A DNA stretch of 64,000 nucleotides from Aquiflexum gelatinilyticum (GTDB taxonomy: Bacteria; Bacteroidota; Bacteroidia; Cytophagales; Cyclobacteriaceae), in assembly GCF_024741135.1 (NCBI RefSeq), contig NZ_JANSUY010000001.1, forward strand, positions 558,001 to 622,000, given 5' to 3'. Position numbers and translations under genes: made by a program. This document shows positions 1 to 64,000 of this stretch, one piece after another. How positions within the stretch are numbered: position 1 is the stretch's first letter; each line of letters begins with the position of its first letter. The notes below the pieces were generated by a model. It worked only from the letters and a program-made list of their open reading frames with translations, made no database searches and was not told the DNA's origin.

Positions 1-1448
1 TTTCCGGAGTTGCCGCACTTCCCGATTACTTCTCCTTTTTTGACCTTGTCTCCGGGTTTGGGTAGGATGGAACCCTGTTTGAGGTGGCTCAGTTTGCTGT
101 AAAGGAAGTCAGCATGCTTGATGATGATGGTGTTTCCCCAGTTTTTCTCTAGGTTGTTTGCCCCAATGGAATTGTCGGGAATGTCGTTGACCACGGCTTC
201 CACCGTCCCGTCGGCAGGAGCGAGGATGTTTTTGTCAAAGCAGTAATAATCTGTAGGGAAATCCCCTTCGTCCTTGAAAGTCTTGTTTTGTTCATCCTTG
301 ATTTCAAAATCCCATGCATATCGCCAGGCGTCTTTGTGGGTATAGGCGCCGTTGTGTCCTTGGGTGACAGTCCATTCGCCAAAGAAAGGAAGGTAAATGG
401 GCACTGGGCTGTCTTCCCCAAACCTTTTATGAAAATTACTAAAACTGTAAAGATTTTTTTCGGGAGAGTTTTGCTGCCAAAAGATCGTGCTGAGACCGAT
501 CCTGTTGTCCACCCGGAACTTCAGCGCATAGAGGAAAGTTAGGGTTGCGAGGTTGAATGGAAAAGAATGGATGGGTAGGTAAATCAGGTTGAAAACCTGC
601 TGCAGGGCAATGCCCAAAATCGTGACCACGGGGATGATGGCGATGAGACCAAGGTAAGAACTGCGGCTCGGGATGATGAAATAGCCGCCTAGAGCAATGG
701 CTGTCAGGATGTAATTGAATCCGATATAGCTGAAGGAAACTTCGGAAAATGGAATTCCTAATAGCAGGTAAAAGACATAGGCGAGGTAAAATCCCCACAG
801 AGAGAGTGTAAAGGCGATACGGGAATAAATCAATGTTCCCAAGGCAGCGAGAACTCCTGCAAAGACATTGCTCTGGAAAAATATGGCTCCAAGGGAAAGG
901 AAATAGGCTTTGAGGGAAAGCGGCATGGGGAGTTGGTTCCACCATTCGTACATGTTGACGAGAGATCTGCCTCCTAAGAGGTAGAGGTCATTGAGGACAT
1001 AAACCCCTCTTTCACTCAGTCCCAATTCCCCAAACTCCCGCGTGGCGAGCCTGACCATCCAAAAAACAAGGATAAAAGGGATACTCAGGTAGGGGAGGCC
1101 ATATTTGCCCAAAACCCCTTCCATCGTCACAGCAATAAAGACAGTCAAAATCCCTGCTATCAATATTAGAACAAAGAGTAAGACTCCGGGCTCAAAGTAA
1201 ATTCCAAGTCCCACCCCGACAAGGAGGGCATTGAATCCATAATATCCCTGACGGATGTTTGGCTCATACAGTCCGATAAAAAAGGCAGTCAACAAAGCCG
1301 CCAAGACCGCTGTCAGCCCAAAGAACCCAACATATAAATCCACGAAAGTGATGAATAGCAGGATGATCCCAAACCATTTGTTGTTGGAGAAAAATACCTG
1401 CGCATAACTGTTGAACAGGGACTGACCTAACCATTCAAACTTTTTCAT
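1..1448 (-). CDS. Urea transporter-like membrane protein fused to M23 metallopeptidase domain (partial)
   Basis: The gene starts at the ATG at 1448 and runs off the left edge, so about 482 codons are visible. Residues 1-310 are strongly hydrophobic with about ten membrane segments. They include the motif YGFNALLVGVGLGIYF near residue 70-85, which resembles the repeated signature of urea transporters (UT family). From about residue 350 the chain becomes soluble and shows a lysostaphin-type M23 fold, with HKDAWRYAWDF and, near the edge, KPGDKVKKGEVIGKCGNSG. M23 domains usually cleave peptide crosslinks or bind the cell wall. The UT-M23 fusion is, to my knowledge, a Bacteroidota architecture. 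It lies 30 nt behind the PLP decarboxylase and is probably its operon partner. The second zinc ligand motif reads KLSHLK, so the usual first His of HxH is absent and catalysis is uncertain. The transported substrate is inferred, not shown. Confidence 0.8.
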   Translation of the reverse strand, partial: MKKFEWLGQSLFNSYAQVFFSNNKWFGIILLFITFVDLYVGFFGLTAVLAALLTAFFIGLYEPNIRQGYYGFNALLVGVGLGIYFEPGVLLFVLILIAGILTVFIAVTMEGVLGKYGLPYLSIPFILVFWMVRLATREFGELGLSERGVYVLNDLYLLGGRSLVNMYEWWNQLPMPLSLKAYFLSLGAIFFQSNVFAGVLAALGTLIYSRIAFTLSLWGFYLAYVFYLLLGIPFSEVSFSYIGFNYILTAIALGGYFIIPSRSSYLGLIAIIPVVTILGIALQQVFNLIYLPIHSFPFNLATLTFLYALKFRVDNRIGLSTIFWQQNSPEKNLYSFSNFHKRFGEDSPVPIYLPFFGEWTVTQGHNGAYTHKDAWRYAWDFEIKDEQNKTFKDEGDFPTDYYCFDKNILAPADGTVEAVVNDIPDNSIGANNLEKNWGNTIIIKHADFLYSKLSHLKQGSILPKPGDKVKKGEVIGKCGNSG

Positions 1449-1478
1449 GGAAGCTGATTTGGCTTTTTAAGGAAACTT

Positions 1479-2837
1479 TTAGAGTTTGAATTGCTTCAGG
1501 TGCTCGGGCATCACTTCCTGAGAATTGATGGTCTCGAGCACCTCTCTTTTTCGGATCAGATGGGGATTGCCTTTGCTGTCGAGCATGACCACATTTGGCC
1601 GGAGGGTGATGAATTGCATCCATTGGGTATTGTTGTAAGCGCCCACTCTTTTGATCACATATTGGTCACCTTTTTTGAGGAGGGGAAACATCACATTGCC
1701 ACGGATGACATCGATGTTCATGCAGAGTGGACCGTACAGGGTCGTGTCTTCAGTTTGGTCGGATACCGGTTGTACAGGCCTGACGTCATGCTCATACCAA
1801 AAAGCGGTAAAGAGCAGGTTTACCCCTGCATCCAGGATGGTGGCCCTTCTTCCGTCGGCCAGTCTCTTGTTGGCGATGACCGTGCCGACAAGGTAGCCGG
1901 CATCATCGATCATGGCCCTGCCCGTTTCGAGGATCAGCATTGGAAGATGGTCGGGCTTGATGTCGGAGCTCATGAGTACTGAGGTAATGGCCTCTGCAAA
2001 ATCATCAAAAGAAGGTGCTGTATCCGTACCCGGATAGTAGGCGCCACGGAGCGTGTTTTTGGAAGCAAAACCCCCGCCCATGTCGATGTATTTGAGGACA
2101 TGGCCATGCTTCCGCTCCAGTTTGATGGCGAGGTCCGCCAATTTGCCTGCGGCAATCCTATAAGCGTCGACGCTCATCATGTAGGTACCGATGTGGGTAT
2201 GCAGTCCCATCAGGTCAAGGTTTTTATTGGCCATGATCCTGTTGAGTGCATCCCATGCTTCCCCGTTTTCATAATTGAATCCAAACCGGTCCCATTTGGG
2301 ATAGATGCCAGTATCCATGTTGACACGGATGGCGACTTTGGGCCGCTCGGTCATTTCCTTGCTGAGGTGGATGATTTCATACAGCTCATCAAAGTGATCG
2401 ATATGGATCAGGGAATTGTTCCTGATGGCTTTTTGCAGGTCTTCAGTGCTTTTGTCAGGGCCATTGAAGAGGATAAGTTCACCCGGAACCCCGTTGGCGA
2501 TCGCTTTGTCATATTCAAATCCGGAGACCACCTCCGCCCATGCGCCCTCCTGATGGAAGACATTGCAGACGGCATTGAGGTAATTGGTTTTGTATGACCA
2601 GGCAAACTGCACATTGGGGTATCGGCTGCTGAAGGCACGGTGGGCTTCCTTGTAGGTTTTGCGGATCGTGGATTCAGAGAGGACAAATAGCGGAGAACCA
2701 AATTCCCCGATCAGGTCCTTGATCGGTGTGCCATCGATGTGGCTGAGCGGTTCCAAGCGGTGCGACATGCCGTATTTGCTTGGCAAACCGGCATTGATCC
2801 GCTGTATAATCGGTCTTTCAAAAGCTAGCTTTGTCAT
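1479..2837 (-). CDS. Fold-type III PLP-dependent decarboxylase (DAP/ornithine/arginine decarboxylase family)
   Basis: A 452-residue protein of the alanine-racemase-fold decarboxylases. The PLP lysine is in SYKTNYL at about residue 83. HTHIGTYMM near 213 and DMGGGFAS follow as the phosphate-binding region, then ETGRAMIDDAGYL and GPLCMNIDV near 371, which matches the catalytic Cys loop of diaminopimelate decarboxylases. It removes the alpha-carboxylate of an amino acid or amino-acid conjugate. Length and motifs fit lysA-like enzymes, but the N-terminal 25 residues and the setting between an ATP-grasp ligase and a UT-M23 protein argue against ordinary lysine synthesis. It starts 21 nt after the ATP-grasp gene ends, so the two are cotranscribed. 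The substrate is unknown. Confidence 0.85.
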   Translation of the reverse strand: MTKLAFERPIIQRINAGLPSKYGMSHRLEPLSHIDGTPIKDLIGEFGSPLFVLSESTIRKTYKEAHRAFSSRYPNVQFAWSYKTNYLNAVCNVFHQEGAWAEVVSGFEYDKAIANGVPGELILFNGPDKSTEDLQKAIRNNSLIHIDHFDELYEIIHLSKEMTERPKVAIRVNMDTGIYPKWDRFGFNYENGEAWDALNRIMANKNLDLMGLHTHIGTYMMSVDAYRIAAGKLADLAIKLERKHGHVLKYIDMGGGFASKNTLRGAYYPGTDTAPSFDDFAEAITSVLMSSDIKPDHLPMLILETGRAMIDDAGYLVGTVIANKRLADGRRATILDAGVNLLFTAFWYEHDVRPVQPVSDQTEDTTLYGPLCMNIDVIRGNVMFPLLKKGDQYVIKRVGAYNNTQWMQFITLRPNVVMLDSKGNPHLIRKREVLETINSQEVMPEHLKQFKL

Positions 2838-2858
2838 GGGTTTTTAAGTCTTATTGAT

Positions 2859-3905
2859 TCAGAGTTCCCCTTTGGTGGACAACTTTTCAAATTCATTTAA
2901 TTCAACAATCAGGTCAAATGAGTAGCGGATAAACATTTTGCCGATATCGTATTTGGTAAAAGGTGCGACCTGAATGTCCATGGCCAATTTGACCAAGGCC
3001 TCAGGTAGATTTTGGCCCGCTGCCACGGCGAGGTAGACCCAAGCTGGAAGTCTCGGGTTGATTTCTATCATGTAGAGTTCGTTCTTGGTGGTCCGGATAA
3101 GCTCGAGTTCCATGCCCCCACGCCATTTGGTCTGGGAGATGATTTTGTAGGTGAGGTCCATCATGGTCGGGTCTTCCAAAGTGATCCCACCCCAAGCTTT
3201 TCCTTTGTCCGTGATATAAGTTTTGCGCATGGGAACTGCACCTATCGTATTGCCCTTGCCATCCCCCAAAGCAATCACGTTGACTTCCGTACCCCGGACA
3301 AATTCCTGGATGACGATGGGAAGACCCCATTTGGCAGCAATTTTATTGAAATACAACGCTACCTGATCCATGTCATAGGCGATGTAGGCATCATAGAACT
3401 TTCCTTTGACTACGACCGGAAACTCAAACTTGTCCTGCATTTTCCTGAAGTCCTCAACACTCGTGATCGGCGCGCTGAAGGGAACATTGACGCCATACTT
3501 TTTGCCGTATTCCGGAAGGTTGGATTTGTGTCTTTCTTCGAATTGCTGCAGGGTTGGGAGAAAAGTGCGTATGCCCATTTCCCTCAGGATTTTTTCAGAT
3601 TTCATAAAAGTGAATAGCTCCGAATCAAAATTGGGGATCAGGACATCGATTTTTTCTACTTGATGGATGTAGCGAATCCTTTCCAAAAATGGCTCTACTC
3701 CATCAGAAGGATAAGGGACTTTGTAGGATTTGTCCACCAAGTCGTGCATGTAGGGACCTGGCTCGAGGTTGTCGTATACCAAGCCGATGATTCTCGCATC
3801 AATTTCCTTCGAATCCCTCAAGCCCCTGACCACGGGAATCCCGGGACCCGGGCTGTCGATGTTGTTGAGTCCGGAGAGGGCGATGGTGAGTTTAATCTTT
3901 TCCAT
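2859..3905 (-). CDS. ATP-grasp domain ligase (carbamoyl-phosphate-synthase-like)
   Basis: A 348-residue protein with a Rossmann-like pre-ATP-grasp domain (start to about 115, ending in VLIPNFDSELF) and an ATP-grasp domain. VVVKGKFYDAY is the nucleotide-binding lysine strand, IQEFVRGTEVNVIAL follows, and YMIEINPRLPAWVYLAVAAG near residue 280-300 carries the Glu/Asn metal ligands. Such enzymes form amide or thioester-like bonds through acyl-phosphates. The gene overlaps the PqqD-like gene by 14 nt, so the two are translationally coupled. PqqD-like domains usually recognise peptides, so this ligase may act on a peptide or carrier-bound substrate; that part is inference. It is not carB, which is about three times longer. 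Confidence 0.85.
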   Translation of the reverse strand: MEKIKLTIALSGLNNIDSPGPGIPVVRGLRDSKEIDARIIGLVYDNLEPGPYMHDLVDKSYKVPYPSDGVEPFLERIRYIHQVEKIDVLIPNFDSELFTFMKSEKILREMGIRTFLPTLQQFEERHKSNLPEYGKKYGVNVPFSAPITSVEDFRKMQDKFEFPVVVKGKFYDAYIAYDMDQVALYFNKIAAKWGLPIVIQEFVRGTEVNVIALGDGKGNTIGAVPMRKTYITDKGKAWGGITLEDPTMMDLTYKIISQTKWRGGMELELIRTTKNELYMIEINPRLPAWVYLAVAAGQNLPEALVKLAMDIQVAPFTKYDIGKMFIRYSFDLIVELNEFEKLSTKGEL

Positions 3906-4149
3906 CTGGTTCGGTGAGGTGAAGCTGGGCCAAGGTGGCTATAAAGTCATAGTAGTACCTTTCAAAACTGTCGCTGTCCACCTCATACTTCTCGGTGACA
4001 GCCTCCAAAATTGCGCTAAAGTCTTTTCCCAATTTGATCATTTGGACAATTTCCAAACCGCTGGGATTCAGTGAATAGGAGTCTCCCGAACCAGGATCAA
4101 AAACAAATCCCGAATCACTGATGGCGATGTTTTTCTTGATTTTTACCAT
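3892..4149 (-). CDS. PqqD-like protein (RiPP recognition element fold)
   Basis: An 85-residue protein with the PqqD pattern: an N-terminal beta-hairpin (DSGFVFDPGSGDSYSLN), then the helical section with NPSGLEIVQMIKLGKDF and a C-terminal helix region with YYDFIATLAQL. PqqD-type domains are peptide-binding winged helices that present precursor peptides to modifying enzymes. No pqqA, pqqC or pqqE lies nearby, so a role in pyrroloquinoline quinone synthesis is not supported. It is the first gene of the operon that continues into ATP-grasp, decarboxylase and UT-M23 genes. Its ATG at 4149 follows a roughly 400-nt noncoding stretch that must hold the operon promoter. Confidence 0.8.
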   Translation of the reverse strand: MVKIKKNIAISDSGFVFDPGSGDSYSLNPSGLEIVQMIKLGKDFSAILEAVTEKYEVDSDSFERYYYDFIATLAQLHLTEPDGKD

Positions 4150-4195
4150 GGTATATTTTCAATAAATTTGCTTTAACCCAACTATTAAATTTACA

Positions 4196-4284
4196 AAAAC
4201 CATATCCGCCATTTTATGACTTTTATCACCCAACAGGAATATTCTATGAAGGAAAATGAGTCTTTAGGAGGCGGATGTGGTTTT
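4196..4284. repeat. 15-bp imperfect inverted repeat
   Basis: The arms AAAACCATATCCGCC and GGCGGATGTGGTTTT pair at 14 of 15 positions across a 59-nt loop. They could form a hairpin RNA, mark a MITE-like remnant, or be a paired operator upstream of the pqqD-like operon. The right arm sits inside the small frame at 4246-4320. No T-run follows either arm, so it is not an ordinary terminator. Confidence 0.5.
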
Positions 4285-4320
4285 GGCTATCAGGGTTTAA
4301 AAAATGCCTATTTTCCCTAA
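4246..4320 (+). CDS. Candidate 24-residue Gly-rich peptide (speculative)
   Basis: This frame has an ATG, 24 codons and a TAA. The peptide begins MKENESLGGGCGFGYQG and ends in an aromatic stretch and proline. A short acidic leader followed by a Gly/Cys/Tyr core is what a RiPP precursor can look like, and a PqqD-like gene starts 97 nt away on the other strand. No ribosome-binding site or promoter is clear, and an inverted repeat overlaps it. It may be chance. Conservation in related genomes would decide. Confidence 0.2.
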   Translation: MKENESLGGGCGFGYQGLKNAYFP

Positions 4321-4521
4321 TTTTTAAATCCGCATTTTTGAGTTTTTAAATGAAAGCCAAGAGATATTATTTGTTTGAAAATTACTTGCCTGAAAAGCCG
4401 AAAATTCCTAAATTAGAACAATCCGCCCCGAGAATCTGAATTGAATTTGCTTAATTACTCCGCTCAAAAAAACTAAAAAGTTGTAATGAAAGGATTTGAG
4501 GATAAGGTTGGCAATTTGTTA

Positions 4522-4529
4522 TATTTTTG
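4522..4529 (+). promoter_or_regulatory. TAnnTTTG promoter element of the tetR gene
   Basis: TATTTTTG matches the Bacteroidota -7 consensus TAnnTTTG. A TTTG lies at 4495-4498, 23 nt upstream, slightly beyond the usual spacing. Transcription from here would begin near 4535, which excludes the upstream in-frame start at 4496 and supports the ATG at 4553. Confidence 0.45.
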
Positions 4530-4552
4530 CTTCCACATTGAAAAATCTTAAG

Positions 4553-5200
4553 ATGGGACGAAAGGTTACCAAAGGAAAAAAAACAAAAGAATCTATACTG
4601 GATGAGGCAAGAAAAATCTTTAATGAAGAAGGTATTTTTTTAACCTTAAGTGCGATATCAAAGAAAATAGGAATCACCTCAGGCGGAATCACCAACCACT
4701 TTCCTACCAAAGAACACCTGTTTGTTGGCCTTTCCGAACAGTATGAGAATGAACTGAATGAAATGACTTCCAGATTTCAATTTGGTCCTGAATTGGATTT
4801 CAGTAAATTGACCGCTTTTTTTTCTGAGGTGATGGATATTCAATACAAACATCGTTCAGTAATTTTGTTTTTTTCAGTAATGCACCAATCCCAATCAGTC
4901 ATGATGGGTCAGTTGCTGAAAACATGGCTCCACCGTCAAACCAGATTAGAGAACTTGGCAAATACATTAGTAAGCATAGGTTTGTTGGAAAAAAAAATTC
5001 TTGAACCCAAAGAGTTTGCAGTTTTTCGGTTTCAGTACGTCAATCTGTTTACCACATGGATGGTGTCATATTCTTTGTATGATTCAGGAAAAAGTTTTGA
5101 ATCCATGAAACCTATTTATTTGGAAGGGATTTTCCGTGTTTTTGAAAAATACTTGACTGAAAAAGGCATGGCGCAAATGTCGGCGGTTAGCTTAACCTAG
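4553..5200 (+). CDS. TetR/AcrR family transcriptional regulator
   Basis: A 215-residue regulator. The N-terminal TetR helix-turn-helix runs from about residue 10 to 55 (ESILDEARKIFNEEG, then SAISKKIGITSGGITNHFPTKEHLF), followed by a divergent helical ligand-binding domain. The start at MGRKVTKGKK is chosen because an upstream in-frame start (4496) lies ahead of the likely promoter. The gene converges on the ten-gene SDR/outer-membrane operon, with only 6 nt between the two stop codons, and is divergent from the pqqD-like operon. Either could be its target. The C-terminal half shows no family signature that names a ligand. Confidence 0.85.
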   Translation: MGRKVTKGKKTKESILDEARKIFNEEGIFLTLSAISKKIGITSGGITNHFPTKEHLFVGLSEQYENELNEMTSRFQFGPELDFSKLTAFFSEVMDIQYKHRSVILFFSVMHQSQSVMMGQLLKTWLHRQTRLENLANTLVSIGLLEKKILEPKEFAVFRFQYVNLFTTWMVSYSLYDSGKSFESMKPIYLEGIFRVFEKYLTEKGMAQMSAVSLT

Positions 5201-5206
5201 AAAATT

Positions 5207-5800
5207 TCAGAGTTTGAGTTCATTTTTTTTGAGTACGTCCAAAATTCCTTCCCCATAATTCCGTATGATGCCTGTCATTTTAAAGTTAGAGACAGTCAGA
5301 GGGGTTATCTTGGAAAGAGGAACTACCATGAGTTCACCGGTAGTGAAAGTGGGGGCTTCAGGTACCATTAAGGTAGCCCATTCCGCATTTTTTTCTACCA
5401 AAAAGCATACTTTCAGCAAACCATCTTCCTTCAGCAAACAAGGTTTTAAAATTTTTTCTTCCGCATCCGATGGGGTGGTCACGAGGGCCTGATAAAATTT
5501 ATACCCCGGAATGTAGAAGAGCAGCTTATTTTCGAATTCGGTCAAATACTTTTTGAGGATTCGGAGACGAAGTGCCAACCCAACCAAGAAAATAAAAACA
5601 ATCAAAATGATCACACCGAATACTTCTGCAAAATCTGTTACGCCAAGCCAAGTTCCTAATTTATCAATTACCGGAAGCAAAGGGCTGAATATCAGCTCAG
5701 CAATTTTCCATATTATAAAACCAACAAAAAAGAATGGCAGAATAAAGGATATACCTACCCAGAAGGTTTTGATAATTTCTTGAGTTTTGTTTTTTAACAT
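5207..5800 (-). CDS. DUF502 family membrane protein
   Basis: A 197-residue protein with two strong N-terminal transmembrane segments (residues about 13-35 and 57-78), then a soluble domain with the DUF502 pattern: IPGYKFYQALV, CFLVEKNAEWATLMVPEAPTFTTGELMVVP and a conserved C-terminal stretch. DUF502 proteins are inner-membrane proteins of unknown function. It is the last gene of the long minus-strand operon, 25 nt after the PCMD lipoprotein, and runs tail to tail with tetR. Confidence 0.8.
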   Translation of the reverse strand: MLKNKTQEIIKTFWVGISFILPFFFVGFIIWKIAELIFSPLLPVIDKLGTWLGVTDFAEVFGVIILIVFIFLVGLALRLRILKKYLTEFENKLLFYIPGYKFYQALVTTPSDAEEKILKPCLLKEDGLLKVCFLVEKNAEWATLMVPEAPTFTTGELMVVPLSKITPLTVSNFKMTGIIRNYGEGILDVLKKNELKL

Positions 5801-5825
5801 GGCCTTTTCTGCTATATCATTGAAT

Positions 5826-6893
5826 TTAATAGTTCAACTTGAGATTATTGACAATCAGTGTACTGTTGACGCCTCCTTCGAAGTTGGCTCCCGCGGCACT
5901 TGATGCCAATACAAAACTGATGTGTGTGATTTCATCTGTTGCATTGCCAATGGTGCCGTTGGTAGGAAACCAAAATTCGGGAGAACCTTGTGGTAAGTTG
6001 CCGTAGATAATTGGAATTGTAATCTCCTTGGGACTCTCCACCTTGTCTCCTGATCTAAACCAAGCCGTTCCGATCCTTTTGATGGTTTCACCGCTTCTGT
6101 TTTCCAACAGAAGATAGATATCAGCCTGGTCTTTTTTATCCAAAACCTGACCTTGGCCATTTTTATAAACCAAACCCGGAACATACGTGTAAGTGATGCT
6201 GAAGCTTTTTGGCCTTGCCGAAAACGGTGTTCCAAACTTGGCTGAACTGAGCGGATTGGAAATATTCAGTTGGAATTTCCCTGTAAACATGGACCCCGCC
6301 GCAATTCCCTGTTTTACCAATTGGGCAAGCGGTCCCAGGTCCCTTGTGATCAGCTTGGCTCCAAAGTCACCCGGTGCGATTTCTGTTTTTTCCACATTGG
6401 CCTGGCCCAAAGTAACTACGCCTGCATTGCCTGAAGCCCAAATGGTGTTTTCATCTTTACCTGGTTCCTGATAATTTTTCCCCGCAGGAGTATACCAATC
6501 TTTAAAACCGGAGTTTTCAAGTTGGGGGGTAGCCGTTTCTTTCGTAACGATCACCCGATACTTGGCCACGCTGCCATTCTCAGCTGTCACTTCGTAAAAT
6601 GTTGGTTTGGTAAAATCGACCAAATCACCTTTTCCTGGATTGACCCTGGCATAAGAACTTACCCTGATAGAGTCTGCAAAAAGATTGGCTGTATTGACTT
6701 GGGAACCTACAGTCACCCTGATCAAAAGGCTGTCAGAAACAATTTGTGTGTTTCCTACCTGGCCTGCTACAGAGAAGTGTAAGATCTGGTTGAGGGATGA
6801 TTTGCCAAAGCGATGCTCATCTAAACAGGCATGGCATACCAATATTATGAAGATGGCGATGAATAGTCCGTAAAAAGATTCTAACTGTTTCAT
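5826..6893 (-). CDS. PCMD (putative carbohydrate metabolism domain) lipoprotein
   Basis: A 355-residue exported protein. The signal peptide ends in the lipobox-like LVCHAC, with the acylated Cys at about residue 23. An N-terminal Ig-like/cohesin-type stretch (residues about 35-125, ending YRVIVTKE) is followed by a jelly-roll-like domain typical of PCMD (PF13201-like): GFKDWY, WASGNAGV, and a C-terminal THISFVLASSAAGANFEGGVN. PCMD proteins are surface-exposed Bacteroidota proteins presumed to bind glycans or other ligands. The ATG overlaps the stop of the upstream barrel gene by 4 nt (ATGA), showing translational coupling. Confidence 0.8.
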   Translation of the reverse strand: MKQLESFYGLFIAIFIILVCHACLDEHRFGKSSLNQILHFSVAGQVGNTQIVSDSLLIRVTVGSQVNTANLFADSIRVSSYARVNPGKGDLVDFTKPTFYEVTAENGSVAKYRVIVTKETATPQLENSGFKDWYTPAGKNYQEPGKDENTIWASGNAGVVTLGQANVEKTEIAPGDFGAKLITRDLGPLAQLVKQGIAAGSMFTGKFQLNISNPLSSAKFGTPFSARPKSFSITYTYVPGLVYKNGQGQVLDKKDQADIYLLLENRSGETIKRIGTAWFRSGDKVESPKEITIPIIYGNLPQGSPEFWFPTNGTIGNATDEITHISFVLASSAAGANFEGGVNSTLIVNNLKLNY

Positions 6894-7606
6894 AAGTAAA
6901 TAGAAAATCCGAGTGCTAGTTCCAATAGATTTATTTTCAAACTTAGGTCATTGTTTACCACCTTGGAGTCAGGCAAGTTGGTAGCTGTGCCCCGCGAGAC
7001 TGAATTACTTATTCCGAATGCACCTACATTGACTTCAAAACCGAAGTTCTTGTGGACAAATACCAACATACCGGGTCTCATTTCCAATCCATAATAAATG
7101 GTGTTGGAATGGGTTCTGGTAAGGACTTGGTTGGTAGTGACTTCTTTCAACTGGCTTCCATAACCGATTTGGAGTTCGGTGGGGATTATGATATAAAACC
7201 TGTTGCTCGTGCCTAATGGGATGAAGTTTTTGATATAGGGTCGGAATGCCATCCTTCTTTCGGCAAGTTTAACATCTGAAATGACGCCATCGCTAGCCTG
7301 TTGGGTGCTGATATCTTCGGTACTTCCATAGAGCAAACCAAGGCCTATTCCCAAGTTGTCTTTGATCACATACCCTGGGTCAAGCCTGATTAAAAACGAG
7401 CTTCTTGACTCATTGAGGTAAGTGGCAAAAAGCTGCCGTTCGTTTTCCGCCTGTTTACTAGAAGCAGACAAACTTAAGCTGCTAAACCACATGCCTTTTT
7501 TGATGGGTATACCGCCACTATTTGATGTGGTTGATTGGGATAGGCTTTTTGATACAAAACCAAAAAAAACCAATATCGATGTGATGAGTATAAGTTGAGT
7601 TTTCAT
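6890..7606 (-). CDS. Outer-membrane beta-barrel protein, unknown function
   Basis: A 238-residue protein with a signal peptide (about 1-23, ending SKSLSQ) and alternating aromatic/hydrophobic strands that end in LLELALGFSIYL, a pattern of small 8-10 stranded barrels. It resembles the outer-membrane beta-barrel domains common in Bacteroidota (porin-family/OmpW-like sizes), but I recognise no specific family. It is coupled by a 4-nt overlap to the PCMD lipoprotein, and the two probably form a surface complex. The upstream gap of 76 nt could hold an internal promoter. Confidence 0.7.
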   Translation of the reverse strand: MKTQLILITSILVFFGFVSKSLSQSTTSNSGGIPIKKGMWFSSLSLSASSKQAENERQLFATYLNESRSSFLIRLDPGYVIKDNLGIGLGLLYGSTEDISTQQASDGVISDVKLAERRMAFRPYIKNFIPLGTSNRFYIIIPTELQIGYGSQLKEVTTNQVLTRTHSNTIYYGLEMRPGMLVFVHKNFGFEVNVGAFGISNSVSRGTATNLPDSKVVNNDLSLKINLLELALGFSIYL

Positions 7607-7682
7607 TTTTTTTTACCTAGATATTGAAATCCTTTTTTTCAGAAATTACCCCTTTAACAAGATTCTTCTTTTCCATGCTACA

Positions 7683-8564
7683 TTAATTTCCAAATCGATA
7701 ACCAACCTCAACAACACTGTTGGTTCGCGCACCGAATCCCTGAATAATCACCATTGACCAATTTCCAATGGATTTGTTAAAACCTACAGTGTAATTCCAC
7801 CTTTTGGCTGAGTATTCAAGTTCATAATTGATGGAGTTTCCATCGCTTCCTTGGAAGGATCCTTTATTTACTGTTCCTGTGTTTTGGTAAATACCACCAA
7901 CAAAAAGATTGGCGAAGGAGGTGGTCATCCCTAGCATGGGGAAAGCCACAAAGGATTTCTGAACGCTATTGACCTCACTCAGCCATGTTTGGGCCCAAGT
8001 GATGTTTACATTGGCAAAAACTTTCCCATACCCGCCGGCCACTACCATCCCGGCACCACCAACAGTCCCGTTGATGTTGGCAATGGTCCTTTCCTTAAGA
8101 AGATTGATCGATTCTGATAAGTTGGGGATGTTGTTATTGCTGAGATTGATGGATAGGTCGATGTTATTGAAAGTTGTCACCCTACCCATCATGCCATAGA
8201 TATTTACAAAAGGCAAAACCCAAACATCAGCCCGAATCTGGGAGGAGGTCACCGTATTTTTGATTTTGGAATCGTCAAAATCAATGATGCCACCCTCCTC
8301 GCTGAGTTCTAGATCACCTAAGCGGATTTTGGTTATTTCCATATTCTGTTGCTGGAAATACATGCTACCCGCTATGCCGTAAGGTTTGGGAAATTCTGCA
8401 CCGGCTTCCACTGCCTTTTGCTTAAACCCTCTCATCAAGGGGAAAAAGCTCCCTTTTCGCTGACCGACCGAATCGGGAAAGCTTACCACTTGGGCCATGG
8501 AGATTTCTCCCATCAGCAGAGCCAAAGCAACTATAAGCATCGAAAAGAATGATGAACTTTTCAT
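7683..8564 (-). CDS. Outer-membrane beta-barrel protein, unknown function
   Basis: A 293-residue exported protein. The signal peptide runs to about residue 24 (GEISMAQ). The body has repeated amphipathic strands and a C-terminal YRFGN, with the terminal aromatic expected of an outer-membrane barrel. The central part (residues about 100-190) contains INLLKERTIANINGTVGGAG, a glycine-rich turn between strands. No enzymatic motif is visible. It is cotranscribed between the four-helix membrane protein and the smaller barrel. Confidence 0.65.
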   Translation of the reverse strand: MKSSSFFSMLIVALALLMGEISMAQVVSFPDSVGQRKGSFFPLMRGFKQKAVEAGAEFPKPYGIAGSMYFQQQNMEITKIRLGDLELSEEGGIIDFDDSKIKNTVTSSQIRADVWVLPFVNIYGMMGRVTTFNNIDLSINLSNNNIPNLSESINLLKERTIANINGTVGGAGMVVAGGYGKVFANVNITWAQTWLSEVNSVQKSFVAFPMLGMTTSFANLFVGGIYQNTGTVNKGSFQGSDGNSINYELEYSAKRWNYTVGFNKSIGNWSMVIIQGFGARTNSVVEVGYRFGN

Positions 8565-8586
8565 AGTCAGTTAAGAGAGTTTACTC

Positions 8587-9045
8587 TTAGTCTTTAAGAT
8601 TCAGTGATCTTGTTGTTTCATAATTCACAATAGCAGCCACAATACCTGCAATCAATCCGGTACAGACAGTAGCCATTACAGGTGAAATTTCAATAGATCC
8701 CATTAATCTCTGCCACATCACCCCAAAGGTGACAGCTATCCCAAAAGCCATGAAAGTATGTTTCATGGATAGCCAGAATATTTTTGGAAAATAGGAGGGT
8801 TTGTTTGGGATTTTTGTGGTCAAATAGGCTACTCCGCTAAGGATAAATGCTAAGGAAACTGCCAAAGGAACGGCACCCGAGAGCAGGGTATGTTCAGTGG
8901 AGGAGATGAGGTTGTCACTTACCAATACTTTATCCAGGTCTTTGACTGAAAACCAGTTGATGATTCCATTGATCACGGCGTTGAAACCTCCAGCTATGAT
9001 TGCTGACTTTTTCAATTCGGCTAGTGAGGTTGATGTAGTTGTCAT
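8587..9045 (-). CDS. Small four-helix inner-membrane protein, unknown function
   Basis: A 152-residue protein starting at MTTTSTSLAELKKS. A longer in-frame version exists, but it would overlap the preceding barrel gene and adds a non-membrane leader. Four hydrophobic segments are visible: SAIIAGGFNAVINGIINWF, the LLSGAVPLAVSLAFILSG region, MAFGIAVTFGVMW and the VMATVCTGLIAGIVAAIV region. No motif gives a function. The gap to the upstream gene is 19 nt, so it belongs to the operon. Confidence 0.65.
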   Translation of the reverse strand: MTTTSTSLAELKKSAIIAGGFNAVINGIINWFSVKDLDKVLVSDNLISSTEHTLLSGAVPLAVSLAFILSGVAYLTTKIPNKPSYFPKIFWLSMKHTFMAFGIAVTFGVMWQRLMGSIEISPVMATVCTGLIAGIVAAIVNYETTRSLNLKD

Positions 9046-9064
9046 AAAGGTTGTTTTTTTGATT

Positions 9065-10795
9065 TTAGAAAAACATGAAAGTGGAAGCTTGGAATGTAAA
9101 CCAATCATATACATTGGATTCAAAGCTGGATGAAATTGCTTTTCCGGGTTTTGCCCATGAAAATAAGCCAAGAAACAGGTAGTTTCTTTTGAAGAAGTAG
9201 CGGTAAGTAGTGGTAAATTCCTGTCCGAAATTTTTATCCTGAAGAGTAGCAATAGGGGCGAGGGAACCCAAGTTGCTTTTGGAATCGGCCATCAGGATAA
9301 AATAGTCAAAGCTCAGGTCCATGTTTTTGGCCAAGAAAGCTTTCATTTCGATTCTATGGGTCAAGAGATTCCCGTCCCCCAGTATTTTCTTAAAGTTGAT
9401 CCCTTGGATCCAGTTGCCCAAACCGCCTCCCTGGAGGATATCAAAGCGTTCAAATCTTGTTGTCTCAGGATCGTCACCCTGCATAAAAGCAAACCTATAG
9501 TACAGGGATGGGCTTTTTTTCCAGGCCTGTTTCACTATACCTCCTCCCAAATACCAGCCGTTTGCCACCATATCAGCATTGCGGTTCCTTTGGAAGGCGT
9601 ATTCTGATTTGATAAAAATCCCCGTTCCTGCAATGTTATTGACCCATACTTTTGGATTGATGGTTTGCAATCCCTCTAAAGGGATCCTCCCCTCCGGAGT
9701 GGCGTAGGTGGCCTTTGAAGAATTGATGGTGATGTAATGGAGTGCCAGGTCCAGATGCTTGTTGTCATTGTAGGATACGCCCCCGCCAAGGTACCGGGTA
9801 TCGCTCTGTCTATCTTTGAATAATTCTTGAGGCTCAACATAGTATGCCGAGAAATTGAATTTTTTCCAATGGACTTTTGCCCAAGCGGTCATTTGAAAAG
9901 CTGTCCTTGAATTAAGATAAACACTTCCCCTTTCGCCGGCATTTGCCGACCCCGAAAATCTCGAAAATAAGAAGCCGTCATTGAGTTGAAAGAATTGCCT
10001 CCCAGCGGATAAGTCAATATGGAGTTGTTTGTTTTTGCCCAATTGAGGCAAAAGGACTCCGCCATAAAGTCTTTCAACTGTTCCTTTCCCGGCGGTTCCT
10101 TCTGAATAGATGTCGCTGGAATTTCTTCCTGAAACCAAGAATGTCACTGCCCCATAGGGATATATTTTGCTTTTGCCTAGTTGGGTCATACCTGCTATTC
10201 CAGGCTCTAAAAATGTCTCCCCCCAAAACCTCGGTCCCCGACCTGCAGGATTGTTTGCTACGGTATTGCCTTGAGTAAATTCAGCACCTTTCGAAAAAAA
10301 CGCATTTTGATCATGGTAAATACCTGCTGCTCCATTGAGAATCAAGGTCAATTTACTCCTTTCGGTCTCAATAAGGGTAGGAAAAGGAAGATCCTTTTTG
10401 GATTCTTTTTCCTTTTTCTCTCCCTCACTCCAAAAAGATGATCTGATCACCAATACGACAGGGCCGGAGATTTCGGGAGTGTATACTTTGTAGCTTGCCG
10501 ATTTGATTTCTTCTTGTTTCAAAAAAACAGATATGGCCAAATCCACTGAGAATTGCCGGAAGATGCTTCCGGGCTTGATGTTAAAGGCATCGTAAAATGC
10601 CTGCATCTCCAAAGAATCTGCGAGGTATTCTTTCCCGTCTTTTTCCAACAGGATGACCACGGATCTGATGGGAATTCCCTCAACATTGTTAGGCACAACT
10701 TCCACCCCAAATATTTGGTCTATCTGGCCATATGTGGGGGTATATGCCAAAACCAAAAGCCAAGTGAAGATTAAGGTGATGTAAAGGTTTTTCAT
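9065..10795 (-). CDS. Alginate-export-like outer-membrane porin
   Basis: A 576-residue protein with a signal peptide (MKNLYITLIFTWLL to about residue 23, TYGQ). After an N-terminal 120-residue domain with a short Lys/Glu-rich linker (KKEKESKKD) comes a large barrel. The section GRQFFQLNDGFLFSRF and the YYVEPQELFKDRQ region are reminiscent of the alginate-export (AlgE-type) fold of 16-18 strands; this family match is by eye. The start is set at the signal peptide because the 49 codons upstream are not signal-like. It would move a hydrophilic or aromatic compound across the outer membrane and sits directly behind the third dehydrogenase gene, which suggests it imports or exports that pathway's compound. 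Confidence 0.65.
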   Translation of the reverse strand: MKNLYITLIFTWLLVLAYTPTYGQIDQIFGVEVVPNNVEGIPIRSVVILLEKDGKEYLADSLEMQAFYDAFNIKPGSIFRQFSVDLAISVFLKQEEIKSASYKVYTPEISGPVVLVIRSSFWSEGEKKEKESKKDLPFPTLIETERSKLTLILNGAAGIYHDQNAFFSKGAEFTQGNTVANNPAGRGPRFWGETFLEPGIAGMTQLGKSKIYPYGAVTFLVSGRNSSDIYSEGTAGKGTVERLYGGVLLPQLGKNKQLHIDLSAGRQFFQLNDGFLFSRFSGSANAGERGSVYLNSRTAFQMTAWAKVHWKKFNFSAYYVEPQELFKDRQSDTRYLGGGVSYNDNKHLDLALHYITINSSKATYATPEGRIPLEGLQTINPKVWVNNIAGTGIFIKSEYAFQRNRNADMVANGWYLGGGIVKQAWKKSPSLYYRFAFMQGDDPETTRFERFDILQGGGLGNWIQGINFKKILGDGNLLTHRIEMKAFLAKNMDLSFDYFILMADSKSNLGSLAPIATLQDKNFGQEFTTTYRYFFKRNYLFLGLFSWAKPGKAISSSFESNVYDWFTFQASTFMFF

Positions 10796-10853
10796 GAGGA
10801 AATGGAAAAAATGGCACGGATGATGGGTATCGCCCGTACCATTTGTAAATAGG

Positions 10854-11651
10854 TTAATCTTTTTTTGTAGGCATTTTACTTTTATAAGATCCGCCACCAT
10901 CGATCCTAAGGTCAATTCCAGTAATCCATTGTGCAGCGTCACTCATCAAAAACATCATCCCATAAGCGATCTCCATAGGAGCACCACGGCGCTTCATTAC
11001 AAACATATCCGCGAGCGCTTTGAGCATTTCGGGTGTATAGCCTGCTGCCAAAGTACTGTCCCCATTGTCCACCGAACCGATCAAAACTGTATTGAACCTT
11101 ACTTTTGGTCCTGAAACTGCCGCCATACTGCGGACCATATTCATCAATCCTGCTTTTGCGGTGCTGTATTCAATGAATTCAGGTGAAGGAGAAACACCTA
11201 CCATCGAACCGGAAAATACCACAGAGGCGTTGGGTTCTTTTTCAAGGTATGGCATGCACATCTTGGTGAGGTTATAGGAGCCTACGGTATTGAGCAAATA
11301 GGACTTCACCATCTTTTCAGAATTCGATTCCCAAATAGGCGTATTGGCTCCCCAACCGACGTTGTTGATCAATCCTGAAATCTTTCCGAATTTGTCTATG
11401 GTTGTTTTGACCAGATTTTCAAGGTCTGCCTCGTTAGTAGCATCTGTTTTGATTCCCAAGGTCTTTTTACCGGATTCTTTTTCGATTTCGGCAGCTACTT
11501 TGATGGCGCCTTCTCCATTGAGATCTGAGATGACGACATTGGCGCCCAAGGAAGCAAAAAGGTGGCCGGCGGCGCTTCCGATAGCTCCTGCAGCACCTGT
11601 GATGATGATTACTTTTCCTTCGAAGGAAAAGAGTTTTTCGATGGCTTTCAT
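10854..11651 (-). CDS. Short-chain dehydrogenase/reductase (SDR) 3
   Basis: A 265-residue classical SDR. It has the cofactor motif TGAAGAIGSAAG at about residues 18-29, NNVGWGAN as the central NNAG-type motif, and the catalytic Ser in FSGSMVG with Tyr-Lys in IEYSTAKAGL (YxxxK). Asp in ISDLNGE after beta-2 indicates NAD rather than NADP preference. It oxidises or reduces a hydroxyl/keto group on an unknown substrate. It is one of three different SDRs in the same operon, 26 nt behind SDR 2. The three share only family motifs, so they are not recent duplicates. Confidence 0.85.
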   Translation of the reverse strand: MKAIEKLFSFEGKVIIITGAAGAIGSAAGHLFASLGANVVISDLNGEGAIKVAAEIEKESGKKTLGIKTDATNEADLENLVKTTIDKFGKISGLINNVGWGANTPIWESNSEKMVKSYLLNTVGSYNLTKMCMPYLEKEPNASVVFSGSMVGVSPSPEFIEYSTAKAGLMNMVRSMAAVSGPKVRFNTVLIGSVDNGDSTLAAGYTPEMLKALADMFVMKRRGAPMEIAYGMMFLMSDAAQWITGIDLRIDGGGSYKSKMPTKKD

Positions 11652-11677
11652 GTTGGTTTATTTTAAATGGTTATGTA

Positions 11678-12454
11678 TTAATCCAAAGTTTGAATTCCCC
11701 CTCCATTGGCAAAAAGTACCTGACCGCTGATCCATTCAGAAACAGGGGCCGCGAAGTAAAGTACTGCTCCGGCAATATCTTCGACTTCTCCAAGGCGTTT
11801 GATAGGCGTATGTGCCAACATTTTGGCTTCTATTTCCGGTGTCAGGACGGAGGCCAATGCTGCTGTTTTGGTGGCGCCCGGACCGACTGCATTGACCCTA
11901 ATGCCATCGACTCCATAATCCATGGCGAGGTTGGCTGTCATGTGGTTCATCGCCGCTTTGGAAGAAGCATATGCACTCATGTTGGGGCTGATGTTGATAC
12001 TTGCCATCGAGGTAATGTTGATGATAGATCCATATCCGGCCTCTTTCATGAGCGGGGCACAAAGTTGGGAGAGTCTCCATGCGGAATACACATTGAGTTT
12101 GAACCTCCAGGCAAAGTCATCAACAGAAATTTTGTATGGGCTTTCCCTGCCTCCACCACCGCCGCCGGCGTTGTTGACCAGAATATGGACACCGCCCAAT
12201 TCCTTTTTGGTTCTCTCTACCAAAGTGACCAGGTGTGCATCCTCCGTCACGTTGCATTCCACGGCAATGGCCTTCCCGCCCATGGCTACTATTTCGTCTG
12301 CGGCGGATTGGGCATCGGCTAATTTGAGGTCACTGACTGCTATTGAAGCTCCTGCCTGAGAGAGCATGAGCGCACAGGCTTTGCCGATTCCATTGCCGCC
12401 ACCTGTGACAATTGCGACTTTACCTTTTAGGCTAAATAGTTTATTGATTTCCAT
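11678..12454 (-). CDS. SDR 2, 7-alpha-hydroxysteroid dehydrogenase (HdhA)-like
   Basis: A 258-residue classical SDR with TGGGNGIG, NNAGGGGGG, ITSMASINISPNMSAYASSKAA (Ser, YxxxK) and a C-terminal HTPIKRLG...SGQVLFANGGGIQTLD. The combination TPEIEAKMLAHTPIKRLG and the GGGIQ-L ending matches, as I recall it, the E. coli HdhA sequence closely, which makes this the best-placed member of the trio. HdhA oxidises the 7-alpha hydroxyl of bile acids with NAD. In a free-living bacterium the substrate could instead be a sterol, terpenoid or polyol. The family assignment is firm, the substrate is not. Confidence 0.85.
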   Translation of the reverse strand: MEINKLFSLKGKVAIVTGGGNGIGKACALMLSQAGASIAVSDLKLADAQSAADEIVAMGGKAIAVECNVTEDAHLVTLVERTKKELGGVHILVNNAGGGGGGRESPYKISVDDFAWRFKLNVYSAWRLSQLCAPLMKEAGYGSIINITSMASINISPNMSAYASSKAAMNHMTANLAMDYGVDGIRVNAVGPGATKTAALASVLTPEIEAKMLAHTPIKRLGEVEDIAGAVLYFAAPVSEWISGQVLFANGGGIQTLD

Positions 12455-12502
12455 AAATAATTGGTTTTGAGTAGAGTTAGCTGAATATTCGTGAATAGTT
12501 AG

Positions 12503-12967
12503 TTATTCTTTTGTAAGATCACCTGCCGGTGCCTCAGCAGGTATTTTTTTCAAGAGGTAGTAAAACCCTCCGAGAACTAGTAGGAGAGCAGAAATTCCTA
12601 TCAATGTGCCTGTCGCTACGTGTTCTACATCAAGTCCTAAAAGGTGTCGGAGCAGTGCAATCAGCGCAATTTCTACTATGATTTTTATGTAGTTGGCGTT
12701 CCCTTCTTTGATGTATTCTACCAAGGAACCTATGAGTTCAATGAGTATGGTGATAAGCAGAACTGCAGAAATCAATCCCTGAACCTTTGCAAGAAAAAGT
12801 CCTTCTTTAACCAAGGGGCTATCGCGGAAAATAAGGATTTCGTCACTAGCCAGAATCGCTTTTACTATGATGCCTCCTAACTCCAATAAGCTCACAATCA
12901 AAATTATGATTAGGAAAAAGACCAAAATCCTAATTGTCCAAAGGGTCAATTGTGAGATGATTTTCAT
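12503..12967 (-). CDS. PsiE-like (phosphate-starvation-inducible family) membrane protein
   Basis: A 154-residue protein with four hydrophobic helices (residues about 8-35, 60-85, 93-112, 117-138) and the PsiE-type region with IKIIVEIALIALLRHLLGLD. PsiE family proteins are small inner-membrane proteins of unknown role. It lies between SDR 1 and SDR 2 with 45-48 nt gaps and is part of the operon. A transport or signalling role for the pathway is only a guess. Confidence 0.7.
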   Translation of the reverse strand: MKIISQLTLWTIRILVFFLIIILIVSLLELGGIIVKAILASDEILIFRDSPLVKEGLFLAKVQGLISAVLLITILIELIGSLVEYIKEGNANYIKIIVEIALIALLRHLLGLDVEHVATGTLIGISALLLVLGGFYYLLKKIPAEAPAGDLTKE

Positions 12968-13012
12968 TTTTTACAGTTTTTTTTGACGTTTTGATAAATC
13001 CCGGGGATTGAA

Positions 13013-13912
13013 TCAATAAGTTGTCCATCCCCCATCTGTCGCTATGCATGATCCTGTGATATTGCTCGCGTCGTCTGAAAGAAGAAATAAAATGGTGGCG
13101 GCTTGCTCCCAAGGAGTCGATCCCCTGTGCTGTGGATCATTTGCTGAAAGAAGGCTTGCAGACTTTAATCCGGCCATTCCGCTTCCCTTGCCTTGGCTTA
13201 CTGCCCATTTCACAAATTCCATTGCACGAAAAACCATTGGAGTGTCAGTTTGGGCCATATTAACAGAGTTGACCCGGATTCCGTATGGGGCATAATCGAT
13301 GGCGGCATTTCTGGTTAATCCTGTGACGGCATGTTTGCTGGCTGAATAAGCACAGTTACCAGGTAATCCGATTATCCCTGCTATGGAGCTGATATTGACA
13401 ATACTTCCTCCCTCGCCTTGATTTACCATTTGATTTAACTGCGCTCTCAAACAATAAAAAAGTCCGTTGATATTTGCATCCATTACATTTTTCCAGTATT
13501 CATCCGTGGCTTTGTGAATAGGCGAGGGGATAAGATTTAGGTTGTTTTCAAAATCCTGAGGTTTTGACGGATCATTTCCATCCATTACACCTGCAGCATT
13601 TAAGACTAGATTTATTTTGCCGTAGTGTTCAATACATTTTTTTACTGCCAAATCCACCTGATTTGGCTCTCGGACGTCTGCCGAATATGCAAATGCATCT
13701 CCTCCTTCTGCCTTTATTTGATCACAGGTTTCCTTCAGTTCTTTTTCTTTGAGATCCACACTAAAAACCTTGGCACCTTCTCTGGCGGCCCGTATGGCAG
13801 TGGCTCCCCCGATACTTCCTTTGGCAGCACCGGTGATAAATAGAACTTTTTCTTTTATCCTATTTGGGAAATATGCATCAGGAGATATAGGGTCAATTCC
13901 TTGTCGATTCAT
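13013..13912 (-). CDS. SDR 1, first gene of the operon
   Basis: A 299-residue SDR, longer than the classical 250, with an N-terminal extension and an insertion near residue 235-260. The nucleotide motif is TGAAKGSIGGATA, a spaced variant of TGxxxGIG. Then come VLNAAGV, NISSIAGIIGLPGNCAYSASKHAV with Ser and YxxxK, and RVNSVNMAQTDTPM. Asp in FSVDLKEKE suggests NAD. It opens the ten-gene minus-strand operon. A TATTTTTG promoter element reads toward it at 14037-14044 on the minus strand. The substrate is unknown. Confidence 0.85.
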   Translation of the reverse strand: MNRQGIDPISPDAYFPNRIKEKVLFITGAAKGSIGGATAIRAAREGAKVFSVDLKEKELKETCDQIKAEGGDAFAYSADVREPNQVDLAVKKCIEHYGKINLVLNAAGVMDGNDPSKPQDFENNLNLIPSPIHKATDEYWKNVMDANINGLFYCLRAQLNQMVNQGEGGSIVNISSIAGIIGLPGNCAYSASKHAVTGLTRNAAIDYAPYGIRVNSVNMAQTDTPMVFRAMEFVKWAVSQGKGSGMAGLKSASLLSANDPQHRGSTPWEQAATILFLLSDDASNITGSCIATDGGWTTY

Positions 13913-14036
13913 ACTTGAAAAGAATGAGAGGTTTGTTCAAGAGCATTTTTAAGATGTCAGTTTGTATTTGTGGCAACAGGAAACAGAGGGGGAGAACCAA
14001 GAAGAATTTTGGTGCTATTCTCCGTCTATTGTGAGT

Positions 14037-14044
14037 CAAAAATA
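14037..14044 (-). promoter_or_regulatory. TAnnTTTG promoter element for the SDR operon
   Basis: On the minus strand this reads TATTTTTG, matching the Bacteroidota -7 element, about 125 nt ahead of the SDR 1 start. I see no good TTTG -33 partner at the usual distance, so this is tentative. Confidence 0.3.
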
Positions 14045-14516
14045 ACAAAGAAATTATAAATAAAAAAAATATTTTTATTTTTAACATCATAGAAATACCC
14101 TGTGAGTTTGGAAGACTTATTTGGTTTAAGGTTCGGGAATCCGGAGGGTTTTATTATGGTGAAATGGTGCCTTTAAGTGGGGTCATATTTTACTTTTTAC
14201 CGCAATTGAAACGAAGGGAATGCAAAGGGTCTCTAGGGAGATCAAATGGTTTTACCATTAAGCTCCCGAAGGTCGCAGGGAAAATGATGATTTGATCCTG
14301 CTCGTATGCTTCAGTACCTGCTCGGCGATTGAATAATCATTGGACTTGCATTGGACATGGATTGGTCAAGCATTGGTCAATGGGTAGGGGAAAGGTAGAG
14401 GAGCGTGTAATAGGGAGTAGGTTTGAGGTAGGATTAGTGTAGGAATAATAAGGAGTGTGGGTATGGGAATCTAAGGAATGGGGTAGATGGGAAGTAGCTC
14501 AAGGGTAACCCAGAGG

Positions 14517-14583
14517 CGGAGTATCTATAGCGAGGACACGGAGTATCCCTAACTGAGATGCGGAGTATGGGTAGGGGGAGTAT
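14517..14583 (+). repeat. 22-bp degenerate tandem repeat
   Basis: CGGAGTAT occurs at 14517, 14539 and 14561, exactly 22 bp apart, with a weaker copy (GGGAGTAT) at 14576. The sequence between the anchors differs from unit to unit. It lies inside a G-rich noncoding stretch between the SDR operon and the efflux operon. Confidence 0.5.
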
Positions 14584-14802
14584 AGGACAAGGTGGGCGGG
14601 ACTATACCTGAGGGATAGGGGAACATACAGGTAAAGCCAAACAATGTCTCCTAAAACTACACCTATGAAAAGGGCTATATGCCATCTCCCATTTTCACAT
14701 TTTTTTTCAATTGTCAGATGCGTACCGATGAAATAGGGGAAGACTGGAAAAACGGCTTTCCTTGTTTGTGCCAAACTTTAGGAAAGCCGTAAATTTCATG
14801 TT

Positions 14803-17800
14803 TCAAGACAATGCCGGGACTTTTTCTTTTTTTCTTTGGATTCGGACTTTGATGGATTCAAAGAAATAATAAACCACAGGGACGAGGTAGACCGTCAATA
14901 TCAGGGATGACATCAAGCCACCGATAATCACCCAAGCCAATCCGTTTTTCCACTCACTCGCCGTTCCACTCGCCAGGGCTATGGGCAGCATCCCGACGAC
15001 CATCGATATGGTAGTCATCAGGATCGGACGCATTCTTCCTTTACCGGCAGTGATCAGCGCTTTTCTTACTTCCATTCCTTCTGCCCGGAGTTGGTTGGTA
15101 AAATCCACAATCAGGATGGCATTTTTGGTTACCAACCCCATCAACATGATCAGACCAAGCAATGCAAAGAGACTGAGGTTATTCATGGAAAGGTTGAGGG
15201 CTAAAAACGCCCCGATGACTGCTACAGGAATAGAGAAAAGGACGACGAAGGGATAGATAAAACTATCATATAAGGCTACCATGATGAGGTAGATCAGCAA
15301 AAAGGAAATCAGCAAAACCGATCCCAAAGCTCCAAAACTGTCATTTTGCCTTTTGATATCACTACCCCATACCATGCTGATCTCAGCAGGAAGCGGGTTT
15401 GTTTTGAGTTTGGCGACAACTTCGTCGGCCACAGTGCCGGAAGGTCTTCCTAGGGCATTGGCTGTCAAAGTGACTGCAGGTTGACGGTCTTTTCTTTCAA
15501 GTAAGGAAGGTGATTTGTTCTGGGATATGTTGGCTACCTGAGCGAGTTCGATCGGGAACCCCATAGGATTGGTGATCAAAATCCGTCTGATGTCTTCGTA
15601 ATTTTGGCGGTTAAAATTATCCAATTGGATACGGACAGGATATTCGGTACCCCCTTCGGTCAGGGAGGCATCGTCATTTCCGGTCAGGGCATATCGGAGA
15701 TTTTGACCCACAAAGGCATTGTTCAGACCAAATAGCTGCAGTCGGTATTGGTCGGGGATGACCTGGAACTCAGGGCTTCCTTCTTCTACTGACAATTTCA
15801 CAAAGTCCGATCCGGGAATGTTTTCGACAATGGTCTTCAGGTCATTTGCCGCAGCCATGACACTTTCGGTAGTCGGGCCGCTGAGGGTTATTTCTATCGG
15901 TGCGGATCTTGGGATCAGTCCCAATGCGGTCATGGAATAACTTACTCCGGGAAATTCTTTTTGCAACTCCTCCCTGACTTCTTTCATATAAGTTTCTGTT
16001 GGGATATTGCCTCTTTCCTTTGCGGGTTTTAGCTGGATGGTGAGTTCGGATTTATTGGGTGAACCCACGCCAAGGCTTCCGATTCCGGTAGTTGGGCCGC
16101 CGATGTTGCTGAAGATGGTGGCCACTTCAGGTTGCTCCAATAGGAAATTCTCTATTTCTTGGCTTTTGAGGTTGTTCTGCTTGATTCCGGTGGATTTGTC
16201 AAATTCCAGGTAAAGACTGAACTTTCCCTGATCTCCGGTGGCAATCAGTTCCTTGCCGATGATCCCCTGCTTCAGGATAAGTCCGGTCATGGCAAAAAGC
16301 GCCAAAATGATGCCCATAAATACAAGCTTATGGTCCAATACCCAATCCAACTGTCTGCCATACCAAGAGATGAAAGTATCCAACTGATGCTCAAACCAGA
16401 TCAGGAATTTGTTGAAGAAATTGGTGGGTTGAAGGTCTTCTGACTTGCCAATCCGTGAAGCCATCCAAGGCGTAAGCGTAAATCCAACCAGCAAACTCGT
16501 CATCGTGGAGGTAATCACGACCACAGAAAACTGCTTTAACATATCCGCCACAAAAACCTGCAGGAATAGGATCGGCAAAAACACCACCACGTCCACCAAG
16601 GTGATGGAAAGCGCTGAAAAGCCGATTTCAAGACGTCCGTCCATGGCTGCAGTCCTTTTGTCTTTTCCCTGATCCAAATGGCGCTGTATGTTTTCCAAAA
16701 CCACAGTCGCATCATCCACGAGGATACCAATGATGAGGGACATGGCCAGCAACGTCATCAGATTCAGGGTATATCCCAATATCCACATGACAGCAAATGC
16801 TGTGACAAGAGAAGTAGGAATGGCAACCAAAACTATCAGCGAGTTTCTAAAGCTTCTAAGGAACATCAGCATGACCAGAGACACGAGAATAACGGCGAGG
16901 ATAAGGTCAAAAACCACTGAATTCACAGCAGCGATCGTGTTGTCAGTACTGTCGTCAGCGATGGTGAATTTTATCCCGGAACTGGAATTTGTTTCCTCTA
17001 TCAAGGCCAAACGGCCTCTTACTGCACGGGAGACTTCGACGGCATTGGCATCACCCTGCTTTTTGAGCATCAGACCAACACCTTCCTTGCCATTGTAGCG
17101 ACTGATGGAGCTGATTTCTCTAATTCCGTTTTTCACTACAGCGACATCCCTGACATAGACCGGACTGCCCTTGACAGGCATGGCGACTTGTACCGATCCA
17201 ATATCCTCCAGCGAATTGAATTTGCCCAAAAGTCTGACAGCACTTTGTTCGGTGACAGTCTGAACTTTTCCCGCAGGGACATCTAGTCCGGATCTGTTGA
17301 TGGCTTCTACTACTTGAAGCAGTGAGATTTTGTACTGTCTGAGTTTATTTTGGTCCACGTTGACTTGGACTTCTCGCTGTTCACCGCCGAGAATGGTGAT
17401 TTCGGCGACCCCTTTGAGTTGCTGTATCTGCGGGATAAAATCATCGATCATCTTTTGGTAAAACTCAGGACCGTTGATTTGGCTTGTCGCGGTGATGGAC
17501 ATGATGGGAAGGTCATTTGGGGAGACCTTACTCATTTCGGGGGAAAGCACTTCCTTAGGAAGGTCCTGCGAAATATTATCAATGTACCGCTGTGCGTCCA
17601 TCATGGTTTGGTCCAAGTTGACGCCGTATTTCATGTTGGCGATGACGACAGAGGCATTGGGGAGAGATTTGGTAACCAAATAGTCTACTCCTTCCAGATT
17701 TGAAAGGGCATCTTCGATTTTTTTCGAAACCGAATTTTCGACCTCCTCAGGTTCAGCACCGGGATAGACCGTCTTGATGACGACCACGGGCTGGTTGAAG

Positions 17801-17916
17801 TCCGGCATCAATTCGTAAGAAAGATTGGTGAAGCCTATATATCCCAAAAGGATGAAAACACTGAACAGGACAATGATCAAAGAAGGCCTGTTGATGGATA
17901 TGGATGTGATATTCAT
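14803..17916 (-). CDS. RND efflux pump inner-membrane transporter (HAE1 family)
   Basis: A 1037-residue pump of the AcrB/HAE1 type, full length with twelve membrane helices in two repeats. Start at MNITSISINRPSLIIVLF, the classic first-helix sequence. The proton-relay aspartates are in LVDDATVVLENIQRHLDQG (TM4), and the second-repeat signature is GLVTKNAILIVDF. Two large periplasmic loops form the porter domain. It exports hydrophobic compounds with its MFP and TolC partners encoded upstream (10-nt gap to the MFP gene). No metal-specific CusA motif is evident, so drugs, dyes or lipids are more likely substrates. An upstream in-frame start would overlap the MFP gene. Confidence 0.93.
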   Translation of the reverse strand: MNITSISINRPSLIIVLFSVFILLGYIGFTNLSYELMPDFNQPVVVIKTVYPGAEPEEVENSVSKKIEDALSNLEGVDYLVTKSLPNASVVIANMKYGVNLDQTMMDAQRYIDNISQDLPKEVLSPEMSKVSPNDLPIMSITATSQINGPEFYQKMIDDFIPQIQQLKGVAEITILGGEQREVQVNVDQNKLRQYKISLLQVVEAINRSGLDVPAGKVQTVTEQSAVRLLGKFNSLEDIGSVQVAMPVKGSPVYVRDVAVVKNGIREISSISRYNGKEGVGLMLKKQGDANAVEVSRAVRGRLALIEETNSSSGIKFTIADDSTDNTIAAVNSVVFDLILAVILVSLVMLMFLRSFRNSLIVLVAIPTSLVTAFAVMWILGYTLNLMTLLAMSLIIGILVDDATVVLENIQRHLDQGKDKRTAAMDGRLEIGFSALSITLVDVVVFLPILFLQVFVADMLKQFSVVVITSTMTSLLVGFTLTPWMASRIGKSEDLQPTNFFNKFLIWFEHQLDTFISWYGRQLDWVLDHKLVFMGIILALFAMTGLILKQGIIGKELIATGDQGKFSLYLEFDKSTGIKQNNLKSQEIENFLLEQPEVATIFSNIGGPTTGIGSLGVGSPNKSELTIQLKPAKERGNIPTETYMKEVREELQKEFPGVSYSMTALGLIPRSAPIEITLSGPTTESVMAAANDLKTIVENIPGSDFVKLSVEEGSPEFQVIPDQYRLQLFGLNNAFVGQNLRYALTGNDDASLTEGGTEYPVRIQLDNFNRQNYEDIRRILITNPMGFPIELAQVANISQNKSPSLLERKDRQPAVTLTANALGRPSGTVADEVVAKLKTNPLPAEISMVWGSDIKRQNDSFGALGSVLLISFLLIYLIMVALYDSFIYPFVVLFSIPVAVIGAFLALNLSMNNLSLFALLGLIMLMGLVTKNAILIVDFTNQLRAEGMEVRKALITAGKGRMRPILMTTISMVVGMLPIALASGTASEWKNGLAWVIIGGLMSSLILTVYLVPVVYYFFESIKVRIQRKKEKVPALS

Positions 17917-17926
17917 GGCGGAGTGG

Positions 17927-18976
17927 TTAAAAGATTGGAGTGAGGTTGGCACCTTCAAAGACATTGATCACACCACCGATGACGAGGGTATCACCTTCCT
18001 GAAGTCCGGAATCTACCAGGACTTTGTTCTGGATTCTTTTGCTGATGGAGATCGTAGTGAGCTGTGCTTTTCCATTTTTGATCAGATATACTTTTGGTTC
18101 GAGGTCTGACCCTACGATGGCCGATGAGGGTATCAGGATTCTGTTTTGCATGCTCGGATCTGATATAGAAACTTCCCCCAAAAATCCTGCTTTGATCTTG
18201 AGGTCGTTGCTGTTGCTGACTTTGAGTTCGACAGGGAAACTATTTCCCGGATTGCTCTTAACGCCCACCATGGATACTTTTCCGGTGGTCTCCATATTGA
18301 TTACAGGCACCAAAATGTCGACGGTCTGACCATTTTGGAATAGGCTTAGGTCTTGTTCCGAAACCTGTATCAAGAGATTCAGGTCTTTTAGATTGGATAC
18401 CTGAACCAAAGGCTTGCCGGGTGCCGCAAAGTCTCCCACTTCGGTCATTTTTGCGGTGACAATCCCATCGAAAGGTGCTCTGATGCTTGTTTTTTTGATT
18501 TGCTCCTGAAGGGATTGGTGTTGGACTGAGGCGGATTTGAGGGCCATTTCGGTTTTTTCAAGTTGGATTCCCTGGATCGCATCATTTTCTACCAATATTT
18601 TGTAGCGTTTCAAATCCGATTCAAGCCCTTCTATCTGGACTTCAATTGCTTTTTGTTGCCATACCAGCATGGTATTGTCCAGCTGTACCAATACTTGGCC
18701 TTTCCGGACAGGGTCGCCGTTTTCCACCATGACGGCATTGACTTTTCCCTGCAATTCCCCACTGAGGTTAGATTCTTTTTGAGCCACAAATGCACCCGTG
18801 AAAGCAGACTCCTGCTGCACAGATTCTTTGGTCAGCTTTTGGGCCATCACATTGATGTTTTGATCCTTATTGTAGTGAAAGACCCTTTCCGTAGCTGTTT
18901 GCTTGTTGGAAAAAAGCTTGAATGCTATCGCCGCAACGATAACCAAAGGGATGAGAATATAGAGTAGCTTTTTCAT
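17927..18976 (-). CDS. RND efflux periplasmic adaptor (membrane fusion protein)
   Basis: A 349-residue HlyD/AcrA-type adaptor. It has an N-terminal anchor (MKKLLYILIPLVIVAAIAF), a lipoyl half (SGELQGKVNAVMVENGDPVRKGQVLVQLD), a coiled-coil hairpin (about residues 100-150), a second lipoyl half (IRAPFDGIVTAKMTEVGDFA) and a beta-barrel domain. It links the RND pump to TolC in the periplasm. The start is set at ATG 18976, 10 nt after the tolC stop; a TTG further upstream is in frame but would overlap tolC. Confidence 0.92.
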   Translation of the reverse strand: MKKLLYILIPLVIVAAIAFKLFSNKQTATERVFHYNKDQNINVMAQKLTKESVQQESAFTGAFVAQKESNLSGELQGKVNAVMVENGDPVRKGQVLVQLDNTMLVWQQKAIEVQIEGLESDLKRYKILVENDAIQGIQLEKTEMALKSASVQHQSLQEQIKKTSIRAPFDGIVTAKMTEVGDFAAPGKPLVQVSNLKDLNLLIQVSEQDLSLFQNGQTVDILVPVINMETTGKVSMVGVKSNPGNSFPVELKVSNSNDLKIKAGFLGEVSISDPSMQNRILIPSSAIVGSDLEPKVYLIKNGKAQLTTISISKRIQNKVLVDSGLQEGDTLVIGGVINVFEGANLTPIF

Positions 18977-18986
18977 GGTTTCTCTT

Positions 18987-20312
18987 TCAGTTGAGGAGTG
19001 TTCCGTTAAGTTTTTTGATTTCAAGAGTGGCAGTGAGGTATTCGATCATGGCCGAGAGGTATTGCTGCTGACTGTCTCTGAGGGCATTGTCAGCCAATAG
19101 TACTTCTGTCAGGCTTGCGATTCCCTCACGCTGCTGGAGTAGGGTCCGCTGATAGACCGACTCCGCTAATGCGATCTGCGAAAGGTTGGTTTGGAGTTGC
19201 TGTTCTGCCTGTTCCTGTTTTAGTTGGGCATTTTGGCTGAGGACAAGGGTCTGTTCATTGACAAAGTCTTTTTGAAGTTGGCTGTTTGCCAATTCATATT
19301 TCTTGGCCCGGATTTTTTTCTGCGTGACCGTGCCACTGAAAAGGGGGTAGTTCAGTTGAATCCCTACAAAACTCACTCTGTAGAAATCAAGGAAAGCTTC
19401 AGGTTCGCCATTGTAGCCAAAACCCGTAGTCCCATAATTGCCATAAAGCGACAATTGCGGAATGCGGCTGTTGTGCAATATTTTGAGTTCCTGTTGGACG
19501 ATCTTGTACCTGCTTTCCTGAATGAGGATGTCGATGGTATTTTTACTCTCCAAAGATTCCTCCTCAGGGCTGTGGATGGCGGAAGGGACATCAAAATCTC
19601 TGTCTGCTTCTATTCCCATGGAAAATTTCAGCAGGTTCAAAACAGACTCATATTGCCTCATGATTTGCGACCGCTGCGTCTGAAGTTGTTGGTTTTGAAG
19701 GACCACCTTGTCCAATTCCGTTTTTTGAATCATGGTCTGTTCATAGAGTAACCGGATGTTTTTTTGCAGTTTTTGACTGTTCTCGATGTTTTGTTCAATG
19801 AATGCCAATTTGTTTTTCAGGATTTGGGCATTGTAGTAGAGGTTTGATATTTCGAGGTAAATCTGTTCACGTGATTTGCTTTCCTGCAAGGATGAAAGGG
19901 CTTCGTAACTTTCAGAAACTTTGATTCCACCCATGATCTGGGGATCATAAATGGGCATTTTGAAAGACAGGTTTGCCGAAATATTATTGGGAACGCCAAA
20001 TTGAATAGGTCTGAATACGCCCTCTTGGCCACCAAAGGCAGCCTGTGGGAGGAGTTGATAAGGAAGGTCTGTGTAGTACCGGTAGTCTCCCTGAAGGAAC
20101 ATCTTGGGAATCAACTGCGCTTTTGCTTCCTGATTTTTGAGACCTGCTATGTCCGTCTGGTTTTTGGCCATCAGGATGTTCTTGTTGTGGACAAATGCCG
20201 TGTCGATGCAAGCCTCAAGTTCCCATTCTCTGTTTTGGGCTTTTACCGAAAAGGTCAAGACCATGAGCGGTAATACTAACCCTAGTTTTAGTGTGTGAGT
20301 ATTTACTAACAT
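18987..20312 (-). CDS. TolC-family outer-membrane efflux protein
   Basis: A 441-residue TolC/OEP protein with a signal peptide (to about residue 25, SVKAQ), two OEP repeats and long coiled-coil helices, including QQLQTQRSQIMRQYESVLN and EQQLQTNLSQIALAESVYQR. It forms the trimeric outer-membrane duct of the RND pump. The start codon overlaps an operator-like sequence (20295-20310) that nearly copies the site in front of tetR. It is the second gene of the operon, 16 nt after tetR. Confidence 0.9.
   Translation of the reverse strand: MLVNTHTLKLGLVLPLMVLTFSVKAQNREWELEACIDTAFVHNKNILMAKNQTDIAGLKNQEAKAQLIPKMFLQGDYRYYTDLPYQLLPQAAFGGQEGVFRPIQFGVPNNISANLSFKMPIYDPQIMGGIKVSESYEALSSLQESKSREQIYLEISNLYYNAQILKNKLAFIEQNIENSQKLQKNIRLLYEQTMIQKTELDKVVLQNQQLQTQRSQIMRQYESVLNLLKFSMGIEADRDFDVPSAIHSPEEESLESKNTIDILIQESRYKIVQQELKILHNSRIPQLSLYGNYGTTGFGYNGEPEAFLDFYRVSFVGIQLNYPLFSGTVTQKKIRAKKYELANSQLQKDFVNEQTLVLSQNAQLKQEQAEQQLQTNLSQIALAESVYQRTLLQQREGIASLTEVLLADNALRDSQQQYLSAMIEYLTATLEIKKLNGTLLN
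20295..20310. promoter_or_regulatory. Candidate TetR operator 2 (start of tolC)
   Basis: GTGAGTATTTACTAAC matches operator 1 (20921-20936) at 14 of 16 positions and keeps the GTNAGT...ACTAAC inverted repeat. It touches the tolC start codon, so binding here would block an internal tetR-tolC promoter or act as a roadblock. Confidence 0.5.
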
Positions 20313-20328
20313 GATATGTCAAATTTTT

Positions 20329-20913
20329 TTAAGGTTTAATGATTGTCAAAAGGCTCTCAATGATATTTTGACCATTTCTTCTGAGATCAAATTGGAAATT
20401 GGCGATTTTCCATTTGAACATCTGTAATCGAAATGACCCGATAATGATGTGCACCAATTCCTCAGAAGTGATGGATTGGGTAAATATTCCTTTTTGCTGA
20501 CCGTCCAGGATGACCGGCATGAGGTAACTGATTTTGGTTTGCATGAGATGGAGGATGGCCTGGTTGATTTTTTCACTTGCTTCTAAAAGTCCATCGGAAA
20601 ATACGGCAACAACAAAGTGTGGATTTTCGCTGAAGAAATCGAACTGACTTTTGAAAATAGCCTTGAATTTTGCTTCAGGAGTATTATTTTCCTTAATGGC
20701 TGCAACAAGTCTTTGATCCATATCGGCCCTCAAAAATTGCAATAATCCAATGATAATCGCTTCTTTATTTTCAAAGTGTCTATATATGGCAGCCTCAGAG
20801 AAGCCCATTTCTTGGGCCAGCTTTTTGGTAGTCAAGCCGCTCATACCTGAGTTGGAAAGGAGTTTTCCAGCAGCTTCAATAATCTCTTTTTGTCTTTCTG
20901 AAATCTCTTTCAT
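20329..20913 (-). CDS. TetR/AcrR family repressor of the efflux operon
   Basis: A 194-residue TetR regulator with its HTH in residues about 10-55 (GLTTKKLAQEMGFSEAAIYRHFENKEAII). It is the promoter-proximal gene of tetR-tolC-MFP-RND, so it probably autoregulates the whole operon. A perfect 6-bp inverted repeat, GTTAGT-N4-ACTAAC, lies 7 nt ahead of its start codon, and a near copy lies at the tolC start. These are the best operator candidates. The ligand is probably a pump substrate. Confidence 0.88.
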   Translation of the reverse strand: MKEISERQKEIIEAAGKLLSNSGMSGLTTKKLAQEMGFSEAAIYRHFENKEAIIIGLLQFLRADMDQRLVAAIKENNTPEAKFKAIFKSQFDFFSENPHFVVAVFSDGLLEASEKINQAILHLMQTKISYLMPVILDGQQKGIFTQSITSEELVHIIIGSFRLQMFKWKIANFQFDLRRNGQNIIESLLTIIKP

Positions 20914-20920
20914 AATGTAA

Positions 20921-20936
20921 GTTAGTATTCACTAAC
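20921..20936. promoter_or_regulatory. Candidate TetR operator 1
   Basis: GTTAGTATTCACTAAC is a perfect inverted repeat (GTTAGT/ACTAAC, 4-bp spacer) 7 nt upstream of the tetR start. Its position and its repetition at the tolC start support autoregulation by the TetR protein. Confidence 0.6.
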
Positions 20937-21312
20937 AAAGGTAAAGATAAATTGTAGAAATAAAAATATTGTCCTGATTATTCTCAAAAAATAAGATTGC
21001 TTCTTGTTGTTCATTCGGCTACCTGCTTCCTGTTATCCTGCTTCTCCAGAAGCCGGATCTAATAATTTTACCACGGAGCCCACTGAGGGCCCAGAGTTTG
21101 AATATTTCTTTTTTTCTTCAACCTTTTCTATTTCTCTGCGTGAGGTGTTTTTCTTTTACCGCAATGGATGCAAAGGTTTCGCAAAGGGGCGCAATGTGTG
21201 CTTTATTGAAAGGTTAAGCGTTTTCCTTTGCGGCTTCTGACTTTGCGGGAAAAACACAAAAAAAAAAGAGGACTTTTCAGTCCTCCGTTTTGGTTTTGGG
21301 AATTAAATTATA
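20937..21312. other. Intergenic region with environmental-type degenerate repeats and a terminator
   Basis: No gene is seen. It contains words of two intergenic repeat types: ACCACGGAG...CCCAGAG (21070-21096) with CTCTGCGTGAG (21134-21144), and ACCGCAA...GCAAAGG...CGCAAAGG (about 21158-21195) with CTTTGCGGC...CTTTGCGGG (about 21226-21249). Each pair is inverted, so they could fold. The right end holds the terminator of the persulfide dioxygenase-like gene. Confidence 0.55.
21268..21285 (-). terminator. Rho-independent terminator of the MBL/rhodanese gene
   Basis: GAGGACT-TTTC-AGTCCTC forms a perfect 7-bp stem. On the minus strand it is followed by a long T-run (the A-run at 21258-21267), 28 nt past the stop at 21313. 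Confidence 0.8.
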
Positions 21313-22692
21313 TTAAGCCGTCCAGTCGTTGTAGCCGCCGGAGTAATTCAGGATATTGTCAAATCCGTTGGCTCTCAGGATGGAGTAGGCAATAGCTGCC
21401 CTAGCACCGCCTTGGCAGTGGATAATGACCGGTTTGTCTTTGGATACTTTGTCCAGGTTCAGGTTGAGTTTACCTACAAACAGGTTATCTGAAGAATCGA
21501 TTTTTCCTTTTTTGTATTCCGCTACCCCTCTGACATCGACTACCTGCACGTTTCCTTTTTCAAGTTTGGCTTTGACAGTTTCTTTGTCGATAGGATTGTA
21601 GCTTTCCAGATTTCCTGCTTCGAAGGAAGCCAATTGATCAGGAGTGATAAATCCGTGGATATTGTCCAAACCGATCCGCATCAATTTTCGGGTCAGGTCT
21701 TCGATTTCGGATTCGTTGGCGATAAGAACAAAATGCTCTTCATAGTTAAGGTACCAACCCATCCAAGTGGAGAAAGAGTTGTTGTTGCTGATGTTCAAGG
21801 TACCTTTTAGGAATCCTCTTGCGTAATCCTCCCAAGGTCTGGCATCGATTATTTTTAGGCCTTCTTTCTTGGCTTTCGCAAATTCATCCTTTGTCAGGTT
21901 TTTGATCTTTGGTACTTCAGTCAATAGCTTTCTGTCCACCTTGTTGAGTTTCTTCATCATAGCGAAGTACTTTGGTGGTTCGGGCTGGTCAGCGAGGAGT
22001 TCCTTTGAAAATGCTGCTTTGTCGTCCAAAAGGTTCAAGGCCCAGTTTCTGATTTTCTCATAGCCGACAGTCGTCATCGGTACTGCACCCAATGCTTTGC
22101 CACAGGCCGAACCGGCGCCGTGACCTGGCCAAACCTGAATATATTCCTGGAGTTTGGAGAAAGACTGTAAGGAATCATACATCTGTGCGGCTCCGATATC
22201 CTGGGTGCCTTTGATACCTGCTGCCTGCTCTAGGAGGTCTGGTCTTCCTACGTCTCCCACAAACACGAAATCCCCGGTAAAGAGCATCGCAGGTTCGGTG
22301 GTAGCCGGTCTGTCAGTCAACAAAAAGCTGACACTCTCAGGTGTATGACCCGGAGTATGGAGTACCTCAAAGGTGATATTCCCCAATTTGATGATGTCTC
22401 CGTGCTTGATTTTTTTGTGTGGAAATTCATATTTCCAGTTTTCATCCCCTTCATCAGAAAGGTACATTTCAGCCCCTGTCAATGCGGCAAGTTCTCTTGA
22501 ACCGCTTAGGAAATCTGCATGGATGTGGGTTTCGAGGATGTGGGTGATTTTGAAGTTATTGGCTTTGGCAATGTTGAGGTAAGTGTCTACGTCTCTTTTT
22601 GGGTCAATTACGGCAGCGATCCCGCTCGCCTGACATCCGATCACGTAACTCGCTTGCGCCAGACTTTTGTCATAAACTAATTCGAAGAACAT
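21313..22692 (-). CDS. Persulfide dioxygenase-like MBL-fold protein with two rhodanese domains
   Basis: A 459-residue protein. Residues 1-240 are a metallo-beta-lactamase fold of the ETHE1/Blh type: THIHADFLSG, LHTPGHTPES and LFTGDFVFVGDVGRPD supply the iron ligands. The last His of the usual HxHxDH is Phe, which suits mononuclear-iron persulfide dioxygenases. Two rhodanese domains follow. The first (about 265-350) has no active-site Cys (LIANESEIEDL), while the second has HCQGGARA with the Cys. It probably oxidises sulfane sulfur from glutathione-like persulfides to sulfite in the cytoplasm. Start at MFFELVYDKS; the upstream 32 codons are AT-rich and non-conserved in appearance. Confidence 0.88.
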   Translation of the reverse strand: MFFELVYDKSLAQASYVIGCQASGIAAVIDPKRDVDTYLNIAKANNFKITHILETHIHADFLSGSRELAALTGAEMYLSDEGDENWKYEFPHKKIKHGDIIKLGNITFEVLHTPGHTPESVSFLLTDRPATTEPAMLFTGDFVFVGDVGRPDLLEQAAGIKGTQDIGAAQMYDSLQSFSKLQEYIQVWPGHGAGSACGKALGAVPMTTVGYEKIRNWALNLLDDKAAFSKELLADQPEPPKYFAMMKKLNKVDRKLLTEVPKIKNLTKDEFAKAKKEGLKIIDARPWEDYARGFLKGTLNISNNNSFSTWMGWYLNYEEHFVLIANESEIEDLTRKLMRIGLDNIHGFITPDQLASFEAGNLESYNPIDKETVKAKLEKGNVQVVDVRGVAEYKKGKIDSSDNLFVGKLNLNLDKVSKDKPVIIHCQGGARAAIAYSILRANGFDNILNYSGGYNDWTA

Positions 22693-22868
22693 ATTTCTTT
22701 TTATTTTTTTTAATTTTTTGAATAAAAGAAGAGGGAACTGGTTTTTGATACAGCTCCATCTTTTAATAAAGTACAAGTTTACGGACAATTTAACCTATTT
22801 GGTGTGACTAATGGCACGAAACAAATTTTTTGGAATTTGGGTTTAGTGGATTTTTAATAAAAAAAATT

Positions 22869-22928
22869 AAGCCGCAACCATTAGAAATTCTCAGTTGATT
22901 GGTTGGAGATTTCTAAAGATTGCGGCTT
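22869..22928 (-). terminator. Long hairpin terminator
   Basis: A 9-bp outer stem (AAGCCGCAA 22869-22877 / TTGCGGCTT 22920-22928) encloses a second inner stem (TTAGAAAT-CTC / GAGATTTCTAA). On the minus strand it is followed by T-rich DNA, 53 nt past the stop of the 22982-24361 gene. It insulates that gene from the MBL/rhodanese gene. Confidence 0.7.
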
Positions 22929-22981
22929 TCTTGAGTTTTAGAGATTTCTTTTAAGGATTTCAGGTTGGGAATAAGAATTTT

Positions 22982-24361
22982 TTAAAAAGCCAGTTTCAGG
23001 TTGACCAAAGGATTCGAGATATTGCCATTGGGATTTAGAATACCGGAAGGAACAACCATTTGTTGGTTGACAAAATAGTTTTCAGGCGTCACTTTCATGG
23101 AAAATCTGTAAGGTTTGTCTTTGTTGATTTTGCCAAGTAAGTTGCCGGCTAGGTTGTCTTTCTTATACTTGTTGAATAGAATCTGTTGTGTCGCCAAAGC
23201 CAATACGGATGGGATACCAACCCACAGAGTAGGGGAGTCAGTTTCGAAGATCGCTGCAAGTCCAAGGCCTACCAAAGCTGCGCCACCTGTGGAAAGTCCA
23301 ATAGTACTTCCCTGCTTTTTGTTGAGGTATACTCCTTTTACGGCTTTTTGACCAAGCATGGTACCGATGACAGTACCTGCAGCGGGAATGAGAAGGACTG
23401 CACTTGAAACGTCATTTTGAAGAGTTTCAGCAAAAATTGCAAAACCGACTCCCGTTGTCGCAAGGGACAATGCAGAAATGTTATTTACATCTCCTTTGGT
23501 ATAATCATATTTCTTTGAAACATTATTTGCTACAAGGATACCACCTACACCACCTGCCAAGAAGGCGGCACCATAAAGATTGGGATTATCGGATTGTGTT
23601 GCTCCTAAAGTAGCCCCGGCAATCCATGGACCTATGGTTCCATAATGACTGACCAATTCTATATGTCCTTCAGAGAAGTTTCTTTTCTTCTGTAATTTAA
23701 AACCCACTTCTCCCAAGGCAATACTTCCCAAAGAAGAAAGAATTAAGGCCGTTTGGCCAATGTTATCAGATTCGCCTGCAACCAACAATGCCAATGATCC
23801 ACCGTAAACAAGTCCCAGAAACTTTCCAGTATTGCTTGCGCGGATGACAGAGCGGTTGATATTTTCATATTTTTTCGGGACTATTACCGGTCCCAAAGCC
23901 CATAGTCCTCCTGTCAATAAGGGAATACCGACTGCAGCGGCACTGCTGATTTCCGTCACGGCTACCAAACTGGCGCCATAATAAGCACCATATAAGATAT
24001 TTGTAGCATAATCTCTTCCTCTCCATTCAAATTCCTCTTCGACTATGGCCGTTTGTTGGGGTCCAAAAATCTCCCTGTCCCATTGGGGTTTCATTTTTTC
24101 ATAAACCGACTTTTCATCATCCGAAAGCCTAGAGAAATAATTGGAAAGGTAGGTTTCATAATCATTCAGGTAAGAGGATTCATCAGCTGATAGGACGATG
24201 CCTGTATTGCTTTTTTGTTTGATGATCCTGTAAGTTTCCTTGTTGGATTCTTCCCAATATCCCCGGGCGGTGTAGATTCCCTGTGCGTTTGTTTGAAAAT
24301 GGGTGCCAAAGGCTATGAAAAGCAGAAATAATGAGAGTGAGAAATAGTAGTTGGGTTTCAT
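22982..24361 (-). CDS. Exported/membrane protein of unknown function
   Basis: A 459-residue protein with a signal peptide (about 1-26, FQTNAQ) and an acidic, helical segment (residues about 30-115) that contains YLNDYETYLSNYFSRLSDDE. A long Gly/Ala/Leu-rich half with eight to ten hydrophobic stretches follows, each with glycine repeats such as LAGGVGGILVANN and LSTGGAALVGLGLAAIF. The repeating Gly-rich helices suggest a glycine-zipper-like membrane protein rather than a porin. The last 60 residues are polar and end in NLKLAF. I do not recognise a family. It stands alone between two terminators or gaps. Confidence 0.6.
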   Translation of the reverse strand: MKPNYYFSLSLFLLFIAFGTHFQTNAQGIYTARGYWEESNKETYRIIKQKSNTGIVLSADESSYLNDYETYLSNYFSRLSDDEKSVYEKMKPQWDREIFGPQQTAIVEEEFEWRGRDYATNILYGAYYGASLVAVTEISSAAAVGIPLLTGGLWALGPVIVPKKYENINRSVIRASNTGKFLGLVYGGSLALLVAGESDNIGQTALILSSLGSIALGEVGFKLQKKRNFSEGHIELVSHYGTIGPWIAGATLGATQSDNPNLYGAAFLAGGVGGILVANNVSKKYDYTKGDVNNISALSLATTGVGFAIFAETLQNDVSSAVLLIPAAGTVIGTMLGQKAVKGVYLNKKQGSTIGLSTGGAALVGLGLAAIFETDSPTLWVGIPSVLALATQQILFNKYKKDNLAGNLLGKINKDKPYRFSMKVTPENYFVNQQMVVPSGILNPNGNISNPLVNLKLAF

Positions 24362-24695
24362 AGAGTAAAATGGATGTTGGATTGATATTCAAAGAAAAGA
24401 ACTATTCGAGGGAAGAAACAACTGAAATTTAATAATTACAGAAAAACTTTACGAAGTTCTTACTTGTTGGGTTTTTTTAAGTTGTCCGGTGTTCAGGATA
24501 TTTCCAATTCTTTTACTTTTTTTTTATAAAGATTTACTCTGTATATTTTCTGTATGGAAGTCTGGATATTACACTTTAGAATGTGAACCGAGGTATTTTA
24601 AAATGCATTTGAAATTATTTTTCCCAGTATTATTTTTCTTATTTTGAAATCAAGGAATATTCTCTTTAATTAGGACTAAAATGTCTTAATAAGAA
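24362..24695. other. AT-rich intergenic region holding divergent promoters
   Basis: No gene is seen. It separates the unknown exported protein (minus) from the Rrf2 regulator (plus). The only clear element is the palindrome at 24672-24687 just before the regulator. Confidence 0.5.
24672..24687. promoter_or_regulatory. Rrf2-type palindrome, site 1
   Basis: AGGACTAAAATGTCTT, within the longer TTAGGAC-N6-GTCTTAA, ends 8 nt before the Rrf2 start. It fits the R-G-A-Y/N6/R-T-C-Y palindrome found before the other genes of the region and suggests autoregulation. Confidence 0.55.
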
Positions 24696-25133
24696 ATGAA
24701 AGCACTTTCCCAAACCAGCAAATATGGCATTAGGGCGTTGCTCTACATGGTAGCAAACCCTTCTCAAGGAGAATATATGAGCATTGGAGAAATTGCTAAA
24801 GAGATGGATCTTTCTTTTCATTTTCTTACAAAAATTTTCAGGGAATTGACTTCAAATGGGATTCTTAATTCTTATCGCGGACCGGCAGGTGGAGTTGCCT
24901 TAGCAAAATCTGCCGAATCGATCATGCTTTTGGATGTGGTATTGGCTTTGGAAGGAAACGATTATTTCGACAGTTGCCTTCTCGGTTTTCCGAGGTGTGG
25001 GATAGCCAAACCCTGTCCGGTCCATGAATTCTGGAAAGTAGCCAAAGCAGATTTAAAAGATCATTTTTCCAATACAAGTCTCAGTCAGTTGGCAGAAAAA
25101 ATAAATGCAGATGAAGTGAGACTGTATGATTGA
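24696..25133 (+). CDS. Rrf2 family regulator, NsrR-like
   Basis: A 145-residue Rrf2 protein with a winged helix (YGIRALLYMVANP, then IGEIAKEMDLSFHFLTKIFRELTSNGIL) and three cysteines spaced C-x6-C-x5-C near residues 93-106 (SCLLGFPRCGIAKPCPVH), expected to hold an Fe-S cluster. Rrf2 proteins of the NsrR/IscR type sense NO or cluster status. It lies immediately upstream of the NO reductase gene with a palindrome in front of each, so an NO-responsive repressor of norB is the natural reading. A second regulator with the same Cys spacing is encoded at 38619. Confidence 0.88.
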   Translation: MKALSQTSKYGIRALLYMVANPSQGEYMSIGEIAKEMDLSFHFLTKIFRELTSNGILNSYRGPAGGVALAKSAESIMLLDVVLALEGNDYFDSCLLGFPRCGIAKPCPVHEFWKVAKADLKDHFSNTSLSQLAEKINADEVRLYD

Positions 25134-25150
25134 TTTTTTTTTACATTAAA

Positions 25151-25168
25151 TAAGAATAAATAGTCTTA
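25151..25168. promoter_or_regulatory. Rrf2-type palindrome, site 2 (norB)
   Basis: TAAGAATAAATAGTCTTA shares the TARGA-N8-TCTTA frame of site 1, 35 nt before the norB start. A second, degenerate copy (AATACAAATTTATCCT, 25185-25200) ends 3 nt before the ATG and contains the 13-mer ACAAATTTATCCT that also occurs in site 3 on the minus strand. Confidence 0.5.
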
Positions 25169-25203
25169 AATATGAAATAGAAATAATACAAATTTATCCT
25201 ACT

Positions 25204-27543
25204 ATGAAACCAGAATCTACCTTTCTCAATTACCTCATGAATCCCAAAAATTGGTGGGTACCTTTTTTGGTGATTTTTGTAATCAGTATCGCAGGATTAA
25301 CTTTCATTGGATATCAGACATATACAGAGGCTCCGCCTATTCCTAATTTTGTGGATTCGGATGGTAATAGGGTGGTTTCCAAAGAACAGATTTTGAGCGG
25401 GCAGGAAGTATTTCACAGATATGCCCTTATGGAATATGGGAGTATGTTTGGGGATGGTGCTTTGAGGGGGCCTGACTTCACTGCGCAGGCACTTCATGAA
25501 AATGCTTTGGCGATGAAATCATTCTATTCCCTGACAATGGACAAAAATTCTGATGATCGGGGATTCGGCGATGAAGGTGTTTTGAGTATTGTACAAAAGG
25601 AAATCAAAAACAACACATACGACCCCTCCGATAATTCTGTAGAAGTGACAGATGCTCAGGTTTATGGGATTCAGGCTGTTCAGGATTTTTATATCAGAAT
25701 GTTTACCGACCCAACATTTAAGGAAGGTTTTCAGCCGTCCGGATATATCACAGATGAGCAGGAGCTTCGGGATTTGGGGATGTTTTTTTATTGGGGTTCA
25801 TGGGTTTGCAGTGTAAGTCGTCCGGGTTATAAATACAGTTATACGCATAATTGGCCTTATGATGAGTTTGCGGGTAATCTTCCTACGCCTTCCACGCTTA
25901 TTTGGAGCATAGTAGGTTTGTTGGGATTGGTTTTGGGATTGGGTTTGGTGATGTATTATTATGGACAATTTGAGCAGCTGAATCAGGATTATTTAATCAA
26001 AGGTGCATCTGAAATGGTCACTGAAGACAAACTGAAAAGCTTCAGGCCTAGTCCAACGCAAAGGGCAACATTTAAATTTTTTTATGTGGCGATGATATTG
26101 TTTCTGGTACAGGTTTTGGCAGGTGTATTGACGGTCCATGATTTTGTAGGGTTTACCAAGTACTTTGGTTGGGAAACCCAAGAACTCTTACCTATTACGA
26201 TTTCGAGAAGCTGGCATGTACAATTATCCCTTTTTTGGATTTCGGCTTGTTGGGTAGGAATTTCCTTTTTTGTTTTACCGCTATTGGCCAATAAGGAGCC
26301 AAAAGGCCAACTTACCTTGATCAATCTTTTGTTTTGGGTATTCTTTGTCATGGTGGCCGGTACTGTCATAGGTCTTTTTATGGGACCAAAAGGAATGATG
26401 GGCGAATATTCAAGATGGCTAGGTCATCAGGGTTGGGAGTTTGTAGAACTTGGAAGACTGTACCAATACATGCTTTTATCCATTTTTACTCTTTGGGCTC
26501 TCATTGTTTACCAAGGAGTAAAAGGCACTTTCAAACCCGGTATGCCTTGGGGATTGCCCAATTGGCTGGTCTATTCGATATGTTGTATCTTATTATTGCT
26601 TCTATCAGGATTTGTAGCAAGTCCAGAAACCAATTTTGTCATCGCTGATTTTTGGAGGTGGATGGTTGTCCATATGTGGGTAGAGGCATTCTTTGAGGTT
26701 TTCACGACTATCATTGTAGGATATATGATGGTGATGATGGGATTGGTCAATAGACAGGCGGTAGTCAAGGTGGTCTACTTGTCCGCCCTTTTATTTTTGG
26801 GGTCAGGGCTGATGGGGATTTCCCATAATTTCTACTGGAATGCCAAACCTGTGGCTACGCTTGCATTGGGAAGTGTGTTCTCTACCCTGCAGGTAGTTCC
26901 TTTGATTTTGCTGACCCTTGAAGCCTGGAAGATGCAGAAAATGCCTTATCTCCTAGGGAAGAAGGAAAAGTCCCGGGGAAAGTCTTCCTTGTTTGCCATG
27001 CCGGGCGTATTCTTATTCATCCTTGGTGTGACTTTTTGGAATTTTTTCGGAGCAGGTGTCTTTGGCCTGATCATCAATCTCCCGATTGCCAACTACTACG
27101 AACACGGAACTTACCTTACTGTCAATCACGGACATGCCGCATTGATGGGAGTTTATGGAAATCTATCTATTGCCGCAATTTTGTTTTGCCTGAGGTTTTT
27201 GATCAAACCTGAAAAATGGAACGATTCATTGATCAAAACAGCTTTTTGGTCAATCAACATAGGATTGCTTTTGATGGTGGCATTGGATCTGTTTCCCGCG
27301 GGGATTCACCAATTGGTCGCAGTAATGGAAAACGGATATTGGTATGCAAGGTCACAGGAATTTATTCAAAGTGTTCCTTTTCAATCATTTACCTGGCTTA
27401 GGCTGGTGGGCGGATCGGTATTTTGTTTGGGAGGATTGTTTCCACTCACATGGTTTGTGTTGCGAAGTGCCCGTGATTTGAAAAAATCCAGTCCCTTTCA
27501 GGAGTCTGTAGTGAAAGAAGAAAAAGAGGAAATAGTGGCATAA
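25204..27543 (+). CDS. norB: Quinol-dependent nitric oxide reductase (qNOR)
   Basis: A 779-residue single-subunit NO reductase. Residues 1-230 hold an N-terminal helix plus the periplasmic cytochrome-c-like extension without haem motifs that marks qNOR. Then follow the twelve haem-copper-oxidase helices: SRSWHVQLSLFW near 336 (low-spin haem), HMWVEAFFEVFTT near 490 with the non-haem-iron Glu, and NHGHAALMGVYGN near 640. It reduces 2 NO to N2O with menaquinol in the inner membrane. The gene stands alone behind an Rrf2 regulator, and two palindromes lie in its leader. No cNOR norC is present. Nitrous oxide reductase is not seen in the window. Confidence 0.95.
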   Translation: MKPESTFLNYLMNPKNWWVPFLVIFVISIAGLTFIGYQTYTEAPPIPNFVDSDGNRVVSKEQILSGQEVFHRYALMEYGSMFGDGALRGPDFTAQALHENALAMKSFYSLTMDKNSDDRGFGDEGVLSIVQKEIKNNTYDPSDNSVEVTDAQVYGIQAVQDFYIRMFTDPTFKEGFQPSGYITDEQELRDLGMFFYWGSWVCSVSRPGYKYSYTHNWPYDEFAGNLPTPSTLIWSIVGLLGLVLGLGLVMYYYGQFEQLNQDYLIKGASEMVTEDKLKSFRPSPTQRATFKFFYVAMILFLVQVLAGVLTVHDFVGFTKYFGWETQELLPITISRSWHVQLSLFWISACWVGISFFVLPLLANKEPKGQLTLINLLFWVFFVMVAGTVIGLFMGPKGMMGEYSRWLGHQGWEFVELGRLYQYMLLSIFTLWALIVYQGVKGTFKPGMPWGLPNWLVYSICCILLLLLSGFVASPETNFVIADFWRWMVVHMWVEAFFEVFTTIIVGYMMVMMGLVNRQAVVKVVYLSALLFLGSGLMGISHNFYWNAKPVATLALGSVFSTLQVVPLILLTLEAWKMQKMPYLLGKKEKSRGKSSLFAMPGVFLFILGVTFWNFFGAGVFGLIINLPIANYYEHGTYLTVNHGHAALMGVYGNLSIAAILFCLRFLIKPEKWNDSLIKTAFWSINIGLLLMVALDLFPAGIHQLVAVMENGYWYARSQEFIQSVPFQSFTWLRLVGGSVFCLGGLFPLTWFVLRSARDLKKSSPFQESVVKEEKEEIVA

Positions 27544-27676
27544 GATGTCATTACCAAGTTTCAAAGGGCAAATAATTTGTGTACCCAACTGTAGACGGAA
27601 TCGAATTTTGAAGGGAAGTTCATTTGAGGAAATGTCAAAAAATTAAATATTGTTGTGGTTTTAATCGAGGGGAAAG

Positions 27677-27697
27677 GGCGGAACTTATGGATCCGCC
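27677..27697. terminator. Bidirectional terminator between norB and nrdG
   Basis: GGCGGA (27677-27682) pairs with TCCGCC (27692-27697), flanked by AAAG and a T-run on the plus strand. It lies between the convergent norB and nrdG genes. Confidence 0.75.
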
Positions 27698-27701
27698 TTT
27701 T

Positions 27702-28397
27702 TTAGTTTCTCCATATTACAGTCAAACCTGCGGAAGAGTATTCTTTGGAATATTTCCTTTTAGTGCTTTTGGGTAGGAGTTCAAGGGTAGGGGTTTCATC
27801 TATGAAATGCTGTAAAAAATAATTTCCTGTGAAGCCTTTTGATATTAAAAACCTGACCATTTCCTCCAGTTCATCTTCAGAAATGAGCTCAGAATGTAGG
27901 GTAGTCCTTACCTCAAACGGAATGTCGGAATTTATCAGCAAGTCGAGGCTTTCTTCAAAAAGATGGAATAAATGGGATCTTGTGATCGTAGAAAAGTTTT
28001 TTGGCATTGATTTGAAATCAAGGGCTAAATAATCAACTAGATCTTGGTCTATAAATTTTTTTAAAGTCAAAGGTCTGCTTCCATTTGTGTCGATTTTGAC
28101 TGATATGCCTAAGTCTTTGATTGTTTTGGCTAGCCAAATACTGCCCTCGTGCAGGGTACATTCACCCCCGCTGAAGACTACTCCGTCCAGGAGATTCTTC
28201 CTTTTTTCTAAAAAGTGGAGCACGTCGTCAAAAGTTATCTTTCCTTTTCCCTCTACGATAAGCGGGTTGTAACAATATCCGCATCTCATATTACAGCCTG
28301 CAAACCAAAGGATGCAGGCTGTTTTATCAGGGAAATCCAATAATGTAAAAGGAGTGAGGTCGTAAATGACACCCGTGTTTTTGCTATTTTTCTTCAA
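27702..28397 (-). CDS. nrdG: Anaerobic ribonucleotide reductase activating protein (radical SAM)
   Basis: A 231-residue radical-SAM enzyme with the cluster motif CNMRCGYC near residue 35 and the GGE motif in VVFSGGECTLHEG. It generates the glycyl radical on class III ribonucleotide reductase using S-adenosylmethionine. The start appears to be a TTG at 28397 that overlaps the glycyl-radical peptide gene by 14 nt; no ATG lies before the conserved VIYDLTPFTLLDFP. It belongs to the nrdD operon and is therefore coupled to the peptide it would activate. Confidence 0.9.
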   Translation of the reverse strand: MKKNSKNTGVIYDLTPFTLLDFPDKTACILWFAGCNMRCGYCYNPLIVEGKGKITFDDVLHFLEKRKNLLDGVVFSGGECTLHEGSIWLAKTIKDLGISVKIDTNGSRPLTLKKFIDQDLVDYLALDFKSMPKNFSTITRSHLFHLFEESLDLLINSDIPFEVRTTLHSELISEDELEEMVRFLISKGFTGNYFLQHFIDETPTLELLPKSTKRKYSKEYSSAGLTVIWRN

Positions 28398-28572
28398 AAT
28401 GCTGGCGTTGTTTGTGTTCTCCTTTTTTGCCTATGTTAAAACTTTCAACCGGTCGGTGATATCCCATTACTCTTGTATAAACAAGGCATTTTGTCCTCTT
28501 ATCTTCAAGGATTTCCAGTTGGGTTTTTGTTTTGTGAACAGAATTTGTTTCAAGGATGGTTTGCATAATCAT
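28384..28572 (-). CDS. Separate glycyl-radical C-terminal peptide of class III ribonucleotide reductase
   Basis: A 62-residue protein that looks like the missing end of NrdD: KCLVYTRVMGYHRPVESFN followed by IGKKGEHKQR. In other NrdD enzymes this stretch directly follows the zinc-binding CPxC pair and carries the radical Gly (RVxGY). Here it sits in its own frame with its own ATG (28572, or a second ATG at 28566). It overlaps the nrdD stop by about 23 nt and the nrdG start by 14 nt. The 23-nt overlap and ordered nrdD-peptide-nrdG arrangement suggest a real, coupled gene rather than debris. It would dock on NrdD and receive the radical from NrdG, in the manner of the autonomous glycyl radical cofactor of pyruvate formate-lyase. 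Confidence 0.75.
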   Translation of the reverse strand: MIMQTILETNSVHKTKTQLEILEDKRTKCLVYTRVMGYHRPVESFNIGKKGEHKQRQHFEEK

Positions 28573-30670
28573 TTGGATTTTGGTTTATAGTTTCTAATAA
28601 TATTTCATCGCATTTTGGGCAGTACTCATGTTCTCCTGACAAATACCCATGTGTCGGGCAAATGCTGAATACAGGTGTAACAGTAATGTAAGGGAGCTTA
28701 AAATTGGAAAGCACCTTTTTTACCAAGTTTCTACAGGCTTCAGGAGAACTGATTTTCTCTCTCATATACAGGTGGAGAACAGTACCTCCCGTGTACTTGC
28801 ACTGTAGCTCATCTTGGAGGAGCAGCGCTTCAAATGGGTCATCTGTGAAATCAACAGGAACCTGAGAGCTGTTTGTATAATAAATGTTAGGTCCTGAACC
28901 TGCCTGAATGATATCCGGAAACCTCTTTTTATCTTCTTTCGCAAATCGGTAGGTAGTGCCTTCTGCCGGAGTTGCCTCCAAGTTGTATAGGTTACCTGTA
29001 CTTTCTTGAAAGATTTTCATTCTGTTACGGATATAGTCGAGTATTTCGTTGGTTAGGCTTTGACCAAAATGACTTGTAATATCATCTCTTCCCAAAGTGT
29101 AGTTTAGGATCATTTCATTCATACCATTGACTCCAATGGTTGAAAAATGATTTCTAAAATGCGGCAGATAGCGTTTTGTGTAGGGATAAAGTCCCCTGTC
29201 AAACATGTCTTGGATAAATACCCGTTTCTTTTCTAAAGTGGATTTGGCTATTTCCATCAAGTGGTCAAGTCTTTGGAATAAACCGGTCTTGTTGCCTTTG
29301 TAAATGTAACCCAGTCTCGCCATGTTGATGGTGACCACACCGATGCTACCGGTCATCTCGGCACTTCCAAAGAGTCCATTTCCTCTTTTTAGCAGTTCTC
29401 TGAGGTCCAACTGAAGTCTGCAACACATGCTTCTGACAGCATTTGGTTTATAGGCGAGTGGATTTTCAACTTTTTTTCCAGACTCATCAAAGGTGTATTG
29501 ACTGCCAATGAAATTTTGAAAGTACGAGGAACCGATTTTGGCTGTATTTTCAAAAAGCAGGTCGGTGTTTGGTCCATACCAATCAAAATCCTCAGTGATG
29601 TTGACTGTGGGGATAGGGAAGGTAAATGGTTGCCCATTGGCATCTCCTTCCGTCATAATGGTATAATATGCTTTGTTGATCAGGTTCATTTCAGCCTGAA
29701 AGTGCTTGTAAGTCAATTCTTCCAAAGAATGGACACCTCTCTCTTTTGCTTTTGAGATCAAATCCTCATTTTGCAAACCCCTGAAAAAGTGCAGATCGTT
29801 TTTAGTAGGAATCTGGTCTTTGAGATCTTCCGGCACGACCCAATCCAAGGTGATGTTTGTAAAAGGAGATTGTCCCCATCTGGCCGGAACGTTGAGGTTA
29901 TAGACAAATGACCTGATTGCTTTCTCTACCTCTTTGTAAGGTAAGTTGTCTTTAAATATATAAGGGGCAAGATACGTGTCAAAAGAACTGAAAGCCTGGG
30001 CACCGGCCCATTCACTCTGAAGGATGCCTAGGAAATTGGCCATCTGTCCAAGGGCTTCCCTGAAATGGGACGGGGCTTTGCTCTCGACCCGGCCTCTGAC
30101 ACCGTTGAATCCTTCATTTAGTAACACCCGCAAACTCCATCCTGCGCAATATCCTGTAAGGCAATCCAGATCATGGATGTGGATATCACCATTGCGGTGA
30201 GAGTAGCCTTCCTCTTTACTGTAAATTTTGTCAAGCCAATAATTAGCAATGATTTTTCCGGCTACATTGTTGACCAATCCGGCATTAGAGTAGGAGGTAT
30301 TTGCGTTTGCATTGATCCGCCAATCCGTTTGGTGGACATATTCTTCTATAGTCTGGGTACTGTCCACATAGGTCGTATCCTCATTCAATCCGGCTACATG
30401 TTCCCGTTGGAGTTTTCGGGTGTGTCTGTAAAGCATGAAGGAACGCATGACTGAAAAATATCCAGCTGAAAAAAGTTCTTTTTCTATTTTATCCTGAATT
30501 TCTTCTACTGACCAAGTCGTTTTTTCTGCCAAACTATTTAGAATATTTTCAAAGATGGTCTGGTTATACAGGACGTTTACACTTTCAAAGCCCTTTTTGA
30601 GGGCATCTTCAATTTTGTACGGCTCAAAAGCCGCATATTCGCCATTTCTTTTGATAACATATTGCTCCAT
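28550..30670 (-). CDS. nrdD: Anaerobic ribonucleoside-triphosphate reductase, large part without the radical Gly
   Basis: A 706-residue class III reductase. The N-terminal ATP-cone (residues about 1-95) starts YVIKRNGEYAAFEPYKIEDAL. The ten-stranded barrel includes HIHDLDCLTGYCAGWSL and RMKIFQESTGNLYNLEATPAE. The C-terminal zinc site is CPTHGYLSGEHEYCPKC. The protein stops about 20 residues after CPKC and lacks the RVxGY radical motif, which is in the next, overlapping gene. It makes dNTPs without oxygen. It suits a facultative anaerobe or denitrifier. A palindrome of the Rrf2 type lies 145 nt upstream. Confidence 0.93.
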   Translation of the reverse strand: MEQYVIKRNGEYAAFEPYKIEDALKKGFESVNVLYNQTIFENILNSLAEKTTWSVEEIQDKIEKELFSAGYFSVMRSFMLYRHTRKLQREHVAGLNEDTTYVDSTQTIEEYVHQTDWRINANANTSYSNAGLVNNVAGKIIANYWLDKIYSKEEGYSHRNGDIHIHDLDCLTGYCAGWSLRVLLNEGFNGVRGRVESKAPSHFREALGQMANFLGILQSEWAGAQAFSSFDTYLAPYIFKDNLPYKEVEKAIRSFVYNLNVPARWGQSPFTNITLDWVVPEDLKDQIPTKNDLHFFRGLQNEDLISKAKERGVHSLEELTYKHFQAEMNLINKAYYTIMTEGDANGQPFTFPIPTVNITEDFDWYGPNTDLLFENTAKIGSSYFQNFIGSQYTFDESGKKVENPLAYKPNAVRSMCCRLQLDLRELLKRGNGLFGSAEMTGSIGVVTINMARLGYIYKGNKTGLFQRLDHLMEIAKSTLEKKRVFIQDMFDRGLYPYTKRYLPHFRNHFSTIGVNGMNEMILNYTLGRDDITSHFGQSLTNEILDYIRNRMKIFQESTGNLYNLEATPAEGTTYRFAKEDKKRFPDIIQAGSGPNIYYTNSSQVPVDFTDDPFEALLLQDELQCKYTGGTVLHLYMREKISSPEACRNLVKKVLSNFKLPYITVTPVFSICPTHGYLSGEHEYCPKCDEILLETINQNPNDYANHP

Positions 30671-30979
30671 ATCGGTGGTTTTATTTTTAAGTTTTTACAA
30701 AAACTTTTCCAATGTAAAAATTCAGTATTTATCCATTAAGGAGTTTGGTCATGGCACGCTGTGAGATAAATCATACTTTTTTGTCTTAAATTATTTTGGT
30801 TAATAAGAAAATAAAGGATAAATTTGTCCTCCAATAAAAAAGACAAAATACCCTGATTTATCAGCATTGAAGGAAGGTTTATTCAGAAGTGTACACCTGG
30901 ATTTAATCGATTTTCATTTTTAGCCATTATTGGACAGGTGCTGAAAAATACATTGAAGGGTGGATCTGAAATGTAAACA
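30671..30979. other. Divergent nrdD / PTPS intergenic region
   Basis: No gene is seen. It holds palindrome site 3 (30815-30830). A GTCTTAA...TTAATAAGA pair (30783-30807) lies next to it and may be a second, weaker site. I found no clear TAnnTTTG element on either strand. Confidence 0.5.
30815..30830. promoter_or_regulatory. Rrf2-type palindrome, site 3 (nrdD / PTPS gene)
   Basis: AGGATAAATTTGTCCT has AGGAT/GTCCT arms (one mismatch) and a 6-bp spacer. It lies 145 nt ahead of nrdD and 150 nt ahead of the divergent PTPS-like gene, so it could serve either. Confidence 0.55.
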
Positions 30980-31405
30980 ATGCTGAGTATTACAAAAATT
31001 TTCAGTTTCGAAGCGGCCCATCGAATTTCAAATTATCAGGGCTCTTGCAGCAGGGTTCATGGCCACAGTTACAAAATACAAATTACTGTCACAGGCAAGG
31101 AGATTGGAGAAGATGACATGCTTATTGACTTTAAAGTATTGAAGGATTTGGTAAATGAATCCGTTATACGGCAATTTGACCACAGTTTTATCCTCCAAAG
31201 AAATGCGAAAAACATCAACGATTTTTCACTGCTTGAACAAAGGGTTTTTTGGATGGATTACGAACCCACCGCAGAAAGGATGGTTCTTTGGATGGTAACA
31301 GAATTGGAAAAAGCATTGCCAGTTTCTATTTACCTCAGAAAAATAGTCCTATTTGAAACCGAAACTTCTTTTGTCACATGGGAAAGTGTTCCACACTTAA
31401 AATAG
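30980..31405 (+). CDS. 6-pyruvoyl-tetrahydropterin synthase / QueD-like protein
   Basis: A 141-residue T-fold protein. Zinc ligands are visible as FEAAHRI and HGHSYKI, with the conserved DFKVLKDLV and DHSFIL and a C-terminal Glu in VLFETETS. It converts dihydroneopterin triphosphate to 6-carboxy- or 6-pyruvoyl-tetrahydropterin, the second step toward queuosine, or toward a pterin cofactor. The usual catalytic Cys region is SCSRVHGHSY, which keeps a Cys. It is divergent from nrdD and shares its palindrome-bearing intergenic region, which hints at a role in anaerobic metabolism rather than general queuosine supply. No queC or queE is adjacent. Confidence 0.82.
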   Translation: MLSITKIFSFEAAHRISNYQGSCSRVHGHSYKIQITVTGKEIGEDDMLIDFKVLKDLVNESVIRQFDHSFILQRNAKNINDFSLLEQRVFWMDYEPTAERMVLWMVTELEKALPVSIYLRKIVLFETETSFVTWESVPHLK

Positions 31406-31462
31406 GGACCCATATCCAAACAAACTTCAAAAAGCTAAATAAAAGCTCTGTCATCATTTTCC

Positions 31463-31474
31463 TGACCAAAATCA
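31463..31474. promoter_or_regulatory. Crp/Fnr-like half-palindrome TGACCAAAATCA, copy 1
   Basis: The same 12-mer occurs at 34910-34921 before the copper genes. Here the TGA-N6-TCA centre lies about 62 nt ahead of the start expected from the TAGCTTTG element at 31520-31527, the usual distance for a class I activator of the Crp/Fnr family. Confidence 0.45.
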
Positions 31475-31519
31475 TGTCTCAAGATGACTGAGGTTCCTTA
31501 ATCGGCTTCATAATGACTT

Positions 31520-31527
31520 TAGCTTTG
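31520..31527 (+). promoter_or_regulatory. TAnnTTTG promoter element
   Basis: TAGCTTTG lies 52 nt upstream of the ATG at 31580, and no TTTG -33 box is seen. An activator-dependent promoter would explain the weak -33 region. Confidence 0.4.
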
Positions 31528-31579
31528 CCCGCTTGATAATGATCTTTTCACGAATAAATTATAAATAAAGTCTTTGCTT

Positions 31580-33376
31580 ATGTTCCGTTCCCAAGCAGCC
31601 ACACATAGTTTCCATATCCCTGTTATGGGATTGGGTTTTACCGCTGACACCCCAATCAAAGTTGCCAAATACGGGATTTCCTCTGTGGTCTCCATCATGG
31701 ATGACCACATGTTGGAAGACCTGAGGCGCATTTACAGCAGAAAATTACAGATTCCTTACCTGCCGATCAGCGACAAAACCGATGATTCCCGTGCCAACAG
31801 GATCAAAGCCTACCTCAATTTGATACACGATGCTGTGAGTAAGCAAATAGAAGAACTCAAATCCCAATCTTTTGAATACGGCATTGCTATCAATGAATAT
31901 TTCACTTTGTTGCCGGAAAACCATGGTCTAAAAGTGCTTTATGAAAAAATGAAGCAGGAAGTGGGGGAAGCCAAGGCAGCTATCCAAAGCAGGTTGAAAG
32001 CCGCCATTTCCCCCGGCAAAATTGATGTCAACATCATGACCAAAGTGGACAAAATCAACTTTGACAAAGAAGGAAATGAACTGCCAAGGGAATATTCAGA
32101 TGCCCTCTCTGCCCTTAGGGGATTTGCAGAAAGTGAATTGGAATCTTCCGTTGTGTTTTCTGCCGGGATGAATCCTTCGCTCTATGGATATGCAGAGCAG
32201 TTCGCAGATTTTTTTCCTGACCAAAATGGAAAAATCAAAAAAGGCATCATCCTCAAAGTAAGTGATTATCGTTCCGCTTTGATTCAGGGAAGGTTTTTGG
32301 CAAAGAAAGGATTGTGGGTATCGGAATTCAGGATAGAATCGGGACTCAACTGTGGGGGTCATGCCTTCGCCACGGACGGTCTGTTGATCGGCCCGATATT
32401 GGAGGAATTCAAAAACAACAGAGCGGAATTGAGACAGGTATTGTTTGATACTTGCCAAAAGGCTTTGACTGACAAGGGTAGTCAACTTCTTTCAGATGAT
32501 ATCATGCCGAAGATCACCTATCAAGGCGGTATTGGTTCTGCAGCAGAAGACAAATTCCTGATGAATTATTACCAACTAGACGGTACCGGTTGGGGAAGCC
32601 CTTTTTTGCTCGTGCCAGAGGCGACGAGTGTGGACAAGGATACTTTGGACAGGTTGATCCAATCCCGAAAATCAGATTATTACCTCAGCCATGCATCACC
32701 GTTGGGTGTGCCTTTCAATAACCTCCGAACAAGCAGCGGAGAAGAACAGCGGCTTTCGAGGATTGAAAAAAACAGACCGGGAAGTCCCTGCTACAAAAAG
32801 TTCCTGTCATTTAGTACAGAGTTTTCTTCCAAACCTATCTGCACTGCATCGCGCGAATACCAAAACCTCAAGTTGAAACAATATGCCGAAGGAAATGCCC
32901 GCCTGCCTGAGGTGGAGGAGGTATTGGAAAAAGACTGTCTTTGTGAAGGGCTGAGTGCTTCAGTCATTCTGAATCAAGGAGAAGAACCAAAAAGAAACCT
33001 AAAGGCTGTAACCATTTGTCCGGGTCCCAATCTGGCTTATTTTAAAGGGGTTTTTAGCCTTAAAGAGATGTTAGATCACATATATGGGAAAGCCAATATC
33101 ATACTTGATCCTGAAAGGCCGCAGGTATTTGTAAAGGAACTTCAACTCTATGTGCAACACCTTCAGCACGAAATCGGGAAATCGATACCTGAAAGAACAC
33201 AAAAATTTGAGGTCTATGTTGAAAAATTCAAATCAAATCTGTCTCAGGGAATTGCCTATTACCAGGAATTGATTGCTTCTTTTCCACTCGATACCGAAGA
33301 GGTGGTGGAGAAAATGAGGAATCAACTTTCAGAATTGAAAGAAAAAATAAGCTCCATGGAATTGGTTAAAGCATAA
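31580..33376 (+). CDS. Cys-rich protein of unknown function in the NO/anaerobic region
   Basis: A 598-residue cytoplasmic protein. The start MGLGFTADTPIKVAKYGISSVVSIMDD (after 13 residues) looks like the opening of a flavin-type TIM barrel, similar in feel to nitronate monooxygenase or glutamate-synthase barrels. The middle has SGLNCGGHAFATDG. From residue about 380 several Cys cluster: GSPCYKKFLSF, KPICTASREY, EKDCLCEGLSASVI and TICPGPNLAYF. Spaced Cys of this kind could bind an Fe-S cluster. The last 100 residues are coiled-coil-like. I do not recognise a family name. ATG 31580 is preferred to a TTG two codons upstream. It lies between the PTPS gene and the ScdA_N gene. Confidence 0.6.
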   Translation: MFRSQAATHSFHIPVMGLGFTADTPIKVAKYGISSVVSIMDDHMLEDLRRIYSRKLQIPYLPISDKTDDSRANRIKAYLNLIHDAVSKQIEELKSQSFEYGIAINEYFTLLPENHGLKVLYEKMKQEVGEAKAAIQSRLKAAISPGKIDVNIMTKVDKINFDKEGNELPREYSDALSALRGFAESELESSVVFSAGMNPSLYGYAEQFADFFPDQNGKIKKGIILKVSDYRSALIQGRFLAKKGLWVSEFRIESGLNCGGHAFATDGLLIGPILEEFKNNRAELRQVLFDTCQKALTDKGSQLLSDDIMPKITYQGGIGSAAEDKFLMNYYQLDGTGWGSPFLLVPEATSVDKDTLDRLIQSRKSDYYLSHASPLGVPFNNLRTSSGEEQRLSRIEKNRPGSPCYKKFLSFSTEFSSKPICTASREYQNLKLKQYAEGNARLPEVEEVLEKDCLCEGLSASVILNQGEEPKRNLKAVTICPGPNLAYFKGVFSLKEMLDHIYGKANIILDPERPQVFVKELQLYVQHLQHEIGKSIPERTQKFEVYVEKFKSNLSQGIAYYQELIASFPLDTEEVVEKMRNQLSELKEKISSMELVKA

Positions 33377-33389
33377 GAAAAAATAATAA

Positions 33390-33405
33390 AGGATATATTT
33401 GTCCG
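33390..33405. promoter_or_regulatory. Rrf2-type palindrome, site 4
   Basis: AGGATATATTTGTCCG lies across the TTTG -33 box (33398-33401) of the promoter at 33398-33428, a position suited to repression. Confidence 0.6.
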
Positions 33406-33428
33406 ATAATATTTTTCTTTTATATTTG
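33398..33428 (+). promoter_or_regulatory. Strong Bacteroidota promoter (TTTG-N19-TATATTTG)
   Basis: TTTG at 33398-33401, a 19-nt spacer and TATATTTG at 33421-33428 match the -33/-7 consensus exactly. Transcription would begin near 33435 and run into the ScdA_N and NnrS-like genes. Palindrome site 4 overlaps the -33 box. Confidence 0.7.
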
Positions 33429-33440
33429 TATAGCAATATG

Positions 33441-33456
33441 GGGAGCAAAAGCTCCC
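33441..33456. other. Small perfect hairpin in the leader of the ScdA_N gene
   Basis: GGGAGC-AAAA-GCTCCC is a perfect 6-bp stem, only a few nucleotides after the predicted transcription start. It could stabilise the 5' end of the mRNA, or act as a weak terminator for the upstream gene. No long T-run follows. Confidence 0.45.
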
Positions 33457-33474
33457 TTCATTTTCTAATAATAA

Positions 33475-33490
33475 AGGATGGTTATATCCT
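33475..33490. promoter_or_regulatory. Rrf2-type palindrome, site 5
   Basis: AGGATGGTTATATCCT, within AAAGGAT-N6-ATCCTTT, is a perfect 7-bp inverted repeat 17 nt before the ScdA_N start. Together with site 4 it gives this promoter two operators 85 bp apart (eight helical turns), which would allow looping. Confidence 0.6.
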
Positions 33491-33508
33491 TTTATAAACA
33501 GGTTAATT

Positions 33509-33739
33509 ATGAAAAATTTCAAAGAATTTAAAATGAGGGAGATAGTCAACACAGACTTGAGAGCGATTGGAGTTTTCAAAAAGCTTGGAATTGATTATGA
33601 TAATTGTAAAGAAAAAACATTGCTAGAGGTCTGTGGAAAAGAGCATATCAATCCCGAATTGGTATTGGACTACATGGCGGAAGCCATTCTTAATGACCTG
33701 ACTTGGGTAGATTACAAAATGCCAAGTCAAATTCATTGA
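33509..33739 (+). CDS. Stand-alone ScdA_N (DUF542) domain protein
   Basis: A 76-residue protein that matches the N-terminal domain of RIC/ScdA iron-centre repair proteins: EIVNTDLRAIGVFKKLGIDY, then KEKTLLEVC and a second helix pair. Complete RIC proteins repair Fe-S and di-iron centres damaged by NO or peroxide. Here the usual Cys-Cys-Gly-Gly after the first helix pair is replaced by DNCK, and no haemerythrin-like domain follows, so only a partner-type role is expected. Its likely start is ATG 33509. It has a strong promoter with two palindromes and probably shares a transcript with the NnrS-like gene, which begins 41 nt later. Confidence 0.75.
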   Translation: MKNFKEFKMREIVNTDLRAIGVFKKLGIDYDNCKEKTLLEVCGKEHINPELVLDYMAEAILNDLTWVDYKMPSQIH

Positions 33740-33780
33740 CCACTAGCGGACTTAATTTTCTCCAAAAATCCGACTTAATA

Positions 33781-34869
33781 ATGAAGCTGGCCAAACCCAT
33801 TTATCTTTTTCCTCTTGTTGTTCTAGCCCTGTTGATGGGAGTCGCAGGTGGATGGATCAGAATGGGGTATGTAGGATTTCCCATCCCCGGTACTGCAGCA
33901 AGCCATGGGATTTTGATGGTAGGAGGGTTTTTGGGTACGCTGATTTCTTTGGAGCGGGCAATGGTCATGAAAAGTAGAATATGGTTGCTTATTCCCCTCA
34001 TTAGTGGGCTTTCCATCCCGGTTTTGTTGTTGGTACCGGGATGGCCCGCTTTTGCAAATGCGCTTCTATTTTTGGCTAGCCTCGGATTGATGGCAATCAT
34101 GTATCTTCAATCCCACAGGCACCCGGTAATATACCAGTATGTGATGACGATGGGGGCTGTACTTTGGATGGCGGGAAATTTCATGCTACTCTATTCAGGA
34201 TTTGTGCCTGCGGCTGTTCCTTGGTGGATTGGGTTCATTTTGTTTACGATAGTGGGAGAGAGGCTGGAGTTGAGCAAATTCCTTCCCATACCCAAGATTG
34301 CAAAAAGTGGCCTTTTGCTGTTGTTGACCTTGTTTTTTATCGGGATATGGATTCCATTCCATCGGTATGGCAATTGGCTTATGGGTACTTGTTCCATTAT
34401 GATTTCATTTTGGCTACTTCATTTCGACATGGCCAAGATCGCTGCCAAAAAAGCCGATCAATTCAAATACATAGGCATTGGTCTTCGGGTAGGATATGTT
34501 TGGTTGACCTTACACGGGATTATACTTTGTTTCTTTGAACCACACGTCCTGTATTACGACTTGTATATCCATACTTTCTTTTTGGGATTTGCATTTTCGA
34601 TGATCTGGGCTCATGCACCAATCATACTTCCGATGGTCTTGAATATAAGGCATACTCCCTATCATCCTATTCTTTGGGTAGGATGGATAGTTTTCCAAGT
34701 GAGTTTATTCGGAAGAATCCTAGTCAGTCTGATAGGTTTACCCGAGTGGAGGACTTTCTTTGGAATGATCAATGGATGGACCATTTTGGGAATGTTTGCT
34801 CTCATGGCGATGATCACATTAATCAAAATGATTTTAAGCCAAAGAGCATTGGGTACAGCAAGAAGTTAA
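33781..34869 (+). CDS. Polytopic membrane protein, NnrS-like (tentative)
   Basis: A 362-residue protein with eleven or twelve hydrophobic helices. The opening motif SHGILMVGGFLGTLISLERA near residue 40, several membrane histidines (HRHPVIYQYV, HTFFLGFAFSMIWAHAPIILP) and the setting beside norB and ScdA_N recall the NnrS family of haem/copper membrane proteins that relieve NO stress. The match is weak and by eye. The start is MKLAKPIYLF; codons upstream overlap the ScdA_N gene. It is probably cotranscribed with ScdA_N. Confidence 0.6.
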   Translation: MKLAKPIYLFPLVVLALLMGVAGGWIRMGYVGFPIPGTAASHGILMVGGFLGTLISLERAMVMKSRIWLLIPLISGLSIPVLLLVPGWPAFANALLFLASLGLMAIMYLQSHRHPVIYQYVMTMGAVLWMAGNFMLLYSGFVPAAVPWWIGFILFTIVGERLELSKFLPIPKIAKSGLLLLLTLFFIGIWIPFHRYGNWLMGTCSIMISFWLLHFDMAKIAAKKADQFKYIGIGLRVGYVWLTLHGIILCFFEPHVLYYDLYIHTFFLGFAFSMIWAHAPIILPMVLNIRHTPYHPILWVGWIVFQVSLFGRILVSLIGLPEWRTFFGMINGWTILGMFALMAMITLIKMILSQRALGTARS

Positions 34870-34908
34870 AAATTACGCAAGAGGAAGTTTAAGTAAACCT
34901 AAAAACCT

Positions 34909-34922
34909 GTGACCAAAATCAC
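34909..34922. promoter_or_regulatory. Crp/Fnr-like palindrome GTGACCAAAATCAC, copy 2
   Basis: GTGA-N6-TCAC is a perfect 4-bp-arm palindrome of the Crp/Fnr layout, 36 nt before the small CNGKC gene and upstream of the copper receptor. Its inner 12-mer is identical to the copy at 31463. Confidence 0.5.
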
Positions 34923-34958
34923 GCACTGATTTAGATTATAAGTACAAATTGCCCTGTC

Positions 34959-35333
34959 ATGTTGAAAAGTAGCCTACATATCTTTCTATCCCTGATCATC
35001 GTGCTCAACGGCATGATGTATTCGGTGATTCAGGCAGAATTTTTCATGAACAGGAAAGAAATCACTGCACTTTTTTGCATCAATCAGGACCGGCCTGAAC
35101 TCAAGTGTAACGGCAAGTGTGAATTGGGCAGGAGACTCGATCAGGCTCAAGATCAGGAAGATAACCAACAGGACTTTGCCTTTGAAGGATTGTTGCTGAT
35201 TTATGGCATGCCTGTCACTGCTTTTAATATTATACCTTTTTGGACCTCTATTGATCCGGTTTTTGGAGATTTGGATGAAAATAAAAATATGCTTCCGAAC
35301 GCTTATGATTTTTTTCATCCACCGCAAAGTTGA
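34959..35333 (+). CDS. Small exported CNGKC protein of the TonB-receptor-associated type
   Basis: A 124-residue protein with an N-terminal hydrophobic helix or signal (residues 1-27, SSLHIFLSLIIVLNGMMYSV) and the conserved FCINQDRPELKCNGKCELGRRL. Such small proteins are frequent just upstream of Bacteroidota TonB receptors for metals. The CxxxC pair and neighbouring Cys could bind copper or iron, but no function is proved. It lies 164 nt ahead of the copper receptor gene with the Crp/Fnr-like site in front. Confidence 0.7.
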   Translation: MLKSSLHIFLSLIIVLNGMMYSVIQAEFFMNRKEITALFCINQDRPELKCNGKCELGRRLDQAQDQEDNQQDFAFEGLLLIYGMPVTAFNIIPFWTSIDPVFGDLDENKNMLPNAYDFFHPPQS

Positions 35334-35497
35334 TTTCCTGATTTTTCTTAAACCGCAATTCAAAAAATTCTTTTCCCAAGAAGCAACGCTTTAGCAGGAA
35401 AGCATTTTACGGTGCGGTCATTAGCTAAAACTGCCCCATAGCAGATTTAGCTTGGATTTTCCTGTCCAAAAACCTCTACCAAAAAGAATTATCAATC

Positions 35498-37768
35498 ATG
35501 AAATCTTACCTACCATTCCAAAAATCCATTTTGTTGGCAATGATTTTTCTTGCCTTGTCCATCAGCAGTTCATTTCCCCAAAACCTTAAAAAATTTCAGG
35601 TTCTTGATCAGCAAACCCAAGAACCAATTATTGGTCTCATTTACTATTATGCCTCCCAAAAGGGACTTTCTGACGAGAAAGGATTTATCCAATTGGAGTA
35701 TGAAGCAGGGACATCCATCCATTTCAGCCATATCAATTATGGAAAATGGACCTTGGATGAAGGCTCGCTTCTGAAAGTATTGGAAAAAGGAGTTCTCCTT
35801 CGTCAAGAAAATATCCTCAATCTCCAGCCAGTTTCTGTCATTTCTTTAAAAATGATGGATGAAAAGGACCAAAAAATTCTGATTTCAGATCAGGAAAGGC
35901 TTCACCATGATGCAGGGGCCATCCTCAATCTCAATCCGGTAGTTTCTTCCATCAGAAAAAGCGGCGCTTTTGCTTTTGACCCTGTCATGCGTGGATTCAA
36001 ATACGATCAACTCAACATAGTCATTGATGGATTGCAGTCTGCTAATGCTGCCTGTCCCAACAGAATGGATCCTCCGACTTCTCAAATTGCACTTAACAGA
36101 ATCAAACAGATTGAAATCCTTAAAGGGCCACATGCGCTTCGATACGGTATCGGATTGGGAGGTACGATCAACTTCATTCAGGAAGATCCTTTTTTCTCTT
36201 CCCAAGGCGGTGTAAACGGAAGGTTTTCGACCATGTATGAATCCAATGGAAATGTATTAAGAAACGAAGGAAGGGTCGGATTCAACGGTCATAATTATGA
36301 TATCGGGTTGCTTGGTTCCTGGTCGAAAGGAACAGATTACGTTGACGGAGATGGGAATTTTGTTCCGGCAAACTTCCAAAGAGGAACTGTCGGGATGTTT
36401 GGGGATTTTAAGATTTCAAATTCTGATCTTTTGCAGGTGACAGTCAATAGAAATTTTGCCAGAGATGTGGATTTCCCGACTTTGGCGATGGACCTAAGGT
36501 CAGACGATACATGGATGGGGAGTCTGAGGCATACCCGAAGCTTTCAAGGTAGAAAACTGCAAAAATGGAATACATCGGGATATTTTACTTTTGTCGATCA
36601 TTTGATGGACAACGGGTTGAGAGATCTCAATCCCCGCATGATGAATGCAAAAACCCCAGCCAACACCCAAAACCTTGGAGCAAGAACAGAAGGACTTTGG
36701 CAATTGGGAAAGGAAAAATTATACGCAGGAGCGGATTTCAGGTCAGAAGCTGCCCAAGGAACAAGAGAAAGAGAGTTTTTGATGGGGCCGAATGCGGGAA
36801 AAACTATCTACGATAAAGTGTGGCAGGATTCCCGGATAACAAAGTCAGGGGCTTTTGCCTCTATTCATGCGCCGATAGGCAATTATGTGGTCAGTTTGGC
36901 AGGAAGGTTGGATGTAAACAATGCCCAGGCCTCGGACAATGCGGAGGAATTTGTCCAAGTCAATCCTACCCAATCCATCACCCAACTAAATCCCGGGATC
37001 TCAGCAGGAATCAAGCGTGATTTGGGAAAGAATTTCAATGCCGGACTGTGGTTGGCAAGTGTCAAGCGTAGTGGCAGCATCACCGAGCGGTTTATCAATT
37101 ATTTCCCTGTGGGAGTTGATCCTTATGAAATGCTTGGAAATCCTGATTTGGCATCGGAAACCAACAACCAAGTCGATTTGGTTTTTGGATTCAGCAAATC
37201 AAAAATTACAGCCGAGGTAAACTTGTTTGCGGCTTACCTCAATAATTATATCACTGCCGAAAAAACCGAACTGAAACCAAGAATCCCCACAAGTCCGGGA
37301 GTCAGGCAATATGTCAATATTGACCGTGCAGTCAAAACCGGGTTTGAGGCGGCATTAAGTCAGGCATTATTTTATGGAATTAGTCATCAATTGATGGTGG
37401 CATATACCTATGGGCAAAATCTGGTGATTTCTGAGGCTTTACCGGAGATCGCCCCGATGGATGTCAGGTATTCTATATTAGGCAGCCACTTAGACAATAA
37501 GCTGCATTCTGCGATCAGGCTTCGATATGTCGCAGACCAAAACCGTGTTTCTGGGAGCTTTAGTGAAACAGCAAGTCCAAGGTTTACACTTTTGGACATT
37601 GATGTCAGTTATGCGGTTTCCTCTCTTATTGCAATCAAGGGTGGCGCACAAAACTTATTGAATGAAACTTACTATGAGCATTTGAACAGACCGATTGCGG
37701 CAACCGGAACGCCGCTTTTTGCTCCGGGAAGAAATTTCTTCCTGATGGTAAGTTTCAAATTTCCTTGA
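35498..37768 (+). CDS. TonB-dependent copper receptor, NosA/OprC-like
   Basis: A 756-residue outer-membrane receptor with signal peptide (about 1-28), a carboxypeptidase-like N-terminal extension (residues 30-110), a plug domain (about 130-245, ILKGPHALRYGIGLGGTINF) and a 22-strand barrel ending SFKFP. The plug holds AACPNRMDPPTSQ near residue 185. OprC of Pseudomonas aeruginosa uses the Cys and Met of the same CxxxM segment to bind copper, and NosA of denitrifiers is its homologue. This is the best evidence for copper import, needed for N2O reductase and other Cu enzymes. It lies in the NO region, behind a Crp/Fnr-like site. Confidence 0.88.
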   Translation: MKSYLPFQKSILLAMIFLALSISSSFPQNLKKFQVLDQQTQEPIIGLIYYYASQKGLSDEKGFIQLEYEAGTSIHFSHINYGKWTLDEGSLLKVLEKGVLLRQENILNLQPVSVISLKMMDEKDQKILISDQERLHHDAGAILNLNPVVSSIRKSGAFAFDPVMRGFKYDQLNIVIDGLQSANAACPNRMDPPTSQIALNRIKQIEILKGPHALRYGIGLGGTINFIQEDPFFSSQGGVNGRFSTMYESNGNVLRNEGRVGFNGHNYDIGLLGSWSKGTDYVDGDGNFVPANFQRGTVGMFGDFKISNSDLLQVTVNRNFARDVDFPTLAMDLRSDDTWMGSLRHTRSFQGRKLQKWNTSGYFTFVDHLMDNGLRDLNPRMMNAKTPANTQNLGARTEGLWQLGKEKLYAGADFRSEAAQGTREREFLMGPNAGKTIYDKVWQDSRITKSGAFASIHAPIGNYVVSLAGRLDVNNAQASDNAEEFVQVNPTQSITQLNPGISAGIKRDLGKNFNAGLWLASVKRSGSITERFINYFPVGVDPYEMLGNPDLASETNNQVDLVFGFSKSKITAEVNLFAAYLNNYITAEKTELKPRIPTSPGVRQYVNIDRAVKTGFEAALSQALFYGISHQLMVAYTYGQNLVISEALPEIAPMDVRYSILGSHLDNKLHSAIRLRYVADQNRVSGSFSETASPRFTLLDIDVSYAVSSLIAIKGGAQNLLNETYYEHLNRPIAATGTPLFAPGRNFFLMVSFKFP

Positions 37769-37801
37769 TACACAGTGTTGATTGTTGTTTGGTTTGGAAA
37801 G

Positions 37802-37821
37802 CCGGTTCTTGTAAGAATCGG
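37802..37821 (+). terminator. Terminator of the copper receptor gene
   Basis: CCGGTTCTT (37802-37810) pairs with AAGAATCGG (37813-37821, one G-T pair) and is followed by a run of seven T, 33 nt past the stop. Confidence 0.75.
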
Positions 37822-37831
37822 TTTTTTTATT

Positions 37832-38494
37832 TCAAATTTTTCTAAAAGAACAAAAAGTATAATGTTGCCTTAAGCCTCCGGGGGTGATATGGTCGGTTTG
37901 GAAGCAATTGGTTTTTTGGAAATATGGACTGAAAACTTCCGTCAATTTCTCGATAGAATATTGGGTGACCGGAAGTCCGCTGCAATGTGTAGGGCCCTGG
38001 TCAGAGAAAGTCCCGATAAGCATCAATCCGTCTTCGGAAATGGACTCATTGGCTATTCGTACATAGTTTTCTATTTCTTTTGGGTCAAGCAAAAAGTGGA
38101 ACGCTGCCCTGTCATGCCATACTTCAAATTTTTCTTTGGGCTCAAAGTCTAAAATGTCTGTATTGATCCATGTGACCTTTGAGGCATCTTTTCCCAATCT
38201 TACTTTGGCTTTTTCTATGGCTTTGGCAGATAAGTCTAAGACATACACGTGCAAGTAACCCAAATCCAAAAGGTGGTCGACTAAATAGCTATCTCCGCCA
38301 CCAACGTCCAAAATCTTGGCCTCTTTATGGATTTTGAATTCTTCAAAAAAGGAAAGAGAAACTGTTGGTGTTTTTTGGTACCAACCCACTTCGGTAAAAT
38401 CCTTTGTTTGGTAAATTTTCTCCCAATGTTTCAATTTATCTAAACTCGAGATGATTTGATTTTGGTCATATAGGTTTTTTCCGGTTTGATTCAT
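37832..38494 (-). CDS. Class I SAM-dependent methyltransferase
   Basis: A 220-residue Rossmann methyltransferase starting at MNQTGKNLYD. It shows motif I ILDVGGGDSYLVDHLL near residue 60, an acidic strand end VYVLDLSAKAIEKAK, a NTDILDFEPKEKF post-motif and a WHDRAAFHFL segment. Substrate-binding details point to no specific family; the TehB/UbiE type is closest in size. It is divergent from the second Rrf2 regulator, and the palindrome at 38550 lies in their shared intergenic region, which ties it to the same regulon. A longer frame reading through the palindrome is unlikely. Confidence 0.85.
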   Translation of the reverse strand: MNQTGKNLYDQNQIISSLDKLKHWEKIYQTKDFTEVGWYQKTPTVSLSFFEEFKIHKEAKILDVGGGDSYLVDHLLDLGYLHVYVLDLSAKAIEKAKVRLGKDASKVTWINTDILDFEPKEKFEVWHDRAAFHFLLDPKEIENYVRIANESISEDGLMLIGTFSDQGPTHCSGLPVTQYSIEKLTEVFSPYFQKTNCFQTDHITPGGLRQHYTFCSFRKI

Positions 38495-38549
38495 ATTTCG
38501 AAATTCTAAAAAAAAACCAATCAGTTCTGTAATAAATATTACCGATAAT

Positions 38550-38565
38550 AAGATTAAAATATCTT
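38550..38565. promoter_or_regulatory. Rrf2-type palindrome, site 6
   Basis: AAGATTAAAATATCTT is an AAGAT-N6-ATCTT inverted repeat. It lies 56 nt before the methyltransferase start and 54 nt before the divergent Rrf2 start, so it can serve both genes. Confidence 0.55.
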
Positions 38566-38618
38566 TTATTTGGGTTTCTATTCCTATTCTTGTCACCTGC
38601 GTTAGATTTATTCAGCAT

Positions 38619-39056
38619 ATGTTTTCAAAAACCTGTCAATACGCCATTAAAGCAGTAATTTATATCCACAAACAATCTTTGGTGGGTAAAAAAGTAGGAG
38701 CAAAAGAGATCGGTCAGGAGATAGATGCGCCTGATGCATTCACTGCCAAGATTCTTCAGATTTTGGTCAGGCAGCAGGTGGTAGGTTCCTTCAAAGGCCC
38801 TACAGGAGGTTTTTTTGTTGACAAGAGCCATGAATCCAAAACCTTGAAAGATGTTGTTATGGCCATTGACGGTGACGGTTTATTCCATGGTTGCAGTTTG
38901 GGGCTGAAACAATGTTCTGAAGTAAACCCATGTCCCCTTCATTTTGAAATCTCAAATGTCCGTACCAAGATTATCCACATGCTGACTGTAAAAAGTCTGA
39001 AACAGCTAGCTGAGGAAGTTGGTGATGGCACGACTGTTTTGGCGAGGTTTGCCTGA
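38619..39056 (+). CDS. Rrf2 family regulator, second copy
   Basis: A 145-residue Rrf2 protein with the winged helix (CQYAIKAVIYIHKQS, then AKEIGQEIDAPDAFTAKILQILVRQQVV) and Fe-S-type cysteines C-x6-C-x5-C (HGCSLGLKQCSEVNPCPLH), the same spacing as the regulator at 24696. It probably senses NO or redox state through an Fe-S cluster. It lies divergent from the methyltransferase and 138 nt ahead of the fasciclin gene, with palindromes on both sides. Which of the two regulators binds which palindrome cannot be told from sequence. Confidence 0.87.
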   Translation: MFSKTCQYAIKAVIYIHKQSLVGKKVGAKEIGQEIDAPDAFTAKILQILVRQQVVGSFKGPTGGFFVDKSHESKTLKDVVMAIDGDGLFHGCSLGLKQCSEVNPCPLHFEISNVRTKIIHMLTVKSLKQLAEEVGDGTTVLARFA

Positions 39057-39141
39057 TATTTTTGTAAATTTTTGACTAAAGGGGATTTAAAAAGTTTGTT
39101 GGGTTAAAACCATTTTTAGAAAATCATGACTTTTATCATAA

Positions 39142-39157
39142 AGGATAAAATTATCCT
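39142..39157. promoter_or_regulatory. Rrf2-type palindrome, site 7 (best copy)
   Basis: AGGATAAAATTATCCT sits in the longer perfect inverted repeat ATAAAGGAT-N6-ATCCTTTAT (39138-39161), with nine-bp arms. A TATTTTTG promoter element begins 1 nt after it, so bound regulator would cover the promoter. Confidence 0.7.
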
Positions 39158-39161
39158 TTAT

Positions 39162-39169
39162 TATTTTTG
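39162..39169 (+). promoter_or_regulatory. TAnnTTTG promoter element of the fasciclin gene
   Basis: TATTTTTG lies 26 nt before the ATG at 39195 and directly abuts palindrome site 7. No clear TTTG -33 box is present. Confidence 0.5.
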
Positions 39170-39194
39170 TCCTACATTCAAAACCCAAAATATT

Positions 39195-39758
39195 ATGAAA
39201 TCGATAATTAAATATTTTCCGTTATTGGTCTTGACGCTTATGATTGCGGGCTGCGGCGGTTCCGGTGAGCAGCAACAAAGTACCCCTGATACATCTGCCA
39301 CGTTATCAGAAGGACAATCAGCTGTAAAAGATGATGTCTCCAATCCCAACATCGTACAGGTGGCAGTGGGATCAGCCGACCACTCCACTTTGGTAGCAGC
39401 TCTCAAAGCAGCCCAATATGTGGATGCCTTGACTAACGTTGGTCCTTTTACAGTTTTCGCACCTACCAATGCCGCTTTTGCCGCATTGCCAGCAGGAACA
39501 TTGGAAACCCTGACCAAACCCGAAAATCAAAGGACTCTGCGGGATATCCTAGAATACCATGTGCTGTTAGGCGTTTACAAACCTGAAACCTTTCTCAATG
39601 ATAAAAAGTTGGGAACAGCGGATGGCAGGTCACTGATGGTGGAAGTGACAGCAGATGGAAGCATCCTGATCAATGGGGGCAAAATTATCGGAACTGTTTC
39701 GGCCTCCAATGGTATCATCCACGTAATTGATAAAGTTCTGGTACCGGAAGACAAATAG
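39195..39758 (+). CDS. Fasciclin-domain lipoprotein
   Basis: A 187-residue lipoprotein: signal with lipobox LMIAGC (Cys near residue 21), a Gln/Ser/Thr-rich linker, and one fasciclin (FAS1) domain with FTVFAPTNAAFAALPAGTLETL, LEYHVLLG and NGIIHVIDKVLVP. FAS1 domains are adhesive modules. The start is moved to ATG 39195, since an upstream in-frame ATG (39126) lies before the promoter and ahead of the signal peptide. It is behind the best palindrome of the regulon, so an envelope role in anaerobic or NO-exposed growth is possible. Confidence 0.87.
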   Translation: MKSIIKYFPLLVLTLMIAGCGGSGEQQQSTPDTSATLSEGQSAVKDDVSNPNIVQVAVGSADHSTLVAALKAAQYVDALTNVGPFTVFAPTNAAFAALPAGTLETLTKPENQRTLRDILEYHVLLGVYKPETFLNDKKLGTADGRSLMVEVTADGSILINGGKIIGTVSASNGIIHVIDKVLVPEDK

Positions 39759-39780
39759 ATAAAGGTTGATTGGATATTGA

Positions 39781-39810
39781 AAAGCTGGGTTTCTTGTGAA
39801 ATCCGGCTTT
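39781..39810 (+). terminator. Terminator of the fasciclin gene
   Basis: AAAGCTGGGTTTC and GAAATCCGGCTTT form a 13-bp stem with two G-T type pairs and a TTGT loop, followed by TTCTATTT. Confidence 0.7.
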
Positions 39811-39874
39811 TTCTATTTAGTGTTTCTATATCAAAATTGTAATTTTGGGTGAACAGCCGGTACAGGGACAGCCT

Positions 39875-40663
39875 ATGAATTCACTTTTAAAAATGATTGT
39901 ATTCAGTATTTTGACTGGGTTCTTTTTTGTGACTATCGGACAGGATATTTCACTTTTCGTACTGTTTGGAAGGTGGGAGTTTTATTTTGATTGGTTTTGT
40001 GTAGTGCTAATAGTATTCTTGGTCACGTACCTGATGTCAGGGATCAATACTTACTTGGAAAGAAAATATCCGTGGAACAGTGACTTCAGAAAGAGATTGC
40101 TTTTGCAATTCCTCTTCAACGTACTCTTGGTCACGGGAGTGTCTTTTTTTCTGGTTTTTGTGTATATGGAGTTTGTATTGGGTCTGTCTATTGTGGAGAC
40201 TTCTTACTTTGAATATGAGTTGCCGATCAGTATCGTGGTTATACTTGTAATTAACCTGATTTTTGTGATCCAATATTTTGTAGACAAAGAAAAGTCTGCT
40301 GTAAGCCGGGAAAATGCCGTAGTTATGCCCCAAAAAATTATTGGTTTTTCAGGAAAATCCAGGATGGCCATAGATCCAACAAAGATTATTTATATAGAAA
40401 AAGAAGGATCCATTTCTTTTCTTTACCTGGAAAGCGGGGATAGGTATGTCTACTATGGTACCTTGGAGGAACTTGAAAGTAAACTGGCCCCAAATAATTT
40501 TTTTAGGTCAAACAGACAGACCATCGTGCAGCGTGACAATTGTATGGGGTATGATACCGAAAGGTCAGGACAGGTGAACCTGACTTTAAAAATCCCGCAT
40601 CAAAAACAAGTGAAGATCAGTCAGAAAAAAGCGAAGGATTTCAAAAACTGGCTCTTGGAGTGA
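39875..40663 (+). CDS. LytTR-domain regulator with membrane sensor
   Basis: A 262-residue protein with four N-terminal membrane helices (about residues 1-145) and a C-terminal LytTR DNA-binding domain (IYIEKEGSISFLYLESGDRYVYYGTLEELE, then FFRSNRQTIV). Most LytTR proteins are response regulators; this membrane-bound form has no receiver domain and would signal directly, like other Bacteroidota LytTR membrane regulators. A TTG further upstream (39845) is possible but ATG 39875 begins the first helix. It may regulate the exported protein/S41 gene pair that follows, 186 nt later. Confidence 0.85.
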   Translation: MNSLLKMIVFSILTGFFFVTIGQDISLFVLFGRWEFYFDWFCVVLIVFLVTYLMSGINTYLERKYPWNSDFRKRLLLQFLFNVLLVTGVSFFLVFVYMEFVLGLSIVETSYFEYELPISIVVILVINLIFVIQYFVDKEKSAVSRENAVVMPQKIIGFSGKSRMAIDPTKIIYIEKEGSISFLYLESGDRYVYYGTLEELESKLAPNNFFRSNRQTIVQRDNCMGYDTERSGQVNLTLKIPHQKQVKISQKKAKDFKNWLLE

Positions 40664-40849
40664 AGTGATTTTTACCTGACTTCAGCCCATATTTTCCATG
40701 ATTGACAATTTTTGTTTAAAAATATGGAAGCAAATGGAAACCTGAAGACGGAATTTTGCATCCTTTAGCAAATAGGAATTGGGCAGTTTTTTCATACTTG
40801 CTTGAATGCGGTGTGAGTTGTCATTTTCACCATTGACCAAACTATTATT

Positions 40850-41674
40850 ATGAGAAGCTTTTGTATGACTTTCGTGCTTTCCTGTTTTTTGGCATTCTTT
40901 GCTTACGGTCAGGAAAATGAAAAGAAAAATGATATTACCATTTATTTTGGGCCCAGCCATCTGATCAGGCAGGACTTGATATTTTCCCCTATGGTTCATC
41001 GGGACATGACCTTTCCGGCATTTGGAATTGATTATTCCAGGTGGGGTAAATTTTATCAAAAAATAGGAATTCAATATACCGGATTTGATCCGATGGTAGC
41101 GGAGCCATTTACTTTTATTTTTGATGGGGAAGGAGAAAACGCTTATCCCCATTACTTTACCTTTATAGATCTGGATTATCTGTTGGGAAAGGAGAAAAAA
41201 TTGGATGGAAAATCAAGTTTTACCTATGGTGGCATGTTTGGTTCCAAAGTTCAGGTGCTGAATTATGTCTATGGAAGGATCAGCAGTTTCGGTTATTTTG
41301 CTTCTTTTGGGTTGGGAGGATTTGGGCAATACAGGTATCGGCTTGGGGAAAAAAGTACCTTGACAGCAGGGCTTCAGCTGCCGGTTTTCTCTTGGGTAGC
41401 CCGGTCACCCTATCTTGTCAATGATGATGAATTTATCGATAACATCAGTTCGCATTCGGGGCTGAAGACATTTATGGCCTTTATCGGCGATGGGCAATTT
41501 GCCACCTTGAATAGGATCCAGTATTTTGATTTTGATCTGACATATGATCTGGAGCTTAACCCAAGATGGAAATTTGGTGTTAGGTACTGGTTTGAATTTA
41601 TCCATTTCAGCAAACCCCGCCCTCTGACATCTTTTAGAAATTCCTTACAATTTCAGGCCACTTACTCTTTTTGA
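40850..41674 (+). CDS. Exported protein of unknown function (probable outer-membrane barrel)
   Basis: A 274-residue protein with signal peptide (about 1-20, FFAYGQ) and alternating aromatic strands that end in LQFQATYSF, an outer-membrane barrel C-terminus with terminal Phe. No family recognised. It is followed after 3 nt by an S41 protease lipoprotein gene, so the two are an operon. Confidence 0.65.
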   Translation: MRSFCMTFVLSCFLAFFAYGQENEKKNDITIYFGPSHLIRQDLIFSPMVHRDMTFPAFGIDYSRWGKFYQKIGIQYTGFDPMVAEPFTFIFDGEGENAYPHYFTFIDLDYLLGKEKKLDGKSSFTYGGMFGSKVQVLNYVYGRISSFGYFASFGLGGFGQYRYRLGEKSTLTAGLQLPVFSWVARSPYLVNDDEFIDNISSHSGLKTFMAFIGDGQFATLNRIQYFDFDLTYDLELNPRWKFGVRYWFEFIHFSKPRPLTSFRNSLQFQATYSF

Positions 41675-41677
41675 ACC

Positions 41678-42691
41678 ATGAAAAAGCTGATGATACAAAT
41701 TTGTGCGTTGATAGCATTTACTTCCTGCGAATCCATGATGGTGGATCAACCTGCCACCGAACCCGAAGCAATATTTGAAAATATCTGGCAGACTTTCGAA
41801 GAAGAATATGCTCCCTTTGATGAAAGAAATGTCGATTGGGAGGCAGAATACCAGAGGTTCCGGCCTATGGTGAGTTCGGCAACTTCCGAGGATGAGCTTT
41901 TCAATGTCATTTCCGGGATGCTAGAGACCTTGGATGATGGGCATGTGACGTTGACAGCGCCTGACAAAATCCTTTTTGTGTCCAATAAAATCAGAAGAGA
42001 AAAAATTGACGATGGCTTATTTGATACTGAAATGATCAGAGCAAATTACCTGGAGTCGGGTTTTAGGGTAGGGGATGAAGAAAGCTATATTTATGGCAAG
42101 ATTAAAGGGCAAAATATCGGTTATATATTTTTTGATTATGTATCCGACAACCTTTTTGTGATGGATGAATTTTTGGCTGAAAATGAAAACGCTGATGGGT
42201 TGATCATAGACATGCGGCACAATGACGGGGGAGACTTTACCTATGCATTTTCAGAAATCGGAAGATTGGTAGATCAGACCAGGTTGGTTTTTAGGAGTAA
42301 AACCAAAAATGGGAAAGGGCAGAATGATTTTACTCCATGGTTTGATTGGAGTATCCATCCTTCCGGTAATTTTATCGATATCCCAATTGTGGTATTGACA
42401 GACCGGTTTACCATTAGCGCTGGGGAGAGGATGGTGATGGCATTTATGACACTGCCCAATGCTTTGACGATGGGTGACACCACCAATGGGGCCCATGGGA
42501 CTATGATCGGAAGGGAACTGGCGAATGGATGGTTTTATTCATTGGTTCCCCAAAAAGTGGAGTTGTTTGATGGCAAGTCTTATGAGGGTATTGGCCTCGC
42601 TCCCGATATTTTTGTCAAAAACAGTCTCCCTGATGTATTGGCAGGAAAAGATGAAACCTTGGAAACGGCAATAGCCGAAATTAATAATTGA
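41678..42691 (+). CDS. S41 family peptidase lipoprotein
   Basis: A 337-residue lipoprotein with Cys at about residue 18 (AFTSC), an N-terminal helical region (FENIWQTFEEEYAPFDE) and an S41/C-terminal-processing-protease-like core. GLIIDMRHNDGG near residue 180 and the catalytic Ser in TDRFTISAGERM near residue 247 are visible. The Lys partner of the Ser/Lys dyad cannot be placed with confidence. It probably acts in the periplasm on a peptide or protein substrate. Its 3-nt gap to the barrel gene suggests the two work together. No separate PDZ domain is evident. Confidence 0.83.
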   Translation: MKKLMIQICALIAFTSCESMMVDQPATEPEAIFENIWQTFEEEYAPFDERNVDWEAEYQRFRPMVSSATSEDELFNVISGMLETLDDGHVTLTAPDKILFVSNKIRREKIDDGLFDTEMIRANYLESGFRVGDEESYIYGKIKGQNIGYIFFDYVSDNLFVMDEFLAENENADGLIIDMRHNDGGDFTYAFSEIGRLVDQTRLVFRSKTKNGKGQNDFTPWFDWSIHPSGNFIDIPIVVLTDRFTISAGERMVMAFMTLPNALTMGDTTNGAHGTMIGRELANGWFYSLVPQKVELFDGKSYEGIGLAPDIFVKNSLPDVLAGKDETLETAIAEINN

Positions 42692-42850
42692 AGGATTGGG
42701 AGGAAAGGGAATTATTTGAATCATTCTGATTTTTTTTACAATCTGATATTTAAAAATATTGGATACACAGGGATACTGGGCAATCGGCAAAGTAGGGAGT
42801 AAATAAAATTTTGTTTATATTTTGGTTGTAACATCCAAACCAAAATACCC

Positions 42851-44296
42851 ATGAACCAATATTTGTCGAAATTGATTTTTAAGGCTTTTGCCGTATTCTT
42901 GATTTTGGGGGCAGTCAGCAGCTGTCAGACCAAGCAGGAGGAAGTGGTCGCTAAATCAGAAAAATCTGATACTGTTCTCCAAGATTATGTCCATGCTCCC
43001 GATTCTGTTTTCCGCTACGAAATCATTCATACTGCTGAGGGAGAAGGGTATGATTACCATGTAATAAAGATGTTTTCCCAGCATTGGCTGACCAAAGACA
43101 TTGTCGACGAAACAGAGTGGTGGCATTACGTGTCAGTGGTGATTCCCAAAGATACACCGTTTGACACCGGAATGATGTATATCGGTGGGGGAAGCAAAAA
43201 CTCCAAGATGCCTATAGAACCAAATGAGTTGATTTTGGCAGCGGCCATGCAAACCAACTCTATAGTGGCCCAGATCCACAATGTTCCGTTCCAGCCTTTG
43301 GTTTTTGCCAATGACACCTTTGGTGAAAGGTATGAAGATGCCATCATTGCCTATGGCTGGAGAAAATTTATGGAAGGTGGAGCAAAAGATGAGGACGCTT
43401 TTTGGCTGTCACGCCTGCCGATGACTAAAGCTGTTAAGTTGGCGATGGATGTCGTCACAGAAGTTTCTCAAAAAGAGCACAACAAAAAGCTTGACAAATT
43501 TGTGGTGGCCGGCGCCTCTAAAAGAGGATGGACCACTTGGACCACAGCGGCAGTTGATGACAGGGTAGTGGCTATTGTACCGATAGTGATTGACCTGCTC
43601 AATGTCGTCCCGTCCTTTCAGCACCATTGGAGAAATTATGGAGAATGGTCTCCTGCGGTGGAAGATTATGTAAGAGAGGGAATCATGGAGTGGCAGGGCT
43701 CAGCAGAGTATGATCGACTTCTTGAAATCACAGAACCTTATTCCTATCGGGAGCGGTATGATATCCCAAAATTGATGATCAATGCAGCCGGGGATGAATT
43801 CTTTTTGCCTGATAGCTGGAAGTTTTATTGGGATAGCCTGCCGGGAGAAAAGCATATCCAATATGTGCCCAACTTTGGGCATGACCTGAGTGAGTCAGAT
43901 GCTTTGCCCAATATGATTTCTTTTTATGCATCGGTTTTGAATAAAACCACACGTCCAAAATATGAGTGGAAGATTGATGGAGAAAAAATACTGATTACCA
44001 CAGACCCAAGCCAAAAACCTGTATCCATTAAACTTTGGTCTGCCCACAATGAAGAAGCCAGGGATTTTAGGATTTATGCCTTGGGACCAAAGTGGACCTC
44101 GACTGAAATATTGGTGAATGAAAGTGGTAGGTATGAAGTGGAAATCAAGGAACCTGAAAAGGGATTCAAAGGATATTTTGTGGAAATCACCTATCCGGGT
44201 GAGGCTCCGATCAAAGTTACAACAGGTGTGGAGGTTTTGCCAAGAAATTACCTGTATGAACCCTATGTGGCGAAAGAACCGAAAGGAACCATGTGA
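42851..44296 (+). CDS. PhoPQ-activated pathogenicity-related (PqaA-like) lipoprotein
   Basis: A 481-residue lipoprotein (signal with AVSSC, Cys near residue 25) of the PqaA/PhoPQ_related family, an alpha/beta-hydrolase fold. The nucleophile elbow is GASKRGWTTW near residue 222, the Asp is in NAAGDEFFLPDSW near 313, and the His is in VPNFGHDLSE near 342. The C-terminal 120 residues form an added beta domain. PqaA was first described in Salmonella as a PhoP-regulated gene of unknown substrate. In this genome it stands alone with a strong terminator behind it. Confidence 0.88.
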   Translation: MNQYLSKLIFKAFAVFLILGAVSSCQTKQEEVVAKSEKSDTVLQDYVHAPDSVFRYEIIHTAEGEGYDYHVIKMFSQHWLTKDIVDETEWWHYVSVVIPKDTPFDTGMMYIGGGSKNSKMPIEPNELILAAAMQTNSIVAQIHNVPFQPLVFANDTFGERYEDAIIAYGWRKFMEGGAKDEDAFWLSRLPMTKAVKLAMDVVTEVSQKEHNKKLDKFVVAGASKRGWTTWTTAAVDDRVVAIVPIVIDLLNVVPSFQHHWRNYGEWSPAVEDYVREGIMEWQGSAEYDRLLEITEPYSYRERYDIPKLMINAAGDEFFLPDSWKFYWDSLPGEKHIQYVPNFGHDLSESDALPNMISFYASVLNKTTRPKYEWKIDGEKILITTDPSQKPVSIKLWSAHNEEARDFRIYALGPKWTSTEILVNESGRYEVEIKEPEKGFKGYFVEITYPGEAPIKVTTGVEVLPRNYLYEPYVAKEPKGTM

Positions 44297-44321
44297 AGTC
44301 AAAACCAACAACATTTAAGCA

Positions 44322-44351
44322 AAAAAAGCCGGGGATGTCCCCGGCTTTTTT
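44322..44351. terminator. Bidirectional terminator between the PqaA-like and OmpA genes
   Basis: AAAAAAGCCGGGGA-TG-TCCCCGGCTTTTTT is a 14-bp stem with A-run and T-run on both sides, in the space between the convergent pqaA-like and ompA genes. Confidence 0.9.
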
Positions 44352-44391
44352 GATTTTAATTGTGGTAAATGGTTTAGTTTTATGTAGCGTC

Positions 44392-45240
44392 TTAATTCTC
44401 AATCATAGCAAAAAACTTGTCCATGTCCGGAATAAGGACGATTCTGGTTCTTCTGTTTTTGGCCATGTTTTCTTTGGAGTCATTTTCCACCAAAGGAATA
44501 TAGCTTGCTCTTCCTGCTGCGATCAATTTTTCAGGAGCAACATTGTATTTGGTTTCAAGGATCCTGACTATGGAAGTTGCTCTTTTAACACTCAAATCCC
44601 AATTGTCCTGAAGCACGCCTGTCTGAATGGTTCTTGGATCAGTATGACCTTCAATCATTACTTCAAGAGAAGGTTCAGAATTGATGACTTCAGCCAATTT
44701 CTTGAGCAGACCATCTGCGTTTTTTGACACTTGATAGCTTCCGGTGTTAAACAATAGCCTGTCTGACACATTGATCATCACAACCGTTTTGTCTACTGTA
44801 ATCTGAATGTCGTCATCCTGTTCGGATGTGCCATCAGAGATGGATTTTTTCAGGTTATGCGAAATCGCCACATTGATGGAATCTTCAAGGTTGTTTGCAC
44901 CCTGAAGTTCTTCTGCAGATACATTTGCCAAAGTCGCATTGAGCTTACTTTTAGTATTGGTAGACATTGGAGTTTTTCCGTCCAAAGTGAATTTGGAATC
45001 GCTTTCGTCCTTCAAAGAATTGATCCTATTGTTGTATTCAGCAACACGGGCTTCAATTCTTCCCATTTTGTCTTCCAAAACTTGCTTTTCAGCTTCCAAG
45101 GCTTCTTTTTGCAACTTTGTTTCTGCCAAAGCGGCTTCAGTTTGGAATTTGTCATTCTGAAGTTCTACGTATTTCTTTTTAGAAACACATGAAACACTTA
45201 AAGTGGCTACAGCCAATGATAATAAGATGATTTTTTTCAT
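44392..45240 (-). CDS. OmpA-family peptidoglycan-binding lipoprotein
   Basis: A 282-residue lipoprotein with Cys at about residue 18 (VSC), a coiled coil (residues 27-85, heptad-rich with EALEAEKQVLEDK) and a C-terminal OmpA/MotB domain (about 150-275) with LLFNTGSY, MIEGHTDPR and RAGRASYIP...NRRTRI. It anchors the outer membrane to peptidoglycan. It is divergent from the aldose epimerase gene. Confidence 0.9.
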   Translation of the reverse strand: MKKIILLSLAVATLSVSCVSKKKYVELQNDKFQTEAALAETKLQKEALEAEKQVLEDKMGRIEARVAEYNNRINSLKDESDSKFTLDGKTPMSTNTKSKLNATLANVSAEELQGANNLEDSINVAISHNLKKSISDGTSEQDDDIQITVDKTVVMINVSDRLLFNTGSYQVSKNADGLLKKLAEVINSEPSLEVMIEGHTDPRTIQTGVLQDNWDLSVKRATSIVRILETKYNVAPEKLIAAGRASYIPLVENDSKENMAKNRRTRIVLIPDMDKFFAMIEN

Positions 45241-45366
45241 AGTTGGAACAGTTTTTCTACCTTACTTCCAAAAATGAAGCCACTGAAAATGCCAATATTG
45301 ATATTCACTAAAAATAGGGCTCATTTTCTGGTATTTAGTTTTATATTACCTAATAAACCCCTAAAA

Positions 45367-46494
45367 ATGAAAAACCTAACCTATTTCCTAACACTCACCT
45401 TGTTCTTTTGCATGGCTTCCTGCCAAGCACCCAAGGAACAAAAGACAGAAGAACAAATCAAATTTGAAGTCATGGTAAAAAATATCAAAATGGACGGCAA
45501 AGATGCCAAGGTTTTTAACCTGAAAAACGGTAATGGTATGGAAGTGGAATTGACCAATTATGGTGCAACAATTTCAAGGATTCTCGTGCCTGACCGGGAT
45601 GGCAATTCAGGAAATATCATGCTTACCTATAATAATGTAGAGGACTTCCTCACTGACAGTTACTTTTTTGGAGCTACCGCAGGAAGATATGCCAATAGAA
45701 TCGCAAAAGGTAAATTTGAATTGGATGGGCAGGCCTATTCATTGGCCACCAATAATGGCGAAAACCACCTGCATGGAGGACAAGTCGGTTTCAATCAAAG
45801 AATCTGGGATGCAGAAATGATGGAATTGGAAAATGCCGTAGGGGTCAAAATGACCTATGTCAGTCCCGACGGGGAGGAAGGTTATCCCGGTACATTGACG
45901 ACCACGATGACTTTTGTCCTTGCAAAAGACAATAAGCTAACTATTGATATTGAAGCAACTACAGACAAGCCCACCATTGTCAACATTACGCAGCATGGAT
46001 ATTTTAATCTGAGTGATATGAAAGAAGATATCCTAGGTCATGAAATGACGATTTTTGCGGACTACTATACACCTGTGGATGCCGGTTTGATACCGACGGG
46101 AGAGATTGCACCTGTTGCGGGAACGCCATTTGATTTTACTACTTCTCACAAAATCGGAGAAAGAATTGCAGACACAGGAAGCGGCTATGACCATAACTTT
46201 GTGGTGAAAAAAGAACATGATGGTCAGTTGGCAAAAATGGCTGAGGCTTATCATGCGGGCACAGGAAGGGTATTTATCATGTATTCCAATATGCCAGGAG
46301 TACAGTTTTATACAGGTAATTTTCTTGATGGCAAGCAGACTACCAACGGGGTGACTTATGTAAAAAATTACGGATTCTGTGTTGAGCCTCAATTTTTTCC
46401 CGATTCTCCAAACCGACCTGATTTTCCATCAGCAAGGTTGAATCCGGGAGAAACTTACAGCCATAAGATTGAGTATGTTTTTGGGGTAAGGTAG
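45367..46494 (+). CDS. Aldose 1-epimerase (galactose mutarotase-like) lipoprotein
   Basis: A 375-residue GalM-type epimerase: GATISRILVPDRDG, NNGENHLHGG near residue 140, TQHGYFNLS near 210 and the C-terminal catalytic Glu in GFCVEPQFFPDSPN. A signal with CMASC suggests a lipid-anchored periplasmic or surface enzyme. It interconverts alpha and beta anomers of aldoses. The start is set at MKNLTYFL because the upstream in-frame codons would precede the signal peptide. It stands alone. Confidence 0.9.
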   Translation: MKNLTYFLTLTLFFCMASCQAPKEQKTEEQIKFEVMVKNIKMDGKDAKVFNLKNGNGMEVELTNYGATISRILVPDRDGNSGNIMLTYNNVEDFLTDSYFFGATAGRYANRIAKGKFELDGQAYSLATNNGENHLHGGQVGFNQRIWDAEMMELENAVGVKMTYVSPDGEEGYPGTLTTTMTFVLAKDNKLTIDIEATTDKPTIVNITQHGYFNLSDMKEDILGHEMTIFADYYTPVDAGLIPTGEIAPVAGTPFDFTTSHKIGERIADTGSGYDHNFVVKKEHDGQLAKMAEAYHAGTGRVFIMYSNMPGVQFYTGNFLDGKQTTNGVTYVKNYGFCVEPQFFPDSPNRPDFPSARLNPGETYSHKIEYVFGVR

Positions 46495-46533
46495 ATTTGT
46501 GAAATCGGAAAAAATAATATCTAATTATAGTTT

Positions 46534-46824
46534 ATGAAAACCTTCAAAGAAATCATGGATGCTTTACAAGGCAAAAAAAAGAGTTTGTTTGAAAGGTATC
46601 CAATTGAATCACTTGCTGTTTTTGGATCTTTTTCCAGAGAGGAGCAAACTGAATTAAGTGACATTGATCTTTTGGTGGAATTTAATAGTAAAATTGGTAG
46701 TCAGTTTATCGATTTGGCTGATGAATTAGAGTCTTTCCTGGGAGTAAAAGTAGACCTTGTTTCGAGGAAAGGAATAAAGGATAAGTATTTCAATATCATT
46801 AAAAATGAATTGAAATATGTCTAA
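46534..46824 (+). CDS. MntA-like nucleotidyltransferase antitoxin
   Basis: A 96-residue minimal nucleotidyltransferase (MNT) with the signature GSFSREEQTELSDIDLLVEF, matching GSx10DxD exactly. In HEPN-MNT systems this enzyme AMPylates the partner HEPN toxin and neutralises it. The HEPN gene overlaps it by 8 nt. The pair sits between a house-keeping epimerase and pnt genes, as toxin-antitoxin pairs often do. Confidence 0.88.
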   Translation: MKTFKEIMDALQGKKKSLFERYPIESLAVFGSFSREEQTELSDIDLLVEFNSKIGSQFIDLADELESFLGVKVDLVSRKGIKDKYFNIIKNELKYV

Positions 46825-47161
46825 AAGAGATTCATTATTGCTGCTTCAGGATATGATTGATTCGGCTTTAAAAATCAAAAGATATACCCATGGATACAAG
46901 TTCGAGGATTTTGTAGAAGATGACAAAACGGTAGATGCAGTAACTAGGAATTTTGAAATAATTGGAGAAGCTGCAAATAAGTTGGAACCGGATTTCAAAA
47001 ATTTGCATCCTGAAATAGAATGGGAAAAACTAAGGGGATTTAGAAACAGAATTGTGCATGAATATTTCGGTATTGATTATGAAATAGTTTGGACAATTAT
47101 CGAAGAGGAAATAGATAAATTGATTTATAAATTAGAATCGATAGAAGACTTAAAAAATTAA
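46817..47161 (+). CDS. HepT-like HEPN toxin
   Basis: A 114-residue HEPN protein (DUF86 type) with the RNase motif R-x4-H-x-Y seen as RNRIVHEYF near residue 75-83. HepT cleaves RNA when released; AMPylation of the motif Tyr silences it. The ATG overlaps the end of the MntA gene by 8 nt, giving antitoxin-first translational coupling. Confidence 0.87.
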   Translation: MSKRDSLLLLQDMIDSALKIKRYTHGYKFEDFVEDDKTVDAVTRNFEIIGEAANKLEPDFKNLHPEIEWEKLRGFRNRIVHEYFGIDYEIVWTIIEEEIDKLIYKLESIEDLKN

Positions 47162-47218
47162 TCTGTTTTTCAATTTTTTTAGTATTCCTGAACGTTTCTT
47201 CCTCTTTTGAATCCTTAT

Positions 47219-47268
47219 TAAAACTGCTTTTTCTTCGTTGATGTATCTTCGGGGAGAAAGCAGTTTTA
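47219..47268 (+). terminator. Hairpin after the toxin gene
   Basis: TAAAACTGCTTT (47219-47230) pairs perfectly with AAAGCAGTTTTA (47257-47268) across a 26-nt loop and is followed by a T-rich run, 58 nt past the hepT stop. Confidence 0.6.
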
Positions 47269-47362
47269 TTTTTTGGAGTATTGTGCAATCAATAGCCCAT
47301 CAGGAGTATCATTTGAAATTCCAACCACTATTGATGCTATTGTCTGATTATTCGAAAAGCAA

Positions 47363-47390
47363 AAAGCCCAAGCTTGAAAGCATGGGCTTT
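47363..47390. terminator. Terminator of the pnt operon
   Basis: AAAGCCCA (47363-47370) pairs with TGGGCTTT (47383-47390), with a second inner GCTT/AAGC stem. T-runs follow on both strands. It is 27 nt past the pntB stop (minus). Confidence 0.8.
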
Positions 47391-47416
47391 TTTTCTAATC
47401 AAATTGGATAAGTTTT

Positions 47417-48817
47417 CTAAACTTCTTTAACCTCAGCAGTCAATTTCTGAAGTGTAGCTTTAGCATCACCAAAAAGCATTCTGGTTTTAGGATAGAAGAA
47501 GAGTTCATTTTCTATACCGGCATAACCTGCCGCCATCCCTCTTTTGAGGATGATGACGTTTTTTGCCTGATCGACTTCGAGAATCGGCATGCCATAAATA
47601 GGAGAGGAAGGGTCATTTTTCGCAGCAGGATTGACCACGTCATTGGCCCCAATAACTACTACTACATCGGTATTGGCAAACTTAGAATTGATCTCTTCCA
47701 TTTCCTGCATCCTTTCATAAGGCACATCAGCTTCTGCCAAGAGCACGTTCATATGTCCCGGCATACGTCCTGCCACAGGATGGATGGCATAATTGACTTC
47801 CACACCTTTTTCCTCTAATAGTTTTTCAAGCTCATGGCAGATATGTTGCGCCTGCGCCACCGCCAAGCCATAGCCAGGGACGATTACCACACTTTGGGAA
47901 TAAGAAAGCAATACAGCAGTATCTGAAATATTGATTTCCCTTACTGTCTGGTCTCCACTTGCAGATTTTGCTCCACCGGCTGCTGCTCCTCCAAATGCCC
48001 CAAGCAACACATTGGTCAGTGACCTGTTCATTGCTTTACACATGAGAATGGTTAAGATTGTGCCTGCTGAACCTACCAAAATACCTCCTGTCAACATGGC
48101 TTTGTTTCCATAAAGAAAACCTCCAAAAGCCGCTGCCATACCAGTAAAGGAGTTGAGCAAGGATATGACCACAGGCATGTCAGCACCACCGATCGGCATT
48201 ACAAACAATATCCCATATACCAAAGCAATTGCTAAAAGGGCATAAAATAAGAGGGGATCTGACCCGCTGACCATCTGGTAAACAATCAGGACCACGATGG
48301 CTCCCAACATGACCATATTGATCACTTGGTTCATGGGCAAAACTTTGTCCTGGATTTTCCCTTCCAACTTGCCATAGGCAATGATAGATCCTGAAAAAGA
48401 GACAGAACCGATCAACAAGCCCAAAAGCATCACCAACAATTCACCATCAAAACCAGTCACAGTACTGTGTTGGTGATGTTGAAATTCTATGATGGCTATC
48501 AAAGCCGCACAGGCACCACCCATTCCATTGAAGAAAGACACCATCTGAGGCATTGAAGTCATCTGAACCCTTTTGGCCATAATAGTACCAATGACAGTTC
48601 CGATGATCAATCCCAAAAAGATCAAACCATAATTGACCAGCTTTTCCGAATCAAAATCCTGATACAAAGTGATAGTAGCAATGATGGCGATCAACATGCC
48701 TGCTGCAGCTATCAGGTTTCCCTTTCTGGCAGAATCAGGATTGCTGAGCATTTTCAATCCCAGAATAAATGTCAGGGATGCGATGAGATAACTGATTTCC
48801 AATATGTTCAGGCTCAT
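47417..48817 (-). CDS. pntB: NAD(P) transhydrogenase beta subunit
   Basis: A 466-residue subunit: about nine membrane helices, then the NADP-binding domain III with VVIVPGYGLAVAQAQH and YAIHPVAGRMPGHMNVLLAEA, and VVIGANDVVNPAA. Together with the two alpha parts it couples hydride transfer from NADH to NADP with proton flow. Its start overlaps the pntAB stop by 4 nt (ATGA). Confidence 0.95.
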   Translation of the reverse strand: MSLNILEISYLIASLTFILGLKMLSNPDSARKGNLIAAAGMLIAIIATITLYQDFDSEKLVNYGLIFLGLIIGTVIGTIMAKRVQMTSMPQMVSFFNGMGGACAALIAIIEFQHHQHSTVTGFDGELLVMLLGLLIGSVSFSGSIIAYGKLEGKIQDKVLPMNQVINMVMLGAIVVLIVYQMVSGSDPLLFYALLAIALVYGILFVMPIGGADMPVVISLLNSFTGMAAAFGGFLYGNKAMLTGGILVGSAGTILTILMCKAMNRSLTNVLLGAFGGAAAGGAKSASGDQTVREINISDTAVLLSYSQSVVIVPGYGLAVAQAQHICHELEKLLEEKGVEVNYAIHPVAGRMPGHMNVLLAEADVPYERMQEMEEINSKFANTDVVVVIGANDVVNPAAKNDPSSPIYGMPILEVDQAKNVIILKRGMAAGYAGIENELFFYPKTRMLFGDAKATLQKLTAEVKEV

Positions 48818-49131
48818 GATTTCTTAGGTTTTTTCTTAAACATCTCCAACATTCTGTCGGTCACCACAAATCCTCCGATGACATTCAATGTCCCCACCAA
48901 AACAGCAAGAAAGCCTACTGACAAAGCAAGGTAATTGTCAGGGGAAGCTTGTAGCATCACGATGATCGCGCCAACTACCACCACGCCGTGGATCGCGTTG
49001 GCTCCGGACATCAGCGGGGTATGTAGGATGGCGGGCACGTTGGAAATCACTTCCACTCCCAAAAGGATGGCTAATAACAGAAAATATACCATTTCCATGT
49101 TTTCACCTATATAACTTAACACTTGTTCCAT
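48814..49131 (-). CDS. pntAB: NAD(P) transhydrogenase alpha subunit, membrane part
   Basis: A 105-residue protein with three or four helices and PLMSGANAIHGVVVVGAI, the conserved segment of domain II. In this organism the alpha subunit is split into a soluble NAD-binding part and this membrane part, as in Rhodospirillum rubrum. It lies 2 nt after pntAA. Confidence 0.92.
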   Translation of the reverse strand: MEQVLSYIGENMEMVYFLLLAILLGVEVISNVPAILHTPLMSGANAIHGVVVVGAIIVMLQASPDNYLALSVGFLAVLVGTLNVIGGFVVTDRMLEMFKKKPKKS

Positions 49132-49133
49132 GA

Positions 49134-50258
49134 TCAGTTGCTTTGCATTTGAATAATTCTTGGACTTATCGGATTACCGGCATGACACACGCATGTTCCG
49201 GTGACAATGTCATCCTCAAAGTTAAGGTTGAGATTTCCGTCTTTGATGATCAGTTTGAGGAAATTGAGGTAGTTTTTGCCATACATTTTACTCGCGTCCT
49301 GAGGCATGCTTGCAGCTAGGTTTCCTACCCCGACGATACGAACACCGTTGACCTCTACAGTTTGTTCCGGTTGGGACAGTGCACAGTTGCCTCCTGAAGA
49401 GGCAGCAAGGTCGATGATGACCGAACCGGGTTTCATGGCCCTTACCGTTCTTTCTTCTACCAATTGAGGCGCTTTTCGTCCCGGGATCTGGGCTGTAGTG
49501 ATGATGATATCTGCCTTTAAAGCATGTTCATGAATGGTGTCTTTTTGTTTTTGAAGGTATTCCGCAGATTGTTCTACAGCATATCCTCCTGCACCTTTAT
49601 CTTCTTTGGCACCTTCCACATCTACAAACTTTGCTCCTAATGAAAGCACTTCCTCTTTGGCAGCCTGCCGGACATCGAATGCAAACACCGAAGCTCCCAA
49701 TCTTCTTGAAGTGGCGATCGCTTGCAATCCCGCCACCCCTGCTCCGAGGATCAATACCCTTGCAGGGGTGATGCTTCCCGCAGCAGTCATAAACATCGGG
49801 AAAAATCTCGGCAAGAGATTGGCCGCCATCAGGACTGCCTTGTAACCGGTAACAGTGGCCATGGAGGAAAGCACGTCCATGGATTGCGCCCTTGTTGTTC
49901 TAGGTACCAATTCCATACTGAATGCAGTCTTTTTCTCCTTGATTAGATATCCTGTGAGTTCAGGGTTGAATAAGGCACCCATTTGCCCCATCAGGACAGC
50001 CCCTGATTTCAATCCACTGATTTCCGATTGGGTAATCGGCTGGATTCCGATCAACAAATCTGATTGCATTAAGATTTCTTGTCTGCTGTGGATTTCTGCC
50101 CCGGCCTCTTTGTAGAGTTCATCCGATGCATAGGCTCTTGCGCCTGCATTTGTTTCTACCCAAACCGAGACTTTCCAGCTGAGGAGTGTTTTTACCGCTT
50201 CCGGCAAAAGTGCTACCCTTGACTCGTCTTGGGGTTCTTTTAAAATCCCTATTATCAT
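49134..50258 (-). CDS. pntAA: NAD(P) transhydrogenase alpha subunit, NAD-binding part
   Basis: A 374-residue soluble domain I (alanine-dehydrogenase-like) with the NAD motif ILGAGVAGLQAIATSRRLGA and the mobile loop region DKGAGGYA. Start at MIIGILKEPQDESRVALLP, the conserved opening; 12 codons upstream are not conserved. It is the first gene of pntAA-pntAB-pntB, 344 nt from the divergent deacetylase gene. Confidence 0.94.
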   Translation of the reverse strand: MIIGILKEPQDESRVALLPEAVKTLLSWKVSVWVETNAGARAYASDELYKEAGAEIHSRQEILMQSDLLIGIQPITQSEISGLKSGAVLMGQMGALFNPELTGYLIKEKKTAFSMELVPRTTRAQSMDVLSSMATVTGYKAVLMAANLLPRFFPMFMTAAGSITPARVLILGAGVAGLQAIATSRRLGASVFAFDVRQAAKEEVLSLGAKFVDVEGAKEDKGAGGYAVEQSAEYLQKQKDTIHEHALKADIIITTAQIPGRKAPQLVEERTVRAMKPGSVIIDLAASSGGNCALSQPEQTVEVNGVRIVGVGNLAASMPQDASKMYGKNYLNFLKLIIKDGNLNLNFEDDIVTGTCVCHAGNPISPRIIQMQSN

Positions 50259-50602
50259 TGTATGGAAATGTGATGGCGATAAATATATGCTCAAAAGATT
50301 TGAAGACCTGAAACTATCAAAAAGATTGTAAAAATAAAGTGATTTTGATCAGGCGGTGGTTGTTTATTTTGATTTAACCGAATTTATTGGAATATTGTAC
50401 GAAATCTCGCAAGTAAATTAAAATCACCCCAAACAATTCATTTAGCAATGACTGGTTTTTAGTTCCGACTGTATGACTTCTATGGAAGATACGGTTATTT
50501 CACATCAATTTAAACCACAATTAAATTCCTGTTCAATGCCAATTGGACAGGGTATGGCTTTTGGAATAATCCCAAATAGCACCACACCAAGCCCTAGCAA
50601 TC
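50259..50602. other. Divergent pntAA / deacetylase intergenic region
   Basis: AT-rich promoter region with no gene I can support. A 93-codon plus-strand frame begins at 50473 but overlaps the deacetylase signal peptide in another frame and lacks any recognisable feature. Confidence 0.5.
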
Positions 50603-51376
50603 ATGAGCACAAAGTCAGTCATCTCAGGCCTTTTCATGGCAATCATTCTTTTTTTCTTTCAGAAATCCTTTGGTCAAAACCAATATATACACGATGGTAT
50701 CGTCCGGGGCGACCAATCCAAAAAACAGATTTCCTTAGTCTTTACCGGCCATGAATATGCAGAGGGAGGATGGTATATCCTTAAAACTTTGGAGAAAAAT
50801 AAAATAAAGGCCTCATTTTTTTTCACAGGGGATTTTTACAGGAACCATGATTTTGAAAGCCTGATCAAGTCACTCAAAACCCAAGGTCATTATTTAGGAG
50901 CCCATTCTGACAAGCACCTTCTTTACTGTCCATGGGATGACAGGTCCCAGCCATTGATTGACAGGTATACATTTTCAAAAGACCTGTTAGATAATTATTC
51001 TGAAATGAAGCGATTCGGGATCGAACAGGAAGATGCCCAGTATTTTTTACCTCCTTATGAATGGTATAATGAAAATATCAGCGAATGGGCCGGAAAACTT
51101 GGCTTTGACCTGATCAGTTTTACGCCGGGGCCAAGGACAAATGCCGATTACACAGATCCGGAGATGGAAAATTACATCGGCTCGGAAGAAATTTTGCAGA
51201 CTATCTGGCAATGCGAATACAAAAATCCAAATGGATTGAATGGTTTTATTATCTTAATTCACATTGGGGTGGGGGAAAAGCGCACAGATAAATTCTACGA
51301 ACTCCTTCCCGATTTGATCAAAGGATTGCAAAAGTCAGGATACGAAATCGTGGATTTGGATCAATTGCTGAAATAA
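50603..51376 (+). CDS. Polysaccharide deacetylase-like exported protein
   Basis: A 257-residue NodB-fold protein with a signal peptide (1-24, KSFGQ). The substrate motif H-x3-H is present as AHSDKHLLY, LPPYEWYNE resembles motif 3, and FIILIHIGVG resembles motif 5. Motif 1, usually TFDDG, is TGHEYAEGG, so the metal-binding Asp is missing. The enzyme may bind glycans without the usual zinc-dependent catalysis, or use another residue. It is divergent from pntAA and convergent with the amidoligase operon. Confidence 0.78.
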   Translation: MSTKSVISGLFMAIILFFFQKSFGQNQYIHDGIVRGDQSKKQISLVFTGHEYAEGGWYILKTLEKNKIKASFFFTGDFYRNHDFESLIKSLKTQGHYLGAHSDKHLLYCPWDDRSQPLIDRYTFSKDLLDNYSEMKRFGIEQEDAQYFLPPYEWYNENISEWAGKLGFDLISFTPGPRTNADYTDPEMENYIGSEEILQTIWQCEYKNPNGLNGFIILIHIGVGEKRTDKFYELLPDLIKGLQKSGYEIVDLDQLLK

Positions 51377-51387
51377 AATGAACTGAA

Positions 51388-52578
51388 TTATTTCTCAAAC
51401 AAGCCAATTGTACCGCCTACCCAATCTTTGTCCTTGTTGAATTTGACACCGATCATTTCTCCTCGGCTTAGCCTTACCAAGTTACCGATGAGGGTTGGGT
51501 TTTCATCCTTTTCAGGCCAAACAGCCAACATCCTCACTTCAGCTTTCACTTTTCCTTCAATAGCTTGAAGCACAGGGACATATTTGGCTTTTTTCTGAAG
51601 TATATAAAGGTCTTTGTCCACCACTTCCTCAATGTCTGATTTTTTTACATTAAAAATCACCCCGCTTCCCGAAAAGGAGAACAAAGGTTTCAAAACATAA
51701 TTTTCCAAATCTTCAGGAATTTCCTTCAGGTCGCTCAGTAAAGTAGTCTCTATAAAATAAGGTCCTTTGAGGTAAGGAAGGATAAATTTACTGATTCGGT
51801 AAAACCAATTTGGATGGCCTGCCCATTCTACATCCAATTCCTCCAAAAATGAAAATTCCATCTTAAGGTCTTTTCTTGCCTCAAGTTCATCAAAAATTAC
51901 CCGATTATAAATTCTTTTGATGCGGATTTCACGGCCTTCTTTGTTGGTGTAAAAAAGCTGTTTTCCTTTTTTGGTCACTTCCGTTACACAGACAAAAGGC
52001 ACCCCAAGATCTCTTTGGCAGTAATAGAAGTCAATTTTTGTATTTTGTTTTTCGGGTTCAATCTCTAAAAGGATGACCTCTTCAGGAAGGTGGCCTTTCA
52101 GGACTGTTTCCTTGAATATAGACAGATAACTATCAGGATTCAGGCTGTTGAAATATGGGGTAAAATTACTGAGATAAGGATAGGCCTTTTTTATTTTTTC
52201 AAAGAGATTGTATTGGAAATTAAATACAGATGGGAAACCCTGTACTTCGATCAGTTTTGGGATAATTTTCCCTTCCTCCTCACATATTCCAAAGTCAATG
52301 GCGAGAAATTGGGTATGGTGATCCTGATTGGGGACATTGAAATTGACACTCAGTGATTTTTCAGTAAGGGAATTGAAATCCTCCCTTTTTATAAAATCAA
52401 TTACATGCTGACACCCTTCCAATAGCTGATCCTTGAGTTCCTTTGGGATGAAAAAAGGGGATTCAGCCACTCTGAATGTGGGTAAATAGTCAAAATCTGA
52501 GGCAAGGTCTTTTAAAAAAGCCTGGTATTTTTCCACATTGAAGTTTTGGTTAAAAAACTCCCGGTGCTTCTGAATCAT
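51388..52578 (-). CDS. ATP-grasp-like protein, last gene of the amidoligase operon
   Basis: A 396-residue protein. The middle has LIEVQGFPSVFNFQ and the C-terminal half has NYVLKPLFSFSGSGVIFNVKK, YILQKKAKYVPVLQAIEGKVKAEVRML and GNLVRLSRGEMIGVKFN, a pattern of glutathionylspermidine-synthase-like/circularly permuted ATP-grasp ligases with a Lys-Pro, Gly-rich loop and a late Arg/Asn region. A ligase that joins an amine to a carboxylate is the best reading. The substrate is unknown. It lies 10 nt after the amidotransferase-like gene, closing the five-gene operon. Confidence 0.72.
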   Translation of the reverse strand: MIQKHREFFNQNFNVEKYQAFLKDLASDFDYLPTFRVAESPFFIPKELKDQLLEGCQHVIDFIKREDFNSLTEKSLSVNFNVPNQDHHTQFLAIDFGICEEEGKIIPKLIEVQGFPSVFNFQYNLFEKIKKAYPYLSNFTPYFNSLNPDSYLSIFKETVLKGHLPEEVILLEIEPEKQNTKIDFYYCQRDLGVPFVCVTEVTKKGKQLFYTNKEGREIRIKRIYNRVIFDELEARKDLKMEFSFLEELDVEWAGHPNWFYRISKFILPYLKGPYFIETTLLSDLKEIPEDLENYVLKPLFSFSGSGVIFNVKKSDIEEVVDKDLYILQKKAKYVPVLQAIEGKVKAEVRMLAVWPEKDENPTLIGNLVRLSRGEMIGVKFNKDKDWVGGTIGLFEK

Positions 52579-52588
52579 AAGTTAGGGA

Positions 52589-53413
52589 TTAATGTAATAT
52601 GGCTTGTTGTTCCTTTATAAAGCCAATGGATTGGCTCAGAAAATTCGGGATCAGGGTTTCGTTGGTTTTGTAGATGGTGTGTTCCTCCACAATATGTTCC
52701 AACATGGCGAGATATCTGGCTTTTCCCCTCAAGTCAATGATTTCATCCCGTACCTCATGTTTTTTGAGGTGGCTTAAAAAACCGACAGGATCGGCTTCAG
52801 GATGAAACTGCGTTCCCACCATTTCAGGTGAAAATCTAATAGCCATGATGGCCCTTTCGTATTCTACATGGTTTCGGATTTTTTCCAGAGCGATGATTTC
52901 AGCGCCCAATTCTTTGAATCTTTTTTGATGGGGTTGGACAACCTGATAATCCCTGGAATCTATTGCCCAAAATGGATTGTCCAAACTCTCAAAAAGTGGA
53001 TCGGTTAAACCTGAATCGGTTTTGTGTATCGTCATCACCCCAAAGGAAGTGGATTTCCTTCGAGTCACGTTTGCCAAGCCAAAATGCTGTACCGCCATCT
53101 GATAAGAATGACAAATGAAAAGGACATACTTTTTCCTTTCATTGGTTTGGTTCCAAACCCAAATATCATCAATCAGTTGGTAATATTTAGTGTCCCAAAT
53201 CCCATCGCCTTCCAAAGGATTTCCCGGTCCACCAGAAGAAATATAAACGTTGAAGTCTTCAATATTTGGAACTTCAGCGTTTTGCCTTACATTAAAAACT
53301 TCAATACTGAGTTCGTCTGCAAATCTTCCTACAATATCATGGATACATCGCATGCCCTGATTGGCTTTTCCATTGTACATATCCAATACGGCAACTTTGA
53401 TTTTTTCTTGCAT
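52589..53413 (-). CDS. Class I glutamine amidotransferase-like protein
   Basis: A 274-residue protein with a GATase1 fold: SSGGPGNPLEG oxyanion region, the nucleophile elbow FICHSYQMAVQHF with Cys near 101, and the His-Glu pair in GTQFHPEADP near 200. It would release ammonia from glutamine or act as a hydrolase in a synthetic pathway. No partner synthetase domain is fused. It is part of the operon after the GCS2 gene (95-nt gap, the largest in the operon). Confidence 0.82.
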   Translation of the reverse strand: MQEKIKVAVLDMYNGKANQGMRCIHDIVGRFADELSIEVFNVRQNAEVPNIEDFNVYISSGGPGNPLEGDGIWDTKYYQLIDDIWVWNQTNERKKYVLFICHSYQMAVQHFGLANVTRRKSTSFGVMTIHKTDSGLTDPLFESLDNPFWAIDSRDYQVVQPHQKRFKELGAEIIALEKIRNHVEYERAIMAIRFSPEMVGTQFHPEADPVGFLSHLKKHEVRDEIIDLRGKARYLAMLEHIVEEHTIYKTNETLIPNFLSQSIGFIKEQQAILH

Positions 53414-53508
53414 GGTGATTGTTGGATTTTTGGGGCTGAAAGTTAAGGATTATTGAATGCAGACAGGAGAAATATTTTTCCTGACTTACATTCAATATTC
53501 CTCTTGCA

Positions 53509-54618
53509 TCAGATTCCCTTGGTGAATTCTCCCACGATGAAGTCCACTACTTTGGACAAGTCATGGTCATTTTCTTCATATACAGCCAATTGTTTGTCTG
53601 CTCCGGTTCCGTTTTTGAGGATCTCGTAGACATAATTGATTTCCTGCCTGCTGCCAAGTTCATCGACTACATCGTCGATGAATTCGAGGAGCTCTATCAT
53701 GAGTTCCTTGTAAGCGACTTCTTTTTTCTGACCAAAATCAATCATCAGACCGTCGGTACCGTATCTTGCCGCCCTGAATTTGTTTTCACGGATCAAAGCA
53801 ATCCTGTAGATATTGAAGCTCGTGTTCATCATACTCATTTTGTAGAGTTTGGCGACTACAGCTTGGATCAATGCCGTGATACAGATCGTTTCATCCACAG
53901 TGAGACACATATCACAAATCCTGAATTCAATGGTACTGAAGAAGGGGTGCATCCTCAGGTCCCACCATATTTTTTTTGGATTGTCGATACAGTTTGTCTT
54001 GACCAAAGTCTCCAGGAAATTATCATAAGACTGTACCGAATCAAAATACTCAGGCAAGCCGGTTCTTGGGAATTTGGCAAAAACGTGCGCTCTAAAGGCC
54101 TTGAAACCTGTATTTCGACCTTCCCAAAAAGGAGAGTTGGTCGAAAGTGCGTAAATATGCGGAAGAAAATAGCAGGCTTGATTCATGATTTGAAGGGCCA
54201 ACTCTCTGTTTTCGATCCCCACATGTACATGCAATCCGAAAATCAGGTTAGACCTTGCGGTATCCTGAAGTTCTTTGACAATCATATGGTAGCGCGGATC
54301 GTCAGTAATGGGCTGTTCCTGCCATTTTGAAAAAGGATGGGTTCCGGAAGCTCCGACTATCAGGTTTTGTTCGGAGGCAAGGTCTACGATTTTCTTTCTC
54401 AAATAAGAAACTTCATTTCGTGCATCTGCGATGTTTTGACAGATATTTGTTCCTACTTCGACTACAGACTGGTGCATTTCTGCTTTGACCTGTTCTTTCA
54501 GTATGATTTTGGCGCCATCTACAATTTTTGACATATGGGACCTCAGGTCCCTTGTGTTGGGGTCAATGATTTGGTATTCCTCCTCTACGCCCAATGTAAA
54601 AACAGGTAGTTTTCTCAT
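53509..54618 (-). CDS. Carboxylate-amine ligase, GCS2 (glutamate-cysteine ligase 2) family
   Basis: A 369-residue YbdK/GCS2 protein with LGVEEEYQIIDPNTRDL at the start, EVGTNICQNIADAR, GLHVHVGIENRELALQ and a late RFRIC-like EFRICDMCLTVDET. It ligates an amino acid to a carboxylate using ATP, like glutamate-cysteine ligase, but GCS2 relatives make other amides. It lies between the RimK-type ATP-grasp (3-nt gap) and the amidotransferase-like gene. Confidence 0.9.
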   Translation of the reverse strand: MRKLPVFTLGVEEEYQIIDPNTRDLRSHMSKIVDGAKIILKEQVKAEMHQSVVEVGTNICQNIADARNEVSYLRKKIVDLASEQNLIVGASGTHPFSKWQEQPITDDPRYHMIVKELQDTARSNLIFGLHVHVGIENRELALQIMNQACYFLPHIYALSTNSPFWEGRNTGFKAFRAHVFAKFPRTGLPEYFDSVQSYDNFLETLVKTNCIDNPKKIWWDLRMHPFFSTIEFRICDMCLTVDETICITALIQAVVAKLYKMSMMNTSFNIYRIALIRENKFRAARYGTDGLMIDFGQKKEVAYKELMIELLEFIDDVVDELGSRQEINYVYEILKNGTGADKQLAVYEENDHDLSKVVDFIVGEFTKGI

Positions 54619-54621
54619 AGA

Positions 54622-55578
54622 TCAGAATCTTTTTGCCGAACTCACTGCATCTTTCATAAAAGTCCCCCAGGTAAGGTTGATCTTTCCGGGTTTATGGGAT
54701 TTGGCATAGGAGATCGCCATTTTGGCTGCTTCTTCTACTACCCAATCAAAGTTGGCCTGACCGACTGAGTTGATATCGGCGTCCGGTGCAGGGTTTCCAA
54801 AATCAATTGCATAAGGAACACCGTCTTTGACGGCAAATTCTACGGTATTGAAATCATACCCAAGACCATGACAAAGTTTGAGGGTATAATCCTTTACTGT
54901 TGCCAATAGCTTTTTGGAAGCGGGAGGCCCATCTATCACATAGCGGAGATGGTGGGGATTGCGGGGTTCATATTGCATGATCCTCACTGCTTTTCCACCA
55001 AGGCAGTACACCCTAAAATATTCCTGAAATACGATTTCTTCTTGGAGCAGCATGACCAATTGGCCTGTTTCCCTATGTTTTTGAAAAAATTCCTCTTTAT
55101 TTTCCAAGCGGTAGACATTTTTCCAGCCACCTCCTGCATAGGGTTTCATGTAAGCCGGAAATCCGACATAATCAAAAATCCCCTGCCAGTCCAAAGGCAT
55201 TTTTAAATTTCTAAAAGACTTGGCAGTAGTATCCGTGGGATGCTCAGCAGACGGCAAAATAACGGTATTTGGTAAGGGTACACCCAATTGGTCTGCGAGT
55301 GCGTTGTTAAAAAACTTATCATCTGCACTCCACCAAAATGGGTTGTTGATGACTGCGGTGCCTGTCAGGGCAGCATTTTTGAGATAAGCCCTGTAAAAAG
55401 GTACATCCTGAGAAATTCTGTCAATGATGACAGCATACTCAGAAAGCTGGTTTTGGATTACCTTATCGATCAAAACAGGTTCTGCAACAATTCCTTTTTC
55501 ATTTTTTTCATTGACTCTTTCTACAAATGCATGGGGAAAAGTGTCTTCCATGCCAAACAGAATTCCTATCTTTTTCAT
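54622..55578 (-). CDS. RimK-like ATP-grasp ligase
   Basis: A 318-residue ATP-grasp protein with a preATP-grasp domain (KIGILFGMEDTFPHAF), VGFPAYMKPYAGGGWKNVYR as the ATP-lysine/Gly-rich region, LLQEEIVFQEYFRVYCLGG, and the metal-binding EFAVKDGVPYAIDFGNPAPD. It forms an amide bond between an amino acid or peptide and a carboxylate. It follows the esterase gene by 17 nt. Confidence 0.88.
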   Translation of the reverse strand: MKKIGILFGMEDTFPHAFVERVNEKNEKGIVAEPVLIDKVIQNQLSEYAVIIDRISQDVPFYRAYLKNAALTGTAVINNPFWWSADDKFFNNALADQLGVPLPNTVILPSAEHPTDTTAKSFRNLKMPLDWQGIFDYVGFPAYMKPYAGGGWKNVYRLENKEEFFQKHRETGQLVMLLQEEIVFQEYFRVYCLGGKAVRIMQYEPRNPHHLRYVIDGPPASKKLLATVKDYTLKLCHGLGYDFNTVEFAVKDGVPYAIDFGNPAPDADINSVGQANFDWVVEEAAKMAISYAKSHKPGKINLTWGTFMKDAVSSAKRF

Positions 55579-55595
55579 ATACGGTTGGTATTTGG

Positions 55596-56309
55596 TTAAT
55601 TAAATTTGATTCTTGATAAATAATGGGGGAACATTTCTTTCCAGATCGGCCAATCATGGTGCTTGTCTTTGCGGACGTCAAGCCAGTGGCGGATTCCCTT
55701 TGCTTCTAAGGAATCGCTCAGCTTCACATTGGCATCGTAGCAAATATCCCAATTGGAAGTGCCCAGGACTATGTCCATTTTCCACAGATCACCATCATGG
55801 TTTCCCGGCAAAAATTCAAGTGGAGAATTATAAAAGATATCCTCGTGGTTATATCCATTCATGAAATTTCTGATTTCAAATGCCCCGGACATCGAAAACA
55901 TGTGACTGACATAACCAGGATAACGGAAACCGAAATTAGCAGCATGGTAACCTCCAAAACTGCATCCTGCCATCACCACTTTTCCTACTGAAGTATTAAA
56001 TCTGATTTTTTCCACGATTTCATAACGGATCATGTGGTCATAGGCAATGTGATTTTGAATTCGCTGATGGGGGTGGATTTGCTTATTATAAAAGCTGTCC
56101 CTGTCATTACTTTCCGGACAGAATATCTGAACCAAGCCTTGTTCTATAAACCAACTCGCAGCACCTATCAATCCCATGTCTCTGTTTTCGTGAAATGATC
56201 CCATGGAAGTTGGGTACAAAACAACAGGATATCCCGCATGACCAAAAGCAAGCATTTGCACATCTCTGTGCAGATGTGGGGAGTACCACTTAAAATATTC
56301 CTCTTTCAT
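55596..56309 (-). CDS. Alpha/beta-hydrolase of the esterase family
   Basis: A 237-residue hydrolase starting at MKEEYFKWYS, in the esterase-D/PHB-depolymerase-like family. The nucleophile elbow is MAGCSFGGYHAAN near 126; the Asp is probably in LGTSNWDICYD and the His in DKHHDWPIW. There is no signal peptide after the chosen start. It opens the operon ATP-grasp/GCS2/amidotransferase/ATP-grasp and may hydrolyse an ester or release the product. Confidence 0.83.
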   Translation of the reverse strand: MKEEYFKWYSPHLHRDVQMLAFGHAGYPVVLYPTSMGSFHENRDMGLIGAASWFIEQGLVQIFCPESNDRDSFYNKQIHPHQRIQNHIAYDHMIRYEIVEKIRFNTSVGKVVMAGCSFGGYHAANFGFRYPGYVSHMFSMSGAFEIRNFMNGYNHEDIFYNSPLEFLPGNHDGDLWKMDIVLGTSNWDICYDANVKLSDSLEAKGIRHWLDVRKDKHHDWPIWKEMFPHYLSRIKFN

Positions 56310-56467
56310 ATACAAAATTTTCTTATCTGAATAAAAATAGTCCGCTTTTGGTGAATCACAAAAAAATATGGTCAAAGTTTTCTGACAGCAACCAAATAAA
56401 TAATCAATCGGGAAATTTTAAATCTTATGCTTCCACTGAACTGATTTTGAAATGAAGGGATTTACTT

Positions 56468-56962
56468 TCAGGATTTTTTTTCCAAAGTCTTTTTTCCAAA
56501 TCCAATTACAACAAAAATCAAAGTAATGGCCGTAAAGAACCATTTTAAACTTGTAGAGATACCTGCCAATGTTCCCCAAAAAATGGATTTTTCGGGAAAC
56601 AAACCCAGCATGGTGATGATGGAAAAATTTTCGATAAAATCGAATACAAGAATCGTAAAAGGCAAAAGTGCAATCATTTCATTTTGCCAAAGTTTAAAAA
56701 TGATAAAGGAGAAAAGTAAACTGTAAACTATCGGATATATCATGTCCGAAACCATCAGACCCATCCTGTAGCTTTCGCGGATTTCTTCCGAGAACCGACT
56801 CAGTCGTGAATAAGCTTCCTCTGCAGTATAATTAATCTCCAGGTCAAGGGGTTTTTCTCCCGTCATCATGCCGGGCAAGATCCAAAGATTAAATCCCAAG
56901 AACAGTACAAAAAGAAAAAAGATGTTTTTGTAGCTGCCGAATCGGATCAAGAACTTCCTCAT
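56468..56962 (-). CDS. Small membrane protein of unknown function
   Basis: A 164-residue protein with four hydrophobic helices (residues about 10-30, 70-95, 100-120, 130-155) and a polar loop between helices 1 and 2 (residues 33-68). Start ATG 56962 overlaps the gamma-carbonic anhydrase stop by 4 nt (ATGA), so the two are translationally coupled. No family recognised. Confidence 0.65.
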   Translation of the reverse strand: MRKFLIRFGSYKNIFFLFVLFLGFNLWILPGMMTGEKPLDLEINYTAEEAYSRLSRFSEEIRESYRMGLMVSDMIYPIVYSLLFSFIIFKLWQNEMIALLPFTILVFDFIENFSIITMLGLFPEKSIFWGTLAGISTSLKWFFTAITLIFVVIGFGKKTLEKKS

Positions 56963-57483
56963 TTTGTATCGCTTTCTTGAAACCATGTAGCATACATGGG
57001 GTAATTTCGCGCTGTTCTTTCAATAATTTCGAGCATTTCGGGACCGGTATCCTTTACTTTTTTGGCTGGCATGCCTGCATAGATGGAATTAGGCTCCACT
57101 ATCGTTCCCGCCAAAACCACCGCACCCGCAGCGATCACTGCACCGGAATGTACCACGGCATTGTCCATAATGATTGCACCCATACCGATCAGCACATTGT
57201 CGTGTATGGTACAGCCATGTACCACTGCATTATGGGCGATCGAAACTTTGTTTCCTATAACTGTCCCGGATTTTTGGTAGGTACAGTGGATTACCGCGCC
57301 ATCCTGGATATTGGTGTCATCCCCGATCCTGATGTGATGTACATCACCCCGGACCACGGCATTGAACCAAACGGTGCAATTTTTACCCATGATCACATCT
57401 CCTACGACAGTGGCATTTTCTGCCAGCCAGCATTTGTCCCCAAAACTTGGGCTAAATCCCCTTACACTTTTAATCAATGCCAT
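56959..57483 (-). CDS. Gamma-carbonic-anhydrase-like hexapeptide-repeat protein
   Basis: A 174-residue left-handed beta-helix protein with [LIV]-G-x4 repeats and the three zinc His expected of gamma-CA (VIHC, SIAHNAVVHGC). Residues 65-100 carry the metal site. It may hydrate CO2 or act in an unrelated hydrolytic or acyl role, as many homologues (PaaY, CaiE) do. It is coupled to a small membrane protein. Confidence 0.88.
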   Translation of the reverse strand: MALIKSVRGFSPSFGDKCWLAENATVVGDVIMGKNCTVWFNAVVRGDVHHIRIGDDTNIQDGAVIHCTYQKSGTVIGNKVSIAHNAVVHGCTIHDNVLIGMGAIIMDNAVVHSGAVIAAGAVVLAGTIVEPNSIYAGMPAKKVKDTGPEMLEIIERTARNYPMYATWFQESDTK

Positions 57484-57578
57484 TTTTTTTGTTTTTAAAT
57501 CTGATGGTGTACAAATACCTGAAGATCAAATTTATTTTTTTTTGGATTATCTGAACTTTTTTATCTGAAAATAGTTTT

Positions 57579-57608
57579 ATGTGTATATACATCAATGTGT
57601 ATACACAT
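57579..57608. promoter_or_regulatory. Tandem palindromes ATGTGTATATACAT and ATGTGTATACACAT
   Basis: Two 14-mers differ in one base and lie 2 bp apart (57579-57592, 57595-57608). The second is a perfect palindrome. They end 33 nt before the yceI start and look like a paired operator for a dimeric regulator. Confidence 0.5.
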
Positions 57609-57641
57609 AATCTATTTAAAAAATCAAACCATTCCCACAGT

Positions 57642-58361
57642 ATGAAATTATTACAACAAACAGGTTTAATTATTGCGCTTGCGCTGATTGTCGTGTCTTG
57701 CGGCAAACCAAGTGACACAGTTGATGCAACTGAAGCTGCTGAAGTAGCTGAGGCAACAGGCAAAACACTTGCCATTGATCCTTCCACAAGCACTATCAAC
57801 TGGAGAGGTTACAAGCCAACAGGTCAGCATTATGGATTCATCCCTGTGACTTCAGGTGAAGTGACTGTTCAAGGTGAAGAACTTACCGGTGCCAAATTTG
57901 TATTTGACATCACAGGATTGAAAATCCAGGATATGGAAGAATCAAATGAATTTTATGGAAAACTTTGGGGTCACCTTCAGTCTCCTGATTTCTTTGATGC
58001 TGCCAACCATCCACAGGCAACATTTGAATTGACTTCTGTAGAGCCTTTTGCTGCAGGTGCCATTGCTGACAAAGAAGAATTTGCTTCTGAAAACACGCCG
58101 AAGAAAGATTCTGAAGTAGCTCCTTCCAATCCAACCCACTTGATTTCTGGAAACCTGACGATCAGAGGTACTACCAAAAACATCAAATTTCCAGCTTCTG
58201 TGTCTATTGTAGACGGTGCAGTGAATGCAACTGCAGGTTTCAATATCGACAGAACTGCTTGGGGTTTGTCTTATGGTGATGAAGCCACTGCAGTCGACAA
58301 AGCCAAGGATCAATTTATCTACAATACAGTTTCTGTAGGTTTTGACATCAAAGCAAACTAA
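57642..58361 (+). CDS. YceI-like lipoprotein
   Basis: A 239-residue lipoprotein (signal with IVVSC, Cys near residue 20) followed by an Ala/Glu-rich linker and a YceI domain: STINWRGYKPTGQHYGFIPVTSGEV, LWGHLQSPDFFDAANHPQATFELTS and NLTIRGTTKNIKFPA. YceI proteins bind isoprenoid-like lipids in an eight-strand lipocalin-like barrel. Start at MKLLQQTG; 21 upstream codons run through the palindromes. It is probably controlled through the tandem palindromes, and a strong terminator follows. Confidence 0.88.
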   Translation: MKLLQQTGLIIALALIVVSCGKPSDTVDATEAAEVAEATGKTLAIDPSTSTINWRGYKPTGQHYGFIPVTSGEVTVQGEELTGAKFVFDITGLKIQDMEESNEFYGKLWGHLQSPDFFDAANHPQATFELTSVEPFAAGAIADKEEFASENTPKKDSEVAPSNPTHLISGNLTIRGTTKNIKFPASVSIVDGAVNATAGFNIDRTAWGLSYGDEATAVDKAKDQFIYNTVSVGFDIKAN

Positions 58362-58382
58362 ACCAACTCAGTATATATATCC

Positions 58383-58412
58383 AAAAGAGGAAGCCGAAAG
58401 GTTTCCTCTTTT
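58383..58412 (+). terminator. Terminator of the yceI-like gene
   Basis: AAAAGAGGAA-G-CC / GGTTTCCTCTTTT with a GAAA tetraloop forms a long stem (58383-58395 / 58400-58412) followed by a T-run. It ends 28 nt before the pabB-like start. Confidence 0.85.
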
Positions 58413-58440
58413 TTTTGTGCCAATGCGTTACTTTTGTTGC

Positions 58441-59691
58441 ATGTCAGAAAAATTTGAATTCCCAATTCCTGATCATCCTGATTGGAAAAACCATTTGCTC
58501 AGGTGGTTTGACCTGAATTATAGCTACTTTTCATTTTTTCAAAACAATCAGATATCCTACCCACATGGTGGTTTTTCAAATGAGATTTTGGCAGGACAGC
58601 GGACGATGACTTTGGAAGAAACTGACCAATATTATGGCAAGAAAGAGCTGGTGGGTATCATCAGTTACGATTACAAAAACAAGGTTGAAAAACTCCGGAG
58701 CAATAATCCTGTACCGGTCGATTGTCCTGAATCCTTATTTTTTATTCCCGAAATCAAGATAGAAATCGGCAAGAACAATTTCACTGTTTTTCACCCTGAA
58801 GGAAAAAGAATAGGAGAAGAAATCAGGGAGTCAATACAAGTGATTTTGAACAATCCCAAAGTAAAAGTGAACCCTTTGACTACCGAACAGGACTATTTCT
58901 CTGCCATCAAAGCCATTCAAAACCATATCGAAGAAGGGGATATGTATGAGTTGAATTTTTGCATGGCTTTTAACTTTGAAAGTCAAAATTGGAATCCGAT
59001 TACCGGTTTTAGGGATTTGATGGAAAAGTCTCCGATGCCTTTTTCCTCCTTATTCAAAGCAAAGGACAAATACCTCATCGGAGCCTCTCCGGAGAGATTT
59101 CTCAAAAAAGCAGGAAACAAACTCATCGCCCAACCGATCAAAGGCACGATCAAAAGAGGCAAAGATGCTGCTGAAGATGAAATTCTTAAAAACCAATTGC
59201 TAAACTCCGAAAAGGAACGGGCCGAAAACCTCATGATTGTCGACCTAATGCGGAATGACCTTTCCAAAATCTCCGAAACAGGTTCTGTGGATGTGGAGGA
59301 GCTTTTTGGTGTCTATCCCTTTGCCAAAGTCCATCAGATGATCTCGACGGTGAGTTCCACTATTAAAAATGAGGTGGGTCTCAAGGAAATTTTCCATGCC
59401 ACATTTCCGATGGGGAGCATGACAGGCGCACCAAAAATCAAGTGCATGGAATTGATCGAGCAGTATGAAAATTTCCAGAGAGGATGGTTTTCAGGAACTT
59501 TGGGACATATTCATCCAAATGGAGATTTTGATTTCAATGTGGTTATTCGAAGTATTATTTTTGATCGAAATGCAGGCAAAGGATATTTTGCCGTAGGCTC
59601 AGCGATTACATATGACGCGGATGCAGGATATGAATATGAAGAGTGTCTGCTTAAAGCTTCGGCCATTATGGAGGTTTTGGAAGGAAAATAG
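58441..59691 (+). CDS. pabB: Aminodeoxychorismate synthase / chorismate-binding enzyme component I
   Basis: A 416-residue chorismate-utilising enzyme. The chorismate core is visible in EEGDMYELNFCM, RFLKKAGNKLIAQPIKGTIKRG, NLMIVDLMRNDLSKI and FPMGSMTGAPKIKCMELIE, then GYFAVGSAITYDADAGYEYEECLLKA. PIKGTIKRG with this length fits PabB, which makes 4-amino-4-deoxychorismate for folate. A stand-alone anthranilate synthase I cannot be excluded. No pabA or pabC is adjacent. ATG 58441 is preferred because the upstream start lies in the terminator. Confidence 0.85.
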   Translation: MSEKFEFPIPDHPDWKNHLLRWFDLNYSYFSFFQNNQISYPHGGFSNEILAGQRTMTLEETDQYYGKKELVGIISYDYKNKVEKLRSNNPVPVDCPESLFFIPEIKIEIGKNNFTVFHPEGKRIGEEIRESIQVILNNPKVKVNPLTTEQDYFSAIKAIQNHIEEGDMYELNFCMAFNFESQNWNPITGFRDLMEKSPMPFSSLFKAKDKYLIGASPERFLKKAGNKLIAQPIKGTIKRGKDAAEDEILKNQLLNSEKERAENLMIVDLMRNDLSKISETGSVDVEELFGVYPFAKVHQMISTVSSTIKNEVGLKEIFHATFPMGSMTGAPKIKCMELIEQYENFQRGWFSGTLGHIHPNGDFDFNVVIRSIIFDRNAGKGYFAVGSAITYDADAGYEYEECLLKASAIMEVLEGK

Positions 59692-59694
59692 CTT

Positions 59695-60777
59695 ATGGAA
59701 AACGTCAGGAAAATCATACATGTCGACATGGACGCTTTCTATGCATCCGTGGAGCAGATGGACAATCCTGACCTGAGGGGAAAGCCCCTTGCCGTAGGCG
59801 GAAACAGGGAAAGGGGAGTGGTAGCTGCAGCTTCCTATGAAGCCAGAAAATACGGTGTCCGCTCGGCCATGTCCGGCAAAATGGCCGCCTTGAAATGTCC
59901 CCATTTGATTTTCGTACCACCCAGATTTGATCGATATAAAGAGATTTCCAATCAGATCAGGGAGATTTTTTATGCTTACACTGATTTGGTCGAACCGCTT
60001 GCGTTGGATGAGGCTTTTTTGGATGTGACAGAAAACAAAGTGAACAATCCTTCTGCTACAAGAATTGCCTTAGAAATCCGAAAACGCATCAAAGAAGAAG
60101 TTGGATTGAATGCCTCGGCGGGAATATCCTACAACAAGTTTTTGGCAAAAACTGCCTCTGATATCAACAAACCCAATGGCCAGGCTGTCATCTTGCCCAA
60201 GGATGCAGAAGCTTTTTTGGAGAAGTTGCCGATTGAGCGGTTTTTTGGAATCGGAAAAGTGACTGCCGACAAGATGAAAGAACTCGGCATCCACAACGGT
60301 TTTGACCTCAAACAATTTTCACTGCAATACTTAACCAAACGGTTTGGGAAATCAGGTCTTCACTTTTACAACATTGTCCGTGGCATCCACCTGAGCGAAG
60401 TCCAACCTAACCGCATCCGGAAATCGCTGAGTGCTGAAAATACTTTTGAAACTGATTTGGCTAAAATGGAAGAGTGGCTGATTGAATTGGAGGAGATTTT
60501 CGAAGAACTCAAACGACGCATCAGCCGAAGCGGGATCAAGGGAAGAACTGTCACCCTCAAGATTAAATACCACGATTTTACTGTTCAGACGAGAAGCAAG
60601 ACTTTTGAGCAATTTACCGAACCCGAAAAAATCTGGGAAACCACCTTGGAACTCCTCAATCAAGAAGATCTCAAATCCCCAGTCCGCCTCTTCGGCATCG
60701 GCATCTCCAATCTCAATGTCGAGGAAGAAAGTCTATATGTAGGCAAGCAGTTGTGGATTGAATTTGGGGAGTTTTGA
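59695..60777 (+). CDS. dinB: DNA polymerase IV (Y-family)
   Basis: A 360-residue Y-family polymerase: IIHVDMDAFYASVEQMDNP at the start, SYEARKYGVRSAMSG, the catalytic LALDEAFLDVT near 104, GISYNKFLAKTASDINKPNG, FFGIGKVTADKMKELG (helix-hairpin-helix) and a little-finger domain. It copies damaged DNA and may be induced in stress. It starts 3 nt after the pabB stop, an odd but compact pairing. Confidence 0.93.
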   Translation: MENVRKIIHVDMDAFYASVEQMDNPDLRGKPLAVGGNRERGVVAAASYEARKYGVRSAMSGKMAALKCPHLIFVPPRFDRYKEISNQIREIFYAYTDLVEPLALDEAFLDVTENKVNNPSATRIALEIRKRIKEEVGLNASAGISYNKFLAKTASDINKPNGQAVILPKDAEAFLEKLPIERFFGIGKVTADKMKELGIHNGFDLKQFSLQYLTKRFGKSGLHFYNIVRGIHLSEVQPNRIRKSLSAENTFETDLAKMEEWLIELEEIFEELKRRISRSGIKGRTVTLKIKYHDFTVQTRSKTFEQFTEPEKIWETTLELLNQEDLKSPVRLFGIGISNLNVEEESLYVGKQLWIEFGEF

Positions 60778-61007
60778 GGTAAATGGACTAATCTCTAAAA
60801 TCCAAGACTTAAGAAATTGAGTACTTGACCCAAAGAGGTTGCTTTTTCTGGCTAAATGAAGGATATTGTCATTAAGTTTTTATTCACTGAACTATTTTAG
60901 GATAATAAAAAACTCCACAAGTCAAAAGAGGAATTGAAAAAGCATTTTTGAAAGTAAAGTCAATTTAAAGGAGGAAAGTTTTTTTTGAAATAGGATTGAT
61001 CGAATTG

Positions 61008-63506
61008 ATGAAAAAAAAGTTCGATTTTTTTTCCTATCCAAATGGCTTTTCGGGAAAAGAAAGAAGTCAAAATTTAAAATTTTGTAAAATGCTGGGACAT
61101 CATATTTCAAAAGAACAAGTTATTATAATGCTAGAACAAATTTTCGCATTACGTGAGGATGGTTTATACTCTTTAATAATTGGATTTTTGCCAACAATTA
61201 TTGCGATTTCTTATCCACTAATTGCACAAACTATTTCTAAAGTCAATGAAACATATAACTCAAGCCAAATCGTTGAATATTTCAATAAAAATCATATTTA
61301 TAAAAATTTTAGAATTGTCCTTATCATCTCGTTAATATTATCAGGATTAACTTTTTTTAACCACTATATAATTGATGTTTTAGCCTTTATTTCTTGTGTA
61401 ATTTTAATTATTTATTTTATCAAGTTAATTGACTTAGTTTTAACTATTTATAATCCAAAAGAACTTTTCGACCATATTAATAAAGAATCAAAAATTGATT
61501 TATTAGATAGAAATTTTATTATAGGTAATCTTATAGAATCGCAGAAACATTATCATAAAATAATTGAAGAATATTTTGAGATAATTACTGAATTGTATTG
61601 TTACAGTATAAGAATTGAAAATTTCACTTTGCAGTCAAACATAAAGGATAAATTTTTTTTAAAAGTATCATCTGTAGGAAAATATATAAAGTCAAAAACC
61701 AATGAACAAATTGATTTTGAAGCAATAATTTTCAATAATAATTTTAAGATAATAGAAACCTTTGTTATAGATATAAAACTAGAAACAAGGTACAAACCAA
61801 TTGATTTTTTTTCATCTACTTATTACTTTGATTATAGTATTGATGAAACTGGACCAACTCCCTTAAGTAACGAAACATTGAGGGCAATCTGGAGATATAT
61901 AATTCTATTGATTAAAACAAAAAAATTTAACGTATTAAATAAATTGTGGGAGATAAATTTTAGTTATTTAAACTTATATCTTAATAGATCATATTTGAAA
62001 TATGATGAAAATTCCAAAATAACCAAGGAAAGTGAAAGGAAAAATAATTTAATTATTGATTTCCGGAATCGGTTAAACGAGTTTAACATTTCTTTTTTGG
62101 CTCTATTGTATTATAAGAAAAAATATAAGTTGATTGATAAACTTTTGTTCCAAACAGATAGCCAGCCTCCAAAATTATTTTTAAGCAAATTTAGTTTTGA
62201 TCAAATTTTAAAATGGAATTTAGATTTTAGAAAAGATAGTTTTGAAAGGAACTGGAATGTTTCTTATTATTTCGATGATCTTGAGTTTGATTCAATAGGG
62301 TTTCAAAAAGATTCGAAGTATTATATTTCTGAATTTTGTTTGATTCTTCTCCTTTTTAAATGGATTGATGATTATGGCCTTCATTTAAGAGTCGATAATC
62401 CAACGTTATCAATACCTGATAATCTGAATCTAAAAAAATCACTGATTTACAAGTTACCATTCCTGATCAGACAGTTAAAAAAAATTCTTGATAACAAAAA
62501 TTTAATAACAAAAACTAATTTACAGAAGATAACTAGAAGAAATTGTTTTCTATCTGGTATAAAATATCCGATCGATTTTTTGGAAGAATATAGAATGAAT
62601 TTAGAAAACCAATTTGAAATCCAACTTGGTACAGGACCATTAGATAATTCTAAAATCAAAGAATTAAAGGAATACACAGTCAACCAAATTAAATCGGTTT
62701 ACGATAACCTTAGCAGAATTAAAGGAAATGATGTCACAAAAGAAAAAAGGGATAGCATTAGTGATTTTATGGAGGTAATTAGAGGTACGAGAATTCCTCT
62801 TAATAGAGAAGCCTTTCTTGAAAATTCTACTGTTCATTATATCGATTATGACAAGACCCTAGGCAGATATATAAAAAATGAATATAATGACCACTTCTTG
62901 TCAAAAATATCTCTTTTGTCTAGTAAAACTTATATGGTTGAATATAAAGAATTATTTAATGCGGTTGATTTGTTGCAAATCAATAAGGAATCCCACTTAA
63001 TAATTGCAGTCAACTTAAATTTGGATTATTTAAATTCATTTTTAAAGTTAGAGCTTTCGGAATGCCAAGAAGGTTTAGAAGATTATAGGTACAAAGATAT
63101 TCCAATTTTTTCTTATAGCGGTGGGCGATCAAGAACTGGTCAACTTTATGTTTTTAATAAAGAAAATAAACCAATGATTAAACATAAAGATTGGAAAGAG
63201 ATTAATGGACCAACCCAAGAATTTATTTCAAGATGGAAAAAAATGGAATTAATTGATGAAGATCTAAAAATCTACTATCAGCACACAGAAATTAAAGATG
63301 ATAAAGAACTTTTGAAGGAATATTTGGAAAGCTCTCAATTTAATAAGGAGGAATTATTAAAAATGGTACAATTTGATGTTGACTTTATGGGATATTGTTG
63401 GTTTCCTAAAGACATAAAAATTGTAAATATCTCTCAAGGAGATATGTTCAAGCAAGGGGGAAATTTGAACAAATTGGAGGAAATAGAGCCTTTTGACAAA
63501 AATTAA
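61008..63506 (+). CDS. AT-rich membrane-anchored protein of unknown function
   Basis: An 832-residue protein with about three N-terminal hydrophobic helices (ISLILSGLTFFNHYIIDVL and neighbours), then a long Lys/Ile/Asn/Leu-rich soluble body. One conspicuous patch reads FSYSGGRSRTGQLYVF near residue 700; no catalytic motif known to me is visible. Codon use is far more A+T-rich than in any gene to its left, so it was probably acquired. The N-terminus is uncertain: ATG 61008 is taken here, and ATGs at 61089 and 61128 are alternatives nearer the first helix. It may belong to a phage-defence or other mobile-island system, but that is only inferred from base composition and its neighbour. Confidence 0.6.
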   Translation: MKKKFDFFSYPNGFSGKERSQNLKFCKMLGHHISKEQVIIMLEQIFALREDGLYSLIIGFLPTIIAISYPLIAQTISKVNETYNSSQIVEYFNKNHIYKNFRIVLIISLILSGLTFFNHYIIDVLAFISCVILIIYFIKLIDLVLTIYNPKELFDHINKESKIDLLDRNFIIGNLIESQKHYHKIIEEYFEIITELYCYSIRIENFTLQSNIKDKFFLKVSSVGKYIKSKTNEQIDFEAIIFNNNFKIIETFVIDIKLETRYKPIDFFSSTYYFDYSIDETGPTPLSNETLRAIWRYIILLIKTKKFNVLNKLWEINFSYLNLYLNRSYLKYDENSKITKESERKNNLIIDFRNRLNEFNISFLALLYYKKKYKLIDKLLFQTDSQPPKLFLSKFSFDQILKWNLDFRKDSFERNWNVSYYFDDLEFDSIGFQKDSKYYISEFCLILLLFKWIDDYGLHLRVDNPTLSIPDNLNLKKSLIYKLPFLIRQLKKILDNKNLITKTNLQKITRRNCFLSGIKYPIDFLEEYRMNLENQFEIQLGTGPLDNSKIKELKEYTVNQIKSVYDNLSRIKGNDVTKEKRDSISDFMEVIRGTRIPLNREAFLENSTVHYIDYDKTLGRYIKNEYNDHFLSKISLLSSKTYMVEYKELFNAVDLLQINKESHLIIAVNLNLDYLNSFLKLELSECQEGLEDYRYKDIPIFSYSGGRSRTGQLYVFNKENKPMIKHKDWKEINGPTQEFISRWKKMELIDEDLKIYYQHTEIKDDKELLKEYLESSQFNKEELLKMVQFDVDFMGYCWFPKDIKIVNISQGDMFKQGGNLNKLEEIEPFDKN

Positions 63507-63550
63507 CTTCTAAATCACATCTCAGAATTGAAGTCTAATTCTCTTATTTT

Positions 63551-64000
63551 ATGAAAAAAAAAGTTCTTTCAAATTTGTCACCAAAGCAACTGAGACAACA
63601 TTTGGATTCGAAAAAGAGGAATGCTAATGTAAAAACCATATCTGAGTCAATCTCGAAAGAAAATCCTACACTTGGAGAATTTATCATGCGACATAAATTA
63701 GATAAGTCATTGTTTTTTGATGCCAACAAAAACCAAATATCTTCTGTTTATGGGCAAATGATAAAGCAGGGTAAACAATTTGCTTACAATACAATCCCAT
63801 GTTATCAGGGTCATACATATAGAGATCGTAAAAATCATTGTTTGATTTGCAACACTTCAAGGATTACTTTTCAATTAAGGAATTCATCTGAAGGTTTTGT
63901 TTATATCGCAGGAAGTGTGAGGAAACGGATGATGAAAATTGGTGTAACTGATAAGATTTTTAGTCGTGAAAGCAGTTTAAATAAAAGCGGATATGCTGAC
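63551..64000 (+). CDS. T5orf172/GIY-YIG-type protein with zinc knuckle (partial)
   Basis: The gene runs off the right edge after 150 codons. It starts MKKKVLSNLSPKQLRQHLDS. A Cys/His group (CYQGHTYRDRKNHCLICNTSR) looks like a zinc knuckle, and the segment GFVYIAGSVRKRMMKIGVT then resembles T5orf172/MUG113-type GIY-YIG domains (VYI...KIGVT...R). Such domains occur in phage and defence-associated nucleases. It shares the AT-rich composition of the gene before it, 44 nt upstream, so the two are likely an operon. The C-terminal catalytic Glu lies outside the window. Confidence 0.6.
   Translation, partial: MKKKVLSNLSPKQLRQHLDSKKRNANVKTISESISKENPTLGEFIMRHKLDKSLFFDANKNQISSVYGQMIKQGKQFAYNTIPCYQGHTYRDRKNHCLICNTSRITFQLRNSSEGFVYIAGSVRKRMMKIGVTDKIFSRESSLNKSGYAD

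Follow-up and report, generated by a model that had tools for sequence, protein, structure and literature searches.

The window analysed here is a 64,000-nucleotide stretch of the Aquiflexum gelatinilyticum genome in which two Rrf2-family regulators lie among genes of NO reduction and anaerobic dNTP synthesis, with palindromic sites before several of them (Table 1). The gene identities proposed in an earlier note, read from the sequence alone, were borne out by Pfam and NCBIfam for the two Rrf2 regulators, norB, nrdD/nrdG, the PTPS/QueD-like gene, the methyltransferase and the fasciclin lipoprotein; the ScdA_N match fell below the Pfam cut-off. A third regulator gene, Rrf2-3, is located 21 kb before the window, is preceded by sites of the type called A below and is followed by a full RIC/YtfE gene. 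The Rrf2 domain (Pfam, cut-off 30 bits) scored 102.9 in Rrf2-1, 72.5 in Rrf2-2 and 90.3 in Rrf2-3. The product of 33781-34869 resembled NnrS by eye, and since Pfam gave no support for that identity, it was named a membrane protein only; among the matches listed, its plasmid homologues were annotated as hypothetical or unannotated, one of them within the nor-nrdDG cluster of Cupriavidus necator. For the 600-aa protein (P600), structure prediction without an alignment gave a mean pLDDT of 35.7, comparison with PDB sequences gave chance-level matches (best E 0.46), and a plasmid sequence search found no homologue. The site at 38550 falls within the longest GTG-started methyltransferase reading frame, yet lies upstream of the start suggested by homologues (at -67 in the same-genus locus L121); its counterpart in that genome (G245) was AATAAGATGAAAATATCTTTTA.

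Table 1. Genes and operator sites of the window (positions on the 64,000-nucleotide stretch; a point marks sites between divergent genes)
Feature	Position	Strand	Remarks
Operator before Rrf2-1, intermediate between B and A	24669..24690	+	ATTAGGACTAAAATGTCTTAAT; ends 5 bp before ATG; Rrf2-1 orthologues with B site near start
Rrf2-1 regulator, C94-x6-C101-x5-C107-x2-H110	24696..25133	+	PF02082 E 2e-29
Operator B before norB	25149..25170	+	AATAAGAATAAATAGTCTTAAA; position conserved in norB rows
norB, quinol-type nitric oxide reductase with fused cytochrome-c-like domain	25204..27543	+	PF00115, PF22085
nrdG, class III RNR activase	27702..28397	-	TIGR02495 188.2 bits, cut-off 131.15
nrdD, anaerobic ribonucleotide reductase	28550..30670	-	PF13597 E 1e-160
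Operator A between divergent nrdD and PTPS/QueD-like gene	30812..30833	.	TAAAGGATAAATTTGTCCTCCA; de novo 21.5, third in window
PTPS/QueD-like protein	30980..31405	+	PF01242, TIGR03367
P600, 600-aa protein	31574..33376	+	no Pfam/NCBIfam family at E 0.001
Operator A	33387..33408	+	TAAAGGATATATTTGTCCGATA; de novo 25.9, second in window; -7 box TATATTTG at 33421
Operator A before ScdA_N gene	33472..33493	+	TAAAGGATGGTTATATCCTTTT; de novo 17.5, fifth in window
ScdA_N-only 76-aa protein	33509..33739	+	PF04405 E 8e-6, 25.8 bits, below cut-off 32.5
Multi-pass membrane protein, NnrS-like by eye only	33781..34869	+	no relevant Pfam match
Class I methyltransferase, probable start near 38494	37832..38494	-	PF13649; start inferred from homologues
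Operator A between divergent methyltransferase and Rrf2-2	38547..38568	.	AATAAGATTAAAATATCTTTTA; de novo 19.1, fourth in window
Rrf2-2 regulator, C-x6-C-x5-C-x2-H	38619..39056	+	PF02082 E 5e-20
Operator A before fasciclin gene	39139..39160	+	TAAAGGATAAAATTATCCTTTA; de novo 28.4, best in window
Fasciclin-domain lipoprotein, ATG at 39195	39195..39758	+	PF02469 E 1e-31

The earlier note had grouped seven sites as a single operator of the form ARGA-N8-TCYT. Six of them fitted this pattern exactly (24672, 25152, 30815, 33475, 38550 and 39142), and the seventh, at 33390 (AGGATATATTTGTCCG), ends in TCCG and falls outside it. The bare pattern was dropped as a test, being not above chance in window or genome: it occurred at 12 places in the 64-kb window versus 7.16 ± 2.59 in shuffles (12 or more were reached in 8 of 100 shuffles), and at 676 places in the genome versus 757 for the reversed control pattern, that is, without enrichment. 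The stricter 18-bp form AARGAY-N6-RTCYTT gave 25 places in the same genome against 25 for its control. Four of these 25 places belong to the regulon described here. The 20-bp AT-flanked form WWARGAYW6RTCYTWW gave 96 places versus 100 for the control across 60 genomes of the family, and 5 versus 0 in the A. gelatinilyticum genome alone. With mismatches allowed, a 20-bp consensus (up to 3) found 5/4 places versus 1/1, and another consensus (up to 2) found 25/19 versus 14/17. Discrimination was achieved only by 22-bp matrices, not by short patterns. The position matrix proposed earlier as a check, built from the seven sites at a width of 22 bp, was specific: when each site was left out in turn, the omitted sites ranked 1, 5, 5, 6, 9, 9 and 10 in the window. 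Its top scores in a 20-kb stretch of the same genome outside the window, 22.1 and 20.0, lay directly before Rrf2-3. Two more places in the genome, scoring 19-20, lie beside a glycosyltransferase gene and about 290 bp from a DEAD-box helicase gene; both are off the theme of the regulon and were counted against the best explanation.

A matrix for the main operator type (matrix A), composed of 91 distinct sites all from outside the window, returned the same five window sites as the search that follows. Because the sites of matrix A had been chosen with a window-trained matrix, the motif was also discovered independently. Expectation-maximisation from 60 random starts was applied to 105 distinct 140-bp regions upstream of Rrf2-clade genes, excluding the Rrf2-1 type and containing no sequence from the window or its genome, with a symmetric 22-mer as the sole assumption. 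Each of the five top-scoring starts ended in the same motif, TAAAgGAtAaattTaTCcTTTA, which was estimated to be present in 63% of the 105 regions. The best five window places under this matrix were, in order, 39142, 33390, 30815, 38550 and 33475 (28.4 to 17.5). The site at 24672 came sixth with 15.2, and 25152 was outside the ten best places. At a score of at least 16, the window held 5 places versus 0.08 in mononucleotide-shuffled windows. The resulting type A operator is TAAARGAYAWWWTTRTCYTTTA.

Conservation was examined in stretches around Rrf2 homologues from relatives of the same family and order, together with 8 named loci, of which seven come from Algoriphagus species or MAGs and the eighth from a Cyclobacteriaceae MAG. 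In 28 stretches (27 from relatives, 1 from the same genome), 65 of the 76 sites scoring at least 16 were intergenic although these stretches contained 119 kb of intergenic versus 654 kb of coding DNA (5.5-fold), so that sites were not equally common inside genes; 200 column-permuted matrices gave 1.0 ± 1.9 intergenic places (maximum 14). This enrichment was measured in a biased set, since the stretches had been chosen around Rrf2 genes.

Upstream sites were then counted in a larger set that included the stretch from the same genome, a site being a score of at least 14 within 300 bp as picked with the window-trained matrix. Such A sites preceded 62 of 120 Rrf2-clade genes (defined by the motif C-x6-C-x5-C-x2-H), 28 of 56 RIC genes, 12 of 17 nrdD genes, 8 of 14 membrane-protein genes and 9 of 18 fasciclin genes, and fewer of the P600 (3/13), PTPS (4/10), methyltransferase (1/5), ScdA_N (1/2) and norB (4/19) genes; none of 18 nrdG upstream rows had one. 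Rows without a site accordingly numbered 58/120 for the Rrf2 clade, 28/56 for RIC, 9/18 for fasciclin and 10/13 for P600. All 9 fasciclin rows of at least 68% identity carried the site, and none of the 9 rows below 68% did. The rows are related by descent and at least one genome is present twice; L118 and L140/L141 have identical sites and look like one genome, and the duplicate rows were kept. By comparison, 3% of random windows had a site of at least 14. No such site was found in 1 kb at each of 20 distant RIC genes in genomes lacking the clade (best 11.9) or in 1 kb at each of 20 other Rrf2 genes (best 10.8), the latter being weaker Rrf2 homology matches taken irrespective of the cysteine motif.

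In relatives, A sites also stood before norC- and nirK-like genes. The site-linked genes there comprised a norC-like cytochrome with a COX1-family subunit, a nirK-like multicopper oxidase-cytochrome fusion, flavohaemoglobin, a globin, a Crp/Fnr regulator, a NapC/NirT-type cytochrome, a B12-type RNR, NadA and a UDG-superfamily protein; these names rest on Pfam domains, and 'norC' and 'nirK' are interpretive labels. The NO/anaerobic regulon predicted earlier thus persisted as a set of conserved, mostly intergenic sites that are coupled to Rrf2 genes and precede further NO and denitrification genes in relatives; its single operator did not persist.

Both Rrf2 proteins of the window have the C-x6-C-x5-C spacing reported previously, and in each x2-H follows. 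C94, C101, C107 and H110 were invariant in 15 aligned Rrf2 proteins, hand-picked from the window, its genome and relatives; three conserved sensor-loop cysteines are the mark of the Fe-S type within the Rrf2 family. When 194 genomes of the order were searched with a profile of these 15, 45 matched, their best E values all being 3.1e-44 or lower, and the other genomes gave nothing at 1e-25. In raw co-occurrence counts that ignore descent, six of the 194 genomes had an nrdD match (E <1e-100), and every one of them belongs to the 45 that have the Rrf2 clade; near-type RIC (E <1e-30) occurred in 32, of which 31 had the clade. The other RIC matches listed were more distant (about 22-32% identity) and came from genomes with and without the clade. 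The window Rrf2 proteins stayed below the cut-offs of both NCBIfam equivalogs, scoring 58.2 and 21.1 bits for NsrR (cut-off 182) and 65.7 and 37.6 bits for IscR (cut-off 207.55). The best PDB sequence match was IscR.

The norB site differed from the others. Of the 13 norB upstream regions aligned, that of the window among them, 12 have an operator close to ATTAAGATTAAATACTCTTAAA at -46 to -52; the site of row L114 is degenerate and was left out of the matrix comparison. Rrf2-1 genes carry TTTCGGACTTATTACTCTTAAT-like sites near their start. With symmetric matrices and the same genome left out, the matrix derived from Rrf2-1 genes (B) exceeded A for 12 of 12 norB sites (14.4-23.8 versus -4.1 to 10.8), the window site scoring 14.4 versus 5.2; with unsymmetric matrices, B exceeded A for 10 of 12 only, L115 being reversed and the window tied at 7.2 each. 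The window site before Rrf2-1 (24672) scored 16.6 under B (leave-one-out) and 12.9 under A, and is intermediate between the two. Hence what had been taken for one operator resolved into two related ones, with five window sites of type A and the norB site (25152) of type B. On these sequence comparisons the sites are real and conserved; the earlier outline holds, and its one operator was wrong.

We compared target sites with the own operators of four Rrf2 paralogue groups, the fourth being a paralogue of relatives (helix region RVKIG...) with TTTCCGATAAATTTGTCGGAAA-like sites. Own operators that were absent or had fewer than 5 of 11 complementary pairs (e.g. Rrf2-1 of L116; Rrf2-2 of G018 and G031) were left out, as were genes less than 60% identical to the window paralogues (the fourth type excepted) and target sites scoring below 14. 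With sites again picked by the window-trained matrix, own operators were classed to their own paralogue in 45 of 48 cases, versus a mean of 20.0 (maximum 33) in 100 within-genome label shuffles. Relatives' norB sites were assigned to Rrf2-1 in 11 of 11 cases and fasciclin sites to Rrf2-3 in 9 of 9. The remaining targets were divided between Rrf2-3 and Rrf2-2: 10 and 2 for nrdD, 7 and 1 for the membrane protein, 20 and 8 for RIC, and 2 and 1 for P600. Since promoters descend with their genes, the match between operator and paralogue is support short of proof, and promoter descent can explain part of it; norB is the more telling case because its promoter is no Rrf2 promoter. The pairing of regulator and site put forward earlier thereby gained comparative support, operator type following the Rrf2 paralogue, and stays a predicted pairing.

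The consensus of the Bacteroidota -7 element is TAnnTTTG. Among 111 distinct contexts of sites picked with the window-trained matrix, TAnnTTTG began 33-35 nt past the start of the operator in 35 instances, and in 25 instances it lay within the operator itself, at +7; it was found within +12 to +47 in 47 of the 111 contexts, versus 7% of random 35-mers. At 33390, TATATTTG lies at offset 34, the peak offset over all contexts. Where Rrf2-3 has tandem sites (e.g. G039, G053, G043 and the A. gelatinilyticum genome), the first operator covers the expected -33 region and the second holds the -7 box. Because the operators overlap promoters, repression is likely, and the layout is probably repressor geometry.

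Sites, conservation, the two operator types, coupling to Rrf2 genes and promoter overlap were computed directly; from them we infer protein binding, an Fe-S cluster, an NO signal and the direction of control. It appears probable that a large part of an NO-responsive regulon lies in the window, under an Rrf2 Fe-S repressor clade of the NsrR/IscR type that uses two operators, and the palindromic sites very probably bind these iron-sulphur repressors. Each repressor would be a winged-helix dimer, probably with an Fe-S cluster ligated by three cysteines and one histidine. As long as this cluster is intact, the dimer would bind the 22-bp palindrome over the core promoter and block RNA polymerase; NO would destroy the cluster and the protein would leave the DNA. 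Type A may serve Rrf2-2 and Rrf2-3 and their targets (RIC, nrdDG/PTPS, ScdA_N and the membrane protein, the methyltransferase and fasciclin), and type B Rrf2-1 itself and norB. Each repressor would be autoregulated, with Rrf2-1 also controlling norB, and NO would jointly switch on NO reduction, iron-centre repair and class III dNTP synthesis. NO was chosen as the signal because the targets include norB, RIC and the NO-related genes of relatives. It is a tenable proposition, at somewhat less than even chances, that duplication of Rrf2 repressors in this Bacteroidota lineage was followed by joint divergence of the proteins and their operators (A, B and, before the fourth paralogue of relatives, a TTTCCGATAAATTTGTCGGAAA-like third), giving one genome parallel NO circuits that each read a DNA code of their own: one for norB and another for repair, anaerobic dNTP synthesis and the fasciclin lipoprotein, perhaps with different NO thresholds.

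The same operators and Rrf2 proteins could also, though this is unlikely, answer to iron/Fe-S status or oxygen in the manner of IscR or RirA, with the NO genes as one output among several. The C-C-C-H set, its histidine three residues past the last cysteine, recalls IscR more than NsrR, IscR is the best PDB match, and nrdD, along with the NadA, UDG-superfamily protein and B12-type RNR of relatives, would suit an oxygen/Fe-S theme. However, the commonest targets are NO-related (RIC, norB, norC-like, nirK-like and flavohaemoglobin genes), and none of the 20 site-linked proteins scanned by Pfam was an isc/suf or siderophore gene product.

We give very little credence to binding of the palindromes by another factor, such as a Crp/Fnr regulator, that would leave the Rrf2 genes as mere targets. 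A Crp/Fnr-type gene of relatives does have an A site, and published work gives Bacteroides a nitrosative-stress regulator, HcpR (PMC13370916, PMC1274295); the operator is nevertheless unlike the HcpR/FNR consensus sites TTGAC-N4-GTCAA and TTGAT-N4-ATCAA (PMC1274295), operator type follows the Rrf2 paralogue, and across the 194 genomes the presence of nrdD and of near-type RIC goes with that of the Rrf2 clade. Chance palindromes in AT-rich intergenic DNA, to which the lack of enrichment of short patterns might point, have a negligible probability: A sites were far above shuffles and controls, were found again without the window, and the operator position was conserved in norB orthologues.

NO- and N2O-reducing Bacteroidota are widespread, and the literature searched describes HcpR, from Bacteroides and its kin, as the NO regulator of this phylum. 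The operator pair, the Rrf2 clade and the target list make the control of NO reduction in Bacteroidota directly testable, and such regulons could then be read off genomes. The paralogue-operator pairs form a natural set for learning Rrf2 DNA recognition, and NO physiology gains three candidates: the fasciclin lipoprotein, the 600-aa protein and the membrane protein.

The regulon is a variant of a known control type that was not found described in the Bacteroidota literature searched: neither this operator nor any Rrf2-run NO regulon of the phylum was described in the literature matches listed (subscription journals and regulon databases lay outside the search). Passages on RIC regulation in PMC9268430 contained no Bacteroidota case, and Rrf2 genes on clade II nosZ scaffolds, many of them from Bacteroidetes groups, have been noted with a role called hard to predict (PMC6264515). 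HcpR has been assigned to Bacteroides as a nitrosative-stress regulator, with dnrN as a target in B. fragilis (PMC1274295), and has been studied together with an RNA in B. thetaiotaomicron (PMC13370916). Its regulon is likewise a nitrosative-stress regulon of the same phylum, but HcpR is an FNR-like positive regulator with other sites. In Pseudomonas aeruginosa, the NO sensor Dnr raises anaerobic RNR expression (nrdJ, and nrdD in biofilm), a comparable tie between NO sensing and anaerobic RNR; unlike the predicted repressors, Dnr is an activator, acts mainly on class II, and mutation of the nrdD box had no significant effect (PMC4860495).

The earlier note knew of no description that links such genes to one operator; the combination of genes nonetheless has a precedent. 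On plasmid pHG1 of C. necator, a span of 10 kb holds ytfE, qNOR, NrdD and NrdG together with an Rrf2 gene and a membrane-protein homologue (27% identity, 84% covered), so norB, RIC, nrdD and Rrf2 are clustered there as well; a fasciclin gene in an NO/Rrf2 regulon was not found in the literature search. In contrast to the proteins here, the pHG1 Rrf2 lacks the cysteine motif, operator A was absent from the 17-kb stretch (best score 0.5), and a different repeat, AAGATACATTTTTAATCTATCTT, lies upstream of the cluster. IscR has Cys3-His ligands with the histidine three residues past the last cysteine and a first gap of x5. The Rrf2 proteins here share the Cys3-His pattern and match IscR best in the PDB, but their first gap is x6 and no isc/suf target was among the 20 site-linked proteins scanned.

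NsrR of beta- and gammaproteobacteria, Bacillus and Streptomyces recognises gATGyAT-N5-ATrCATc, and its targets include hmp, hcp, dnrN, nnrS, norB and nirK (PMC1274295). The regulon described here is similar in its Rrf2 family, in its norB and dnrN/RIC targets, in the hmp-like genes of some relatives and in having sites before NO detoxification genes (norB, RIC, flavohaemoglobin and norC-like), the control itself being predicted. However, the NsrR consensus is neither operator A nor B. The ligand spacing of NsrR also differs from C-x6-C-x5-C-x2-H, in which the histidine is extra to the clade here. Moreover, several paralogues are present, each with its own operator, and nrdDG, fasciclin, the 600-aa protein and the methyltransferase are added to the predicted targets.

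The cysteine arrangement C-x6-C-x5-C-x2-H was present in a third Rrf2 protein of this genome, encoded outside the window, and the gene for it is followed by one for full RIC/YtfE. Two sites of operator A (the 22-bp palindrome) lie upstream of this Rrf2 gene, and a weaker one (12.8 with the 22-bp matrix trained on the window) sits between the two genes. Two other places in the genome scored 19-20 each with matrix A, built from 91 distinct sites outside the window; their neighbours include an adjoining glycosyltransferase-like ORF and, nearby, a DEAD-box helicase ORF. They are perhaps chance matches.

Coordinates of the features (plain numbers are window positions)
Feature	Location	Remark
Third Rrf2 gene and full RIC/YtfE	G000:C1:536145-537400 (L018, L070)	21 kb ahead of window
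Matrix A places	G000:C7:18443, C15:87656 (L222, L223)	
Paired pattern matches	8573-8611	AAGAGAGTTTACTCTT, AAGATTCAGTGATCTT
Probable terminator stem	21269-21284	AGGACTTTTCAGTCCT
600-aa protein	31574-33376	
Membrane protein	33781-34869	
Similar proteins in relatives	L076:10772-12784, L082:10521-12438	
C. necator pHG1 cluster	NC_005241.1 243017-259934 (L242)	ytfE, qNOR, nrdD, nrdG, membrane-protein homologue, Rrf2 gene together

In relatives, operator A also precedes two similar proteins, grouped by BLAST clustering only; the Pfam call, a ribonucleotide reductase barrel domain of B12 type, belongs to the L082 member. It likewise stands before a three-protein BLAST cluster (L128, L135, L160), in which Pfam identifies the protein from L128 as a flavohaemoglobin.

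Within the window, the two sequences at 8573-8611, side by side, match the loose pattern ARGA-N8-TCYT and are not of type A. The sequence at 21269-21284, immediately beyond the 3' end of a minus-strand ORF (21313-22788), is probably a terminator stem.

The 600-aa protein, for which the fetched stretches gave 13 rows, has no assigned family; judged by eye from its sequence, it looks TIM-barrel-like. Distant homologues of the membrane protein occur on proteobacterial plasmids (11 records), one of them in the nor-nrdDG cluster of Cupriavidus necator, where the Rrf2 protein has no cysteine motif and a AAGATACATTTTTAATCTATCTT repeat lies upstream of its gene.
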